Of a DNA stretch of 64,000 bases, positions 1 to 64,000 are shown piece by piece. Position 1 is the first letter of the stretch. Each line of letters begins with the position of its first letter. The notes below the pieces were generated by a model. That model was not told the origin of the DNA. It saw only the letters and a program-made list of their open reading frames with translations, and did no database searches. Origin of the DNA: Caenorhabditis remanei (taxonomy: Eukaryota > Nematoda > Chromadorea > Rhabditida > Rhabditidae); contig NC_071331.1 of assembly GCF_010183535.1 (NCBI RefSeq), forward strand, positions 12,276,001 to 12,340,000. The letters run 5' to 3'. The position numbers and the translations under genes are program-made.

Positions 1-70
1 TAAGGGATTGATGGAGACACATCCGAATAGCTTGATGGGAGTGTTCTTGCTTGTGGCAACATAATATTTC
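1..70 (-). CDS. Possible partial exon at the left edge, unidentified
   Basis: Read on the minus strand, a consensus acceptor (AATTTCAG) ends at 71 and is followed by open sequence to the window edge. One frame gives a Met-containing peptide beginning MLPQARTLPSSYSDVSP; the other frames are also open over this short distance. The acceptor quality and the change from AT-rich to mixed composition suggest an exon of a gene continuing left of the window, but 70 bases cannot identify a product. Confidence 0.3.
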
Positions 71-986
71 CTGAAATTGTTTTCTTTTCTTCATAATTCT
101 CTTGTAAAGGAGTCATGTTAGCCTCAACCAGTTATTCCAAATCTAATTGAATTTTAATTGCAATTGTCCATGTTTTAATTTCATCTTGTTTTTGTTGTTG
201 CCTGCCAGTTGTTTTTTACAGTAATAAATATGTCATTTTCTTATGTAATATTGAAAATTCTTGAATTTTACACTTTTTCTCTCATCCAATTCAAGTGTTG
301 AGTTGTCCTTGATGATCGTCTCCTCCAGCCAGCCTCCGTCTCTCCGCCCAATCCATCCCATAAATGGATATGTGCACAAGCAGAAAATAAAACTGAAAAG
401 TTAAAATTTTTGGAAAAAAGGAGAGAAATGTTTTTCAAACAGAAACAACGAAACGGCTTCAGAATAGGCATTTTTTGAAAACTGTTGGCCGGGGGCCGGT
501 GTCAAACTTACAAGGGAACCTTTCAAGTGATCCTTAATGCCAGCAAAAATGACCTATACAGGTCAAAAGAGTAATTTGGAATTTGATAAAACTTTGGTGG
601 GAGCTCAAGGACCACCCCAATAGAGCTCCCACAAAATATTGGAACACGCTCGACATTCTGCTCCGAGTTATGGGCTCTCAAAGTTTGGCTCAGATTCAAC
701 ACAGTAAACCTCCTTTCCTCACTTCTCACCAGTTCCCAAGATGTGACTTCCCTCCCTTTGACACGTTTTCGACTGCACAGGCAAACTGCTCCGGATGAAA
801 TTTGGTCCAAACGCGGATGAACACTCGGCGTCAAAACGATACAAAATAGGCATCAAATCTGGTCCTAATTTGGACCAAATTTGATCCTCGGCGGTCGGCA
901 GCGGAAAATTTGGGCAGGGGTTCCCCGGATCAGAACTTTCTGGTTCTCTCTAATTGTAAATAGTTATGAAGCAACAAAAAATTGTA
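71..986. other. Gene-less stretch
   Basis: Short open frames on both strands (the longest is about 100 codons at 523-834 on minus) have no recognisable domain and no convincing splice sites. An 8 bp inverted repeat GGGAGCTC/GAGCTCCC lies at about 600-631. I see no gene here. Confidence 0.5.
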
Positions 987-1900
987 TTAGGTTGTCCCAT
1001 AAGTTTTCGAACATTATTGAAATCGAATTTATTCAAAGCCAGAATATTACAAAAATCAAACATAGTGACCGCTTTTATCCACGACTGTTTGCCATTTAGT
1101 AGGTAGAGATTCAATACCTTTCCGCCAAAACTCAGGCTGCTTCGAGCCAAAATACTTCTTTAACCATTTCTTGACCTCTGACTTTGTTTTGAAGTCCTGG
1201 CCTTCAAGGGATCGATGCATGTCGCTGAACAGATGGCAATCCAAAGGAGCGAGATCAGGGCTGTACGGAGGGTGCGCAAGGACTGTCCAGTGAAATGTAG
1301 CCAGGAGACACTTGGTCGTCTTTGTGGTGTGTGGTCTTGCGTTGTCATGGAGGTAGTGGACTCTGTGACCGTGTAGAGGGGAGGTTTTCAGTTTGGACTT
1401 CACCTTTTGTAATTGAGAAGAATAGTAGTCGGCGGTGATAGTTTTTCCCTTGGGAAGCAGTTCCCAATAAAGCACTCCTTGAACAGACCACCAGACGGAG
1501 AGCACTATTTTCTTTGGGTATAACTCCTGTTTGACGACATCCCCTGGCTGTTTATCAGCAACAACCCACTGGGCTCTCCACAACCCACCGCTCAAGGTCA
1601 AAGTTAGACAATTTGTCTGGTATCCATCATCCCATTTTTTTAACTTGCCAAGAGCTCCCAGTCCTCTTTCTACCGCAGAGTGAGTTGAGCCCATTACTGT
1701 TGCCAGTTCACGAGTGGATTGAAATGGGTCACATTCCACTATCTCCCGTAACTTGTCAATGTCGAACTCCACTGGTCTTCCAGAACGTGCTTCTTCGGTC
1801 AAAGAAAATCCAGTATTTTTGAAACGATGGACCCAACGGCTAATTGTCTGCCATTGAGGGGCATTATCCTTTTTAAACTTCAACCATACGTTCTTCAATC
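987..1900 (-). mobile_element. Mariner-family DNA transposon remnant
   Basis: One terminal inverted repeat is preserved: after a TA at 985-986 the element starts TTAGGTTGTCCCATAAGTTT, a typical mariner terminus. It carries a damaged transposase on the minus strand. The opposite terminus, which should lie just beyond 1900 as the reverse complement, is absent, so the element is truncated inside the N-terminal coding part. It cannot move on its own without both ends. Confidence 0.85.
1056..1898 (-). pseudogene. Mariner transposase, internally deleted and 5'-truncated
   Basis: An open frame of 280 codons against about 345 for intact mariner transposases. Visible parts in order: an HTH DNA-binding segment (ISRWVHRFKNTGFSLTEE, then SGRPVEFD), LRE-VECDP, GALGKLKKW, then a jump to LWRAQWV, KKIVLSVWW, HDNARPHT (second catalytic Asp) and PPYSPDLAPLDCHLF (third catalytic Asp), ending WQTVVDKSGHYV. 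The segment between KKW and RAQW that normally carries the GDE-type first catalytic Asp has gone without breaking the frame. About 35 N-terminal residues are also missing. The protein would retain one DNA-binding half and two of the three D,D34D residues, so it is catalytically dead. The intact frame across an internal deletion is the odd point. Confidence 0.9.
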
Positions 1901-2548
1901 TCAGTAATTTGTTATTGTCAATAATTTGAATGTTATTGTCAATACACCCGACGTCTTATACAGTAGCGAGCATAGGTGAGGGCAGATTCATACTTTCATG
2001 TGTAACTCAGCTGAATCGTATCCGTTTTGAATAAACTTTATTTTGAAAGATTGCTGAAATATCCAGTAACAAGAAAAAAAGTTTTTTGTAAAAGTTTCAG
2101 TTCTGATTTTTTTCAATAATTCACTTTTCCTGATCGTGATTTGAAAATTCGAAAAAATACTTTATATTTTTCTCTTGGAGTTATTTAGTTTTTAAAGTCA
2201 AAATGATGGAAAATGCTCAGATAAACAAAAATTATGTTGAATTGATTTCTAAAACCGTAAGCATCGTGCCAGAGCTCCAGAAGTCAAATGTAGTGTACTC
2301 GGGAAAATCATCATAACTCATCAAAAAATGCTCCAAATTAGCCAAAACATGTACCAAAAGACGCGTTTTGAGTTCTTCTACAGACCAACATCAAAAAATC
2401 AAGATTTTAGAAAAAATAATTTTTAGTAAAAGTTACAAATATACAAATTAAAACGAAAAATCTAAAGTAAATGCTGAAATTAACAGAGACGAGCAGTGGA
2501 GTAGCCGAAGCGCATAGTTGATGATGATGCTCGTATTGTTGAATTTAT
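1901..2548. other. Mostly gene-less stretch with a weak exon candidate
   Basis: AT-rich. On the plus strand a short frame starting at 2203 reads MMENAQINKNYVELISKT and meets a GTAAGC donor-like site near 2257. It could be a 5' exon of the basic-protein gene downstream, but no phase test is possible. Nothing else is recognised. Confidence 0.3.
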
Positions 2549-2648
2549 TTCTCGTTAAGCTGAAATTTGTCAAAAATTGAAAGAAAAAAGAAAATAGTAG
2601 CGTCTTACCTGTTTTATCGGCGGATCTGTGTAGATTGTCTCATCTTCT
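2549..2648 (-). CDS. Two candidate terminal micro-exons, unidentified gene
   Basis: On the minus strand an acceptor (TTTTTTCAATTAG) opens a 38-nt block that reads xDETIYTDPPIKQ and closes at a GTAAGA donor near 2609. The next TTTCAG acceptor near 2564 continues in the same phase with LNEK and a stop. The two junctions are phase-compatible and both sites fit the worm consensus. Upstream coding exons were not found, because the sequence above 2700 is a GC-rich repeat, so this may be the 3' end of a gene broken or stretched by that repeat. A chance match is possible. Confidence 0.25.
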
Positions 2649-2749
2649 AATTGAAAAAAGTAGCATAAAATAGAAGGACGAAAGAATTGAAAAAAAAGAA
2701 ATACATTAGAAAAATCGTGGTGAAAAATCAGCGTGTGCAGTAGAGCGCG

Positions 2750-2960
2750 ATTTCTCAACTTGTGCCCACTCCGTGCCGATGTGGTGCCCAACCGGGGCCA
2801 AACAGGTGCCCAACTCGTGCCCACATCCAACCAGCCACTCCTTTCGGAAACCAACTCTCCAGCTTGTGCCCAACCCGCGCCAAACTAGTGCCCACTGGGA
2901 CATGTGGCCCTTTTTGTGGGCAATTTGCCCTATTCAATGGCCACATGGCCCTTTTAACAT
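2750..2960. repeat. GC-rich degenerate GTGCCCA(A/C) repeat
   Basis: About a dozen imperfect copies of a GTGCCCAACyyGyGCCAA-like unit follow one another, far more GC-rich than the surroundings. The copies keep long frames open on both strands (GTSWAP..W-type on minus, CPTRA-type on plus), but these look like by-products of the repeat. No terminal inverted repeat or target duplication was identified. Confidence 0.6.
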
Positions 2961-3071
2961 TTTCACTGTCCAACCCTCGCCAAAAAATACCTGATAGTGA
3001 GTATCGAGGATCTTGTTCCAGTGGTTCCTCGAGAAATCCCTCGACCAAGACCGAAATATCAAGAACTTTAT

Positions 3072-3934
3072 ATGAAGAAATTAATTCGAGAAATGAGATT
3101 TTTGAAACAACGACGAAAGCGAAGACCGTGGCCAATGTATGTCAGGCTGTTAAGATTGAAACGAAGATTTAGAGCGCTCCGTAGAATAGAATATATATGT
3201 CTTCGAAGAGCTGGTATCATTGACCCTAGAGCGAAAGTCAGATACGCAGAACGACATCGAATTGTTAGTTCCAGCTGGGATAATTGTAAGAAAAGTTGTG
3301 AAATTATTTATTGTATCAGATGGCGGGATTCCCTCGACAAAAAGCCAGAACATCTCGTTCGGGTCGTCGTCCTCCTCCAGCATCCCCTGAAGATGAAGAA
3401 GAATCAACGTCGAACGCTCCGTTTCCCTACTATATCAATCGTCGAAAACGTAAGAAGAATATAAAATATCTGAAGAAGAGGGCGGAAAAAAGGAAACTAG
3501 AAATGGAAGAAAAAAGAAAGAAGAGATTGAAGGCAGCGTTGTGGGCGAAGAAGCATAGAATACCAAGAGGAACGATTTATGTTAAAAGATATGTACACGG
3601 AGTACGCGTAACAGTGAAGAAGAGAATGAGGAAGAAGATGAGTAGAAAGTTGGCGAAGCACATTCCAGGAGGACAAGTTCGGAGATTCTTCGAAGATGTT
3701 CAAGTTTTATCACTGAAAAAGTATCTGGCACTGAAGAAAGAATACAAGAAGTTGATCAAACAGGAGAAAGAACGACACCGTGAAGAAATTGAAGCACCAC
3801 CAGCTGAAGCCGATGGCCCTCCAATGGTTGTCGAGGAAGTTATAAATCCAGAGTTTGATGTTCCTGATATAGATATGCCACCGGGTCCGGCGCCCCCACC
3901 TAATAATGAACCTTTCTTTGATTTCCAAATATAA
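3072..3934 (+). CDS. Orphan lysine/arginine-rich protein
   Basis: Two exons, 3072-3263 and 3320-3934, joined over a 56-bp intron with a GTTAGT donor and a TATCAG acceptor in phase 0. From the first ATG the product is about 268 residues. The first 60 residues are strongly basic (FLKQRRKRRPW, LKRRFRALRR). A proline/serine/glutamate linker follows, then a long Lys/Arg-Glu region likely to be helical (RRKRKKNIKYLKKRAEKRK), then HRIPRGTIYVKRYVHGVRV, and an acidic, proline-rich tail ending PPNNEPFFDFQI. Its charge pattern suggests a nuclear or RNA-binding role, which is inference only; I recognise no family. The frame stays open upstream to 2958, and a good acceptor (TTGTTCCAG) at about 3015 allows a further 5' exon, so the N-terminus is uncertain. 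Confidence 0.6.
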
Positions 3935-4299
3935 GTATTCACAAATATTTTAATCATTTAAAACCAACTTATCAATTTCTCTCCCTATCATATTTTAATC
4001 ATTTTTGTCTATATATATATTTTTTCCCCTGTAATCTCTTCGAAAATCCCGTGCGATTTCAATTTTCCCCCGTTCTTTTTCCAAATCACGGTGTATCTAT
4101 TTATTGTCTCATTTGACGGATTGTATGTATCTATTTTTATTTATTTCCATAAATTGATGAATCCGAACCTAAACGGTTCATAGATAATTGGGTCTCACAA
4201 CGAATGAGGTTTTCCCAAAACACGTATGTCGGGAAGGAGAGCCTCCTCGACGTCGTCGCTTGCTTTTCCGCATATTGATTATTGTGATCAAAAAGAATT
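3935..4299. other. Intergenic, 3' UTR and promoter
   Basis: AT-rich spacer between two plus-strand genes. It holds the likely 3' end of the basic-protein gene and the upstream region of the F-box gene. No distinct element was seen. Confidence 0.5.
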
Positions 4300-5361
4300 A
4301 TGGCTAAAAATGTTGTTTCACCTCTACGTCTTCTTAAATTGCCCGAAAAAGTAATTCATGAAGTATTATGTAATCTGGAGATAAACGAAGCGTGAGTTTT
4401 TTTTTGATTTTCTAGCTGAAAAAATTGAATTAATTTCAGTATTTCATTCTCCCTTTGCTCTCAAAAAACCATGAATCTGTTCCATTCCCTGAAACAGTAC
4501 AAGGTGGAAAATTTGAAAATGAAAATGTGTACAGAAGTGAGAATTCATGGTATTTTTAATGGGGTGGATTGTTATTTTGTTTTGAACAGAAATCCACAAC
4601 CGCAGGTCGGAAGGTCCTATGTAAAAGACATGAGACAATCGGAAATGTTGTATTTATGTATGAACTATGAGAAATTCGAATGGAGAAATCGTGGATTCGA
4701 TGTTGGAGATTGGATCAAACATTTACTTTTTATATTCAATCAATCGAGTCTGATTGAATTATATATTGCAAGTAATAGTGTTGTCTGGAGCTTGGATTCT
4801 TTGTGTCGAACTATTCAAGGAATCGAAATATATAAACTTTTTTTCGCTTTCCTAGTGCCAGACTATAATTTTCGATGCATAATGGAAACTGTTCGCAATT
4901 TCAGAGCAATTGTTTTGCGTCGAAATCCATTCGAAAACAAATTGGATTTGCAGAAAGTTTTGATGCAAAATCTGGATTCTATCAAGTGTCATCGATTGGA
5001 TATAGATGACGTTCTGATTTGTAATAGTTTGATAATCTTCTGTATTGTTCCGAATATAAAACAAAAAGGGTTGAATAGACTATTGAAATTATTCATATTT
5101 GGTGCCATGCCGAGACTCAAACACCTTCGATTTGTATACATGAATCGATTTAGTGGTCCTCTTCAAGAGGAAACCGTAATGAAAGGAATCACTTATACAG
5201 TTCAGGAACCGAATGTCATCAGAACATTCAGAGAATCTCCTGCTTCTGAGGAGATCAATATTAGAGGAGGATTCGATTTCCAACGAGCGGATGGTACGAA
5301 GGCAACTGTTATTTTGTTAGATGGAGACGCAAAGAGTTTCGATATTTTCGTATGGGATTGA
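4300..5361 (+). CDS. F-box protein with FBA_2-type associated domain (fbxb-like)
   Basis: Two exons, 4300-4391 and 4440-5361, with a 48-bp intron (GTGAGT to TTTCAG), give 337 residues. The F-box lies at about residues 8-50 (PLRLLKLPEKVIHEVLCNL, then SLCSQKTMNL). A long divergent region resembles the nematode type 2 F-box-associated domain, ending with the typical RADGTKATVILLDGD and FDIFVWD. Such proteins act as substrate adaptors in SCF (Skp1-Cullin-F-box) ubiquitin ligases. The family is hugely expanded and fast-evolving in Caenorhabditis, so no one-to-one orthologue should be assumed. The codon for residue 31 is completed across the splice junction, which fixes the phase. Confidence 0.85.
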
Positions 5362-5762
5362 AGTTCAGTGAATAATAATAAATTGTAATAGCATCTCTAA
5401 TCAATTATTTAATGTACCTTGAATTCGGAATGTTTCTTCTTAGTTTCCATATATGAACTTCAATAAATGTTTCCAATTTAATTTTTAACTGTTTGAAAAA
5501 CATCACTTCAAGCACCAAAAGCGCGATACCCTTTAAAGATTATTTACTGAAGTTCATAGACAATCCAAAACCTACAGTTTTCCGATTTATTTGCCGAAAA
5601 AGCAGAAGATACAGAAAGAGAAAAAAGGAATAAAACAAGACAAGAAAGTAGTTTTGAAGGGTCAAAATGGGGGAAATCAAAAAGAAAGAACAGTTAAAAA
5701 GAAGAGGTGTCCAGGGTCCGAATCCATTTGTTCATTGTGCATCAGATGTTTCAATTCTTCGT
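5362..5762. other. Tail-to-tail intergenic spacer
   Basis: Contains the 3' UTRs of the F-box gene (plus) and troponin I (minus). AATAAA-like signals are present near 5380 and 5461. Nothing else is seen. Confidence 0.5.
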
Positions 5763-7534
5763 TTACTTTGCCCATGTGGCCTTCTCCTTCTTCTCTGTAT
5801 CTTCCTCGTCCATCGCGAATTCGTTCTTGTCGACAACCTTGAGTTGAGCACGGAAATCGACTTTGGCGGTCTCCTTCTTCTTCAGTTTGTCGAACTTTCC
5901 TTCGGTCTTCGACACCTTCTTCAATGTTGGTTTTACGCTGAAAATGTGATTTTATATGAGGGATATAGAGGGGAATCCCTTGTTTAGTTTCAATGTTTCA
6001 GTGAACTTCTAATTGGGAAGGCAAAGTTGGTTAGTTATTATGTGTACCGAAGAACATAGTCGAAATTAAAGTCAGGTGGTAAGAATAGAAAATACAGTTT
6101 GTTCTTTCACCAATATCTCTGTTTTAAAGTGGAAATATGAAAAGTTCTAGACTATAAAATTTGATATGTGTACATGCTTACAACAAATCATAATTTGAGA
6201 AGGAGATGTTGTTTCCAGTGCAATTAAACAGGTCCCAGTACAAGTTCTTATGAGAATCTCTCTAACCTTCAAACTGAAACAGCAACACAAATAGAAAAAA
6301 AACTAACAATTTTCCGCGAAGATCGTTGACAGCAATTGTCAACTCGTTGATCTCGAAATCCTTTTGACGAACGATGTAGCTGACGTCGTAGTTCTCCGAT
6401 TCCAACTCGATGAGTCTCTCACGGATCTCTTCGTAGACTGCCTCGAGGTCATCTGGAATTTAGATCTGTTTTGAATCAGTTTCCGTGTTCATATTAAACT
6501 AACCTTCATGATCCAAATCTGGAAGTGGAATGATTCTCTCTTGAAGGATACGTTGTCTCTCTTGCTCCTTCAACATCTGCTGTTGTTTCAAATCCTCAGC
6601 GGCCTTCATCATCAAAAGCTTACGAAGCTTCTTCTTTCTCTCTGGTGTCAAGAATCCTTTCTTGGCCTTCTTCATTCTGGAAGCCTCCTCGAGACGCTTA
6701 CGCACCTCTTCCTTCTTGCGCTCACGCTCCGCCATTTTGCGGGCCTAGAAAAATGAGTGGTTTCAGTGTAAGGGAACCAATGATTGGTTGAGGTGGAACT
6801 AAAAATGTGGATGTCGTGCAACCGAAAAATACTAGCAAGAGAAAAAGGAGACAACTGAGGTTTTGATTCAAGCATATATAGTTTGACGTTTCTCAAAATT
6901 GAAGAACTTTTCTGCTGTTTCAATTGATTATTATGTGAATAAATAATTTCCAAATGCTAGTAGATAACGCAGCCTGTCTATTTCTCTTTACCGACCTTGT
7001 GACCCGAACGGATCTAGACAATAAATGGCTTATAACTCTATCGGATCTTGACGTCTTTTTTGGCTCTAAAACTTTTTTCTTGAGAAAACGTACGGGCTCC
7101 ACGATACAAGAGGTTACTAATAATTCACTTTCAGCTTAGATCGAAATCCTCAGAGATTCAAGATAGTTATAAGTTAGAGGCTGTCCGTACCACAAGTATT
7201 CCTTGGACTCTTTTGGAGCTTGCTAACTTAGAATTTGTGTAAATGAATAAACCTAAAACTTAAAAAACAAAAAAAAACAAGAAACTGAGAAATTTTCCAC
7301 TGAAAGAACAAAGCGAACTGAAAATAACCAACAGAACTTCCACTTCTCGGACTTACTTCTGCATCCATATGAGGCGGATAAGGCTGCAACTCTCATACCA
7401 AATTTTCAAATTTCAAAACTAAAACCCATTTTTTCATTAGATTCCCTGTCGACCTAATCAGATGCATTCAGTATCCTCATTTTTAATTTCAAAAAATTTA
7501 GAAAACCAACCTCATCGGCGTCAACGTCACTCAT
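5763..7534 (-). CDS. tni-4: Troponin I
   Basis: Five exons on minus: 7511-7534, 7357-7383, 6504-6744, 6308-6452 and 5763-5937, giving 203 residues. The product starts MSDVDADE, continues PYPPHMDAE, then the basic helical troponin I core ([40 protein letters not shown]), [53 protein letters not shown] and a short acidic tail ending in EKATWAK. Troponin I is the inhibitory subunit of the thin-filament troponin complex and blocks actomyosin until calcium binds troponin C. The invertebrate inhibitory region is complete. The small exon 7357-7383 keeps phase and could be skipped. A trans-splice-like acceptor lies 8 bp upstream of the ATG. The paralogue name rests on remembered synteny with lam-1 in C. 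elegans; the protein family itself is certain. Confidence 0.93.
6276..6283 (-). promoter_or_regulatory. CTGTTTCA piRNA-type promoter core
   Basis: Exact octamer in troponin I intron 4, same strand as the gene. In C. elegans this core lies roughly 40 nt upstream of the first T of a 21U-RNA, so a product would start near 6236. Confidence 0.55.
6915..6922 (+). promoter_or_regulatory. CTGTTTCA piRNA-type promoter core
   Basis: Exact octamer in troponin I intron 2, antisense to the gene and followed by AT-rich sequence (ATTGATTATTATG). Confidence 0.55.
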
Positions 7535-7625
7535 GGTTTCACCTGAAAAAAGGAAAAATTAAATTTTGAAACATTGTTTTCCGAACTATTTTGAAAACGT
7601 CAAGCACAAAGGTAAGTAAGTAACG

Positions 7626-7633
7626 TGAAACAG
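7626..7633 (-). promoter_or_regulatory. CTGTTTCA piRNA-type promoter core
   Basis: Exact octamer about 90 bp upstream of the troponin I ATG, pointing toward the gene. Confidence 0.5.
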
Positions 7634-8640
7634 TAAAAAGATAAAGAGCAAAGAAAAGGGGAAAAATGAAAAATGTAGATTTCCAAAGAGGAGATTTTCG
7701 CTTCGAAGAAAAGTGAATTGCCCTCCCGCCGACTCTCTCTATTCCCCTCTGGTAAGTGTGTCTTTGTGGGGGAGCTTTTCAACTGAGAGACTACAGTTCT
7801 CGAAGAGATTCAGATGGATATTTGCGAAAGGAGCTCCCGCAAGATCCCTCCTCGAAGCCAACATCGTTAGGCGCCTCCTGCCTCTTCAACTACAGTATCA
7901 GTGAGAGAGTGTGGGAGAGAGGGAGACGCAGAGAATTCAGGGAAGCGAGTGCTTGAGAATATTCTCGGGAAAAAGTGTTGCAGGGAACAGAAAGAAACTG
8001 TAGAATGATGGTTTATTGAAAAAGAGAAAAAGTTGATTCTGGAATCTGGAATGACGTCACACAGATTGAATTTGAATTATTAAATCTAATAAAAACCATT
8101 CGAATGAATACAGTTTTCAAAAATTTATGAAACTGCAATTTTTAATTAGCTATGGTTTCAATTTATGTGATTTTCAAATTTCTTAAGATTCGGAACTATT
8201 TTTATTCAAAAATTAACTTTCAAACTGTTTCTCCTCAGAATTACGTCGTCCGCATACTCACTTTCTGAAAATATAGCTACTAGGTTAAGAACAAACTTTT
8301 CAAAGAGTTTACTCTCGCAACTCATGGAAATTGTTTGACTACCGTCTTTGTCTCTGTCCTTTTCTCAATTTTATCCGATATCCGGCTTCTTCTTTTCTGT
8401 CTCCGAATCTCTCTGTGCTCTGTGATCATCTTGGTAAAAAAAAGACAAAGAAAAGAGAAATGGTAGCGGGGGTGGAGGAGGAGAAGAAAGTACTTATCAT
8501 GCGGGATTTCTTTAGAGATGATAGAGGGAAAGAAGAGAAAGTTACTGAATGCATCGGAAGGAAATAGAATGGGAGTTCTAAAAATATATGTAGGAAGAAG
8601 TGGTGAAGGTTCGAAGATTCGACATAAATACTTCGTAGCC

Positions 8641-8694
8641 CACTGAAATAAAAACTAAGCACACTGAAATAAACTATGAGCACTGAAATAAAAC
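8641..8694 (+). repeat. Triplicated CACTGAAATAAA
   Basis: Three copies of CACTGAAATAAA occur within 55 bp, separated by 8-9 bases. Each contains an AATAAA-like string. No function is evident. Confidence 0.5.
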
Positions 8695-9999
8695 AGCAGA
8701 GTACCAAGTCTTGTTGCTGAAACTGCAGATGTTGTAAGATCATTATTGGTGAAATGTTTCCGAGTGAAAGCTTACAAGTGAAAGCTTACTATTAGTTAGC
8801 TTGTTAGCGCCTCAATGATGTTTTGCTTTTGTTCTGGAAGAATATTCCGGAAGGACAGCAGAAAATATCGTATAACCATGGTTCTGGACAAAAGATGAAC
8901 AACAGCAGGAAGAAAACTGTTGATGATGTCGGTCTCAAGTTCGTCCTTGGTTATGATGCCTCTCTTCCGTGGTTTCCTGGGACAATGCAAATCGAATTGC
9001 AGGGAAAACTCTGATCGTCTCCTATGTAAAACCAACTGAATATCAGAAAACCAAATTCTCAACTCTGCGTATCTTGAACATCTAGAGAGCCGGGCGTTGT
9101 TTTTATGAATTCCAGCTTTTCTCAAAAAAAAAACAATAAAATCATTTTAATTTAAATGCTTCAAAAGTTACGATGTTAAGTAGAAGAGCTCTTGGAGTTC
9201 TATTACGATTTCAATGAAATTATTCCACTTCGATCCTCCATACTTATTCTTTTTCTTCTTTTGCTTCCCTGCTTCGCCGCTGTTTACGATATTAAATTTC
9301 TTTCAGAATAGCAAGTTAATTCAGCTTTATGAATTTTCAGTAAACATGATAACAGATGACGGGTGTCTAATTAGAGCCATATTTTTAAGCCTCGATGGGT
9401 TTTGGCATCAAGATAGATTCAAAATTTATCTAAACGGAGGTTTCAGTCGATGTCAACATTGAGTGCCCAAGATTTTTCAATTGCACATTCCAGCGGCGAT
9501 TTCTATGTACTGAATAGTTTGAACAAATTTGAATGACATTTAATTAAAATATGGAAACATTAAATTTCAACTTACTTTTTTTGAAAGATATTCTGTATCA
9601 TTAACTTCGTATATGGATCGAGTGGTTATTCTATCAATACTTTTGATTGATCCAAATACCTAAGTTTTGTTCAAAGAATAATATTCCTCTTCCCTATATT
9701 CCTCTTCTCTCATTTCGTCATAATCCATCCACGTTTATCCCGAAAGATCAACTGATAAAACCTATTGTCTCTCATTCAAAAGAATTGCGATTATGGAGTC
9801 TAGAATTGACGAAGTTAATACAGATTTTTCTCCAGTTTCACCATGTATTCAGAAACTTTAGACTTGCAAACTTTTCAGTATTTTGCCTGGAGATACTTTT
9901 CGCTGATTCGAACGAACCATGATTAGGAAGCGAGATTAGTGTTCCGGCTAACACAGCATTATTAGAACATAAGATATTTATTGAGTATCATCTTGTATA

Positions 10000-10007
10000 T
10001 GAAACAG
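10000..10007 (-). promoter_or_regulatory. CTGTTTCA piRNA-type promoter core
   Basis: Exact octamer in the 5.4 kb intergenic region, followed leftward by ATATACAAGATGATAC. Confidence 0.6.
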
Positions 10008-10401
10008 AGAAGTTTAGATTCTGACTATTTCCTTCTTCTTCTTTCTATTTGCAGACCGGAGATTAACCCGACTAGAATAACCTTTTTCTCCCTCTATCTC
10101 ACATCCCTCTCCACACAAATTCTCTCTCTTCTGATTACTTCCAAACACAAATTGTATTTCGTCTAATATAAATTATGTACTTCCACAAATTATATGTTTC
10201 ACTCTTCTAGAAATTTCGAAATCTCGACCTCTTTCTCTCATTTTCCGCTCTTCTGCCGTTACCTAGGATACTCGAAAAAGAAGTTTTCATCATCATCTTT
10301 TTCTTCTTTTTCGTCGCGTTTCTTCTTCATTTCTTCTTCTTTTTTCTTTTTCTCCATCTGGTTCTATCAGGTGAATTATATTCACAACAACAACACAGAG
10401 G

Positions 10402-10541
10402 TATTATCGAAATAAAAAAGTTCCGACATTTTTTCCTCATCGGTGTTTGCGGACTCAAGCCAAAATTATCAAATTTTGGCTTGAGTCCGCAAACACCGAA
10501 GGGGAAAAAATGTCGGAACTTTTTTGTTGCGACAATAATAC
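10402..10541. repeat. Hairpin-forming inverted repeat (small foldback/MITE-like)
   Basis: Near-perfect arms of about 50-65 bp flank a 4-base loop (ATCA) at about 10470. The central stem GCCAAAATT/AATTTTGGC continues through GGTGTTTGCGGACTCAAGCC and its complement, then TTCCGACATTTTTTCC, and weakly through ATTATCGAAATAAAAAAG. The loop is tiny and the arms nearly identical, so it would form a very stable hairpin. No coding content. I could not define a target duplication. Confidence 0.85.
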
Positions 10542-10927
10542 ACAGAACTTTTAAGTGGATAAGATATTTCAGTGTTTCTTTTTCAAGTTCGGGGTCTCCT
10601 CTCATGAGAATGAACTCTAGGAAATAGTTTTCTGAAACATGAATCGTCTATGAAAAGGTTGTTTGTAGTTAATGTTCTTCTGACTAGTTCGCAGTTTTTT
10701 TTTCACAAAAATTGAGTTTCGCTTTGTAGATTTTGAACCAATAATCATTCGGATCATTATTGTGATGTGTATGATATGAAACTTTTCGAAACATGATTAG
10801 TTCAAAAATGGCAAATTACTGCAACTAAATTGTTTCTCTTTTTTTCAATTTCAAGAAACAGGAAAAGTAAAAATAGATCTATTTAGCTCTTTCTGCTCAT
10901 TCTGTAATCAAAGAATATTAGCATCTC

Positions 10928-10935
10928 CTGTTTCA
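10928..10935 (+). promoter_or_regulatory. CTGTTTCA piRNA-type promoter core
   Basis: Exact octamer in intergenic DNA, followed by ACAAGTTCTTGAATTC. Confidence 0.6.
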
Positions 10936-11306
10936 ACAAGTTCTTGAATTCTCGCATCTGATATTCTGTCCACGAAAACCATAATTTCAAATTCCTGATT
11001 CCGTCATTTTCTGCACTTTTCCAAAAGCTCTTCCCCCAAAAACAGGTGTTTGATAAGTATAGAAACCACGACAGAGTTCCGAAAAAATTCGAAAATTGAT
11101 CTCGTTAACTCCACCTGCAATGACACCAAAAAAGAAACATGTTGCCAGTTTCTCGTGGTCATCGAGGTGTTGTTAAACTGATATAATCATTTCATCATTA
11201 ATTTCAAGTCTTATATAACTTTCCATGAAAGGAGTAAATATTGGAAAAGGGGAATTTTGATATTGTTTATTATCGTTTCCACCTGTAATACTTCCCAGTT
11301 TCCGAC

Positions 11307-11314
11307 TGAAACAG
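11307..11314 (-). promoter_or_regulatory. CTGTTTCA piRNA-type promoter core
   Basis: Exact octamer in intergenic DNA, 372 bp from the plus-strand site at 10928 and oriented toward it. Confidence 0.6.
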
Positions 11315-12806
11315 CTGAAATCAGAATCCAATGTTTCTATTTTTCAACGTCATACTGGCTCGAATCGCAAGTTCCATTAGGTGCACTTTCTCTATAAATA
11401 TCACTGTCTGTGTTCGAAAGACTTGAAATTATTCCCCTAGGATCTCTCAAAGTACATCTGATTAACAAAATTTTTATTTTTCTCTCAAAATATCACGAGA
11501 GCTCCTGAGCCCCAATTTCAAAAGTTCAGCTCATTAGTGATAATCAGAACCAGGCACATGCTTCGACTCTCTTCCTCTCTTTCTCTGTCGAATAACGAGA
11601 AATGAGTCATTCCTCTTGTTATCAGACCTCATTAGAGACGGAGAGATGATATATGTTTATCCAAACTCATTCTCCCATTTTTGTTTTCGAGTTTTCGAAA
11701 TCTCACTTACTCCTTCCTTAACAATTTACTCTCTATTTCTCCCTTCTATTTGAGAATTCTCAGAATCAATCTCTCTTTCTTGGTTACATTAAACACTAAA
11801 TGCTGTCTCTTTGGGCAACCCAATACCTTCACAATATATATTTATTTTCTAATCTCCACAATCTTTTCTATTTCTCTTTTGCTCTCTAATCTTGTTCTCC
11901 TTTTTATTTCATATTCTTTGAGTTTTTCCTTTTTCAATTGCACCTATACGTAGATTAGATTGCGGCCTCTCTTTCCAACGACACATGTGGCTCAAACTAC
12001 GATTTGGAGTCTCTTTTTTTAAATCATGTTTGGTTTTTCAAAAGTGTTTGGTATTTCAGACTTTTGAAAGTTTGTCTGAATTGGAAACCTCTTAATGCTA
12101 CTCCATTGTATTGGAAAATTAAAATTAGCTCCCAAAAAGAATTAGGGAGGCATAATATTCCGAATTTCCTGCAAACCCAACATTTTTGAAACTGGAAGCT
12201 CTGCTTAAAATAAGAGATGACCATCACAACGAACTCACAAATAGTATCAAGTTATTTTAGAGTACTGTGAACCCAGCACCTGGTTTTGAATTCTTTGTAT
12301 CCTCTCAAAACTCGGTGTAGTCGAAATTATCTGAGTTCAGTAACACTGGACAACAGAAGTTTTCTCGGGTATTTTCGAAACTTCTTATTTAAAACCTGAT
12401 TCTCGAGTGAAATATTCAATTCACGTTTAAGATTGTTATCAATAAGCCTCTAGAAGTTATCGTACTTCAAACATTCTTGAAACGATACTATTTATTTTTC
12501 ATCTAAACCGATAATACGAATCCTGTTCATAGAAGACTCCCATTGGATTCTCAAAAAGCACAAATGTATGTAACTCCTCTAAAACAGTGAAATCCATGAG
12601 CTCCCTCGTTCCCCAACTACGTCAGTTTCAACTTCAAAAATCAGATTCCCACGACTTCTTCACTTCTTTCCTCATGATTTCACATGTTTTCTCACTGATT
12701 ACTGCTTCTTTGTCTATCCAGTCAAGTGGAAATAATAAAGGTATTCCACAAGGAGTTTTACGTCAAAAACAGCTTTCCTGGTAAACATCTCTATTGATAA
12801 TTTTCT

Positions 12807-12814
12807 CTGTTTCA
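12807..12814 (+). promoter_or_regulatory. CTGTTTCA piRNA-type promoter core
   Basis: Exact octamer 135 bp upstream of the G-alpha-like ATG, followed by CTATTATTTTATACAT. Confidence 0.55.
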
Positions 12815-12949
12815 CTATTATTTTATACATAGACTGGAACTCTGCTGGGTTTTTAGTGTGCGCGGTTTTTTTCCAACGTCTAAACTTTTTTCTAAACTCT
12901 CCTCTCCTTTAAAATTGAATAATATCTTTTTCAGAGTAGTTTCCACAAA

Positions 12950-14456
12950 ATGGGTTCAGCTGGTTCAGTAGATCGTGGTCCAATCAGAACTCTGGTTCTT
13001 GGGTGTATGGGTGCTGGAAAAACGTCTTTCATGCGACAAATGGTGTAAGTTCTAGTGAATGAAAATGACGAACAAGCTAGGAAGTGTCTCGAATAGTTGA
13101 GCAAGACATGAAACCGTATTCATTTAGAGTTGAAACCTCAGATACAATTAGAATTTTGTAACTTTTTTCAGCAAAAACCACACAAAACAAGTATGCCTTC
13201 GAAGAGAGTATTATGTCTACTGTGTTCAATTGAATCTTCTAAATGTGAGTTTAAAACTAACCATTGACAGATTCCTATTACGTACTCAGGTATTAGTCAG
13301 TACTCATTGAGTTATTGAAACGGAAAATTAATTTGGAAAAATCAGACTGAGTCGATTGTGTTCAAACGGACGTAGGAGAAAACATTACTTTCCGTTTCAG
13401 ACAATTGAAAAATCTACAGGAATTACTGTTAATTTTAGTACATACCTAAACCTTTTTGTTTCCAGGTATACAGAGAACTCAAAAATGTCTGCACAAGTAT
13501 GGAAATAGCTATTAATGAAGAACAAGTAGGTCTACTCCAAATCATCCTCAAACTCCACATCTCAATTTCAGAGCAAAGCATTCGACACCATTGACGAATA
13601 CCGACACAAAGAAAAATTCCCACAAAAAGTGATCGATTCGATCGTGGTTCTTCGCAACTCTCAACTTTTCGACTTATGTCGAATGAGACAAAGAATCCTT
13701 CCACTTCCACAGAATTACAACTTTTTCATCCAGAGAGCAGACGAGTTTATGCAGCAAGATTACAGTCCATCGGAGAATGATATCATGATGTCTTACTCAC
13801 AAACTTGTGGATTGTATATGGAAGAAGTCACTTGTCAAGGGTACAAGTTTGAGTGAGTTTATCCCAAAATCAGAGGAGAATTCTTGAATTCGATTCACTT
13901 TCAGACTTCTCGAAATGCCAGGCCATCACCTATGGCGTGCCAAATGGGCGCAACATTTCGACGATCCAGCTCTCGTCGTTTTCGTGATTGATCTCAGTGA
14001 ACTCTGTGATCCCGCTTTTTATAATGTGAGCTCTTTAGCTGAACTATAGTATCAATATTACAGTTTTTCAGCAAGGTCATCTCGAGAACAAGACAGTATC
14101 CGTCTTCAACTCCCTCGTCAATAATCCTGTTCTCGCCAATGTCCACTGGTTGCTGATTTTCAACAAGACCGACACATTCAATGATCATTCGGCTGGATTC
14201 GACTTCAAACGTCTCGCCAATCATTTGGATACTGGAGACAGTGCACGATCCTTTTATAGATCCCAATTCACGACTAAGCTCCCAAGAGGAAAATGCTTCG
14301 CTCACATGGTTTCACTTGTAAATGTGAGTAGATTAGAGATTTTTGGATTTGAAAAACAAAACTTACAATTTTCAGTTCAAAGACAGCCAAACCATCCTAA
14401 CCGATATGTTCAAAAGAATCGGGAAAATGCATCGCGAACGCCCAAATCTTACGTAA
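12950..14456 (+). CDS. Divergent G-protein alpha-subunit-like protein
   Basis: Seven exons: 12950-13044, 13172-13244, 13466-13525, 13572-13852, 13905-14025, 14072-14323 and 14376-14456, giving 320 residues (usual G-alpha about 350). The start MGSAGS keeps a myristoylation-type Gly2, but the N-terminal helix is missing. The P-loop is GCMGAGKT (residues 18-25, normally GAGESGKST). The helical domain is recognisable (PLPQNYNFFIQRADEFMQQDYSPSEND). Switch I reads SYSQTCG where typical members have the catalytic Arg in ARVKTTG. The DVGGQ motif is EMPGHH, so the catalytic Gln is His. NKTD, the guanine-specificity motif, is intact. The TCAT segment is lost and the C-terminus is MHRERPNLT. I infer it can bind GTP but hydrolyses it poorly or not at all. 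An acceptor at about 12934 lies just upstream of the ATG. It is tail to tail with the release factor. Confidence 0.85.
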
Positions 14457-14615
14457 CTGTGAAATTCTCTATGAAATCTCTATGAAATTACTGTATCTCA
14501 CTATGCATTTTACTACTTTAATTAATAAATTCATTAAAAAAACAAAAAGAAAACGAAACAATCTTTCAAATCCTAAAATGAAAACAAGAAAATCTATAGC
14601 TAATCGAAAAATAAA

Positions 14616-15878
14616 TTACTCAACAATACAATTCTCAATAATATGATCTAATCTATCCTCCATATGTTGCTCCTGTAGTCTGTCAATCATTGCGTGAAGT
14701 GTCTCTCCAGCAGATAGGAACTCATCAACTCCAGTAATTGCCATTTGAATCCGATGATCAGTGACTTTGTCGTGTTGGAAATTGTATGTTCGAATCTTTT
14801 CAGCACGAGCCTTCGATCCAACTTGAAGTTTTCGTCGCGATACGATCTTTTCCAGCATTGCATCAACTTGTCTTTGCATCAGAATTGCAGCCAAGCGCTT
14901 GTAAGCAATCTGTGAAATTCATATTAACTACTTGTCCACTTCTAGTAAAAAGCTACCTGAATATTTAAATGCTGAAACCGTTCATCCATACAATGGACAG
15001 CAATTCCAGTCTCTTTATGTGTCATTCGAACAGCCGTTGATCGTTTATTCACATTTTGACCTCCTGGACCAGATGCTCGCATTGCTTCGATCTTCACAGA
15101 GTCACTGGGTACCACTACAGAAACTTCTTCTGGTTCTGGAAGTACCGAGATACTGGAAGTACTTGTATGCATTCGAGAATCGTTCACAGGGACTCGTTGT
15201 ACTCGATGAACACCGGCTTCAAACCGCATTTTTGCATAAACATTTTCCCCGGAGACGGCGATGAGAGCACTTCGAACACCGCCTAACGGAACGTTGTCCA
15301 CCTACAAATCGACACAATACAGTTTGAAAACGAGCTTAGTTTACTTGTAAAGGATCCCATTTCCATGAATTGCTGGCTGCTAGTTTCTGGTACATATCCA
15401 ACAACTCTCCTGTGAAAAGCATCGCTTCTTGTCCACCAGCTCCACTACTCAATTCAATCTGACATTTCGAAAGAACATCGAGATTATTGAGAGGAACAAC
15501 TCGTGTCGCTAATTCTTGTAATTCTGATTCCAAAGTCTCCTTTATTGATTCAACATCTCCTTCTGCTAGTTTTCTCATCTCTTCAGTCTCTTTCAGATCA
15601 TTTATAATCGAGTTGAGTTGAGAAAGCTCAGATCGTGTATCAGAAACGATGGCTGCCTGTTTTGCAATTGCTTCCCAATAACTGATTTGTTCGGGGGCAG
15701 CTGAAGCGTTTCCTTCTTGACATTCTTTCAGACGCTCGATTACGGTTTTCAGGAATTTTTCTCCATTTTCACTAGTCAAAAGAGTCGATGAAGCTGTGGA
15801 AGAGGAAGATGGAGTGGACTGCTGGAGAGATGAAAGTCGAAAGAGACGAAGAAGAAGTTGAGGTTGACGGAGAAGCAT
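14616..15878 (-). CDS. Mitochondrial class I peptide chain release factor
   Basis: Three exons, 15345-15878, 14957-15301 and 14616-14909, give 390 residues. A Leu/Arg/Ser-rich N-terminus (MLLRQPQLLLRLFRL) looks like a mitochondrial targeting sequence. Then come the helical domain 1, IELSSGAGGQEAMLFTGEL, the RF1-type RFEAGVHRVQRVP, the recognition-loop region, and ASGPGGQNVN with the GGQ peptidyl-tRNA hydrolysis motif at residues 258-260, followed by the usual C-terminal helices (RAEKIRTYNFQ, DHRI). It would release finished proteins from mitochondrial ribosomes at stop codons. The codon-reading loop is unusual: PVNDSRMHTST replaces the PxTESQGRxHTS pattern of RF1, with a changed tripeptide and two residues fewer. 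The start is the first ATG, 356 bp from the divergent Ly6 gene. Confidence 0.92.
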
Positions 15879-16234
15879 CTGAAATTTCTTTCTGTTTTTT
15901 TCACTACTTTAATTCCAGCTTCTCTCTGAAAAACAACACTTTTTTCTGACTTCAAACAAGTCATAGCTAAACAGAAAGAGTTAAAGTTGCAAATATTTGT
16001 TGGGAATAAACTGTGCCGCTTTCTCTGGCAAACATTCTATTATTTACATCGTTTTTCTGCTCAGTCAGAAATAAACTTACTGCGTCTCTCATCTATCCTA
16101 TTACTATTTCAACCAGGTGATGAACTGGTATCGGTACTTAGTACTTACTGGAAGAGCTAGAGTAGGTTGGGCTGTGTGGGAAGAAGTATAAAAGCGACTG
16201 GAGAGGGTTTTTCGAATGCTAGTACTATTCTAAA
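15879..16234. promoter_or_regulatory. Divergent promoter region, release factor and Ly6 gene
   Basis: A 356-bp spacer between the minus-strand release factor and the plus-strand Ly6 gene. On the plus side a canonical TATAAAA at 16187-16193 sits 42 bp before the Ly6 ATG. On the minus side no TATA box is obvious. Confidence 0.6.
16187..16193 (+). promoter_or_regulatory. TATA box of the Ly6-type gene
   Basis: TATAAAA preceded by AAGAAG and followed by GCGACTGG, at the expected distance for a short 5' UTR before the ATG at 16235. Unlike several neighbouring genes there is no trans-splice acceptor between it and the ATG, so this gene probably uses its own cap site. Confidence 0.55.
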
Positions 16235-16898
16235 ATGACTCAAATCTCGGTGATTCTTTTGGCAGTTTTGTGTGTTTTGGTACCAACTTCATTGGCTGCA
16301 ATTCAATGTTGGGTTGGTCAAGAAACTGTTTCAAACGGGAGAAGATTACCGACTGAAATTGGTGGTCCTTATCAGTCAGGTGAGTATTTGTTTTAAAAAA
16401 GAGAGTAACTTTGCAATCATCACATTGAAAACAGTAATTTCCAGTGGATTAGTGCTGAAAAACATCTTCATTTTCGCTGATAAAAATGACACTTTTGTTG
16501 ATTTTCAGTTCAATGCAACGACGCCGACTATTGCTTCAACAGCTATGTGAAACGACACAAGCAAGGAGATGACAGTTACACAATCACTAAAAGCTGTGGA
16601 GAGACCGGAAAGTGTTTTGTGAGTTTTAAATTGAAAACAATACAAGAAAAATCGAAGCAGATGTGCTGGCGAGACGGGAATGTGCTTTTCAAAGGAAATA
16701 ATTTTCGAGCTAGTCGAGAAATTTAACACAACTCTGTCACTTTTAAAAATTATTTTTGGTTTTCAGGAAGATGGTTGCATGGGACCGGGAGACGAGAAAA
16801 ACTGCTGCTGCAGTGACAATTTGTGCAACTCGAGCAACGGTCTGACATATTCTTCAGCTGGAATTCTCATCATTCTCTCGCTTGTTTTCAGGCCCTAA
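16235..16898 (+). CDS. Ly6/uPAR-type GPI-anchored small protein
   Basis: Three exons, 16235-16379, 16509-16618 and 16767-16898, give 128 residues. A signal peptide (MTQISVILLAVLCVLVPTSLA) is followed by a single three-finger (LU) domain with ten cysteines, starting IQCW and closing with CCCSDNLCN, and then a short hydrophobic tail (SAGILIILSLVFRP) typical of GPI attachment. Related nematode proteins (the ODR-2/HOT group and others) sit on the outer face of neurons and other cells; the specific partner here is unknown. One exact CTGTTTCA lies inside exon 1 (16326-16333). Confidence 0.85.
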
Positions 16899-17543
16899 CT
16901 GAATCAAAATGACAACGACTTCTTCTCTAATTACGGGCCAAACATATTCGATACGCACTATTTTTTTTCGACAATAAAATGTTCCAATTATGATGTTTTC
17001 TTTCACAACACTCACCAAGTTCTATCTATGTTCCTTTTGATGCTTCGAGATTTGTTTGTTCACCTGAAACTATTTATTTTTCTCGCTTGCTTCAGAAAAC
17101 CAAACTTGTGTTCAAATATTATTTCCAAGCAGTTCTACTGATAACAGAAAACAACTTTCGCAACAAGTTTCAACAGAAAATTTGTTTATTACAAAAAGAA
17201 ACTAATAGAGAAGACAGAGAGAAAAGAACTATACAGTAGCAGATTTGGTATATTTTGATCAGAGGAAGGTTTCGGGATAAGGCAGTAATTGAGATGTTCG
17301 TGGCGGATGGGAGGAGTTACGAACACTGAAATTTTAAATTGTTTCGGAAGAAACATTTCGAAATTCCAGCATTCAAAGGCATCGGTATTGATGATGATAG
17401 TGATAAGCGAATTAGCATAGGTAGGAAGCATTAGTTGAGAGAGAAAGCGAAGAAAGAAAAACTAGATTGCGTTTCGAAAGTGTTACGGCGAAAAAACTTT
17501 TTGGTCATTGAAGAGAAAGGAAAAGACGGTAGTAGAGAGTTGA
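16899..17543. other. Tail-to-tail intergenic spacer
   Basis: Between the Ly6 gene and the TPRKB gene. An AATAAA at 16974-16979 likely ends the Ly6 transcript. Open frames on both strands here are short and unrecognised. Confidence 0.5.
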
Positions 17544-18304
17544 TTAAGAAACGAAATCCTTGGAAACCATTCTCGAAACGATGTGATCGGAGAGACCTTC
17601 CTCGGCGAAGGCTGGGTTTCCGACTTGATAGATCTTCTTTATTACACTGACATTAGCCAACTTTGGTAGTCCGGTCATAAGGGGTTCAGGAGTTCCTTTG
17701 ATTTTCTTCGCCAATTTCTTCATCTCGCTTCCAGATTTGTCGTCGAAGATGGCAGCAATAAGGGCTGTTGAATGCTCGGCAATTCCGAAAGTTACCAATG
17801 AGTCGCTGATCTGAAAATGAAAATTTGAATTAGATGAGAAATATATGGATGTCTCTAATTGCTCGAGAAGATCATGACTTTCTATTACTACAGAAATTAT
17901 AATTTTCTTACATTTCTACTTGGCGAGAGAGAATAGACGAGCTCCGCCGACAGACTCCTGCAACTCATTCGGTTATGAGCTGATTGATGAACGGCACGGT
18001 TTGCGGCAGCAAGAAGTACGAATGGTTCGAGTACCTGAAATCTTATTTTCACTTTCCAATTATCTTCTCTTTCTCAAAACTCACTAGTTCGGCACGAATC
18101 AACGCCGCATCAATTTTTCCGTCTTTCAGTTGTTGAGAGAGTTCCGCCTGCAAAGTATCTAATTTCATTTTGTAAACGTATTCAATAATAAAAAAAGAAA
18201 CTTACCGCATTTTTTACATCTTTGAATAGACAAACTCTGCACGTTTTTCGTTGCGTGCAGTCGTATGGATCGGGTTGGAGCTCGTAAAGGTGTGAATGTT
18301 TCAT
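17544..18304 (-). CDS. TPRKB/Cgi121, KEOPS complex subunit
   Basis: Four exons on minus, 18206-18304, 18085-18147, 17912-18034 and 17544-17810, give 183 residues (human TPRKB 175). Conserved landmarks are CLFKDVKNA near the N-terminus, LVLEPFVLLAAANRAVHQS, AELVYSLSPSRNISDSL, FGIAEHSTALIAAIF, VSVIKKIYQV, and the C-terminal HIVSRMVSKDF. Cgi121 binds the Bud32 kinase and tRNA within KEOPS, which with Kae1 makes the universal t6A modification at tRNA position 37. The ATG directly follows an ACGTTGCAG acceptor, which suggests trans-splicing exactly at the start codon. The N-terminus (MKHSHLYELQPDPYDCTQ) is family-variable. Confidence 0.92.
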
Positions 18305-19407
18305 CTGCAACGTAAGCTACGTTTCATAAAGTTATGATGAACGAAATATATATAAAGAATAGAGAAAAGTTGAAAAATGCCGCAATTTCTGTTAGTAAAA
18401 CCAGATAAACATGTATTCGGCATGAAATTCTGCTGCAAAGTTGTCGGAAAACAAGTGAAAACATCGTAATTTTAGACGGGAAAAGAAAGCGAAAGTGTAA
18501 AAAAAAGAAAAAAGTCACGAGAAATGCGCCAGCCCAGGTGATCACGAGAATCGCGCCGCTGATCCGCATGGCACATTTCTGGTTTTTGGCGGAGATTCAA
18601 ATGGAAGTGTTCTGCAGTTGACTATAACTACCGTAATTTTTCTTCAAATCTAGATAAAATCTGCTTTGGATTGGTACACAAAAAGACGATTGATAGATTT
18701 ATAATCAATTTAAAAACAATGAAATATAAAGAAGAACAAGAAAGGCACATTTGGTGAATGATAACTGAAAATAAAACATTGTGAAAGTATTTTAGAATTG
18801 AGATACGTTTATCATTAAGCAAGTTGGGTTTGGGGAAAAAGGGACGGAAAACATAAATTATTAGAGGGGCAGTTTGATTTAAAAAAGAGAAAAGAGTGGA
18901 AAAATGAGAATAAACGATTCAAAATATGAAAAAGATAACAACCGTTTTCAAAAAGCCGGATGGGTGGAGGGCGTGGTCCTGGATTGGGAAAGGAATTCAG
19001 GATTTTCGACACTTAATTGATAAAAATTTAGGAAAAAAAACAAAGAGATTCGTATGGATTATATTAGCTCGTCATCAAGTACACAGAAAGCATAACGGAA
19101 CATTTTTTGTGGGCGCTGTTTGCCTGTTTTTCAGAATATCCGCAATTTATTTTCATTTCCAAAATAACAAATTACCATCAAAAAGGCGCGTCAGCCTAAG
19201 ATGGTAGCTAAAAAACGAAAAAAAAGTGTTTATTTTATCTTTTGAAAAACTACGAATTAAATTTTTGAGTTCTCAAAAAACTTGAATTCGGAAAGAAAGA
19301 TCTTTCAAAGTTTTGGAGGCACACAGTGCTAGAAACCCATATGAATCTCTTTAAAATTATTTTTAAAAAAAACAAGGAAATAAAACTCCTAAATAATTAT
19401 CAATCGA
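18305..19407. other. 1.1 kb spacer between two minus-strand genes
   Basis: Holds the laminin beta 3' UTR and the upstream region of the TPRKB gene. A purine-rich stretch covers 18840-18960. No coding exon or repeat was recognised. Confidence 0.5.
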
Positions 19408-22400
19408 TTATCCACACGTGGCATGGAAGTCGGTTTTATCGTGAATATCTTGTGTGACTCGCTCCAATCTCGAGTGCAAATCCGCCAAAATCGCCTCGTA
19501 GTCGTCAAGACGCATTTCGGTTGAGTCTTTCGACAAGTCTGGAATAATGTTTATTCTAGAAATGTTCTTCTTTTTGTGTAACTTACTGTCAATATCATCA
19601 TTATGTCTTTGTGCTTGATACAACAACTTGGCGGCTCTTTCTCTCAACTTCTCGGCTCTTTGTTGTGGAGCAACGTTTCCTTCCATTCGCTTCTCGAGCA
19701 ACTCGTTCGCACGTTCCAGATCAGACTGAAAAATAATGGATTGCGATACGTTTTTACTGTTTCAGAAATTACACGTACAGCATTTTATACTTAAAAAACT
19801 ACTGTAATTCTTTCCGTTTCGACCCTTCGAATACTCACCTGAATCTGTTTATTCTTCTGTTCTGCATTCGTTGCAGCAGCCAATGCAGCATCGACAGTTG
19901 TCAACGCATTCTTCGCAGACTCAGAAATCTGAAGATACTCGACTTTGACTCCACTCATCACACCCTCCAATTCAGTCAGTGTCGTGTTGGCTGTCTGAGC
20001 TTTCTCTTCGATTTTCGCGGTCGAGTTAAGGGATTTGTCGATGGCCTCACGGGCTTGTATCTGCAGTTTCTCGATCTCTTCGAGGGCAATCGTCACGTTG
20101 TTATGTGCTTGCTCGGCGAGTTGAAGTCCCTCACGGATCTCTTCCATAGCCTTTTGAAGATCTTCGGCTTGTTTGTTAGCATGGGCGGCCTGTAAAATTT
20201 TCTCTATGGATAACCCTTATAAAAAGATGATGGATCAAAGTCTCAGAGTAGGAAACATATTCATCCACTGACAGAAACAGAAAAAAAACTCACTCTAGCC
20301 TCCAAGTTGGCCGCAATACTCTTGTTTCCTCTGGTCTCATTCAGAATCTCATCGATATTGTTGATCTTCGCCAATGATTCTCTGATTTTTCCAGTCAAAT
20401 CAGTAATCTGATCCGGTGTCAAACTGATCTTTTTCGCAAGAACTTCCTCTGCCAAATTGCGGATTTGCTCTGGAGTACTTCTTTGACCATTCACGAACTC
20501 TTGGATTTCATCATTGATCTTCTCAAGTCCAGCTCTAGAATTATTAGCTCTCTGAGCAGTACTCTTGGCCACTTCGTAAGCCTTCTCTGCTTCAGCCTTT
20601 GCCTTCGTTGTCTCTGTGAGCACATCTCTGACAATAGCCAACACTTCTTCTGCTTCTTTTTGTTTCTCATCGAGTCTGGTGTCTGCTTCAGTTGCGAAGC
20701 TCTTCGCTTGGTTAGCCTTGCTCACAGCTCCCTCCATACACGATTGTCCTCCACAGAAACCACATGATCCTGGACCTCCACAAAGAGCATCACACGGAGC
20801 ACTGGAAGCACCACAGACTTGTTCATTGAGACGTGGAAGATAGCTTTCAAGACTGCTGAGAAGAGTCTCTGCCTCATTGAGAGCTGCTTCATTCTCAAGA
20901 TATTGCTTCTCAAAGTCATTCTTGTTCTTCTCCAAAAGTTCACTGGCACGAAGGGCTTGACTCTCAGCAGCGGCTAACTTTCCGATGGCAGCATCAGTTC
21001 TTCTCTGTGCATCCATTGACTTGGCTCCAGATTCTCTTGTGATATTGAATGCTCCAAGAACATCTGCCTCCTTGATCTTGCTCGCCTTATCTTCCAACTC
21101 AATAGTTGCTTTTTCTACTCTCTCGGACTCCTTCTGCAAGTGTTCCAAATCCTTCTGAGCAAAGTCAACAGCCTGTGTGACATTCGAGATTCTCGTCTCA
21201 ATTGCTCCCAATTTTTCTCTTCCAGCAATGACTTGCTTCTTCAAAAGAGCCAATTTCTTGCTCATCTCCTCAATATCTTCCTTTGAAATGTTAGCATCAG
21301 CCAAAGTCTTCTTCGTCTCCTTCAAAGTTTCCTCCATCTTCTCAAAGTCAGCGTCATAAGCAGAAGCGACTCCAGTGTCCTCAATGTTATTGGCTGTGTC
21401 AATAAGAGCATGAACTTGTTTCTGAAGTTTCTGCATGATGTTATCCCATTGATGGAAGCACTCTCCGCATGGATTACAGTATGGCCATTGTCCAGTGTAT
21501 CCACGAGCACATTCATTACAAAGTGCTCCTCCACTTCCAGGTTGACACTCGCAAGTTCCATTATTTCTGTGGCATTGAAGACTCTTCGATCCAGTTGGAT
21601 TACATTCACATCTGTGACAACCATCTGGAGTTGTCGGGTCTCCCCAGTACAAATCTTCGCACTGATCACACTTTCTTCCTCCACGACCTGGTTTACATTG
21701 GCATTGTCCGTCGAAAATGTTGCATTGAAGATGTGGAACACCCTCATGATTTGGAACAACTCCATTTGGATCACAACCACAAGCCTCACATCCAGCACCA
21801 CTGGCAAGATTGAAGTGGTTCTCGGCGCATTGATCACATTGCATTCCAATGACGTTGTCGTGGCAAGGGCACTGTCCGGAGACACGGTCGCAGGCTCCTT
21901 TAGTGGTGTTGGTTCCAAGTTCGTTGCAGACGCATCTGGAAATTCAGGTTAGAGAAAAGAAAATCATCAAACATGAAGTTGTATCAAAAAGAACATTTTT
22001 AAAAATTTTGAAACATGAAAATAATGTTTCAGAAAAGTATGAAATCAAAAATGGGCAAAGGTTCCCTAATCCGTGATCTTTGAATCTATCTAAAAGTTTC
22101 CAACTAACCTCTGGCAAGTCTTCAACTTGGCATCTCCATAATACCCATCAACGCAATGTTCACATTGAGCACCCTCGGTATGATGAAGACACTTGAGACA
22201 CTCTCCAGTGGCAGCATCACAACTTCCTTCCATCGACATGTCAATATTTCCATTACAGTCGCATCGTTCGCAAGTTCCTCCGACTTCTCTTGGTGATCCC
22301 CAATGGTTTTGAGCGCATTCACCGCATCGTTCTCCTTGGTAACCGGATCTGAAAGTTATATTTATCACAAATTCAGCAGTCACATTATTATCACAAATTC

Positions 22401-25400
22401 AGCAGTCACATTAAAAGAAGAATAAAGTTTGTATCATTTAAAAATTGTTGGAAGCAGTAAAAACTCACTTGCAATTACAAACAATATCTTGCGTATTGTT
22501 TCCTGAATTTCTGAGATAACAAGTGTCGGCATGTTGATATCCGCTGGTTGGTCCTCCTGGGCATGGGCATGGTTTACATGGAATACCCACTCCGAGTCTC
22601 GGATCTCCATAGTATCCATCTTGACATCTATCACAATAGTGTCCAGTAGTGAGGTCACGACACTCGATACAAGCTCCAGAAGTCTGGTCACAGATGTTTG
22701 CGTGGTCGTTACATTGGCAAGTACGGCACTCGGGGAATCCCCAGAATCCAGGTTGACACTGATTACATTGTCTTCCATAGATACCCTTCTCTCTGCAAAC
22801 ACATTGTCCGGATTGTTTGTCACAGTCATTTCCGAGTGATCCAACAGCATCGCAGTCGCATTTCTTGCATCCAGTTGGTCCGAATCCATAAGTTCCGATG
22901 GCACATTGTTCACATCTTCTTCCGACAACATTTGGTTTGCACTCGCATTGTCCTCCATGAACAGAACAGATTCCAGATACAGATCCAGTTGCATCACAGT
23001 TACATTCACTCGTCTTATTGAGAAGAGCAGCAGCAACTGGACACACGTATCTCTCGCAAACTTCGTTTCGTTGATCCTTGAAAAGAGTGAGGGACAGAGC
23101 AAGATGCCTACATTGATAACGATTGTATTCAGTCAAATGTTGTTCAGCTCTCGCGGATCCTTGGAAGATGTGGAGTTCAGAAGTGGGTGGAGCCAAGAGA
23201 ATCGAATCAATGAGGATGTTGGAAGCTGCACGTTCTTGTGGATGAGAGTTAGTTCTCTTTTCATTGAATTGAACTCTCAATTCATACTGAACTCCAGCTT
23301 CAAGACAGATGGCTGGTTGAACTTCAATATATCTGGATCCCGGGTAGATTCTGGCAATCAAGAAATCATCAGATGGTGGGGCATCAGCACAGAATCCACT
23401 TCCTTCGGTTTCTGGTCTGACAACAGTAATCTGAACATTCTCCCATCCAACTGGGTCACGTGCTCCGTCATGGCGAATGATGACGTTGTATTTCTGGGAG
23501 ACTTCGACAATCGGGTTGACAGTGATGATTGATCCTTCGGTAACTTGAGCGAATCCTTCTCCAGTCCATGTTTGTTCATGAGTTTGGGTTGGCCATTCGC
23601 GGGTTTTGACTTCTCCACGAGTGAGGTTGGCGTACTCAGCTTCATAGACGTAGTGGGTGATGTCAGCACAGTAGAATGATGAGTCAGCTGTTTCGCATCT
23701 GAAAATACGCAAGTTTTAGAAATGTTTGTACGGAAGTTGTTTGGGAGCATGAAGGAATGGTTCTGGATCAGTTTGAGAATAATATGGAATGGCTGAAACG
23801 GTGAAAACATAAAAACTAAAACCAACCTTCTTCCACTGAATCCTTCTCTACACTTGCACTGTCCAGTTGAAACATCACAAGTATTATCATAAGATCCTCC
23901 AATATCACAGTCACAAGCCTTGCATCCATCAACATGCTCCGATAATCCGTAGTGTTCTGGCAGACATTGATCACAGTTCTCTCCAGTGACGAGTCTCTTA
24001 CAAGTACACAATCCAGTGTACTTATCACATCCTTCGTTGTTGTAGGTTCCGAGAAGATTACAAGTACAGGCAACACATCCATCAATGTTGGTTTCAGTAA
24101 GATTCCAGTATCCGTTCTTGCAACGGTCACACCGATTTCCATCGACATTCGTCTTACAGTAACACTTTCCGGCCACGAGTCCACGTTCAGCATCCTCCTC
24201 TCCTTCACAGATTCCCTGAAATTAATCAAAATTGATAAACATTCATAAAACCTATCAAGAGTGACTTCACTTATAATACAAAGATCATAAAACAGTAAAA
24301 TAATTCATCCATACCTTATTCTGAGATCCAGCCTTGTCACACTCGCATGGAAGACACACATGTGGATCATCGATGGTACGTCTTGGATCACGGTAGTAGA
24401 ATGGTTTACACTGTTCACAGTTCTTTCCTTGGGTGTTGTGCATACAGTCGTCACAAACTCCTCCGGATACAAATCCTGGAAAATGGTTACAGTTTCAGAC
24501 AGTTTAAATATGGTATTTCGAAATTTAAAATTTGTTTCACTGAATTTTCGATAATCTTGTGAATAGGAAGTTTAGGCAAGTATTGGGCATGTTTCCGGAA
24601 CTTTTAGTTCATTTTTGGCACATTTGAAAAAACTCATGAAAATCAGAAAAAATTACAGTTTCGAAATTACATGTTAGATAATTTTAAATTTTAAATGTTG
24701 TTGTCTGAAAAAATGATTTTACATCCTCACTCACCACTAGCTTCATAAACAGCTCTATCGAAGTGACATCTCAACGCATGTCTGTTACAGTTACACTGTC
24801 TACACTCGTTCTTTTCATCACCAATAGCTGGTCTCCATGGCAAATCATTGTAGAATGCCTTGCATTTCTCACAATTCAATCCTTCCGTATTGTGCATACA
24901 CTCGCATCTTCCGTGTACAATATCAGCTCGTTCCATAACGGTATTCGGACTGACATGGGGGTCAATAGGGATACATCTGGAGGCGTGACCGTAGCAAGAG
25001 CAGGATCCACGGACGACGATCTCGTAGATGGCGTAGTAGTATTTCTCGTCGATTTCTGGTCTGAAAAATACATGTCTTCAGCATGTAGGGATTGGGCAGT
25101 ATAAAAAACTGATAGATAAAAATAATGAAAAACGGTTTAAAAAATAGTTTCCGAAAAAAAAACCTAGTTTTTCACTAATTCTATCTGAATATGAGTGAAT
25201 TCTCACCTGTAATCCAACAAATCGTCTCCAAGAGTGTGCAATTTTGTGAAGTTAAATCTCAAGTTAGTAATCTTCAACAACGTAGAAATCTCGTCAGCAT
25301 ATGGATTCTCAGTCACAATATGTGGAGAGATGACCTTGTAGACAATTTCTCCTCCAGTCGATGGAGCGACATCAGAATATTGAGAAGTACAAATAACATC

Positions 25401-26964
25401 AGTATGTTTCTTCGGTGGTCCCTCTGGAATTCCTGGGAAACTGCTGTCACAATCATAAGCAAAGTATCTGTAGATTTGCCAGGTCTTTCCGAAATCAGCT
25501 GATCTTTCGATAATCATGGCAGCTGGACGGAAGGATTTGAATGTCATGATGAGATGGGTAAAGTGGAATTCGGCTTCCAAATCCAGTTGGATTGTTGCAT
25601 TCTGAACTCCGTTCTCGGATTGCCACCAGTTTCTGTTCTTGTCATCCATCACTTCAGTTACGACGTTTTCGATTCTGAAATTATACATATTTGAAAACTA
25701 AAACTTTTCTGTTTTATGAAGTTGATGATCTCCTTGGGAAATTCTGGTAGATACTAGAAATTTGTTGTCTCCGAAAGTTATGTGAAAATTTTTTTTTTGT
25801 TTCAGAGAGCAGTATACAATGACTGCTTAGTAAGCTTTAATTCATTTTCTTTGCACCCGTGATGCGAAAAATTCATAGTCCATCTCCCATTTAATTAAAT
25901 TTTCCCGTTTCAACAATTTCAGTTAATTCTTCAGTCGTACGACCATTTGATGAAATGATGTGCAGCATACTTGCAAAATATCGGCCCGGCCCGGCTCGGC
26001 CCGTCGGCCCGGCCCGGTCGGCCCGGAGTCAAAAAATGAGCACAATTTTTCAAAATTTTTTGAAATTTTCATCAAAAATCCTATGTACACTTGAGTTTTA
26101 TCGATATGTAAAAACATAGTCGAAAATTCGACTTTTTTGCGAAAAAATCAAAAAAAATTTCAAAAAATTTAAATTTTCAAATTTTTGTACTGTGACCCGG
26201 GCCGACCGGCCCGGCCCGTTGCAAGTATGATGTGCAGATCATCAGCGACCTCAGTATAGACTATTTTATTAATTAGTTTGTACTGAAAACTCCAATTTAT
26301 GTGTTTCCAATTCTAATATTGAAAACTGAATACTACTGTAAGGAATTCATTGTTTCAACGACTTTAAGTAACGCCTAGTTTTGTGAATTTTTCTGTTATG
26401 TTGTTCAATTTCAAGTCAATATATCTTGCTCATTGATATTCCAAAAGTACATTCCTCATCCAATTTTTTCGAATCAAAGTCTTTTCGATTCGGATGAAAA
26501 AGAGGGCAAGTTGGTGCATCTCTCTCTCCCACTTCATCCCGCCTATTAATCAATTATCTGCCTCTTCTCTAGCCCCCTCTTATCCTATTTCCTATCGCAC
26601 TATTACACCTTCTTTATATATTTCCCACCAATCTTTTTTTCTCACTAAAGACTCACCGATGACTCAATCGGTAGGGTTCTCTTTGTGGCTTCCATTCGGT
26701 GCGAGAGTCACAATAAAAACATTTCGTTTGCTCCTCCAAATGAGAAACAATACAGAATCGTTGACGTCCTTGGGTACCACAAGTCGATGAGGCTTTCAGT
26801 TGACTTTTACGTCCAATGAGCAGGTTTCCGGTGATGGGATAACAAGAACGGTCTTGACACCGATCCTCATTTTGTTGTGGAGGGGATTGTTGAGGTTGTT
26901 GGGATTGAGTTGATATAACAAGTAGCGAGAGCAACAGCCCTTGCCAAAACGGCAGTCGCAACAT
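19408..26964 (-). CDS. lam-1: Laminin beta chain
   Basis: Eleven exons on minus: 26657-26964, 25207-25674, 24735-25060, 24315-24475, 23827-24215, 22469-23698, 22109-22348, 20294-21935, 19839-20189, 19587-19725 and 19408-19538, all phases closing, 1794 residues. Order: signal peptide ([16 protein letters not shown]); laminin N-terminal domain from [17 protein letters not shown] to about 260; EGF-like LE repeats to about 550; the L4/LF domain about 555-780; a second LE block to [13 protein letters not shown] near 1200; a long coiled coil interrupted by the beta-knob ([19 protein letters not shown]) near 1414-1435; and the end DFHATCG with the penultimate Cys that bonds to the gamma chain. It assembles with alpha and gamma chains into basement-membrane laminin. 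Intron 1 (982 bp) carries a hAT-like element. A splice or trans-splice acceptor lies near 27027 in the 5' UTR. Confidence 0.97.
19757..19764 (+). promoter_or_regulatory. CTGTTTCA piRNA-type promoter core
   Basis: Exact octamer in the 113-bp lam-1 intron 9, antisense to lam-1. It is the only exact copy in the 7.5 kb gene. Confidence 0.5.
22362..22413. repeat. Perfect 26-bp tandem duplication in a lam-1 intron
   Basis: Two identical, directly adjacent copies of a 26-bp unit beginning TTATCACAAATTCAGC fall in the 120-bp intron between exons 6 and 7. The copies do not disturb the splice sites. Confidence 0.9.
25966..26229. mobile_element. hAT-type miniature element (264 bp) with 8-bp target duplication
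   Basis: Perfect 11-bp terminal inverted repeats CATACTTGCAA/TTGCAAGTATG are flanked by identical 8-bp duplications ATGTGCAG (25958-25965 and 26230-26237), the hAT signature. Subterminal blocks are GC-rich and built of GGCCCGG units (25983-26027 and 26197-26218); the middle is AT-rich with no coding potential. It sits in lam-1 intron 1. It would need transposase from elsewhere. Confidence 0.88.
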
Positions 26965-27384
26965 TCTTTTGGGGAATAGAAGCGACGACGTTTAGGTTTA
27001 CAGGTAGTTGAGGAGATGGGATTAGCCTGAAACGTGGGAAAGTTACAGTAATAAAAGTAGAGTTGTGGAAAGGAAATAAGGAAAATCGGATACAGTAATT
27101 TATAGATGTCAAATTCAAAACAGAAAGAGAGAATTTGCAAGGAGCAGTTGCAGGGCTGAAAATTTCTAAAAAATATTTGTAAGTACAAAGAAATATTGGA
27201 AAATGGGTTATCAGATTGTAAATTGGAAATTAGATAAATTGGGGTAACCCCAGAAAAGAATAATTCTTTGAGTAACTCAGAACCCAGCTACAAATCGTTG
27301 CCACTTTTTGTTGAAATGGAAATAACAAGAAAAATAAAAACCCTTTCAAAATAGAATAAAGTTTTTGAACGACATCCAAACTTT

Positions 27385-27392
27385 CTGTTTCA
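27385..27392 (+). promoter_or_regulatory. CTGTTTCA piRNA-type promoter core
   Basis: Exact octamer about 420 bp upstream of the lam-1 start, divergent from it and followed by ATATCAATTAATTTTC. Confidence 0.6.
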
Positions 27393-30300
27393 ATATCAAT
27401 TAATTTTCAGATCTTTCAAAGGCTGGAGTAGTGTCAAAGCTTACAAAAAATCCAAACCCATAAAATCAGAAAACGAAGATTTTCGAAAGTTCTAAGCAAT
27501 CTCAAATCAAAAAATTCGATGGAATCTCTCTTCATTGAAGTTGACCTCAACTCGGATGAAGAGAGGGAGAAGACAGGAGACAAATGGCTCTCTTCTTCCA
27601 CCTCCAACCTCTTTTTTCTTCTCTTTGATACTCGGAGAAGGCGACACACCGATTTTTTATTGAATGTGTGTGCAACAAATGTCGTATCGAGGATCGGAGC
27701 AAGGAGAAGAAGAAAAAGGAGAAAGTGCACGAAGACTGAAGGAAATGAAGAAGAAGGATGGTTGTTTAAGTCGGTATTCACAGCTGGAGAGCACGTGTTG
27801 GAGGACAGAAACCACCGCGCATGGTACCGAATGAGAAGAGAGGGAAGATGGACGGGAAAGAGAATTGATAGGAGTTTGAAAAAAGCAGAATTATTTGCAT
27901 TGGGGTTTAAAATTATTACCGTTACTGAAATACGAACGACATATGCGAATTGGGAAACAGTAAAAATCAACAAAAGATATTGGAAAATCTATGGATAGTT
28001 TAAGCAATGTACTGATATCAACTTGATCTTACTCGAAATTCCAGAAGCAAAAATGCTGTGAATTCGGATTTCAGAAGTTCAAGTAAAGAATGAAAGCCAG
28101 ATTGGAAGTAGAGAACATATATGAAATAGATTTTCAAAAGTATCAGAAACTGAAATAATTACAATTAGCAAATAAAGAAAAAATCGGAAACTTTAGAAGG
28201 TGAAATGCTGCTGTAGTTGAAACCGGTGATACAAATTTGAAGAACCAGAAGGATTAGTTTTTGTAACAAGAGATATGTTTCAGCTTATTCCTGGACTGAA
28301 TGTAAAAAAAAAGGACTCGAGTTATTATCTAACTAAATAGGAACTTATTCAATTTATTGTTGTGTTCCGATACATTCTGCTATTAAAATAATCCAATGTA
28401 GGAAAACGTGTCATAAACTAGGACTGATGACGTCATCATAGGAATTTAAGACTATCATAAAACGCAATAATTTAGGAAAAGAATGCAAGGGGTCTGGCGA
28501 ACAGCTGTTAGTTGAGACCCCTCGAAGAGCTCTCTTATTGCTATGAAATTGAGAACAGATTGGAAGGTGGAGAAGGGGGAGACAGTACACTTTTACAACA
28601 GTCTTCTACTGCTGCACGACAATGTTAGAGGCGAATTGGAAGAACACGGACGAAGGGAAATAGTGTGGTAGATGAAGAGGATTAGAGAGAGATAGACGGA
28701 GAGAAGACGTTCATTATCAGTGATCGGGAATCATAATCATAATCATCAAGGTTATTTGAAAGAGGGATGGAAAGGTGAAATGGAGGAATTATGGGGAGTC
28801 GGAGATGGATTGAGGTGAGGAGAGAGGATTAGGCAGGTGGAGAAGTTATTGGAGGAATTGGCTGGAAATGAAGCGGAGATTGAAGAAGTGAGATGAAAAG
28901 AAAAGTCGTAAAGATAGGATTTTAGACAAATTGTGAATAGATAATCATTGAGATAATTTCTGACTCAATTCGAGAAAATGTACATGCTCATACAAGACAA
29001 TCAATAAGCCATTAGGAACAAGTACCACTTATGGAAGATGTGAAACTGAAATTAGTGTGCCAAGTAAATTTCAGTTTGTACATACAGAGGCGACACCTGT
29101 GCAGACGTCTTTAAATGAAATAGGAAAATTCAAAAATTGATATATGAGAATTGAAAAATTTCACAAACTCACAGTTTTACGGAAATGGTGAAACATAAAT
29201 CCTAGTTGACTCGAAATCCTAGTTATATGTACGTCTTAAAAGAAAGCCTATTTTAAATTTAAAGTTAGAACTGTATTAGATATATTTGAGACAACTTCGC
29301 AAGTTAGAGGGTGTTCTGGTATACATTATCCTGGAGCTGAAATCCCGCTGGTTCCAGATTTAGATTCAGTATCTATAAGTTTACATCCATATTCCAGAAA
29401 ATTCGCTTCTAACTTTTTACTTTACGACTGAAAACCTGTCATACTGCCGAATGCATTTTCAGAATCAGAATGGTTTCAGATTTCGAATATTAAGCTCTGT
29501 CTGTAAACTTATTCTAGAACATATTCCCTAGTTATTTTTACACTGAAATAAGTTCTGAAGTAGACATATCATATTTGTTCTTCGATGTAAGTTTAATTGC
29601 AAGGCAATATGATAAAACGGGTACTTCTAATTAGAGATTAGAATTTCTGTAATACGATAATTCGACTTGAGAGGAAAATAATGGCACAAATCTCCCCTCA
29701 CCTAAAATATAGTTCATGGAACGGTAAACACAATGAATGTCAAAACAAGAGGTAATACTAAAACTTAAGAGCCGCCCTTTTCAAATCAATCAAATCTTGC
29801 ACAAGGAACGTTCTCGCGCGCTCTTTCTCTGCCAATAAACAGTTTGTACAACTTGTCTTTTTCTCTCGTACCCGCAAACAATATAATCATCATCATCATC
29901 AAGAAGTGATAATGGGTCAGAGGAGAGAGAGAGAAATAACCTAAAGGGAGAGAGAGATAGTAAAAAGTATGTTTGTACGAACGACGGTCCAATCGAAACA
30001 AGAACGTTAGCCGAGGACACGGGGGAAGTAAGACGTAGAGAGAGAGTTAGCTGAGGGTCAGTCTCTTGGTTAAAACAAACACGGACCGCCATCTTCTCTG
30101 CCCGATCTATCGGCCACTAAGGTCCCTCTGTTGCGAGAAGAGATAACTTTTTTGTCTGTGTTGTCTCTCTTCTTCTGACCCTTTCTTCCTCGACTCTTTC
30201 TTCAATCGGCAGATGCTCCGTATCGACTCTCCACAGATCATACACTATTTCAACTGTACCAATGGGTGACCTCTCCAATGGTTCATTAGAGAGTTGAGAT

Positions 30301-30399
30301 ATTAGAAAAAAGAGTTTAGGGATAAGAAATAGTTGGGAGAATGGAGAGAAAGCAGGCGTGAAGAGAAGAAAAAAAGAAGAAATTGAAGCGATCAGTGCT

Positions 30400-30407
30400 C
30401 TGTTTCA
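30400..30407 (+). promoter_or_regulatory. CTGTTTCA piRNA-type promoter core
   Basis: Exact octamer in intergenic DNA 420 bp past the CAMLG-like stop codon. Confidence 0.55.
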
Positions 30408-30827
30408 TTAGCTTTTGAGTCTGCCAAAGAATTTTTCATTGCGAAAAGAAATTGATTGGGATGAGCAGGCTTGCAAAAGAGAGAAATGTGGGATGATGAC
30501 TCAGTCTGATCCTGACATTTCTAATTTATCACTCTGAAGGGTTACATTGACGAATCGTCCAGATTGGTACTTTCGGAAATAGCTGCCAGTAATTATTGAA
30601 CAGTTAGACGTTGCCAACCAACACTCGGTAAATATACTTATTGCGTAATTGACTACTCGCATTGCATCGCAGAAGACATTATTGGTTTTCTTCCCGTAGG
30701 CCAAGTTTATCGAATGAGGGATCCTGGGAATCTATAAGAATGTCAAATCTGAAACTCCTGTCAAATCCCGATTTTACAGTTTTATATAAATAAAATTTAT
30801 GTACACACAATGATGATTACCCAAATA

Positions 30828-32107
30828 TTAAAAGACAAGCTGATAATCAGCAGAAAAATCGTAAAGTTCAAGTATCATATGAGCGAGAAGGAAGCTGGCT
30901 GCGAATGTGACTGTAGTCTGTATGAATTCGATTACTTTGAATCCGGCGTTCACTGAAAAGAAAAACAAGCGAATGAATTTTTATCAAATAAAACGAAATT
31001 CGACACTTACTGATTTTCTCCAGAACATTTCCTGATCCCATCGCTTGAAAAACTGCAGCAAGTTCGTTTCTTGTTTGATTATTAAGTCCAGCAGCCGAAT
31101 ATCGAGATACAAGTGTTACGTAGAAGATAGCCCAGAGAATTCCTATATTTATGGGTCCAGAGAACAGCATAATGGCACGAGAGAGTAGACCGAGAATAAC
31201 AGCAACAAGTGGAACATTTATTCCTTTTACAGGTGGCAGTGGAGGTCCTTGATTTAGATTTAATGGAGTCAAACCGGCTCCAGAGAACTGAGCGAACTGG
31301 GCAAATTCTGGAGGGAATCCGGGAGGAATTCCACTGTTAAAACCAGTGAAGTTATCGACCATTGCGTCCACTTCTTCATCTGTCGTGGTAAGTGCATTCC
31401 CATTGGTGCTTGGATCTGGAAAAAACAAGACTTAAAAAAGAAAAACGGAAATTTACTATTGCAAAATACCGAAAAACGATACGGGTGCGAGTTTGAAACA
31501 GGCATGTAAATTATAAATATTCCCGGCCATGTTGTATAATTAGATTTTTGAAATAATTAACGGTTTGAAGCAAGGATGTGGTACGGCCGGCCGCCGATGC
31601 TGCGGATTAACCAAATGGGCTGAATTTTTGTACATCGACTAATCTTTTGGTCCTCTACAAGGCCGCCTGAAGAAGCGAAAATTTTCCATGGCTGGGAACT
31701 GAGATATAGAATCGGCGCACGGCCTTTTTGACAGTCTTGGTTTGAAGCCCTGGGTTCGTCACGATAACCGATGCCACAATTATAGTTTACAAAATCAATT
31801 TTTTGAAATTTATAACGCTAGACTTTGGAAAGAAAACTCTATTTATCACAGATAGAAGAAATATGTTTAGAAGGTTTCACTAAAAAAGAAAACTTAATTT
31901 TTTCAACTCACTCGGCAGAATGTTGTATCCTTCACCTCCTTCGATAGCCGGTGCGTGTCTTTTTCCGTTCTCATCACCTCCATTATTCAAAATTCGATTA
32001 ATTCTTTCTTCTGGATTTCCTAAAATTTTGGCAAGACGACGTTGCCGACGTTCTTCGGCAGTCATCGGACGAGCAGCGACAGGAGCAACTTCTTCGTTAT
32101 CGGTCAT
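30828..32107 (-). CDS. CAMLG/GET2-like tail-anchored protein receptor subunit
   Basis: Three exons on minus, 31912-32107, 31011-31415 and 30828-30952, give 241 residues. The N-terminal cytosolic arm has the basic, Get3-binding signature of the family (MTAEERRQRRLAKILGNPEERINRIL). A proline/glycine/phenylalanine-rich linker follows, then three hydrophobic segments: VPLVAVILGLLSRAIMLFS, INIGILWAIFYVTLV, and FIQTTVTFAASFLLAHMIL near the C-terminus. In yeast and mammals Get2/CAML pairs with Get1/WRB to receive tail-anchored proteins at the ER membrane. The N-terminal motif and membrane layout support this; overall similarity to CAML is low, so I call it GET2/CAML-like. The ATG is one base behind a TTTTTCAG acceptor. 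Intron 1 (496 bp) holds a GC-rich, repeat-like patch and one CTGTTTCA. Confidence 0.75.
31494..31501 (-). promoter_or_regulatory. CTGTTTCA piRNA-type promoter core
   Basis: Exact octamer in intron 1 of the CAMLG-like gene, same strand, about 70 bp before the exon 2 acceptor. Confidence 0.5.
31560..31750. repeat. GC-rich patch of likely repeat origin
   Basis: This block in intron 1 of the CAMLG-like gene has abrupt GC-rich ends (GGTACGGCCGGCCGCCGATG near 31580 and CGGCGCACGGCC near 31713) and a direct echo of GGTTTGAAGC at both borders (about 31561 and 31739). The composition differs sharply from the AT-rich intron around it, which suggests an inserted element I cannot classify. Confidence 0.4.
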
Positions 32108-32351
32108 TCTGAAAAAAAAAAACAAATCTAGCTTTTAGAACTTCTGGAAGGATAATTTGTAATTAAAAACGTGGATTACGACAGAATTTACAAGAAATTT
32201 AATGGAAAAATGGAAAAAATGTGCTGAAATTAACGCAATGCAAGAGCGCTCCACTGACACGCTGACCGTGTACTCCACTCGGACAATATCTTTGGACATT
32301 TTTTCGGCTGTTTCTCATAAATAAAACTAATGTAATTTTTGCTGTTTTCAG
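32108..32351. promoter_or_regulatory. Divergent promoter of the CAMLG-like and S37 genes
   Basis: Only 244 bp separate the two start codons. A GC-richer core (about 32230-32290, AATGCAAGAGCGCTCCACTG) lies midway, and each ATG is immediately preceded by a TTTTCAG acceptor. No TATA box is seen, as expected for constitutively expressed trans-spliced genes. Confidence 0.6.
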
Positions 32352-33203
32352 ATGTTATTCTCATCACCTCTCCTAAAAGAAAAAGCGTTGGCTCGTGGCA
32401 AGTCTATTTATCCAAAAGTGACCGTCTTCTCCGAAATCTTGCCGCTCGCTTCGAAAAATCGTGTTCAAGCAGGACAAAAACCACGAGCAGCAAGTGAGTC
32501 TTCACATTTAAATTTGGAAAAAGAATTAAACTTAAAAAACTCAATATCGGTACAAAAATAGTTATATTTGCTCACAAACGAAAATGTAATTTTTCCTGTT
32601 TCTAAAAGAAAACTACACAAAAACCAGAATAAAATTCAACAATCTCAATTTTTCAGGTTCTTCATGTACACAAGAATTGCAAGCATTATTCGGATGTCTG
32701 AAAAAGTGGGAGTTTGACGATGTTCCATGTGCGAAACAGCACACACTTTACATGGATTGTGTTCACAAAGGAGCTGAAGAAGCTGCTGCTTATCGGGAAG
32801 CGGCTAGAAAGGTTAGTGATTGCAATTTTAAATTAAAAAATTCCTAAATGGTTCTTAAGAAACAATAAATATTTAAGTTGAAAAAAGAAACAACCGGTTG
32901 TGTTGACAATTTGGTTAATTAATTTATCAGAACCAATAGCTATATTATTTCTTTCAAAAGTGCACTATTCCCCTCATTTCCTCTCAAGAATTCCAATAAA
33001 GTCCTCAATTTCAGGGAACCCTCGGAGAAACTGGCGCCGGCGGTAAACAATCAATGACTAGTGCTCAATTTAACAAAATTCAAAAGCTTTTCCCCCAACC
33101 GGATCTCGGACAGCAGCCGTATCGCCAAATGAAACGTCTCCCAACACAAGATTATGCTGATGACACATTCCACAGAAAACATTGGCAAGGAAAAAGAAGT
33201 TAA
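32352..33203 (+). CDS. Mitochondrial small-subunit ribosomal protein S37 (CHCHD1-like)
   Basis: Three exons, 32352-32493, 32657-32811 and 33015-33203, give 161 residues. A basic N-terminus precedes a CHCH domain with two CX9C motifs: CTQELQALFGC and CAKQHTLYMDC (about residues 51-86). CHCHD1 (mS37) is a structural protein of the mitochondrial 28S subunit; twin CX9C proteins are usually oxidised by Mia40 in the intermembrane space, although this one ends up in the matrix. The C-terminal extension (GTLGETGAGG to HWQGKRS) is longer than in the human protein. The start codon directly follows a trans-splice-type acceptor. Assignment among CHCH proteins is by the LFGC/W spacing and the basic N-terminus, so S37 is likely but not certain. 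Confidence 0.75.
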
Positions 33204-33414
33204 AACTCAAGTAATTGATATGTCTTGTTTTCTAGTGTAGTTTTTTTTGCCTTTTTCAATTGTTTCTTTTTTGTTAAACCTCAAACATAAATAGTTCGAT
33301 TCGATACAGCTCTCTATGATGTCCATCCCAATTTGTGTCACTTGTTGAGCCCCTTTCTCTCGTGTTTCCCCTCTGTATTCAGATTTCTTCAACTCTCCAG
33401 AGTCCCTCTTTCAA

Positions 33415-34238
33415 ATGACCCCTCTCGTCCTTATTTTCTTATTTTTTCCGTTATCGTCAAACGCCCATCTCTGCTATTCGTGTTACGGCGAAACGACCAA
33501 TTCGACATGCTTCCAGAATGCTCGAAGTGCCGGATGGGTCGATTGTGAGAAAGGAGAGTGTCAGGTTAGGAGGGAATGAGATACGCATTAATGTACACCA
33601 AGGCTCGATGTAGTCTTTTTTCAAGATGAAGAAGGGGAAATTGTTTTTCGAGATTGGTATTTAATGGATTCCGTCTCACATATTCATTCATAAACAGGAA
33701 TTCAGAATCTCATCAGGATATTTATGAGATGGCACGGCACATAAAATATGAAAACAACGGAATTTGAAATATTAATATTTCGAAGTTTTTAATAATGAAG
33801 GGACTCGTAATTATCAACATTTTAGGAGACTGTAATGAGTTTTTAATCGCAGAACGGAACAATTTTTGCTTCAAAGTTAGCACATTTTAATTGAAATGAT
33901 ATCAGAGTCATTACTTCAAAATCGTTTTATCACAGCGTTCTCCTTCTGGACATCCATGTATTTTTACAGAAAAAATCATTCTTCATTAAATTTCATTCTA
34001 GGTTTGGTCCCTCTACTCGTCCGATTCTCCTTCAAACATCTACATGTTCGAACGTTCTTGTAGTGGAATTTGCCAGCCTGGATGTGTTGAAATCAGCGAT
34101 ATGGGTCATCGATTCACAAGTTGCTCGACGTGTTGCTCTTCCAATTTCTGCAATATTGGATCTCTTTCCCCGCCCTTTCTAGCTTTCTCATTATCTTTTT
34201 CCCTTCCAATTGTTTCGTTTTGTCTATTTTTGCATTGA
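33415..34238 (+). CDS. Second Ly6/uPAR-type GPI-anchored protein
   Basis: Two exons, 33415-33564 and 34002-34238, give 128 residues. A signal peptide (MTPLVLIFLFFPLSSNA) leads into a three-finger domain opening LCYSCYG and closing CSTCCSSNFCN, followed by a strongly hydrophobic tail (FLAFSLSFSLPIVSF) consistent with GPI attachment. The sequence is not close to the Ly6 gene at 16.2 kb beyond the cysteine pattern, so this is not a recent duplicate. Function unknown. The 437-bp intron is longer than usual here and contains nothing I recognise. The start was chosen as the ATG giving a proper signal peptide. Confidence 0.75.
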
Positions 34239-34389
34239 AGTGGAGCATTGTGTCATAAAAAGTTTTCTATTCAAAAACTCAAGAGAAAATTTCAATGTAT
34301 TCAATCTAAAATATATTCACTCGATAAGTTCTGCGATTTCTCATTGCCGGATCAGTTTTAAATACTCAGAAGCTGTGAAGAAGCCGTAT

Positions 34390-34397
34390 TGAAACAG
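34390..34397 (-). promoter_or_regulatory. CTGTTTCA piRNA-type promoter core
   Basis: Exact octamer 150 bp beyond the second Ly6 gene, oriented back toward it. Confidence 0.55.
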
Positions 34398-35302
34398 GAA
34401 AAAATGTCCAAATAAAAGTTACCGTTTCTAGAAAATATTTTGCGAATTGAATGCTTTTTGTTTTGATTCCGAAAAAACATTCACTTTTAGCTTGCAGTTA
34501 TCGAGATCACAATGTTGCGATTTCGGATGAGACACTTCAAAATCATGTGGTATAAAAATATTCGACCCAACGATTTTGATTAATAGGGTTTGATTTAATA
34601 GTGTAATCGAAACAGGAGTAGTTTCTAATATACCGTTGGTGTTTGTTAATGGCTGAATGACGGTCAAAGTCCATAGAGATGCAGAACGTGAGGTGCTGAA
34701 ACTGAAGTTACTAGTCAGTTTCCAGTTTTTCAAGAGAACTGCGAACTAACGGTTCCTCATTGCTAAGTTAGTACCTTTCCGGGTTGTTCGGAGAATCGAA
34801 AAGCTTCGGTTCGTCCAATTTGATACCTTCTACAGTACGTTTTTCCCGTATAACAATTCAATGATCATACCAAAAAAGAAGTCAAAACTTCTACCTGGCT
34901 GGATCCTATTCTAATATTCCATTCTCCCACAAATTCATATTTCTAACCATAAAACAACAGAAGTCCATATCTTCCCATCTCTTCTTTCTTTTCTTTTTTA
35001 TTTATTTTTCCACAACGAAGCCTATTTACCTTGTTCACTCCTATTCTTTTTTCGAGTCTCCAGTTCTCACTATTTCCTTTCTCTTTCATTTCCAGACTTC
35101 CACAAAAGTAAGAGAGAGAGTACACAAATCGGAGAGTGATATCAAGGGGAATGCGAGTGTTTTCCTTTCCCGCACTCACCGGAGTGAAGCGCAGAAAACG
35201 GACGACATTGGGGAAGAAGCAGAAGAAGAAGACGTGTGGTTGCTCACACTTCTTCTTTTTTCCCGTGTGTCTTCTGTCATTGCTCTTCATTATCCTCTCT
35301 CA

Positions 35303-35324
35303 TGTGTGTGTGTGTGTGTGTGTG
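35303..35324 (+). repeat. (TG)n microsatellite
   Basis: About eleven uninterrupted TG units in pyrimidine-rich intergenic DNA. Confidence 0.9.
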
Positions 35325-35703
35325 TCCACCACCTCTTGGAGCTCCTCCTGCCGACTGCTCCTTAATCCGTCGTGTCCGTTTCATGCTTTTCGGATGGAGG
35401 TATCAGGAGAGGAAGACGAGGTTCACACGACACTTTCTAGTACTTCAGTCGCTTGGCTTCTTCTTCTTTTCACTTTTTCAAAAGATAAGGACTTCCGAAT
35501 CTTTGACCTAGAACTTTCTTCTCGTTTTGTTTTCTGTTCTAGCCGTCATCTAGAAGTGAGTCATGAATGCTAAGTCAACTAAGGTAGTCGATCCAAAATC
35601 TAATTCCGTCTAGTGTTGTGTAAACCAAACGATAAGTGTTTTCAAACCTTTTATCCAATTGTTATTGACTTGAATTCATACAAACAGACTGTTGAAAACT
35701 GTC

Positions 35704-35711
35704 TGAAACAG
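35704..35711 (-). promoter_or_regulatory. CTGTTTCA piRNA-type promoter core
   Basis: Exact octamer in intergenic DNA upstream of long soc-2, followed leftward by GACAGTTTTCAACAG. Confidence 0.6.
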
Positions 35712-37125
35712 TAGAGAAACTTTTCTATAATTGGCTGAAATCAATTTTCAATTGCAACTTATTAGTCTTCTTTTCAAATAATATTCGAGATGGATCAAAT
35801 GACCAAAAGAATGCTCGAAGGCTTTCAAAAAACTTCACAGAACTTAAATGACTGTTTCTAATGATCTCCAAATTACTTTCAAGTCTTGTACTGAAGTTCT
35901 ATGGCAGATTACAGTATCTTTTCTATAATTCAGAAAACATTCGACTGAAGAATTTTCAGATAAGTGATATAATCAGATAATTTGAAAAGCATTTTTAAGA
36001 ATTCTAATTATATACTGTTAGGAAACAATTTTAAGGATTTTTTTTTGATTTCGCAAAAAGTCTTTAATTTAATGTTTCATAAAACTGTCTTGTCAGCTAC
36101 TAGTGTTTTATTCTTAATTAGAACATTGATTTTCTCGTTATAACTTCTCTCATCGTGTGAAAACAGATAGCTGGGTTTATGTGCATAGGTTTACATGCCA
36201 TTTCCTGAAATATTCAGTTACTTAAAATTGCTTCATGCAAGCACTTTTTCGGACAGTTTCCCAACCTTGCTTCGTATACCAACAAGATCGCAACAGAGAA
36301 AAACTTCAATAAATCACATCTGCCACAATCACGGCTGTATCATTTTTCAAATCATAAAAAATTTCATCTCTGTACAAATACTTATAAAATTTACCGTTTC
36401 ATACCCCAGGTTTCTAACCGACATATGGGGCTTCTCCAATGCTTTAAACGGGTCCAAAATAACTTTTCCTTTTCAAGTCAACTTCTAAAAAATGTCTCCG
36501 TCATTTCCTTCTTTTGTTCGAAACCCGTCATTAGATGGAGGGGAGTCATTAAAATAGCTTTTCGAATTTCCACCATTCGCTTTTTTTCTCTTTATTTTAA
36601 AGTTTGGGAACCAACTTTCTTCTCCCGTTTCTTCTTATTCACCGAACACCACGCCCATCCTCCTTTTTCAAGTAGAAATGGGCGTGTCCTATACATCGAT
36701 GTTCCTTTTGAGCCCGGAGCAATTCATATAATTCGTTTCGCTCCTTTTCCTCTCGAATGCCCATTTTTTGTTTCTGTTTTTGAGCACACCTTCCTGATTT
36801 CATGCATTGATGAATCTCGGGGGGAAAATTTACAAATATTCAGAGTGATCTCTTTTTCTATGCCTACAAATTTTGTATCTCACTTGTTTGCAAGAGCAAA
36901 CGAGATACATTATTTGTTCTATTTTTGATTTCTCTCATAATGATTTCATACATGCGGTTAACACTAATTGCAAGATGCTCAATTTTTTTCAGTTTCACGA
37001 TAGTTATATAAAATTAGACTCATCTTTGTTAACATTGGTCATTTCATTTAAAACCGTATCATTACAATTATTGTCTGATGGTGAAATATCTAGTTTTCAG
37101 GCATATCACTCCTTGTTCTCCTCGA

Positions 37126-40100
37126 ATGTCAGTCACCTCATTCCTCCGTCGATTCTCAATTGATGTCGAGAATGCTGGTGGTTCCTCATCATCTCCTGCA
37201 CCTGGCTCTGCGAGTAGTAGTGGTCCAACGAAACGACGTGGAAGAATAGCTGCTTCAATCGATTCGGCTCGTCGTCGATTCTCACTTCAACATGGATCTG
37301 GAACAGGTCGAGATCAGGATCCCGTTCATTTACAGTCGATTGCATTACGTGGAAGAGGGAAAGGAGAGAACGGAAGTTTGCCGGATTTGATGGAGGTGAG
37401 AGTTTGAAGATTTGATTTTTTCTGTTTCATCAAAGATAGAAAACTACAGTTGTTCAGTTGACATCAGTGGTCACAATTTCTATTATATTTTTTGATAGAC
37501 GCTCATTCTATCTGTAATTCATTTTCTCTCAGTTTTCCCATTGAGATACATGCAATAGTACAACTTTTTTCCGGGTCACGAGAGTCCAACATAAATTATA
37601 TCTGCATTTTTATAAAAATTTCCATAATAACTTTTTTGCTCTAGAATATTCATTTTGTCTTATTTCTCTTTCTGCATCATTCTCTTGATATTTCAACTAA
37701 TCTTTTTTCTGTTTTGTATTCGAATCAATATTTTTGAAATATGAGTTCTCAATCGGTGAGTCTTTGTTATAAGCTTGGTTTTAAGCTTGAAATCATCAAA
37801 TTTGTTGCTAAATTAACTTATCTGTTGAATACTTTCTGAGTGCTAGTTAACAAATCATTCAACTGTTGCCCCAAGAATTCATTTGAAAAACAGTTAATTG
37901 ATACCGATCACAGTTGTTTATTATTACTTTGATAATAGAACAACCTCAGTCATCAACTTGGAATTCAAACTCGAGAAAGTCTTAAAGATAGATTCACAAT
38001 GATTGCAGTTTCAGAGAGCTGATCTGAGAATACCCTACTTTTAACTTTCAGTTCTACTGTATAAAAGAGTTTCGACTTCACATATATGTTCAGAATTGAG
38101 ACCAAAGAGGAAATTATGTAAAAGTGAGCAAGTTTACGAAAAATTTGCAAATCTCAAAACGATGTTCAACAATATATTTGGGTTTTTACTTGGACGCCGA
38201 GCTTCATTAACTATTCTTTTTCGTAAAGCTAAACATCCAGAAAACTAGAATTGTCTTGTGAAAATCAAACCGTAACAATTTCCCAGAACAATAATCATTG
38301 CCTAGGTTCCATCATTCCATTGACTTAACTGAAGTTACCAAAGAAGATTTTGAAGTGCCTTAAAACATAATTTGAGACATATAATTCCGGTCAACTTTCA
38401 CTGTTTTAACTAGAAGTTATAAGTAAAACCTGAAACAATAACTTGCTATGTATGCTTTTTATTCATCTTAAAAATTGCCTATTGAATCCAAAATTACAAA
38501 ATAGGTAGTTTGAAAACTGACCATCACACAAAAGTTGGAAAGAACAGATCTTCATGAAACCCAAAAACTGCATAAAATGGAAGAAAGTGTCTCAAAATAG
38601 AGTCCATTTTTCTCACCTCTTTCCCCCTTCTCTTCCCATTTTTCTTCCATTTTGTCATGTAGATATGAGTAAGTGAGTGTTGTGTGAGATGTATATGTTT
38701 AACATATTCTTTTGTCCCTCCTCTTATAAAAAGACGGGATAAGATCCATTTTCAGTCGGTTACTTTTGCACTTTTCTCTTGATGTTTTTCACGTAATTTT
38801 CAGAACGGAAACTCTGGAAAATAGATGAGACAAGCCCGAGCTAAGGATTATAACTTAATTAAAACTGTATTCTATAATTTTTTCTATATTTTCTATCAGT
38901 CTTTGCTCGTCTTCATTCCTAATTTCCTGCTCGCCTGACTCATAAAAATACATTACGTCCTTCCAATTTGTTTCTTTTTTTTGCCTTCATGGGGACATCG
39001 GTGAGAGGAAATGTGTATAAATTGAATATTTATGTGCTCTCCTCAAGAAAAAACTTTTTTCGAGAAACTTCTGATCTATATTGGAGTAGAGGACGGAGGT
39101 CAATCGAGATGAGGGAGTTAATAATAATAATAATAATTTATTCATCTTTTTGTTGTGCGAGAGAAAAAAAAAGAATGGTCTGTAATGGCAGTTGGCGGAG
39201 TCGAGACGCAAAAGCTTGTTCAGTTACGGTTTTAGGGAAGAAAGGTGAATTCATTTGAAGAAAGAAAAAGTTCTATAATTATTTCCCCCGTGAACTCCTA
39301 TTTCCCTATTTCGGAAACGAAAACCACTGAATGGCTTGAAAACCGTGTTTTTTCGCCTAGTGACCTAGTTGAGACCTATTCTAACTAAAAAAAATAGACG
39401 GGCATTGCGAGGGGAAAATTTCAGATCTTTTGGTCCAAGTTCGAAGAAAATCGGTTCAGTAGGAAGGGCGGTAGGATCGGCGACATACACACATACACAC
39501 AGAATTTGGTGTTTGTTAATAGTAAAGATGTTGAGAGAAACGAGAGGTAAAGATGTACTGTATTTGTGAATAATTTCAGTAAAATAACTTTTGAATGAAA
39601 CAGTTGGAGTTAAACAAACAGTTGGAAACCGGAAAGAGTAGTACCTGTTTCATCACTACCTTGAAATCTTATAAATTCTTAGTCATTCGCTGTTAATTTC
39701 ATATTGTACTGGAATAGAATTCTGTATCTTTGACATGCAACACATTTCATTATAATAATAAAGAATACGCTAGGATACACCACGTTTTTTGAGAATTCCC
39801 TTTTATCAAAATTCGAACGCGTTCAATTTCAAGCTATTTGTGTCCCTGTTTCGTAACAAGTTTCCGTTCCGATGTCCAATAATCATTTCTATACTTTGCC
39901 CTTCTCCTTCTCCTATTCTTGCTCCACAGTCACAATTCATGTTTCACCGAACTTTTTTTTCTTCGAAGGAATACTGTCAGAATCGGAGAGATTCAGAGAC
40001 AATAGAAAACAAACAGTCACCTGAAAGAATACATTCTGAAAGTGGGAGGAGGAGAAGACGAAATGAAAAAATTGAAGGAGCAGGAGGAGAGGAGACGATT

Positions 40101-43100
40101 TTTTATCATTGGAAACACACAACATACTGTAAAGTAAAACGGATTTTTCAACTTTTCTCTTTAGCTTTCCGTAGAATTCTAGCGTTTTCATGCTTCGAAC
40201 CATTTTTGATAGAAAATAGTTCTGAATTTTTGAAATATTTAGTATGTCAGAGAACTAGCATGTTCATTTTTGTATGTTTGATAAATTGTAGTCGCCTTGC
40301 CAGGTTTTTCATGAATCAGAATTCTACTGATTCAGAACCAAAGTTTAAATCACGTCTCACCATCAACCATGTTGTGACTGTAGCTTTTATCTAAATCAGA
40401 ATTATTGCTTCAGTGAGGCATGAGGTATGAGATTTACCTCAAAGCCTATTTTAGTTTCCACCCAAAAACTTGAATAACTTTTTACAATAATCAGGACTTT
40501 CCTATTAATTTTTCCATTTTTCATCGGAAAGCCACCATTTTAATGTTAGAAATTAGCAATGCATAGCGTTCAGTTAATCTTAATTCTAAAAAAAGAGATT
40601 TCGAATTCAGATTCATAAATTTCATTTCTTAATAGTTGTTTCGACTACTACGATTCTACTAGGATTCGTTGCGAATTGTATTGAGCATTCCTATAAAAAA
40701 CATAAAGGTAATAATTTTTGGTCCTTGAATCTCAGTTTCTCTTTCCAATAACTCCAGCAAAAGCACCTGTAACTAGAATCTTTAAAGATTCAGAAACGTC
40801 ATTTTCAACGTCAACTGTTTCATTCAACACATCAATGTCTATGGATGAAAATAGAGAATTAAACATTGTTATTGAATATTCTTTGATGTGATCCCATAAA
40901 CGTCTTGCACTTTCCACTTCCCCGTTCTCTCCAGAAGGAACTCTTCGAATAATGATTCCCTTCTAATCCACGACCACTTCACCTTCTCAGACTGTCTTCC
41001 ATTCTTCCTCTTCGCCCCATTTAGTCTAATTTCTGGTTGTCTCTTCTTTTCTTTTTTCTCATCTTTCCTGAATTCCCACGCATAAACACACTTTCCCTGA
41101 GGTCCCTTCCTTCTTTATTTTCTTTTTTTGTTTCAAAAACGATTCTGATTTATTGACCCTTACTATTGAAGATGCGTGTACTTCAAAAATTGGGATTCTG
41201 CCTTGATAAACAGGTGAGAAATTGGCCATGTGGAACCCAGTCATTTGAAAAATTTCCAAAAAAATGCCTATTGTTTATTTAAAATTTCTGTAAGTTATAC
41301 AATCTAGTTGAAACTGAAAAAAGTTTTCTGCTTGTTAACTGGAAATCGTGAGATAAATGCATTCCCAAAACCTGATGAAGCATAGAAAATAATGTTTTTC
41401 GTGGGAACCTTTCCTTCCTTTTTTCCATTTCGACAACGTAAACAGAGGTGTCTGGCAACAATATTTTAGTATTTTTGGAGCTTCTTGAATCTGAAAAACT
41501 GTGAGTTTTTGGCGCCGCGAAACAATGTTAACTGTATTTTTATTATTTCTTAGAGAAATGAAAACCTAATTAAGTTTCAGAGGAAACATATCAAATACCA
41601 ATACATTCCTTCTAAATTTTCAAATATTGAAATTACAGAAACGGGAAACGCCACCAACACAGAATACGGGAGCATCTACGACGAAACGTGTTTCTGTGAT
41701 CGCAACTGACAGAGATCGAGCATATTTTCTGCGACAGAAGAATATGAGAAGTAACAAGAATAGTGCGGATAAGGTTAGTTGGTTTTTATTTGGATTCAAG
41801 ATATCGTAAATACGGATGTCACATCAAACTGATATTATTTGAACTATGGGGAAAATAAGCATTTTTTGAAACAGGTAATGTTTATAAAATTGAAAATAAC
41901 ATTTATTAAGTAATGGTGTACTGGTGGGAAGTTGGTTCCAAAGGGAAAGAAATCATGAAACGAGTAATGGTTGTTATGTCAAAACACTAGTTGCACTTAT
42001 AATGTAGATAGATCATTTGAAATGCATCTGGCAACAATCATTGATGAAAAAAAAAACTTTTAAAAAATACGTTTCTTCGATTATTCATGAATAAAGTGAA
42101 ACGGTAACATTCGAAATTTTCATCATCTTCACAGGTAATCAGACAAAAGAAGTGAGTAGCAATATCACGACATAAATTGTTCACTGATTTGATACTTTAA
42201 TTCATTTTTCTATTGAAACAGTACGATAATGTATCATAAACACGACACGAACGTTTCGTGTGAACCTGAAACAACAAGCATTTCCCAGTCACTCAAAAAG
42301 TTCTCCAACCCATCTCCAAATGTTTCAAAATATCTCATGTACTTCGACTCCATCAATCTCAATCACCTACTTCTTCTTCTTTTTCCCTCTCCTGCTCCTC
42401 ATCTCCATCCCTTTCGTTTTCACCTAATCAATCAGTCGGGTCAGTATCTTTGACTTGTTCAGGGAGTGTCGCAGTCTTCCGAAATATGTCTGTGTGTTCC
42501 AACTCTCCAGAGGATTCTCTTTTTCGTTTCGCAATGATTTATATCTGTGTTGCGTTTCAAAGAAGAAGGAAGGATCACCCATTGAATGTTGAAAGTGCTC
42601 TCTCATATTTTCTATTTTTGACAACTTCCACAATAACAAGAGTTCCATTTTTCAGGAAACTCACTATTTTAGTGTGTCAGAAATCTGATTCACTTTTTTT
42701 CATCCCATTTTTACGTTTTAAATCTCTGTGATTTGTATTACAAAGAGCTCTCAAACTACAACTCCTGTTTCTGCAAATTCTCCTCTTCTAAACAATAAAA
42801 ATCTTCAGAAAAATTACTACAATAATATCTAGAAACCAATTGAATCCTCCTTCTTTTATCCATTCTTCTTTTTCTTCCCAACTGCAGAAAAGAACTCATT
42901 GAAGAGCACAAATGACACATGACTCGTCGTTTTCCTGCAGATTTCTTTTTCTCTTTTCTACCCACCCATCACATTATCCATTTCGCGTTCAAAAAAGTAT
43001 ATTAGTCAATTGGTTTGGGAAGAATTCGGAAATGATGAGTTCATTTAGATTAATTGGGGATGATATGAGAAAGAAGTGCTCGATGGTTGGCTTTGAGTGG

Positions 43101-46100
43101 TTTTTTGAAGAGTTTGCTCCTCAAGATTTAGTGGTCCATTGGATTCTTGAGCATCACAATGCACGAGATTCTGAGTTTCAAAAACCAGGAATCTGTGAAT
43201 TGGCAGAAACAGTTTCACAGTGTCATTATTTCTATGCATAACTTCAAGGTATTCCATCTGTACTTCTCTATGTAGTATCTTTGAAATGTGAGAGTAACAA
43301 AGAAACCAGAAGGAATGAAATTTGAGCCGTTCGGAAAATGATGATGCTGATACGTTTTGTATGTTATCTTTTTGTGTACTAGTGCAGAGGTCATTGACAA
43401 GATGAAAGTCGACGACAGAACACATTTATTTGGAAAGTTCTCGATGTTTTTCCCACGATTCGGCCAGCTTTTTCACCTTTTCGGGGAACCCAAAATAAAT
43501 ACAGAATTGGCTAACTTAACATTAGCTTCCTAGATTTTTTTTGACTATTTGAAATTGTTACTATGAAACATTTTCAATGGAACCCCGTGATATGTGAAAA
43601 GTGAAACAATGTTTGTTTTCTTATGAGTTTACACTAAGCTCCAGTGAAAAATGATGCCAGTCATGTGTTGATAAAAATGATAGAACACCAGCGGACCACT
43701 CGAGATATTTTCGAGTTTTTTAATCGCCTGCCCCCTTTCCCTTTCGTATTCCCTATTGCTCCTAGTATAAAAGTCATAAATTATTTAAATTCGATCTTCT
43801 ACGTTTCGTTTCTTTTTTCAAGAGTTCTCATCCTTCCAAGAAGCTATCTAAACTTCCTTATTGCTCTCCCTCCCCTTTGCAATTTCCCTCTCTTTTCCTT
43901 TTCAAGTGCAACAAATTTTTATCTTCAAAATTTCTGCAGAAATATGTCCATAACCAAAAATAGAAACTTTCCTTCTTCGTTTCGAGACCTAAGACCCAAT
44001 TTCGGTGCCCCAGAAATCCGATCCGAAAACCTCCGTGCTATGTTTACTCGCCAATTTGTGTCGTCGTCGGTTTTGGAAAGCCACAAAAGTTTACTCACAC
44101 TTTTCCATGTCATCTAAATTTTTCATCCTTCAAATTTTAACGTTTTTTGAGTAATTCCTTCAAATTCCGTGAGAAATCGAATGAAATTCCATCGGATAAG
44201 TAGTAAGTCAGAGGACGACTACGTGACTTGTCTGATGAGAGAGAATCGAAATTTCGAAATGATTCTCAAAACTTGATCTATAATTTATTGGAGGATCCGA
44301 GTTTAGGAAACTCGAGAAGGCGTCAGGAGTTTTACGAAGTTAGATGCACTTTAAAAGATCTAGACATCAAGTTCAGGTTCTTGCGGGCTTCAAGAAATTC
44401 AAAGTGATCATTCCAGGAATCTCGGGTATTTCGAGGATTTTGACTCATATCTTAGAAAGTTCGTAAAGTTTCGAGTACTCGTATATTAATGTTTTGTTAT
44501 AACTGTTTCTTAGAAATGGAGTAATTGCAACAGTGAAAACCAATTCTAATCCCAAAATTAGTTCTTGCTGATTTTTAAAAATGAAGGCGTTCCTTCGAAA
44601 ATCGATTGACTAGAAGTCATCTAGAAAGTTTTGATCAATCTACCAACACGTCATGATTATCAGGAACGATGTTACCAGAACTTCTTGTTTCCAGTTACGG
44701 TGCCTTGAATAAAGTTTCGAAAACTGTTTTTCCCTAATTCTTTTCATGTTTCATTTCCAAACTCCCCTCAAAATGCATTCGTTTTTTGTTTTGCTTGAAT
44801 TATCTCATCAATATATTTTCATTTCGTCTTATCATTGTCTCCGAATTTAATGACAATCGGAAGTTGGGGGCAGTTGGTTTGACGACCTTCAAAATATCTC
44901 TCTCATTTCATTCATTCCGTTTTTTCTCAAGTTTTTTCTCATAAATCTGCAGAAACGAGACCATTTTTTGAACCTAAATTCCATTATCCTCCTCCTCGTC
45001 AACTTTTTGAAACCTTTCTTCATCCGTTTCTCAATGCTCACTCCTCTTTTTTTCATTTCGAAATCAGACGCAGACCACGAAACGAAATCTCGAATTACTA
45101 ATGCACAACACATTTTAAAGTGGACAGAGAAATGGAGAAATCTCTCGTTTTTGCATTTCTATACTTTTTTAAATCATTACCAAACCGATTCCACCCATCG
45201 TTTTTCATTGAGAACCCTTTCATTTTTTAGCGGGCTTTTTGATCTGTTAGAATGGAAGGAAATTGAATTTTTTGCCTCCTATCCTCCCCGTTTTTTTTCA
45301 TTTTCTATAAAAAAGCTATTCGTTGCTCCCCGGGATTTTGATTGGATTTGCGAAGGGACGACGACGATTTCTGAATCCACGTGACTTTTTATTTTTAGAG
45401 ATGAATTTTATTACGATTTCATTCTGAATATGTAGTATGTACGTTGTACGTTTCCAGTATAGAAAATCCATGTAACGAAAATTACAGTTTCAGAATTGAG
45501 ATTTGTAATGATCGAATTCTACTCTTCAGTAGATTGTTAACAATATTGTTCAATGTAGTTCGCCTATTGAGCATTTTAATTAAAGAGCCTGTCCGGTTCT
45601 ACTGTTTTTGGTCTTTTGTCAAAGAAGTCACGTTAAAAATATAAGCGGATGGTTCAAACGAGCTGATCACTAACCACAAAGGGGATCTTCAGAAAATTGG
45701 AACCTGGAAATTAAACATTTTGTTGATAAGATACTCCGGATTCAAAAAGTTTACAAAACTAGCCAATTTTCCTCAAATTTCGTTTTTACACTAATCTCAA
45801 TGTTTCTTATTTTAATTCAAAGTTGTGAAAAATCAACAATTTTTAAAATGAAATTTCCCTAAAACTGAACTATTTGGAATTCGGAATCTGGGATTCGCAA
45901 CTTGATATAACTATTCCCATTTCAATCACGAACCCTATTAAACTTTTGTGTCAGTGAGTTGTTCTGCTAATTTTTATGGGTTTTGTTTCTCTATAAACCA
46001 TTCTTTAATGTTACAGCAATATTTGATAAGGACCTAAAACAGCAAGAAATCTAGTCTCCACTCGTCCAAATAAACTCCATAGCTAGTGAACCAAAGTTCC

Positions 46101-49100
46101 TGTATTCTTTGTATTTCTCCCACCTATTTTTTCTCTTTTTTCTTAAATCCGTTCCTCAAACATGATCCTCTAAACTTATCTTCCAAAAAAACAATTTTCT
46201 CCCCTCTCTTTTCCCCATCAAATAGCTCCCACAGTGTGTGCACAGTTTCACTGGTTTAAAACAAACAAGCCATCTTTTCTCCTATTTCTAAACGACCAAG
46301 TCGAAGTCATTTTCAACATTTTTTTCCGGCTGAAAAGTTCCTAAATCACGGAACCCCCAGTCAACCATTTTTTTGCTAGTTTTTGTGCAATTTTCTCCGA
46401 AATAGAGACAAGACATAAGAAAAAAAGAAGAAGAAGAAGAGAAAAAGTAGAAGAAGAGAATAAAATTGTGAAGCAGCAAAAATGCGAAAAGAAAACAAAA
46501 CAAGTTGACAATGGGGCAGAGATGAGAATTTGATTGGGAAACGAGGAGCTGAGCGGACCCGTCTTCTCTTCACAAAAGAGGTCCTTGCTTCTACTATTCT
46601 TAGAGTAGACCTCTCTCTCTCTCCCTCTTCCACTTTTCAACGTCTTCTTCTTCTTCTTTTCTAGCAGAGAGAGTTTTTTTGTTAGGAAAAGAAGAGAGAA
46701 AGGGGCGGAGAGAAGAAGAAGAAGACATCAAAATTTTATACTAACTTTGAGTTTCGACTTTCCTTTTCTTTTCCTCCGTGACTCCTTCTTTTTCTGTTTG
46801 ATGACGATGATACGTTGAGCCTTTTCTCCTTAGTTTTGAGTAGCCTTGTTTTCTTCTTCGAAGCAACTTTTATTTCGAGTTCTTCTTGGAAGACTGAATA
46901 TTTCTTGGATTTGGGGAGATGATGCCAGGAGTTTGTAACCACGATTCAATATGTTTTATGGATTTCCTTGGAAAATAATGTATTTCTGAAACAGTAATTT
47001 CTTTAACATTTTCCAGTTCAAGTCTTGAAAATTTTTAATGAACGGTTGGTAGCATGCTTGTCAAAAATCAGGCCTGGCTACGGGCCGGGCCGAGATTTTT
47101 CCTGATTTTGGCCCGTGACAAGTATGGTTGGTAGTTCACTGATATCATATTATATAGGTTAAATTCGTGTTCACGGGAAAAAGGAACGGTCCGTATAATA
47201 TTAGAAGGGTGCAATGTAATGAAGAGAACATCATGTTCAAGTTGAAAGTGGTTTCTGATTTCCTTGAAACGGTACTTTCTAAATTCTAAGATATTAACTG
47301 AAATTAGCTGATTATTTGCAAATTGTTCACTCTGTTATCCGGAAAGAAGACTACATTTTTATTTCGAGTACATACTGTTTCAACAGGGTTTCTTTCAATT
47401 TCTAGAGTGCGATTCCAGTAATATAGCTTTTTCAATGTCTGCATGAACTCCGATTCCCATTTTAGAACCGATGATTTTGAGTAATGGAAAATATGAACAA
47501 AAAAATCTTTTTAACGATACAGTACCCCTCCCGAATTCTTTCAAATAATTTATTTCCTTACTCATCAATTTTTCTTTCCATTAAGACAAAGGCGAGGACA
47601 ATCGAACGAAATAATGAAAGGCGCATCTGAAAATTCAATTAAAGAACGTCCACCCCCTTCTACAAAAAAAATCCGAAAAATGTCATAAGTCTGCGTCTCT
47701 CCATCTCCAACACTATATGAATTACTCAATTTCATCCACCCCATATCATTTCTTCACCTTGAAAACATTTCGAAAAACAGTTGTGTCTACTGTCTTTCTC
47801 TCTTATTTTCCTTCCCCTTTCTTCCAAATACTCCTTCTTCATCTATCTTTTTTTCGACTACTGATGGCCACCCGACGCAATCTGTCGTTCTCTTTCTCTC
47901 TGCGTCTCTTCAATTTCAATGATCTCTCGAAAGTCTCTTTAATCCGGTCAACCCAGATAGGCCATTTTCTGTCATAAAAACGCTTTCGTGTCGATGCTTT
48001 AGAAACGTTTATTTGGCATCTTTTTTATCAGAACGACTCGATTCTCACTAGTGCAATTAGCCTTTCGGGCGAGGAAGTATTTTCAAGTTTTTTGAGAATC
48101 TCTCGGGCTTCTGAAGTAGAACTTTCATTTTTATGCTGTTACAAAAGCCATTTAACGTTTGTATCTAGCAAAATCAGATCAATAACAATGATTTCCACAC
48201 AGTTTCTAATTAGCTTTTCTTAAAATGTAGCTCACCATATGATCTAGGAACGAAAAGGATTGGAGATCAAATGTGAATATTAGTGTGTTCAAGCCTAAAC
48301 TGATAAGTTTTATCTTTTCTGCAGTGAAATCTCTTGTTAGAAACAGAAATTTGATTCCAGAGTACTTTTATTCATTTTTAAATTTTATCAACATCTTTGT
48401 ATCTAGGACGATATATTACCACTGAAAATCCGAGTCTTCTCTCTTTCTAATCAAGTAGAAACAGTAACCCATCGTCTCTTTTCCAGTGCTTCCTAATCTC
48501 TTTCCAGAAGCTTCTCTTCCCTTTCTCCTCATTTGAACTTTCGTCCCAAGAGGTATTCCCCAGACGACAATTGTTGCCCTCTTTGTTCTTTTCCCAAATC
48601 TAAAAATAACAAACTTGATATAATCTCTCTCTGTCTCTCACTGATTATCGAGTGTGTGTCACATTCCCAGACGGTTTCATAATCACTTTACAACTGCTGA
48701 TCGTAGAAATTCTTGATTATGATTCCGTGATGATTGAAAACAAGAAGAAAAGGTTTGATCATTAGTCGTGGTTTGATTCTCTATATTCAGCAAATAAGAA
48801 TGATCTGCTGGTTTTTCAGAGAATCTGGAATACAGAAATTACTTTTTTTTATTGGTGGAGTGAACCTCAACTTCAGAAGCAATAACAACTTCTGAAAGAT
48901 CGAAATCCCATTGAAATTTCATTCACTAAATTTCCCGTTTCAAAACGTTCAGAAATTTTTCGAATTAGTTTGAGCTGAGTTACGACAGTATCTGTATCAT
49001 TACTTTGAAAAAGAGAAACATGTTCAAAAGATACTGTATTTTATTTGATCTACCTCTTTAACCCACGTTTTCCAATGATTTCAACCATCCACATTTTGAC

Positions 49101-52100
49101 CTCTCTGTCTTCCAGATACATACTTCGGTCTCTACCACATCTATCCATATTTCTCCCTTTTCGTCCATATTCTTGACACAATCAATCTGTTGGGGGTATT
49201 TCCCTGGTGACTCATCTCTTTTTTCGATATTTCTTTCTCTATTCCATTCTTTCTCGTTCTCTGTGTGTATGTTTGTGGTGTAATAGGCAACATTTTTTGG
49301 CCTAACACTTCAGTTTTTGTGTCCTTCTCCACACACACCCATAAAACAATTTTTGGGCTTTTTCAGATTCTTGAAATCTAGAATAAGAGCAGAGAAATGA
49401 GGAGGAGAGAAGGAATGAGAGGGTTGTTGAGATTTTCATTTGAGGAGATATGTAATGGGGAAGAAGATAATGTATGGAATGAGACTATCAGGTTTTAGAA
49501 CCGATTAGGTTTTTAGGAGCACTGTAGAGCTACGATTATTCAGCCTATCGATGTTTTAAAAGTTTTCAAATTTCAGTTTCACGGGTCTGCTTTTCCCAAA
49601 TAGAAATAGTCAGACCGATGTGTAATTCCAGCATTCTGTAGGACAATTACGTTCTTTGATGAAAATCTTAATAGTTTTGGATCCTAACGTTGCACACTTT
49701 TGACTTCAGTTTCACTTTTTCTACTTCAGTTTTTTCGGGAATATAGAATTAATGTTTTCTGTGATTTCGCATTGCGTAAATTGTTCATTTTGGAATTTTA
49801 TGTTTTGGTCAATCGAAAACTCTCTGGTACCTGCAAGCTCCGAAATTACAGTTTCAGAAACTTTATGAGTATTGAGATGAGACTAACGAAACTATTTTTC
49901 CATGAAAACTTAATACTATAGACAGAACATTTAATATTCTGGCTTGCACCCATTTCATCAACAAGTGTGTTTTCCCAGCACTGTACCTAAATATTCTTGA
50001 AGAGTACGTACTATTTTCCAAAATTTTACCGTAATCATGTCTATTTGGAGTTCTTCGGTTTCTAGGTATAGTAACTGGCATTTAACAAATTGTTTCTGAA
50101 GCTTAAAGTTACTTTTTTATAAATTAGTTTAATAGAAGTTTTGTTGAGAAATAGTATTAGTTTGATGCATAAGTTTCTTTCTTTTTTGAAGGTGTGACTT
50201 TGGCCCCCGGTCTCTAAGCGATAAGGTTGTTTTTCCACCCAAACTTTTTTGCATTTTTATGACCTCTTTAGTGGCTAACATATAACATTTCAAGTTTGTT
50301 CCTAGATAGTCCGCTCGTGAAAACGATGGCTTTTTTGATCGCCAACCAAATGCCTGTTTTGGAAAGTTTTTTTGATTTTTGTCGCATTGGTATCGAAATG
50401 ATAAGATCTTCATAAAAAATTGAACGCAATTTATAGAATAAGATTTGATCTTGTTATCTCATTTTAGTTTTCAGTCGGAATGTTGAAAACAAAAAAGTTG
50501 TGATAAGACGATCGACAGCAACGAGAAACCATGGTTCAGCTGGGTTCAAACAGATTACAGAAATATTTGAGAGAATATTTGTACCAAACTATTTGTAAAA
50601 GTTAGAGGATAACATGAGTAAATTATGTCTTAAAAAAGTTTATGACAAAGCCATCAAATTAAGTGATAAAACATGGCTGATAAATTTCTTATGATTTTTG
50701 CGCTTTCGAGAAATTTTGTGTACTAGACCTGAGTGGAGTCTAGGTCTCTTCTGAACGCACACAAATAAGTCTGAATTATTTTATTGTAAGTAATCAATAG
50801 TACACACATTGATCTAAAAATGTGCAAAATATCTAGTGGATTGCTTTAGAGGTAGGAGCAGTAGGCCTCATCAAACTCAAAAATCAAGTGATTTTGATGA
50901 TGTTGACTTCGGGCTTCCTGCGAAAAATGACAAATGATGTGAATATTGGAAACAAAGTAAATTTAAAAAACATCAATGCCTACTTTACTCAATAACCAAC
51001 ATTTCTACCAATTTCCCTATTTACAGTTGAAGAAATATGGAAAATACTCGCACACTCCTAAATTGCTGATCCTAACCTTTCATCAGGGACCCGCACTGAA
51101 CTATCGTTGCTTAGTTGGAATGCCTTTATTTGCTTTTTATAAATAACTTTTTTTGCTTGTTTTAATTCTGAATCGCTCACCCATTCTTATCAGCATTTTC
51201 TAGGAAAAAAATGGAGACGAAAAATGGTACCAAAAAAGGGTTCCTCAAGTGTTTTGACGTGCCTCCGGCTGAAATTAGGTGGATGGTGGACGTCAAGTCA
51301 CAGGTATAATCACAATGAGTTACAGGTACTAGCCAACAATGTTTCTTATTATGTGAACTATTAGTCTTCTAGAAATTTCATACCAAAAATTACCTAAAAA
51401 AAGAAAGAAACTTATGCATCAACCTAATACTTGACGTGATTTATCGGAAATCATTAAAAATTGTAGATGAGCTTACAGCTCCGAGATTCTAGTCTTAGAA
51501 CATCACAAAGTATCTGACCCTGGCTGTTCTTACTTCAATCCTTCTGATCCCACCTTGTACAACTGATAAGCTTCAGAAAGAATCTATTTTGGCCCCTCCG
51601 ATTTGCAGATTTCAATCCTCAATGATCATCAAAAACAAATTTTAAAATTAGTTCGTTGTTGAGTGTCTCCGTCTCTCTTCTCTCTATCCTTTCTTCCTCT
51701 TCTTCGATGAGATAATTTTATCGCCTCGAGCTTCTTCTTCATCTTTCTTTTCTCTTTTGCTCATTTCTAAATATCCTTGCTACTCCACTCATTTACACAT
51801 CACACCAACCACATGAAATAAATTCTGGAGGCTTTCTCTCGGAGGAGCAGAAGCTTCTGCTCTTTTCTCCCGGAGAGAGAGAGTGTGAAGGCTCCCAATT
51901 TCCTCTCTACCTCTGCGTCTATTCTCCTGAAGAATCTCTTGTTCTGGTCATTTCCTGCCCATCCTTATCAGTTGACACATTTTCATTTCCATTCCTATTT
52001 TCTCCTCGTTTCCACTCGTCACTTTCTTCGATTCGACATCATATATATTCCAATCTATCTTCTCTATTCTCCTTATCATTTTAACTATCAATCGTCATCA

Positions 52101-55100
52101 ATACGTCTTCATTTGTCTCCCCCACGTTCCCATCTAGTCAATATTCTGAATTCAATTAGACCCTGGATCACGCGCACGGAGGCAGTAGCAAAAGTGTCTC
52201 ATCGGCCCGACTACCGGACGCGTTGGCACTGTGTCTGAAGGCGACGCGAATGGAAACGTCGAAAGAGTTCGAATTCCGGCCGGCCAAGGAGACGTCACGC
52301 TCCAAAAGTCCCGGTGGAATCGTAGGGAGACTCTCGAATTTTGCTCGAAATAAAGCGAGACATTCGTTGAGTGAAAAAGGATCGAATTCGGTTGGAGGAA
52401 GTGGTGGAAGCGGGTTTGATAAACCAAGAAAGGTAGTTAAAAATATACTATTTTTATTTAGAAATCAAGAAATGAGTCCTGATTCTTGATAAATTGTCTG
52501 TGGAAAATGCAAAACTGAGTGAAAATTTATCTGTTTCAAAATTATGTTGTAATCTGCCTAAAATAAACAATAACAGTCCGAAAATGCGTACTTCCCACCA
52601 GAAAATCACAAGCGAAACTTTTTCCCAATGTATCTCGAATTGAACAACTAAACGAAAAAAATATGCTCAATAATTTACCAGAAAAACAGTAAATTCATTC
52701 TCAAATTTATCCATTCATTCTGTCCCCCAATATTTCATTTTCTTCCAGGACCTGCTGAAAGAATTTCACAAATGCAAGGAAGCACAAGACCAACGATTGG
52801 ATTTGTCCTCGATCGAAATCACGAGTATCCCATCACCGATCAAAGAGCTCACACAGCTGACAGAGCTCTTTTTGTATAAGGTTTGTGAGAGAGGATTTTT
52901 GAATTTAAATACTGAAAAATTAATTTTAAAAATCACGGATTCAAACCGTTAAGAACTTTTTCATCATATTTTTCTCAAAAAATTAAAAAAAAGAGTAGTT
53001 TCGAAAAGATCCGGTAAAAGTTTCAAGAAGCTTTACTTTGCTCGCAAATTTCTGACAAAAGTTTTCTGAAAGTTTTAAGAGTTTTCCAAAATGGATATGG
53101 CCGTATTTCATAATGAAATATTTCGGGCAGTGCATAAATTAAAGAATTGTTGAAACTGCGATTTTTGAAAAATACAGTTCTCGAAAGAAAGTTGCTATAA
53201 AGTGGTTGTTATGCTCTGTTTCTACAACTGCGCTCCACAAAAACTAAAGAAATTTTATCAGAAGCGATAGAACTAGTCCTTCAATTCAAAAAGCCTATAA
53301 TGTTATTTTTCTACCCCGAGACAGTAACTTCAATTCCAAAAGTTTGCCCTCTTTCCCTCCATCTCATTGACCTACCCACCTGATCGTTCTCTTATCATAA
53401 AATCTCAATTCGTTATCACTTCGAAATCGAGATTAATGATTGCAAACATGATGCACCCACGCTTTTTCTTGTTTCTTCTCTGACAACAGGAAGACAACAA
53501 AAAACTGGTTCTTGATGAGAGAGGGAGGAGAAGATTCACATTTCCGGTTATCATAAATTATCAATTTTGAAAAGAAAGAGTAGATGATCAACACGAAAAC
53601 TTCACAACTTCTCATTTCAGAACAAACTGACATGCCTGCCAACTGAAATCGGACAACTCGTGAATCTCAAAAAACTAGGACTCTCTGAAAATGCTCTCTC
53701 TTCTCTACCGGACTCTCTCGCCTCTTTGGAATCACTTGAAACTCTCGATTTGAGGCATAACAAACTGACAGAAGTGAGTTTTTTTAGAGCCAGAGGGATA
53801 CAATTATTTTATGTGTAAAATTCCAGGTTCCATCGGTGATTTACAAGATTAATTCACTGGAAACATTATGGTTGAGGTATAATCGAATCGTAGCCGTAGA
53901 CGAACAAATCGGAAATCTTGTCAAACTGAAAATGTTGGATGTTCGAGAGAATAAAATTCGAGAACTTCCATCTGCAATCGGCAAGCTGACGTCGTTGGTG
54001 GTGTGTCTTGTTTCGTATAATCATTTGACACGTGTTCCAGAAGGTACGGCGTTTTTTTTTGGGAAATTAATTATCTAAAAAAACGAACTGGTTTTTTAAA
54101 CTTTCTATCTCACAAGAAAAATGAAAGATGCAGTAAAATCCCAAATAAAAATTACTATGAGGAAATATTAGAACTAAAAAATTTCGGTTTCCAAACGATA
54201 ATTACTAAGATTTTTAGCAGTAACCCGCAGTTAAGCGTTTCACTTATTTCAGAAATCGGTGAATGTCTATCCCTGACTCAACTGGATCTCCAACACAATG
54301 ATCTATCCGAACTACCGTACTCCATCGGAAAACTGACGAATCTCGTTCGAATTGGAATCCGTTATAACAAGATTCGATGTATTCCAAGCGAATTGGAAAG
54401 TTGTCAGCAATTGGAGGAGTTCATTGTGGAGAGTAATCATTTGCAATTGTTACCGGTACGTTTTTAATAAAGGTTTCAGCACAAATTTGATATTTTTCTG
54501 TATTTCAAAATTATTCGAAACAGAAAACTGTAACCATTCTTCTTTTTTCAGCCAAATCTTCTGACAATGCTTCCAAAAATCCACACTGTCAATCTATCAA
54601 GAAATGAATTGACTGCATTCCCAGCTGGTGGACCTCAACAATTTGTATCTACAGTCACTATCAATATGGAACATAATCAGATTTCGAAGATCCCAATCGG
54701 AATTTTCTCGAAAGCCACACGATTGACAAAACTGAATTTAAAGGAGAACGAGCTGGTCTCGCTGCCTCTTGGTATGGTTTTCTATTTAAGAGTGTCAACA
54801 ATTTAGCTGCTAGTAATAGACCTAATGACATTTCTGACATTAAAAAACTTATGAAATTATTTTGCAGATATGGGATCATGGACATCAATAACCGAACTGA
54901 ATCTCTCCACAAATCAATTGAAAGTGCTTCCCGAAGACATCGAGAAACTTGTCAATTTGGAAATTCTCGTCCTATCGAATAATCAACTGAAAAAGCTTCC
55001 GAATCAGATTGGAAATCTCAAAAAACTCCGTGAGCTGGATCTCGAGGAGAATGAATTAGAGACAGTGCCAACTGAGATTGGATTCTTGCAACATTTGACG

Positions 55101-55749
55101 AAATTATGGATTCAATCGAATAAGATTATCACACTTCCAAGATCGATTGGAAATTTATGTTCACTTCAAGATTTGAGACTGGGAGAGAATAATTTGACAG
55201 CGATTCCGGAAGAGATTGGTTAGTTTTTTAAAAAAGAAATAAGACCCGAATGAACTGGAAATTAGATTGATCGATCGTAGCCTGAAATTTTTGATAAATT
55301 AAAAAGATGTACATAGTCAGTTTAAGAAAATCTAGAAGATGGACAACTTATGTTGTTGATGAGGAATTATTTTAAAATTAGAAATGAAATAATCGTTTTC
55401 ACTTTTTAGTTTCAGAGTACTTATAAGAATGTTCATAACTTTCGTCCGTTTTTCAATAAAAACCATGAAACAGAAAATTTATTTTTTTGATTTCAAAATA
55501 CTCTAACTCAATCAATTCCATTTTCCAGGTCACCTCGACTCATTGAAATCTTTGTACCTCAACGACAACTCATCTCTTCACAATCTTCCATTCGAACTCG
55601 CTCTCTGTCAATCCCTTGAAATCATGTCAATCGAAAACTCTCCATTATCTCAAATCCCACCAGAAATCACTGCTGGTGGACCATCACTTGTGATACAGTA
55701 CCTCAAAATGCAAGGACCTTATCGTGGAGTCGTGATGACGGGGCAATAA
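37126..55749 (+). CDS. soc-2: soc-2/SHOC2, predicted long isoform
   Basis: Two upstream coding exons join the soc-2 body in phase 0: 37126-37395 ([16 protein letters not shown] to NGSLPDLME) and 41639-41773 ([20 protein letters not shown] to [10 protein letters not shown]), then 52160-52432, where an AATTAG acceptor opens a frame reading [20 protein letters not shown] through to the short-isoform Met. The predicted protein is 724 residues: a 165-residue Ser/Arg-rich, low-complexity extension on the 559-residue repeat protein. The extension has several RRxS-type phosphorylation-like sites (RRRFS, LRRFS). A TTTTCAG acceptor near 37100 suggests trans-splicing just upstream. Introns of 4.2 and 10.4 kb separate these exons; the larger holds a mariner-like element, a hAT-like element and four CTGTTTCA octamers. 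Linkage of the two exons to soc-2 is inferred from phase and splice sites, not transcripts. Confidence 0.65.
37422..37429 (+). promoter_or_regulatory. CTGTTTCA piRNA-type promoter core
   Basis: Exact octamer 27 bp after the donor of the first long-isoform soc-2 exon. Confidence 0.55.
39596..39603 (-). promoter_or_regulatory. CTGTTTCA piRNA-type promoter core
   Basis: Exact octamer in soc-2 intron 1, forming a divergent pair with the plus-strand copy 42 bp to its right. Confidence 0.6.
39645..39652 (+). promoter_or_regulatory. CTGTTTCA piRNA-type promoter core
   Basis: Exact octamer, the right half of the divergent pair with 39596. Several YRNT tetramers lie 30-42 nt downstream. Confidence 0.6.
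40815..40822 (+). promoter_or_regulatory. CTGTTTCA piRNA-type promoter core
   Basis: Exact octamer in soc-2 intron 1, followed by TTCAACACATCAATG. Confidence 0.6.
41867..41874 (-). promoter_or_regulatory. CTGTTTCA piRNA-type promoter core
   Basis: Exact octamer in soc-2 intron 2, 94 bp after the exon at 41639 and antisense to it. Confidence 0.6.
42214..42221 (-). promoter_or_regulatory. CTGTTTCA piRNA-type promoter core
   Basis: Exact octamer in soc-2 intron 2, same orientation as and 347 bp from the site at 41867. Confidence 0.6.
46987..46994 (-). promoter_or_regulatory. CTGTTTCA piRNA-type promoter core
   Basis: Exact octamer in soc-2 intron 2, 51 bp left of the target duplication of the small hAT-like element. 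Confidence 0.6.
47053..47126. mobile_element. hAT-type miniature element (74 bp) with 8-bp target duplication
   Basis: The termini CATGCTTGTCA/TGACAAGTATG are near-identical to those of the element in lam-1 intron 1, and identical 8-bp duplications GTTGGTAG flank it (47045-47052 and 47127-47134). The interior keeps a GGGCCGGGCCG block and a palindromic AAAAATCAGG/CCTGATTTT. It is a much shorter member of the same family. Confidence 0.88.
47375..47382 (+). promoter_or_regulatory. CTGTTTCA piRNA-type promoter core
   Basis: Exact octamer in soc-2 intron 2, divergent from the site at 46987 with the hAT-like element between. Confidence 0.6.
50157..51427. mobile_element. Mariner-like element, 1271 bp, degenerate
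   Basis: Inverted termini TTAGTTTGATGCATAAGTTT and its near complement (GAAAGAAACTTATGCATCAA then CCTAA) are flanked by TA duplications at 50155-50156 and 51428-51429. The length is that of a full mariner. Near the right end a short plus-strand stretch reads [20 protein letters not shown], resembling a mariner N-terminus, but the remaining coding region is broken, so it is a dead or non-autonomous copy. It belongs to a different subfamily from the remnant at 987. Confidence 0.8.
52250..55749 (+). CDS. soc-2: soc-2/SHOC2 leucine-rich repeat scaffold, 559-residue form
   Basis: Eight exons: from the ATG at 52250 to 52432, then 52749-52880, 53621-53773, 53827-54043, 54253-54455, 54552-54771, 54868-55218 and 55529-55749. 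The product is 559 residues. After a Ser/Lys-rich N-terminus ([20 protein letters not shown], then [18 protein letters not shown]) come about twenty 23-residue leucine-rich repeats of the LxxLxLxxNxLxxLPxxIxxL type, from [18 protein letters not shown] to [17 protein letters not shown]2 forms a complex with MRAS-GTP and PP1 that dephosphorylates Raf, promoting Ras-ERK signalling; in C. elegans soc-2/sur-8 acts downstream of EGL-15 FGFR and LET-60 Ras. The frame is open upstream of this ATG into the longer isoform, so either internal initiation or an alternative promoter would give this form. Confidence 0.97.
52531..52538 (+). promoter_or_regulatory. CTGTTTCA piRNA-type promoter core
   Basis: Exact octamer in the 316-bp soc-2 intron after the 52160-52432 exon, sense to the gene. 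Confidence 0.55.
55466..55473 (-). promoter_or_regulatory. CTGTTTCA piRNA-type promoter core
   Basis: Exact octamer in the last soc-2 intron, antisense to the gene. Confidence 0.55.
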
Positions 55750-56645
55750 TCTCCAGAAATCTACCGTAATTCATTTGAAAAACCGTTTCTTCGCCTACGG
55801 GTTCCCCATTCTTTTCCCTTCAACTTCTCCCCTTTTTTGACCCGTTTTGTTTCAACGAAATCCATTTTTTTCTCTCTGAAATTGTCTCAAAATTTTGAAA
55901 ATATCAATCCATATGGTACGTTTCAACTTGTGTCCTCAACTCGTTTGTTTTATTTTTCTCTTTTTTTAAATGTTGAATTTTTATATTATTTTATTATTAT
56001 TATAATTCCTAATTGTTTCATAAAAAGAATCCATCCACTTTCCTCTTTTCCCCGCTGCATTTCCCTCCCATCCCCCATCTGAAAATGTCTAAATTCTCTT
56101 CTCAATTCTCTGTCCCAGTTTTTCGAATAATGAACATTTTACAAATCTTTTCTCTCTGCAAACTTTGCACAAACAGACACAGCTGCCACGTCATAAACCG
56201 CCAATGAAAAACATGTGAGCAGTCATTAAAAAGAGTCAAAAGAATACAAACACAGATGTTTTACAACAATGTGAACATTATTATTCACTAGTAGTCTCTC
56301 TTCACTTTTCAGGTGGCAGTCTACTCAAATATCAGACTGTTTATAAGTTAAGTCATCCAAACCAGCTATGTCTTCAGCCCACCGTTTTTGATTTTCAATC
56401 CGTTCTAATTTCTGAATGAATGAAAATTACTTATTATATTCATTGCCATCAGTAAACGGAAGGTAACAACAAACATATTGAAGCCAGTTGATTCTTGTTT
56501 CTATCCTTCTGAATCTTTCGTGAACTTGCCTAGAGTTCTTTTCCATGCAATCTGCTTCTTGTAATTTTTATTGGTTCAAAAAACGTTTCACACCTCTAGT
56601 TTTTCACAATATCAGATGATCATTTTGCAGACATTGTCTAGAGTC

Positions 56646-56653
56646 TGAAACAG
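56646..56653 (-). promoter_or_regulatory. CTGTTTCA piRNA-type promoter core
   Basis: Exact octamer followed leftward by GACTCTAGACAATGTCTGCA; related to the site at 57157. Confidence 0.65.
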
Positions 56654-57156
56654 ACATGAACTATTTCCAGCGATAATTACAACTGCCACATTCTGCTCAG
56701 AAATTCTGTTCTTTTTGTGAAGCTTCGAGTATTCTTTCATGCATATCAAAAGCATTTTTCCAGAAGTTCTAAAACTGAAATGATTTTTCCTCATTTTGAG
56801 ACTGTTTTTTCGTAGTTTAAATAAAGACTGGTCAAGTCAGTCACACTGTTCCCTTTCCTCCTTTTTCTCTTATTTGCAGAATTGAGTTCGTTTGAATTAG
56901 GTGCCGAAATGATTTCATTTTCACATACAAGAAAATGACTTTGTCAACGAGCTGTACGATTTTAATTACTTTTTTGGACGTCATCGACAAATCTTGCATC
57001 CAACAAGTTGGATGATGTCACAGGACTCACCACTACACGATTCGCCATTAAACTTTTGTTCTCATTGAACTCTAGTCACAATCAAAATTCTTCATTCCCA
57101 TGTTCTTCTGAGTTATGAATATCGAAACAAGAATTTGCAGCCATGTGTCTAGTAAC

Positions 57157-57164
57157 TGAAACAG
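57157..57164 (-). promoter_or_regulatory. CTGTTTCA piRNA-type promoter core
   Basis: Exact octamer followed leftward by GTTACTAGACACATGGCTGC, similar to the copy at 56646. Confidence 0.65.
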
Positions 57165-58162
57165 ACATAATATATTTCAGGTCTTCTCAAATGTCAGTAG
57201 CATTCATCCAGACATCCTGATTTGTACCAATAATAAAATATGCCGACTTTTGCAAACCATTAACGCAAATTATCGAAGCCGGAATTATTTTGGCGTTTCG
57301 TGCTGTAAGTTACTCGCTGGTGATTCGGTATTTTTTAATACAATAACCATGCGGCTTCGTTCATAAAAAACGGTTTTTCAAATCAAGAACAGGAAAATCG
57401 AATATCGAAAACATTAGCTGATCACTTCAATCATAAAACTTGGGACCGCTTTTCTGGATGTTTTAGCTACCTGTCACAATATGCGCAAAAACGGACCCGT
57501 TTCAGTTGAGATACTCAGGACTTATCAAACTATTTGCAAAAATTTTGGAAGATGAGCTCTCTAAAAATATAAAAATATACTCTATAATATACGATTCCCT
57601 CATTTGTGAACATTGTGCTTTGTAAGCCATTGTTATTTGAATTTATCTTGGGAAATTGGACGAAATTGACCGAAATTTGAGCTCATCCTCCTCTCATAGA
57701 GAGAGCTCTCACGTTTTCTTCACTTCTTCCGTCATTTTCAATCATTTTTTCTCATCTCCATTCTGTTTCCCCGGGGAACAGGGCGATGTCCGCAACAGAA
57801 AACGAATTTCCGTGTTGGAAAAGTTTCGTATTCCATAGAGAGAAAAACGTGCAGAAATCTAAGTTAATCGAGAGTGGAAAAGGCTTCTTTTAATGAAAAG
57901 GAATGCGTTTACCTTTTCTGATTCGCCTCCTTTTTTGTACTAGTTTTCTTTTTCTTTCATTTGAGGAAGAATGCAATGGGAAAATAATGAATTATTCAAA
58001 GAGTTCTCGATCGTATTCAAAGTTCTCTGACTTTTCTGAGGAATGTGTTCAGTCATAAATGATGAATGACATGCACTAATTCAGTGATGTTATACCAAAA
58101 ACTATATTGATATGCAAGGATCATGACTGATCAACTCAAAAATAGTACTAATTTGACAAAAG

Positions 58163-58170
58163 TGAAACAG
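58163..58170 (-). promoter_or_regulatory. CTGTTTCA piRNA-type promoter core
   Basis: Exact octamer in intergenic DNA downstream of soc-2, third in a row on the minus strand. Confidence 0.6.
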
Positions 58171-59721
58171 CGTTTTTGTTCAACGAACCTAGAAATATGT
58201 ATGACTTGTCGGCAATAAAGTCATGCGCAATGTCAGATGTTATTGGGCTTGGAAACATTTTATTTCCGGACTGTAATTTCCAAATTCTCAATTTCTCTTT
58301 TTCGAATCCTCCGACTCAAAAAGTTTCTTGGTTGGTTGGTTATGTTTTTTTAAATATCCTTTTTGATACAACTGAATTTCCAGTTGGACAGTTAAATCTT
58401 TAAAAAAAAACATTCGTCACTCGCTTATCCCAGATCACGTGGGAAGATCCAGACGGAGAAATTTAAAATGTTGAATGGATCCGACGTGTCTGGAAACCTA
58501 ACCTAATAAAACTTCAGCCAGCTTTTCCAGTTTTTTTCACGGTTGTAAACTCATGTTTGAAGATAATGATATTTGTATACCCCCTGGATAGAAGGCGAAG
58601 GTTCTAGTCTCTAGTCTATCACACATCTGCCAAACGTTTTCCCGTATATCGGATTACATTCAGGTGTCAACATATCGTGATTTCAGTTTTCGCACCTGGA
58701 GATAAAAAACACTTTTCGATTTTTCCTCGTCTACGAGAGCAACACTCATCTCTGTATCAAGATTTTCATATAAGCTGTCTCGCCATTTCCCTGATACGTA
58801 GTATATCTATTTGAGTTACGAAATTCGAATAAATTTTGAGAGTAATTGAATGTTATAAACTTCTTCGAATTATTGATAACAACATGTTTCAAACTTAAAT
58901 TTTCCACTAAATATAGGTGATGTAAGAGTTGGAATATCAAGGAAATAATTATAGATGTACATATCAGAGTATGTGTTTTTGTATATCATAAGGTATCAAA
59001 GATATGTCAGAATGCTTTGTGAGCCGGAAGTCGTTTCTTCGACATCTTGGTTCGAGCTTCTATTCTGTGTATGTTCATCTGAAATTATAAAAACAATATA
59101 TCAGAAAAACAAGTTCTTTCTGAGGAAATACTGTAACTGATTTTTTCATAAATGTATTTTCAAATCTCTATGAGTAATTCCATAACTTCCAGGTCACTAG
59201 CTGATTTCCTATTTCTCGAGAGGGTACTGTTGAAATTTCATTAAGGACAGTCCGCCAAAGTTTGATCACGCTCTTTACTTCTACCTGAACTGCAAAGTTT
59301 GGAGACTGGGCTCAACCTCGGCTACTTCCCGCAACAGTTACGCAGCATTCACAGCTTTTGCAACAGTTACGCGACAAGATTGCAACAGTTCCACAGCAAT
59401 TAGGAAAAATCAGAACATATAAGAGATTGTAAATTTCAAAAAAAAAAGTTTTCAAGTGAAAACGTTAAGTTTTAAAGAAAAACTGTAGTGATTATACTTT
59501 GTTTCTAGAATGTTATATTCCTCCTACTTTTACATGTATAAATATACAATTTTTCACATTGAGTCATGTAAATAGTTGGAAAGCGTATAAGTTGAAGAAG
59601 TCTGGTTTTTTTTCATACATTTGTTTTCATTATTTCAGTTTTGTTATTATCAGTTTATTATGTCAAGTCAACCAATACAAATAATGAGACATAAAAAATG
59701 GAACAGTGAGGGAAAAAAAAT

Positions 59722-59930
59722 ATACAGAAATTCGAATTCAGAATTTCTGTATAATTTACAACAAAAAAATTATTACGTGAGAAATATACAGAAATTTAAA
59801 TCCAAAATTTCTGTATAATTAAAAAAAGATAACGTGGAAAATATATAGAAATTTCGGATTCAAATTTCTGTATAATTAAAAAAAGATAACGTGGAAAATA
59901 TACAGAAATTTCGGATTCAAATTTCTGTAT
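59722..59930. repeat. Array of four 31-bp mini-hairpins, left arm
   Basis: Four units of a 31-bp self-complementary motif, ATACAGAAATTT + 7-base loop + AAATTTCTGTAT, are spaced by about 26-34 bp of AATTAAAAAAAGATAACGTGG-type sequence. Units 2 to 4 are the most alike. Confidence 0.85.
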
Positions 59931-60523
59931 ATTTTCCAACAAAAAAAGGAAACAGATAATTATACTCAGATTCTCCATCTTTTCAGATCCTCAATCCTCA
60001 TTTGACGTCTAGGATTTAAATCTAGTTGACACTGTTTAGAAGTTCAGCAATAATGTCTGGAAAATTCATAGTTTTTGTCGAGACCAGACTCTTTTCTTAC
60101 CTGTCTGAGTGTACTTGATCATGAGAATATACATCACAAATAGATAATTGATTTACAGTGTCTTCGAGATAATTAGGCTTGATATTTTGAATATAATCCA
60201 CACACATATTTTTAAAATTGTTCTTCTATTTATCAACAGGTACTTTTAATAGTCTGTAAAAAGCAGTTTTTCAATGAATAATGATACTTACCTGGCTTGT
60301 AGAATGCATTGTATCTATATTCTCTTTGAAAAAATTGGATAGCCATCATGAAATTACACGTCATCTTTTTGTTTTTCTTGGAAATGAATATGAATAAGAA
60401 CTTTTCTGAGGAGTTCTCACGTGACCTTTTGAGCGTACAGTACAAATTCCCACAATATTGCCAGTGTCACGTAAAATTTATTTGAATGAAAAAATTCATT
60501 TCCAAGAAAAACAAAAAGATGAC

Positions 60524-60855
60524 GTGTAATCTCATGATGGCTATCCAATTTTTTCAAAGAGAATATAGATACAATGCATTTTACAAGCCAGGTAAGTATC
60601 CTTATTCATTGAAAAACTGCTTTTTACAGACTATTAAAAGTACCTGTTGATAAATAGAAGAACAATTTTAAAAATATGTGTGTGGATTATATTCAAAATA
60701 TCGTGCCTAATTATCTCGGAGACAGTGTAAATCAATTATCTATTTGTGATGTATATTCTGATGATCAAGTACACTCAGACAGGTAAGAAAAGACCTGGTC
60801 TCGACAAGAACTATGAATTTTCCAGACATTATTGCTGAACTTCTAAACAGTGTCA
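60524..60855 (+). pseudogene. Exon-like segments in the right palindrome arm
   Basis: Two protein-like stretches end at good donors: MTCNLMMAIQFFQREYRYNA then FYKP followed by GTAAGT near 60593, and MCVDYIQNIVPNYLGDSVNQ through DVYSDDQVHSDR followed by GTAAGA near 60783. A TTTTCCAG acceptor follows near 60825, but the spliced frame soon stops. The mirror copy on the left arm carries the complementary sequence. These look like a captured or decayed host-gene or transposon fragment. I recognise no family. Confidence 0.3.
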
Positions 60856-60951
60856 ACTAGATTTAAATCCTAGACGTCAAATGAGGATTGAGGATCTGAA
60901 AAGATGGAGAATCTGAGTATAATTATCTGTTTCCTTTTTTTGTTGGAAAAT

Positions 60952-61161
60952 ATACAGAAATTTGAATCCGAAATTTCTGTATATTTTCCACGTTATCTTT
61001 TTTTTAATTATACAGAAATTTTGGATTTAAATTTCTGTATATTTTCCACGTTATCTTTTTTTAATTATACAGAAATTTTGGATTTAAATTTCTGTATATT
61101 TCTCACGTAATATTTTTTTTGTTGTAAATTATACAGAAATTCTGAATTCAAATTTCTGTAT
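60952..61161. repeat. Array of four 31-bp mini-hairpins, right arm
   Basis: The inverted counterpart of the left-arm array, with the same ATACAGAAATTT/AAATTTCTGTAT units and spacers reading as CCACGTTATCTTTTT. Small differences such as TTTTGGATTTAAA mark it as an independent copy. Confidence 0.85.
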
Positions 61162-61696
61162 ATTTTTTTCCTCACTGTTCCATTTCTTATGTCACATTAT
61201 TTGTATTGGTTGACTTGACATAATAAACTGATAATAACAAAACTGAAATAATGAAAACAAATGTATAAAAACGAGAGCAGAGCCAAAAATCACAGAGCTT
61301 GCGACAATATTCTAGCATCTTCAGATTATCGGTATATTTATACAGCAATCACACATATTTATTTTTCCAGGAAAAAGCTGTAAGGGCTACATAAATTGAT
61401 AGAAACTATGAGAAATGATGCGAAAACTTTTTTTTTTGAAATTTACAATCTCTTATATGCAACAGTTACACAGCTTTCACGTCACTGCGACTGATGGTTC
61501 CCTTGTTTTTGGGGCATGCACCAGTTGTGCAACAATCTCACAACAGTCGCGCAGCAACTGTATATTCGCTCCAATACAAATTGGAGTTTGGCTGCATTTT
61601 TCCATTTTTTCCAATGATTATTTATTGTCTATTTGACAAGTTTTATCATTTTTCCGACTTATTTTTACTCCATTTTTTGAAAATATTATTTTTCAG

Positions 61697-61812
61697 AAGA
61701 AGAATGTGTCTGGATGGCAAAAACGATTCAGAGAGAGCAGCTGATCGACATAATTCGCCTATTCGATAAAAAACTTGGACTTTTGAAGCGTTTTCAGCAA
61801 GAGATTATCTAA
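61697..61812 (+). CDS. Candidate terminal exon inside the foldback element
   Basis: Behind a TTTTTCAG acceptor, a frame reads EECVWMAKTIQREQLIDIIR, then LFDKKLGLLKRFQQEII and a stop. The heptad-like spacing of hydrophobic residues looks like the end of a coiled-coil protein. It lies outside the palindrome but between the outer inverted repeats, so it may belong to the element's own decayed gene. No upstream exon was matched. Confidence 0.25.
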
Positions 61813-62225
61813 AAATGTGAGTTGTTTCCCAACCGAATTTCATTGAAATATTCTTTTTCAGTTCTAGAGTCGATGAGCTTGGGGCACCGGACGTCTACAG
61901 ATATAAGGAACTTGGAAACTTCACCGACTGTCGGTCAACATGGAATTTCAATGACGTTTCTAAGTTTTTTGTTTTTGCTTTTATTTTTAAATTTTATATT
62001 CTTAAAATAAATATTAATAGTTATTTCTGTTATTCTGTTCACAAATTAACTATACTGATTAGAAACGAGAAAAGTGTGCAGCACGCCGGCAGCACTGATG
62101 CAACAACTGTGCAGCATTCATGCAACACTTGTGCGCCTCTGACGCAGCAGGAGTAAACTCTACGAATAACTGCTGCGTTAGTGCTGCACAACTGTAGCGG
62201 AAAGTAGCCGAGACAGGAGCCTGTC

Positions 62226-63171
62226 CCTTCCCACCTATTCATTTTAAAGAAGTTTAAATAGTGCATTGAACCTTATGAAGTCGAGACATTGGTTGATATA
62301 ACCAAAGTGGTTGATATAACCGATATGAAACAGACTTTTTTGAGAATGACAATTATCGTTTTGGTACGGTAGAATTCATAATAATGTGTTAGACTGATAT
62401 TTAGCTGTATCCTCTTCACCAATCAAGAGTCTAGAATACCAGTTTTCAGAAAAAACCTCTATTTTGAATCTCAGAAATCTTGTGTATCAGTAAAGGTCAT
62501 TTGTCTCAATCAAACACCAAATCACCCCCTAAAAGATCATGTTTTTGACAGACTGAGCCTCCAGTAAACATGTCTTTGGATACTCGAGTAAATTCATATT
62601 ATTCATTCCCATTTTTTGTCATTTTTTGTCAACTACCACCCATCGAAAAAAAGCAAAGCATCCGTCATATTCTTCCTTCTTCTCCTTCTTCTTATTTCTC
62701 GCCCTTCTTCACTCCAATATGCTCGTCCGTTCTCCTTCATTTCTTCTTCTCCTTCTTCTTCTTTTTCTATGAGTTATATAGCCTTTCTTCTTCTTTTTTT
62801 TTTTTCATTTTTCACTTAAGCTCCGCCTACTAGTCCTCCTTTTTCTCTATTAGAGAATCTCATCTTTTTTTTTTGAAAGTAGTGTTCCTACCAGTCGTTT
62901 CCCATTGTTCTAATCAGATTACCATGTCTCTTTGGTTGAAGAAGAGCAACGGCAGAGAACGGAGAAGAAATATTATAAACAGGCTCTTTTCTTTTCTCTC
63001 CCGTGTTGTTTTTTCGGTGTTTTTTGTCCTCCTAATTGCTCTTTCTCTGTCTTTATTTCCTTTCTTCTCTCTATCTATCCTCGGTTCCCGCCGCTAAGCC
63101 ACGCCTCTTTTTTCGGTTGAAGACGTAGAGCAGAAGAAGTTGAGGACACCGCCGTCGCATCACTCCTCCCG
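62226..63171. other. Intergenic region and upstream region of the last gene
   Basis: Pyrimidine-rich from 62680 to 62870 and around 63000. One CTGTTTCA lies at 62326 (minus). The 5' UTR of the next gene probably begins after 63080. Confidence 0.5.
62326..62333 (-). promoter_or_regulatory. CTGTTTCA piRNA-type promoter core
   Basis: Exact octamer just outside the right end of the foldback element, pointing into it. Confidence 0.55.
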
Positions 63172-63306
63172 ATGAACTTCACAACAATCTCTGATTCTTC
63201 TTCGATTCTCACATCGACGATTACGTCAAGCAGCTTGCTGGAATCCACTGCTGCCGTACCTGATAGCGATGATTCGGATTTCTATGAACTGTCTCCTGTA
63301 GAATTG
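63172..63306 (+). CDS. First coding exon of a gene leaving the window
   Basis: The ATG at 63172 opens 45 codons ending exactly at a GTGAGT donor in phase 0. The peptide is Ser/Thr-rich with an early N-glycosylation sequon ([20 protein letters not shown]), then an acidic stretch (PDSDDSDFYELSPVEL). Lacking a signal peptide but rich in Ser/Thr with a sequon, it resembles the extracellular N-terminus of a G-protein-coupled receptor. As I recall, the neighbour of soc-2 in C. elegans (AC7.1) is a tachykinin-like receptor, which would fit. That assignment is inference from remembered synteny. Confidence 0.5.
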
Positions 63307-64000
63307 GTGAGTTGGATTCTATTCGTGGATTATTTTAATTGTGATCAGTTACTGTTTCAATGGGGTTTCAAAGCTTGTCATCCCATTTGTATCTTGCTAA
63401 AAGACGCTTAACCCAATTAAAACTGATTGAGATCTTAAGAAAACAAATATCTGGTTATTGAAGTGGCGAAAATTGAATATTTATGTATGGATAGAGATGT
63501 ATGCTATTTGATAATTATCCGAAACCAAATTTCAGTAAAACGAGCAGGTTAAAGTATTTCGAAGCTTATTTCAACACCCATTTTGAAACTAAAAGAATGC
63601 GGCCATTTTATCGAATTGGGATGAAAAGGTTGATCAAAACGACTTCAGCTTTATCATGATCTCGGTCAGACATTAACTTTGTTACCGCGTTGTTCGGCAG
63701 TTTTTGCCCCTACGAGCATCTACCGAGCAATAACAAACTACTAATATTTTTCTATTTTTTAATAAAATAATTTCAAACAGTATTTTTAGTTTTAAATTTT
63801 TCGAATTTTCGAATTTTCGAAATTTCCGATAATGTTTTTAACACCCCCGCCCACCTTCTATAATTAATTAAAAATATTATTACCCAACACAAAATTAATA
63901 TCGAAAGCATCTTCTTCCTGTAGCCGTCATCTATTTACCCAAGAAATCCATCATGGAAAATCTAAAATTCAGTTTTTTCTGATGTCTTCTTTTTCTAATT
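63307..64000 (+). other. Intron of the last gene, to the window edge
   Basis: AT-rich with one CTGTTTCA at 63352. No second exon was recognised before the end of the window. Confidence 0.45.
63352..63359 (+). promoter_or_regulatory. CTGTTTCA piRNA-type promoter core
   Basis: Exact octamer 45 bp after the donor of the last gene's first exon. Confidence 0.55.

Follow-up and report, generated by a model that had tools for sequence, protein, structure and literature searches.

Putative type-I 21U-RNA genes and two apparent core promoter forms on chromosome IV of Caenorhabditis remanei

Introduction

The closest described counterparts of the sites reported here are the type-I 21U-RNA genes of C. 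elegans, which combine a core octamer with a YRNT start signal some 42 nt away (T of YRNT to octamer centre), occupy both strands of chromosome IV and prefer non-coding sequence; all of these features recur in C. remanei. Clusters of this type are further defined by 21-nt, 5'-U, 3'-methylated products that associate with PRG-1, and by residence in regulated chromatin carrying H3K27me3. A peak at 42 nt was reported by Beltran et al. in each species studied, and the two C. elegans chromosome IV clusters are given as 2.5 and 3.7 Mb (PMC6436959). The C. elegans core is written CNGTTTCA or NNGTTTCA in papers (PMC7884074), so that variation of the core is not in itself new in that species. In C. briggsae, piRNA clusters occupy chromosome IV at 0.02-7.1 and 13.0-15.0 Mb, plus chromosome I, and promoters of the right cluster are described as having strong A/T-rich flanks and a flanking motif of their own (PMC9683057). 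Pristionchus-type loci likewise show a Ruby-like motif and 21U products, but are dispersed across autosomes, in introns of germline genes (PMC6436959), while type-II (motif-independent) 21U-RNAs share the YR initiator preceding the U. The 21U-RNAs of C. remanei are previously known, and resemble those of C. elegans according to a review (PMC6468775).

Enrichment of the octamer on chromosome IV

The window, that is the whole stretch of DNA analysed, comprises 64 kb of C. remanei PX506 chromosome IV (12.28-12.34 Mb). The exact word CTGTTTCA (CTG form) occurs in it 30 times, 13 on the plus and 17 on the minus strand. This recount agrees with the 28 + 2 matches of a first-pass annotation, those at 4490 (-) and 16326 (+) included, except that the first non-exon site, placed at 6276, starts at 6275; the 2-3 matches expected there by chance were an underestimate, first- and second-order Markov models giving 4.7 and 6.2, respectively. 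Among 840 anagrams CTGTTTCA ranks first in the window (30 against a mean of 2.83), and the runner-up ACTGTTTC, with 17, overlaps with it in seven bases. The core CTGTTTCA/CNGTTTCA is thus well above background, as in type-I clusters. The related words CAGTTTCA (CAG form) and CCGTTTCA (CCG form) are present at 18 and 10 sites, for a total of 58 C[TAC]GTTTCA sites.

In the whole genome 19,000 copies of CTGTTTCA (9.3 per 64 kb) were counted, versus 6,781 of the reversed word. The off-IV control (fifteen 10-kb stretches, taken at set positions of the five other chromosomes) gave five copies in its 150 kb, equivalent to 2.1 per 64 kb, and the predicted excess over other chromosomes was borne out: 0.47/kb in the window versus 0.033/kb (p=1e-11), the word being about 14 times rarer off IV. 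An exact 14-mer around the octamer maps to C4 at 46 of its 50 genome places and to C1 at two, versus two of nine on C4 for a word with one core letter changed. The occurrences of one exact word put the left domain at about 1.2 to 13.2 Mb, which makes it longer than the C. elegans clusters; unlike Pristionchus-type loci, the C. remanei sites are concentrated on IV, clustered at the megabase scale as expected of Ruby-motif genes. A cluster on chromosome I, as in C. briggsae, did not show up in the C. remanei samples, three 10-kb C1 stretches having no octamer.

The flanks of the 48 window CWGTTTCA sites included one similar pair only (non-overlapping windows), so these are unrelated sequences; such diversity, together with the use of both strands, is typical of a type-I cluster, and the shared flanks of a repeat family are absent from the window. 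Shared flanking sequence was observed outside it, in stretch L012.

The sites tend to avoid coding sequence. When stop-to-stop ORFs of at least 100 aa, masking 38.8% of the window, are taken as a proxy, 9/58 C[TAC]GTTTCA sites fall wholly inside them (p=1e-4); the avoidance of exons proposed in the first pass therefore stands as a tendency. Of the two matches given as exonic, 4490 falls within an ORF that encodes an F-box-associated domain; 16326, in a 98-aa ORF with no Pfam match, is at most a putative exonic site.

Spacing to the start signal and predicted units

Offsets were measured from the octamer start to the T of YRNT, +46 being equivalent to 42 nt from the octamer centre. In the window, YRNT stands at +46 at 13/30 CTG sites (background 7%, p=5e-8) and at +45..47 at 22/30 (an estimated 66% above background). 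The same signal accompanies the other forms, with +46 at 8/18 CAG sites (p=5e-5) and +45..47 at 13/18 CAG (p=4e-5) and 6/10 CCG sites (p=0.008). Taken together, 41/58 C[TAC]GTTTCA sites have YRNT at +45..47 (background 22%, p=7e-15) and 17/58 do not. The spacing to YRNT is decisive: the CTGTTTCA sites are very probably type-I 21U-RNA promoters. Because CAGTTTCA and CCGTTTCA pass the same sequence test, a count of the exact word, as made in the first pass, is too low: of the 41 predicted units in the window, nearly half (19) have a CAG or CCG core. The idea of one unit per octamer is in keeping with 22 of 30 CTGTTTCA sites, the remaining ones having no YRNT at +45..47 (Table 1).

Across the left samples, YRNT was found at +46 at 31/97 C[TAC]GTTTCA sites (p=9e-12). 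On the right arm it was found at 38/124 CTG sites (p=3e-14), with 85/124 at +45..47 (p=1.5e-27); in right-arm stretches obtained once the spacing had been found, +46 was occupied at 30/103 CTG sites (p=5e-11). In small samples of the left domain the signal is weak: CTG sites of L018 and L024 gave 2/11 at +46 (p=0.25) and 7/11 at +45..47 (p=0.01), and C[TAC]GTTTCA sites of L031, L032 and L038 gave 9/20 at +45..47 (p=0.05). In the 15 off-IV stretches, 2/19 C[TAC]GTTTCA sites had YRNT at +45..47 (background 21%). A further set of off-IV CTG sites numbered 16 that could be scored, 11 from eight C1 loci chosen for containing the word; none had YRNT at +46 and six had it at +45..47 (p=0.08).

Table 1. 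Predicted 21U-RNA units in the window and CTGTTTCA sites with no YRNT at the expected distance
Core	Core position	Strand	Predicted unit	Predicted 21U	T offset	Remark
CTGTTTCA	6275-6282	-	6217..6282	6217-6237	+45	
CTGTTTCA	6915-6922	+	6915..6981	6961-6981	+46	
CAGTTTCA	8128-8135	-	8068..8135	8068-8088	+47	
CAGTTTCA	8718-8725	-	8659..8725	8659-8679	+46	
CAGTTTCA	9833-9840	+	9833..9899	9879-9899	+46	
CTGTTTCA	10000-10007	-	9941..10007	9941-9961	+46	
CTGTTTCA	11307-11314	-	11249..11314	11249-11269	+45	
CCGTTTCA	13316-13323	-	13257..13323	13257-13277	+46	
CCGTTTCA	13392-13399	+	13392..13459	13439-13459	+47	
CTGTTTCA	19757-19764	+	19757..19823	19803-19823	+46	
CCGTTTCA	23794-23801	-	23736..23801	23736-23756	+45	inside laminin gene span, doubtful
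CAGTTTCA	24490-24497	+	24490..24556	24536-24556	+46	inside laminin gene span
CCGTTTCA	25905-25912	+	25905..25971	25951-25971	+46	inside laminin gene span
CTGTTTCA	27385-27392	+	27385..27452	27432-27452	+47	
CAGTTTCA	29041-29048	-	28983..29048	28983-29003	+45	
CTGTTTCA	31494-31501	-	31435..31501	31435-31455	+46	
CTGTTTCA	34390-34397	-	34331..34397	34331-34351	+46	
CTGTTTCA	35704-35711	-	35644..35711	35644-35664	+47	
CCGTTTCA	36394-36401	+	36394..36460	36440-36460	+46	
CAGTTTCA	36990-36997	+	36990..37056	37036-37056	+46	
CTGTTTCA	37422-37429	+	37422..37488	37468-37488	+46	
CAGTTTCA	38006-38013	+	38006..38072	38052-38072	+46	
CTGTTTCA	39596-39603	-	39537..39603	39537-39557	+46	back-to-back with unit 39645..39711
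CTGTTTCA	39645-39652	+	39645..39711	39691-39711	+46	
CAGTTTCA	41309-41316	-	41250..41316	41250-41270	+46	
CTGTTTCA	41867-41874	-	41808..41874	41808-41828	+46	
CTGTTTCA	42214-42221	-	42156..42221	42156-42176	+45	
CAGTTTCA	45485-45492	+	45485..45550	45530-45550	+45	
CTGTTTCA	46987-46994	-	46928..46994	46928-46948	+46	
CCGTTTCA	47265-47272	-	47207..47272	47207-47227	+45	
CTGTTTCA	47375-47382	+	47375..47442	47422-47442	+47	
CAGTTTCA	49574-49581	+	49574..49639	49619-49639	+45	
CAGTTTCA	49707-49714	+	49707..49773	49753-49773	+46	
CAGTTTCA	49849-49856	+	49849..49916	49896-49916	+47	
CTGTTTCA	52531-52538	+	52531..52597	52577-52597	+46	
CAGTTTCA	53151-53158	-	53092..53158	53092-53112	+46	
CTGTTTCA	55466-55473	-	55408..55473	55408-55428	+45	
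CTGTTTCA	56646-56653	-	56588..56653	56588-56608	+45	
CTGTTTCA	57157-57164	-	57098..57164	57098-57118	+46	
CTGTTTCA	62326-62333	-	62268..62333	62268-62288	+45	
CTGTTTCA	63352-63359	+	63352..63418	63398-63418	+46	
CTGTTTCA	4490..4497	-				in F-box-associated-domain ORF; no YRNT at +45..47; probably chance
CTGTTTCA	7626..7633	-				no YRNT at +45..47
CTGTTTCA	10928..10935	+				no YRNT at +45..47
CTGTTTCA	12807..12814	+				no YRNT at +45..47
CTGTTTCA	16326..16333	+				in 98-aa ORF; no YRNT at +45..47
CTGTTTCA	30400..30407	+				no YRNT at +45..47
CTGTTTCA	40815..40822	+				no YRNT at +45..47
CTGTTTCA	58163..58170	-				no YRNT at +45..47

Two apparent core forms along chromosome IV

At core position 2, T, A and C stand in the ratio 57:29:23 in the sampled left/central stretches, a difference from C. 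elegans, and 160:6:1, nearly only CTG, in dense right-arm patches, where CTG is preceded by A at 146/159 sites. These counts suggest a left/central core of the form C[T/A/C]GTTTCA and, in the denser right-arm patches, almost exclusively ACTGTTTCA[A/G]; two further stretches matched predictions written down in advance. Octamer density is about 0.5 per kb on the left versus 3.1 per kb on the right arm, the latter figure leaving out the octamer-free stretch L027; no octamer was found in right-arm stretches L035 and L036 either. A pyrimidine at +17 is present at 45/55 left versus 91/159 right CTG sites (p=1e-3), a tentative element in that it was discovered in the same left data on which it was tested. 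The A/T content of predicted right-arm 21U segments is 0.65-0.70, rising to 0.71-0.73 downstream. A GC-richer 21U ahead of AT-richer DNA is the pausing signature looked for in type-I clusters; in the left domain the contrast is faint. A long left cluster and a right cluster with A/T-rich flanks are also found in C. briggsae; no account of two core forms in C. remanei was found in the literature searched, nor, in the portions of it consulted, any mention of a relaxed core in the C. briggsae left cluster.

Interpretation and alternative explanations

Motif enrichment, concentration on chromosome IV, occurrence on both strands and the preferred YRNT distance directly support the reading of the sites as core (Ruby) motifs that belong to autonomous type-I 21U-RNA (piRNA) genes, located in a left/central chromosome IV domain, a reading which from these sequence features has a probability of roughly 0.93. 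The proposal that the window is part of a chromosome IV 21U-RNA cluster is thus sustained by its location, the off-IV contrast and the start signal at the expected distance. Transcription of each unit would begin two bases upstream of the T, at the R of the YR dinucleotide, and yield a short capped precursor; this would be trimmed to a 21-nt RNA with a 5' U, which may then be bound by PRG-1 in the germline.

That the octamer is a product of base composition, of a dispersed repeat or of words typical of introns (TTTCAG at 3' splice sites) is very improbable. CTGTTTCAG does contain the splice-acceptor word, a G follows 4,936 of the 19,000 genome octamers, and TTACTGTTTCAGA is found at several places within a transposon-like inverted pair; against this, the word leads all its anagrams, becomes scarce off IV, has unrelated flanks in the window and keeps its distance to YRNT. 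It is only slightly less improbable that the sites bind forkhead proteins or some other transcription factor, or serve as an unrelated DNA signal, and are enriched on IV with no start site at a fixed distance: a CTGTTTCA-containing probe was bound in vitro by forkhead proteins (Cecere et al., cited in PMC3597512), but a plain binding site is not expected to produce the YRNT peak seen at one offset, +46, in both the left domain and the right arm.

For the two core forms, a tentative explanation, short of an even chance, is that the two domains use two promoter codes. The left/central one, window included, would be C[T/A/C]GTTTCA with no fixed preceding base and perhaps the +17 pyrimidine; the right-arm one would be the strict ACTGTTTCA[A/G] with A/T-rich flanks. 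Different variants of a factor might read the two codes, so that two piRNA repertoires come under separate regulation (e.g., according to sex, stage or temperature); the split itself may date back to the ancestor of C. briggsae and C. remanei. It is somewhat less likely that the left/central region is an old, decaying piRNA domain with many silent remnants, its loose core having decayed from the right-arm form instead of being a second functional code. The lower left density, relaxed core, weaker flanks and, in some left samples, weaker YRNT signal are in line with decay; the YRNT retained at CAG and CCG window sites is not, and the +17 pyrimidine, tentatively commoner on the left, is an element that decay would not create.

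Predicted piRNA genes can be placed, from sequence alone, on the chromosome-scale C. remanei assembly, one chromosome of which is suggested to hold two promoter dialects. C. remanei has males and females. In C. elegans, a single core base is reported to shift the balance of expression between males and females (PMC3597512). In C. briggsae, the left and right clusters on IV are reported to differ in temperature response (PMC9641977), which, together with the flanking motif of the right cluster, allows the form of the promoter to be linked with the regulation of piRNAs in a testable way.

Gene context

With regard to possible synteny with a C. elegans piRNA cluster, the genes for a release factor, CGI-121 and laminin beta follow one another in the window; their C. 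elegans orthologues are presumably the W03F8 genes at about 5.1 Mb of chromosome IV.

Octamer Excess and Start-Signal Spacing

The window contains 30 exact copies of CTGTTTCA, the Ruby core of type-I 21U-RNA promoters (hereafter CTG core), 13 on the plus and 17 on the minus strand of its 64 kb, which bears out the total counted in the first-pass annotation. Chance and base composition are both excluded as the source of the octamer by Markov models, which predict 4.7 and 6.2 copies, and by an anagram control in which the octamer ranks first of 840 with its 30 copies against a mean of 2.83. In the whole genome (130,466,896 bases scanned) 19,000 copies were found vs 6,781 of the reversed word, while fifteen 10-kb stretches placed at set positions across the remaining five chromosomes contain 5, so that the window has the higher frequency (30 per 64 kb vs 5 per 150 kb; p = 1e-11). 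The pentamer GTTTC by itself is a weak marker, with 5.1 copies per kb in the window and 3.9 off chromosome IV. A repeat family as the source of the window sites was rejected by comparison of their flanks, and an Rfam search of the window at gathering scores returned zero matches, so no known snRNA gene accounts for the motif.

If the sites are 21U-RNA promoters, a start signal is expected at a set distance. In 52 scorable chromosome IV sites, pooled from the window and three further stretches of that chromosome (L012, a duplicated stretch, included), the start signal YRNT, at whose T the predicted 21U-RNA would begin, peaks at +46 from the octamer start (37% vs about 8% background). Measured from the octamer centre, the T is 42 nt away, which matches the spacing between motif centre and start T given for nematodes (PMC6436959). 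For the CTG sites of the window, YRNT lies at +46 in 13/30 (background 7%, p = 5e-8) and at +45..47 in 22/30; in two right-arm stretches fetched only after the spacing had been found, the values are 30/103 (p = 5e-11) and 68/103, respectively. The signal is weaker in the small sample of left-domain CTG sites beyond the window from L018 and L024 (2/11 at +46, 7/11 at +45..47), and another small left sample, of C[TAC]GTTTCA sites (L031, L032, L038), gives 9/20 at +45..47 (p = 0.05). Off chromosome IV, none of 16 CTG sites, 11 of them from eight loci chosen because they hold the word, has YRNT at +46, and 6/16 have it at +45..47 (p = 0.08). The expected spacing, found both in the window and in the right-arm stretches, thus supports, at the level of sequence, the earlier proposal that the window is part of a cluster of putative 21U-RNA promoters.

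Core Variants

One-letter variants of the core were screened for the same spacing, and two that the first-pass annotation had overlooked share it: CAGTTTCA (CAG), with 18 copies in the window and YRNT at +45..47 in 13/18, and CCGTTTCA (CCG), with 6/10. Taken together, the C[TAC]GTTTCA sites of the window have YRNT at +45..47 in 41/58 vs 22% by chance, and an estimated 62% of them stand above background, corresponding to about 36 units per 64 kb; in 15 stretches off chromosome IV the figure is 2/19. Further variants in the window are ATGTTTCA (YRNT at +46 in 5/17, p = 0.003) and C[AT]GTTTCT (at +45..47 in 12/22, p = 2e-4). The largest gap between CTG sites in the window (19757-27385), which spans the laminin gene, still has three sites with YRNT, of which one is CAG and two are CCG. 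Core variation is not new in kind, since the C. elegans core is already spelled either CNGTTTCA or NNGTTTCA in papers (PMC7884074); among the papers accessible to a word search, none combines Caenorhabditis, piRNA and CAGTTTCA.

Layout along Chromosome IV

The window, at 12,276,001-12,340,000 of chromosome IV (C4), lies within the low-recombination centre of that chromosome, given as 8.6-17.1 Mb (PMC10461856, Table 1). The exact word TTACTGTTTCAATT has 46 of its 50 genome places on this chromosome vs 2/9 for the control word TTACTCTTTCAATT; the first CAG 14-mer tried was uninformative (11 places, 3 on IV). The word TTACTGTTTCAGA has 328 genome places, the first 100 of which comprise 24 on chromosomes I-III and 76 on IV. 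Among these listed matches, 75 of the 76 lie at 1.16-13.15 Mb and one at 18.58 Mb, with none for 5.4 Mb after 13.15 Mb, which indicates that a left domain some 12 Mb long is followed by a gap and then by right-arm patches; the window stands near the right end of the left domain. In the gap, the CAG word TTACAGTTTCAGA has two places, and L034 (5 kb, at 15.0 Mb) contains one CTG and one CAG site (YRNT 0/2). As TTACAGTTTCAGA has 59 of its 91 places on IV, 33 of them before 14 Mb and 24 beyond 18 Mb, CAG is also present on the right arm. The right domain is patchy, given that no octamer was found in L027 (19.0 Mb), L035 and L036; at 25.0 Mb, L028 has 0 CTG and 3 CAG sites (YRNT 1/3).

Two Probable Promoter Forms

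Left samples (the window, L018, L024, L031, L032, L038, L039; 104 kb) and right samples (L029, L030, L033, L035, L036, L037, L040; 45 kb, the site-free L027 being left out) were compared in pooled tests, outside which L027, L028 and L034 were kept. The 25 scorable C[TAC]GTTTCA sites of L012 (1.00-1.01 Mb) were removed from these tests because 63% of its 10 kb is self-similar; the stretch remains in the first spacing and +17 analyses, in the variant screen and partly in the pooled peak. The ratio CTG:CAG:CCG is 57:29:23 on the left vs 160:6:1 on the right (Fisher p = 3e-18). An A directly precedes CTGTTTCA in 24/55 left vs 146/159 right sites (p = 1e-12), this base being preset for 1-2 sites each in L029-L033 and L039, which were chosen for containing a listed TTACTGTTTCA word, as L035-L038 and L040 were not. 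The core ratio also differs in stretches not used for discovery (9:4:8 in L031, L032 and L038 vs 21:2:0 in L033, L035, L036 and L037; p = 9e-4), and L033 (18.94 Mb) is intermediate for the preceding base (A in 5/9). Predictions were noted beforehand for four stretches, and the two of them that were fetched both agreed, the left numbers being small: L039 (left) has 4/11 CAG or CCG, a preceding A in 3/6 and YRNT at +45..47 in 6/10, and L040 (right) has 1/37, 35/35 and 23/36, respectively.

Base composition is an unlikely cause of the difference, since GC ranges are alike (31-34% in four dense right stretches, 31-38% in left samples). The two forms may be two codes or one young and one decaying domain. 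A pyrimidine at +17 from the octamer start, present in 45/55 left vs 91/159 right sites (p = 1e-3), would tentatively favour two codes, the caution being due to its having been first noticed in left data. In left-domain sites this pyrimidine is mostly T, and its position, about 27 nt upstream of the predicted start, is tentatively TATA-box-like. The window itself is an ordinary case of a known cluster type, and the new lead is the difference at chromosome scale.

Comparison with Relatives

C. remanei is reported to produce 21U-RNAs with C. elegans-like features, 2-3 times more of them (PMC6468775). The right-arm form resembles the promoters of the C. briggsae cluster at IV 13-15 Mb, in whose piRNA genes the Ruby motif is described as accompanied by strong A/T-rich motifs (PMC9683057); the left and right IV clusters of C. 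briggsae are reported to differ in temperature response (PMC9641977). Among the papers listed, titles and abstract openings on the C. remanei piRNAs, 21U-RNAs or Ruby motif contain neither a mapping of these genes on a chromosome-scale assembly nor a mention of two promoter forms, which, with subscription papers mostly outside that scope, is weak evidence for the novelty of both.

Neighbouring Genes and Repeats

The genes and elements recognized are collected in the table. In C. elegans, lam-1, a CGI-121 gene and W03F8.3 are neighbours at about 5.1 Mb of chromosome IV, a location that would fall inside the piRNA cluster of that species. The cluster is given as 4.75-7.5 Mb on IV (PMC9683057), and W03F8.3 is listed as mitochondrial-translation related (PMC9192688).

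Features in the window (window positions) and paired words elsewhere in the genome (C1-C4, chromosomes I-IV)
Feature	Position	Strand	Basis
ORF of 299 aa, mariner-type element	1059-1955	-	Transposase_1 match, E=4e-28
F-box-associated ORF	4429-5358	+	Pfam
G-alpha pieces	13530-14482	+	Pfam, under Pfam's own cut-off
PCRF/RF-1 release factor	14619-15908	-	Pfam
CGI-121	17547-17915	-	Pfam
Laminin beta	20264-26991	-	Pfam
CHCH ORF	32590-32844	+	Pfam
Leucine-rich repeats	53788-55220	+	Pfam
TTACTGTTTCAGA pairs	C1:13,966,599; C2:4,123,004, 12,884,566, 12,890,506; C3:3,127,618; C4:6,164,639	opposite	

The paired TTACTGTTTCAGA words lie 479-486 bp apart among the matches listed and resemble terminal inverted repeats of a small motif-bearing transposon. 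L012 has about 25 CTG or CAG promoter-like sites, many of which sit in duplicated blocks that are roughly 70-90% similar, so that new piRNA genes may have arisen there by local duplication. Six TTACAGTTTCAGA words on one strand, spaced 2-3 kb, are found at C4:10,254,037-10,266,868, perhaps a repeated block with a CAG core, and L036 (20.00 Mb) has 11 copies of TTGTTTCA in 5 kb, possibly a tandem repeat, with zero CTGTTTCA. The window octamers at 56646 and 57157 (minus strand, 511 bp apart) are 82% alike over 45 nt around the motif and not beyond, reflecting either convergence or the duplication of a short segment. Positions 25982-26207, which fall within the laminin gene, contain G+C-rich CGGCCCGG repeats (7 of the 8 window copies), and a similar G+C-rich run is present in L018. 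Positions 59717-61166 are occupied by local repeats some 105 bp long in both direct and inverted orientation; they are rich in TCTGTATA and hold 15 of the 16 window copies of that word.
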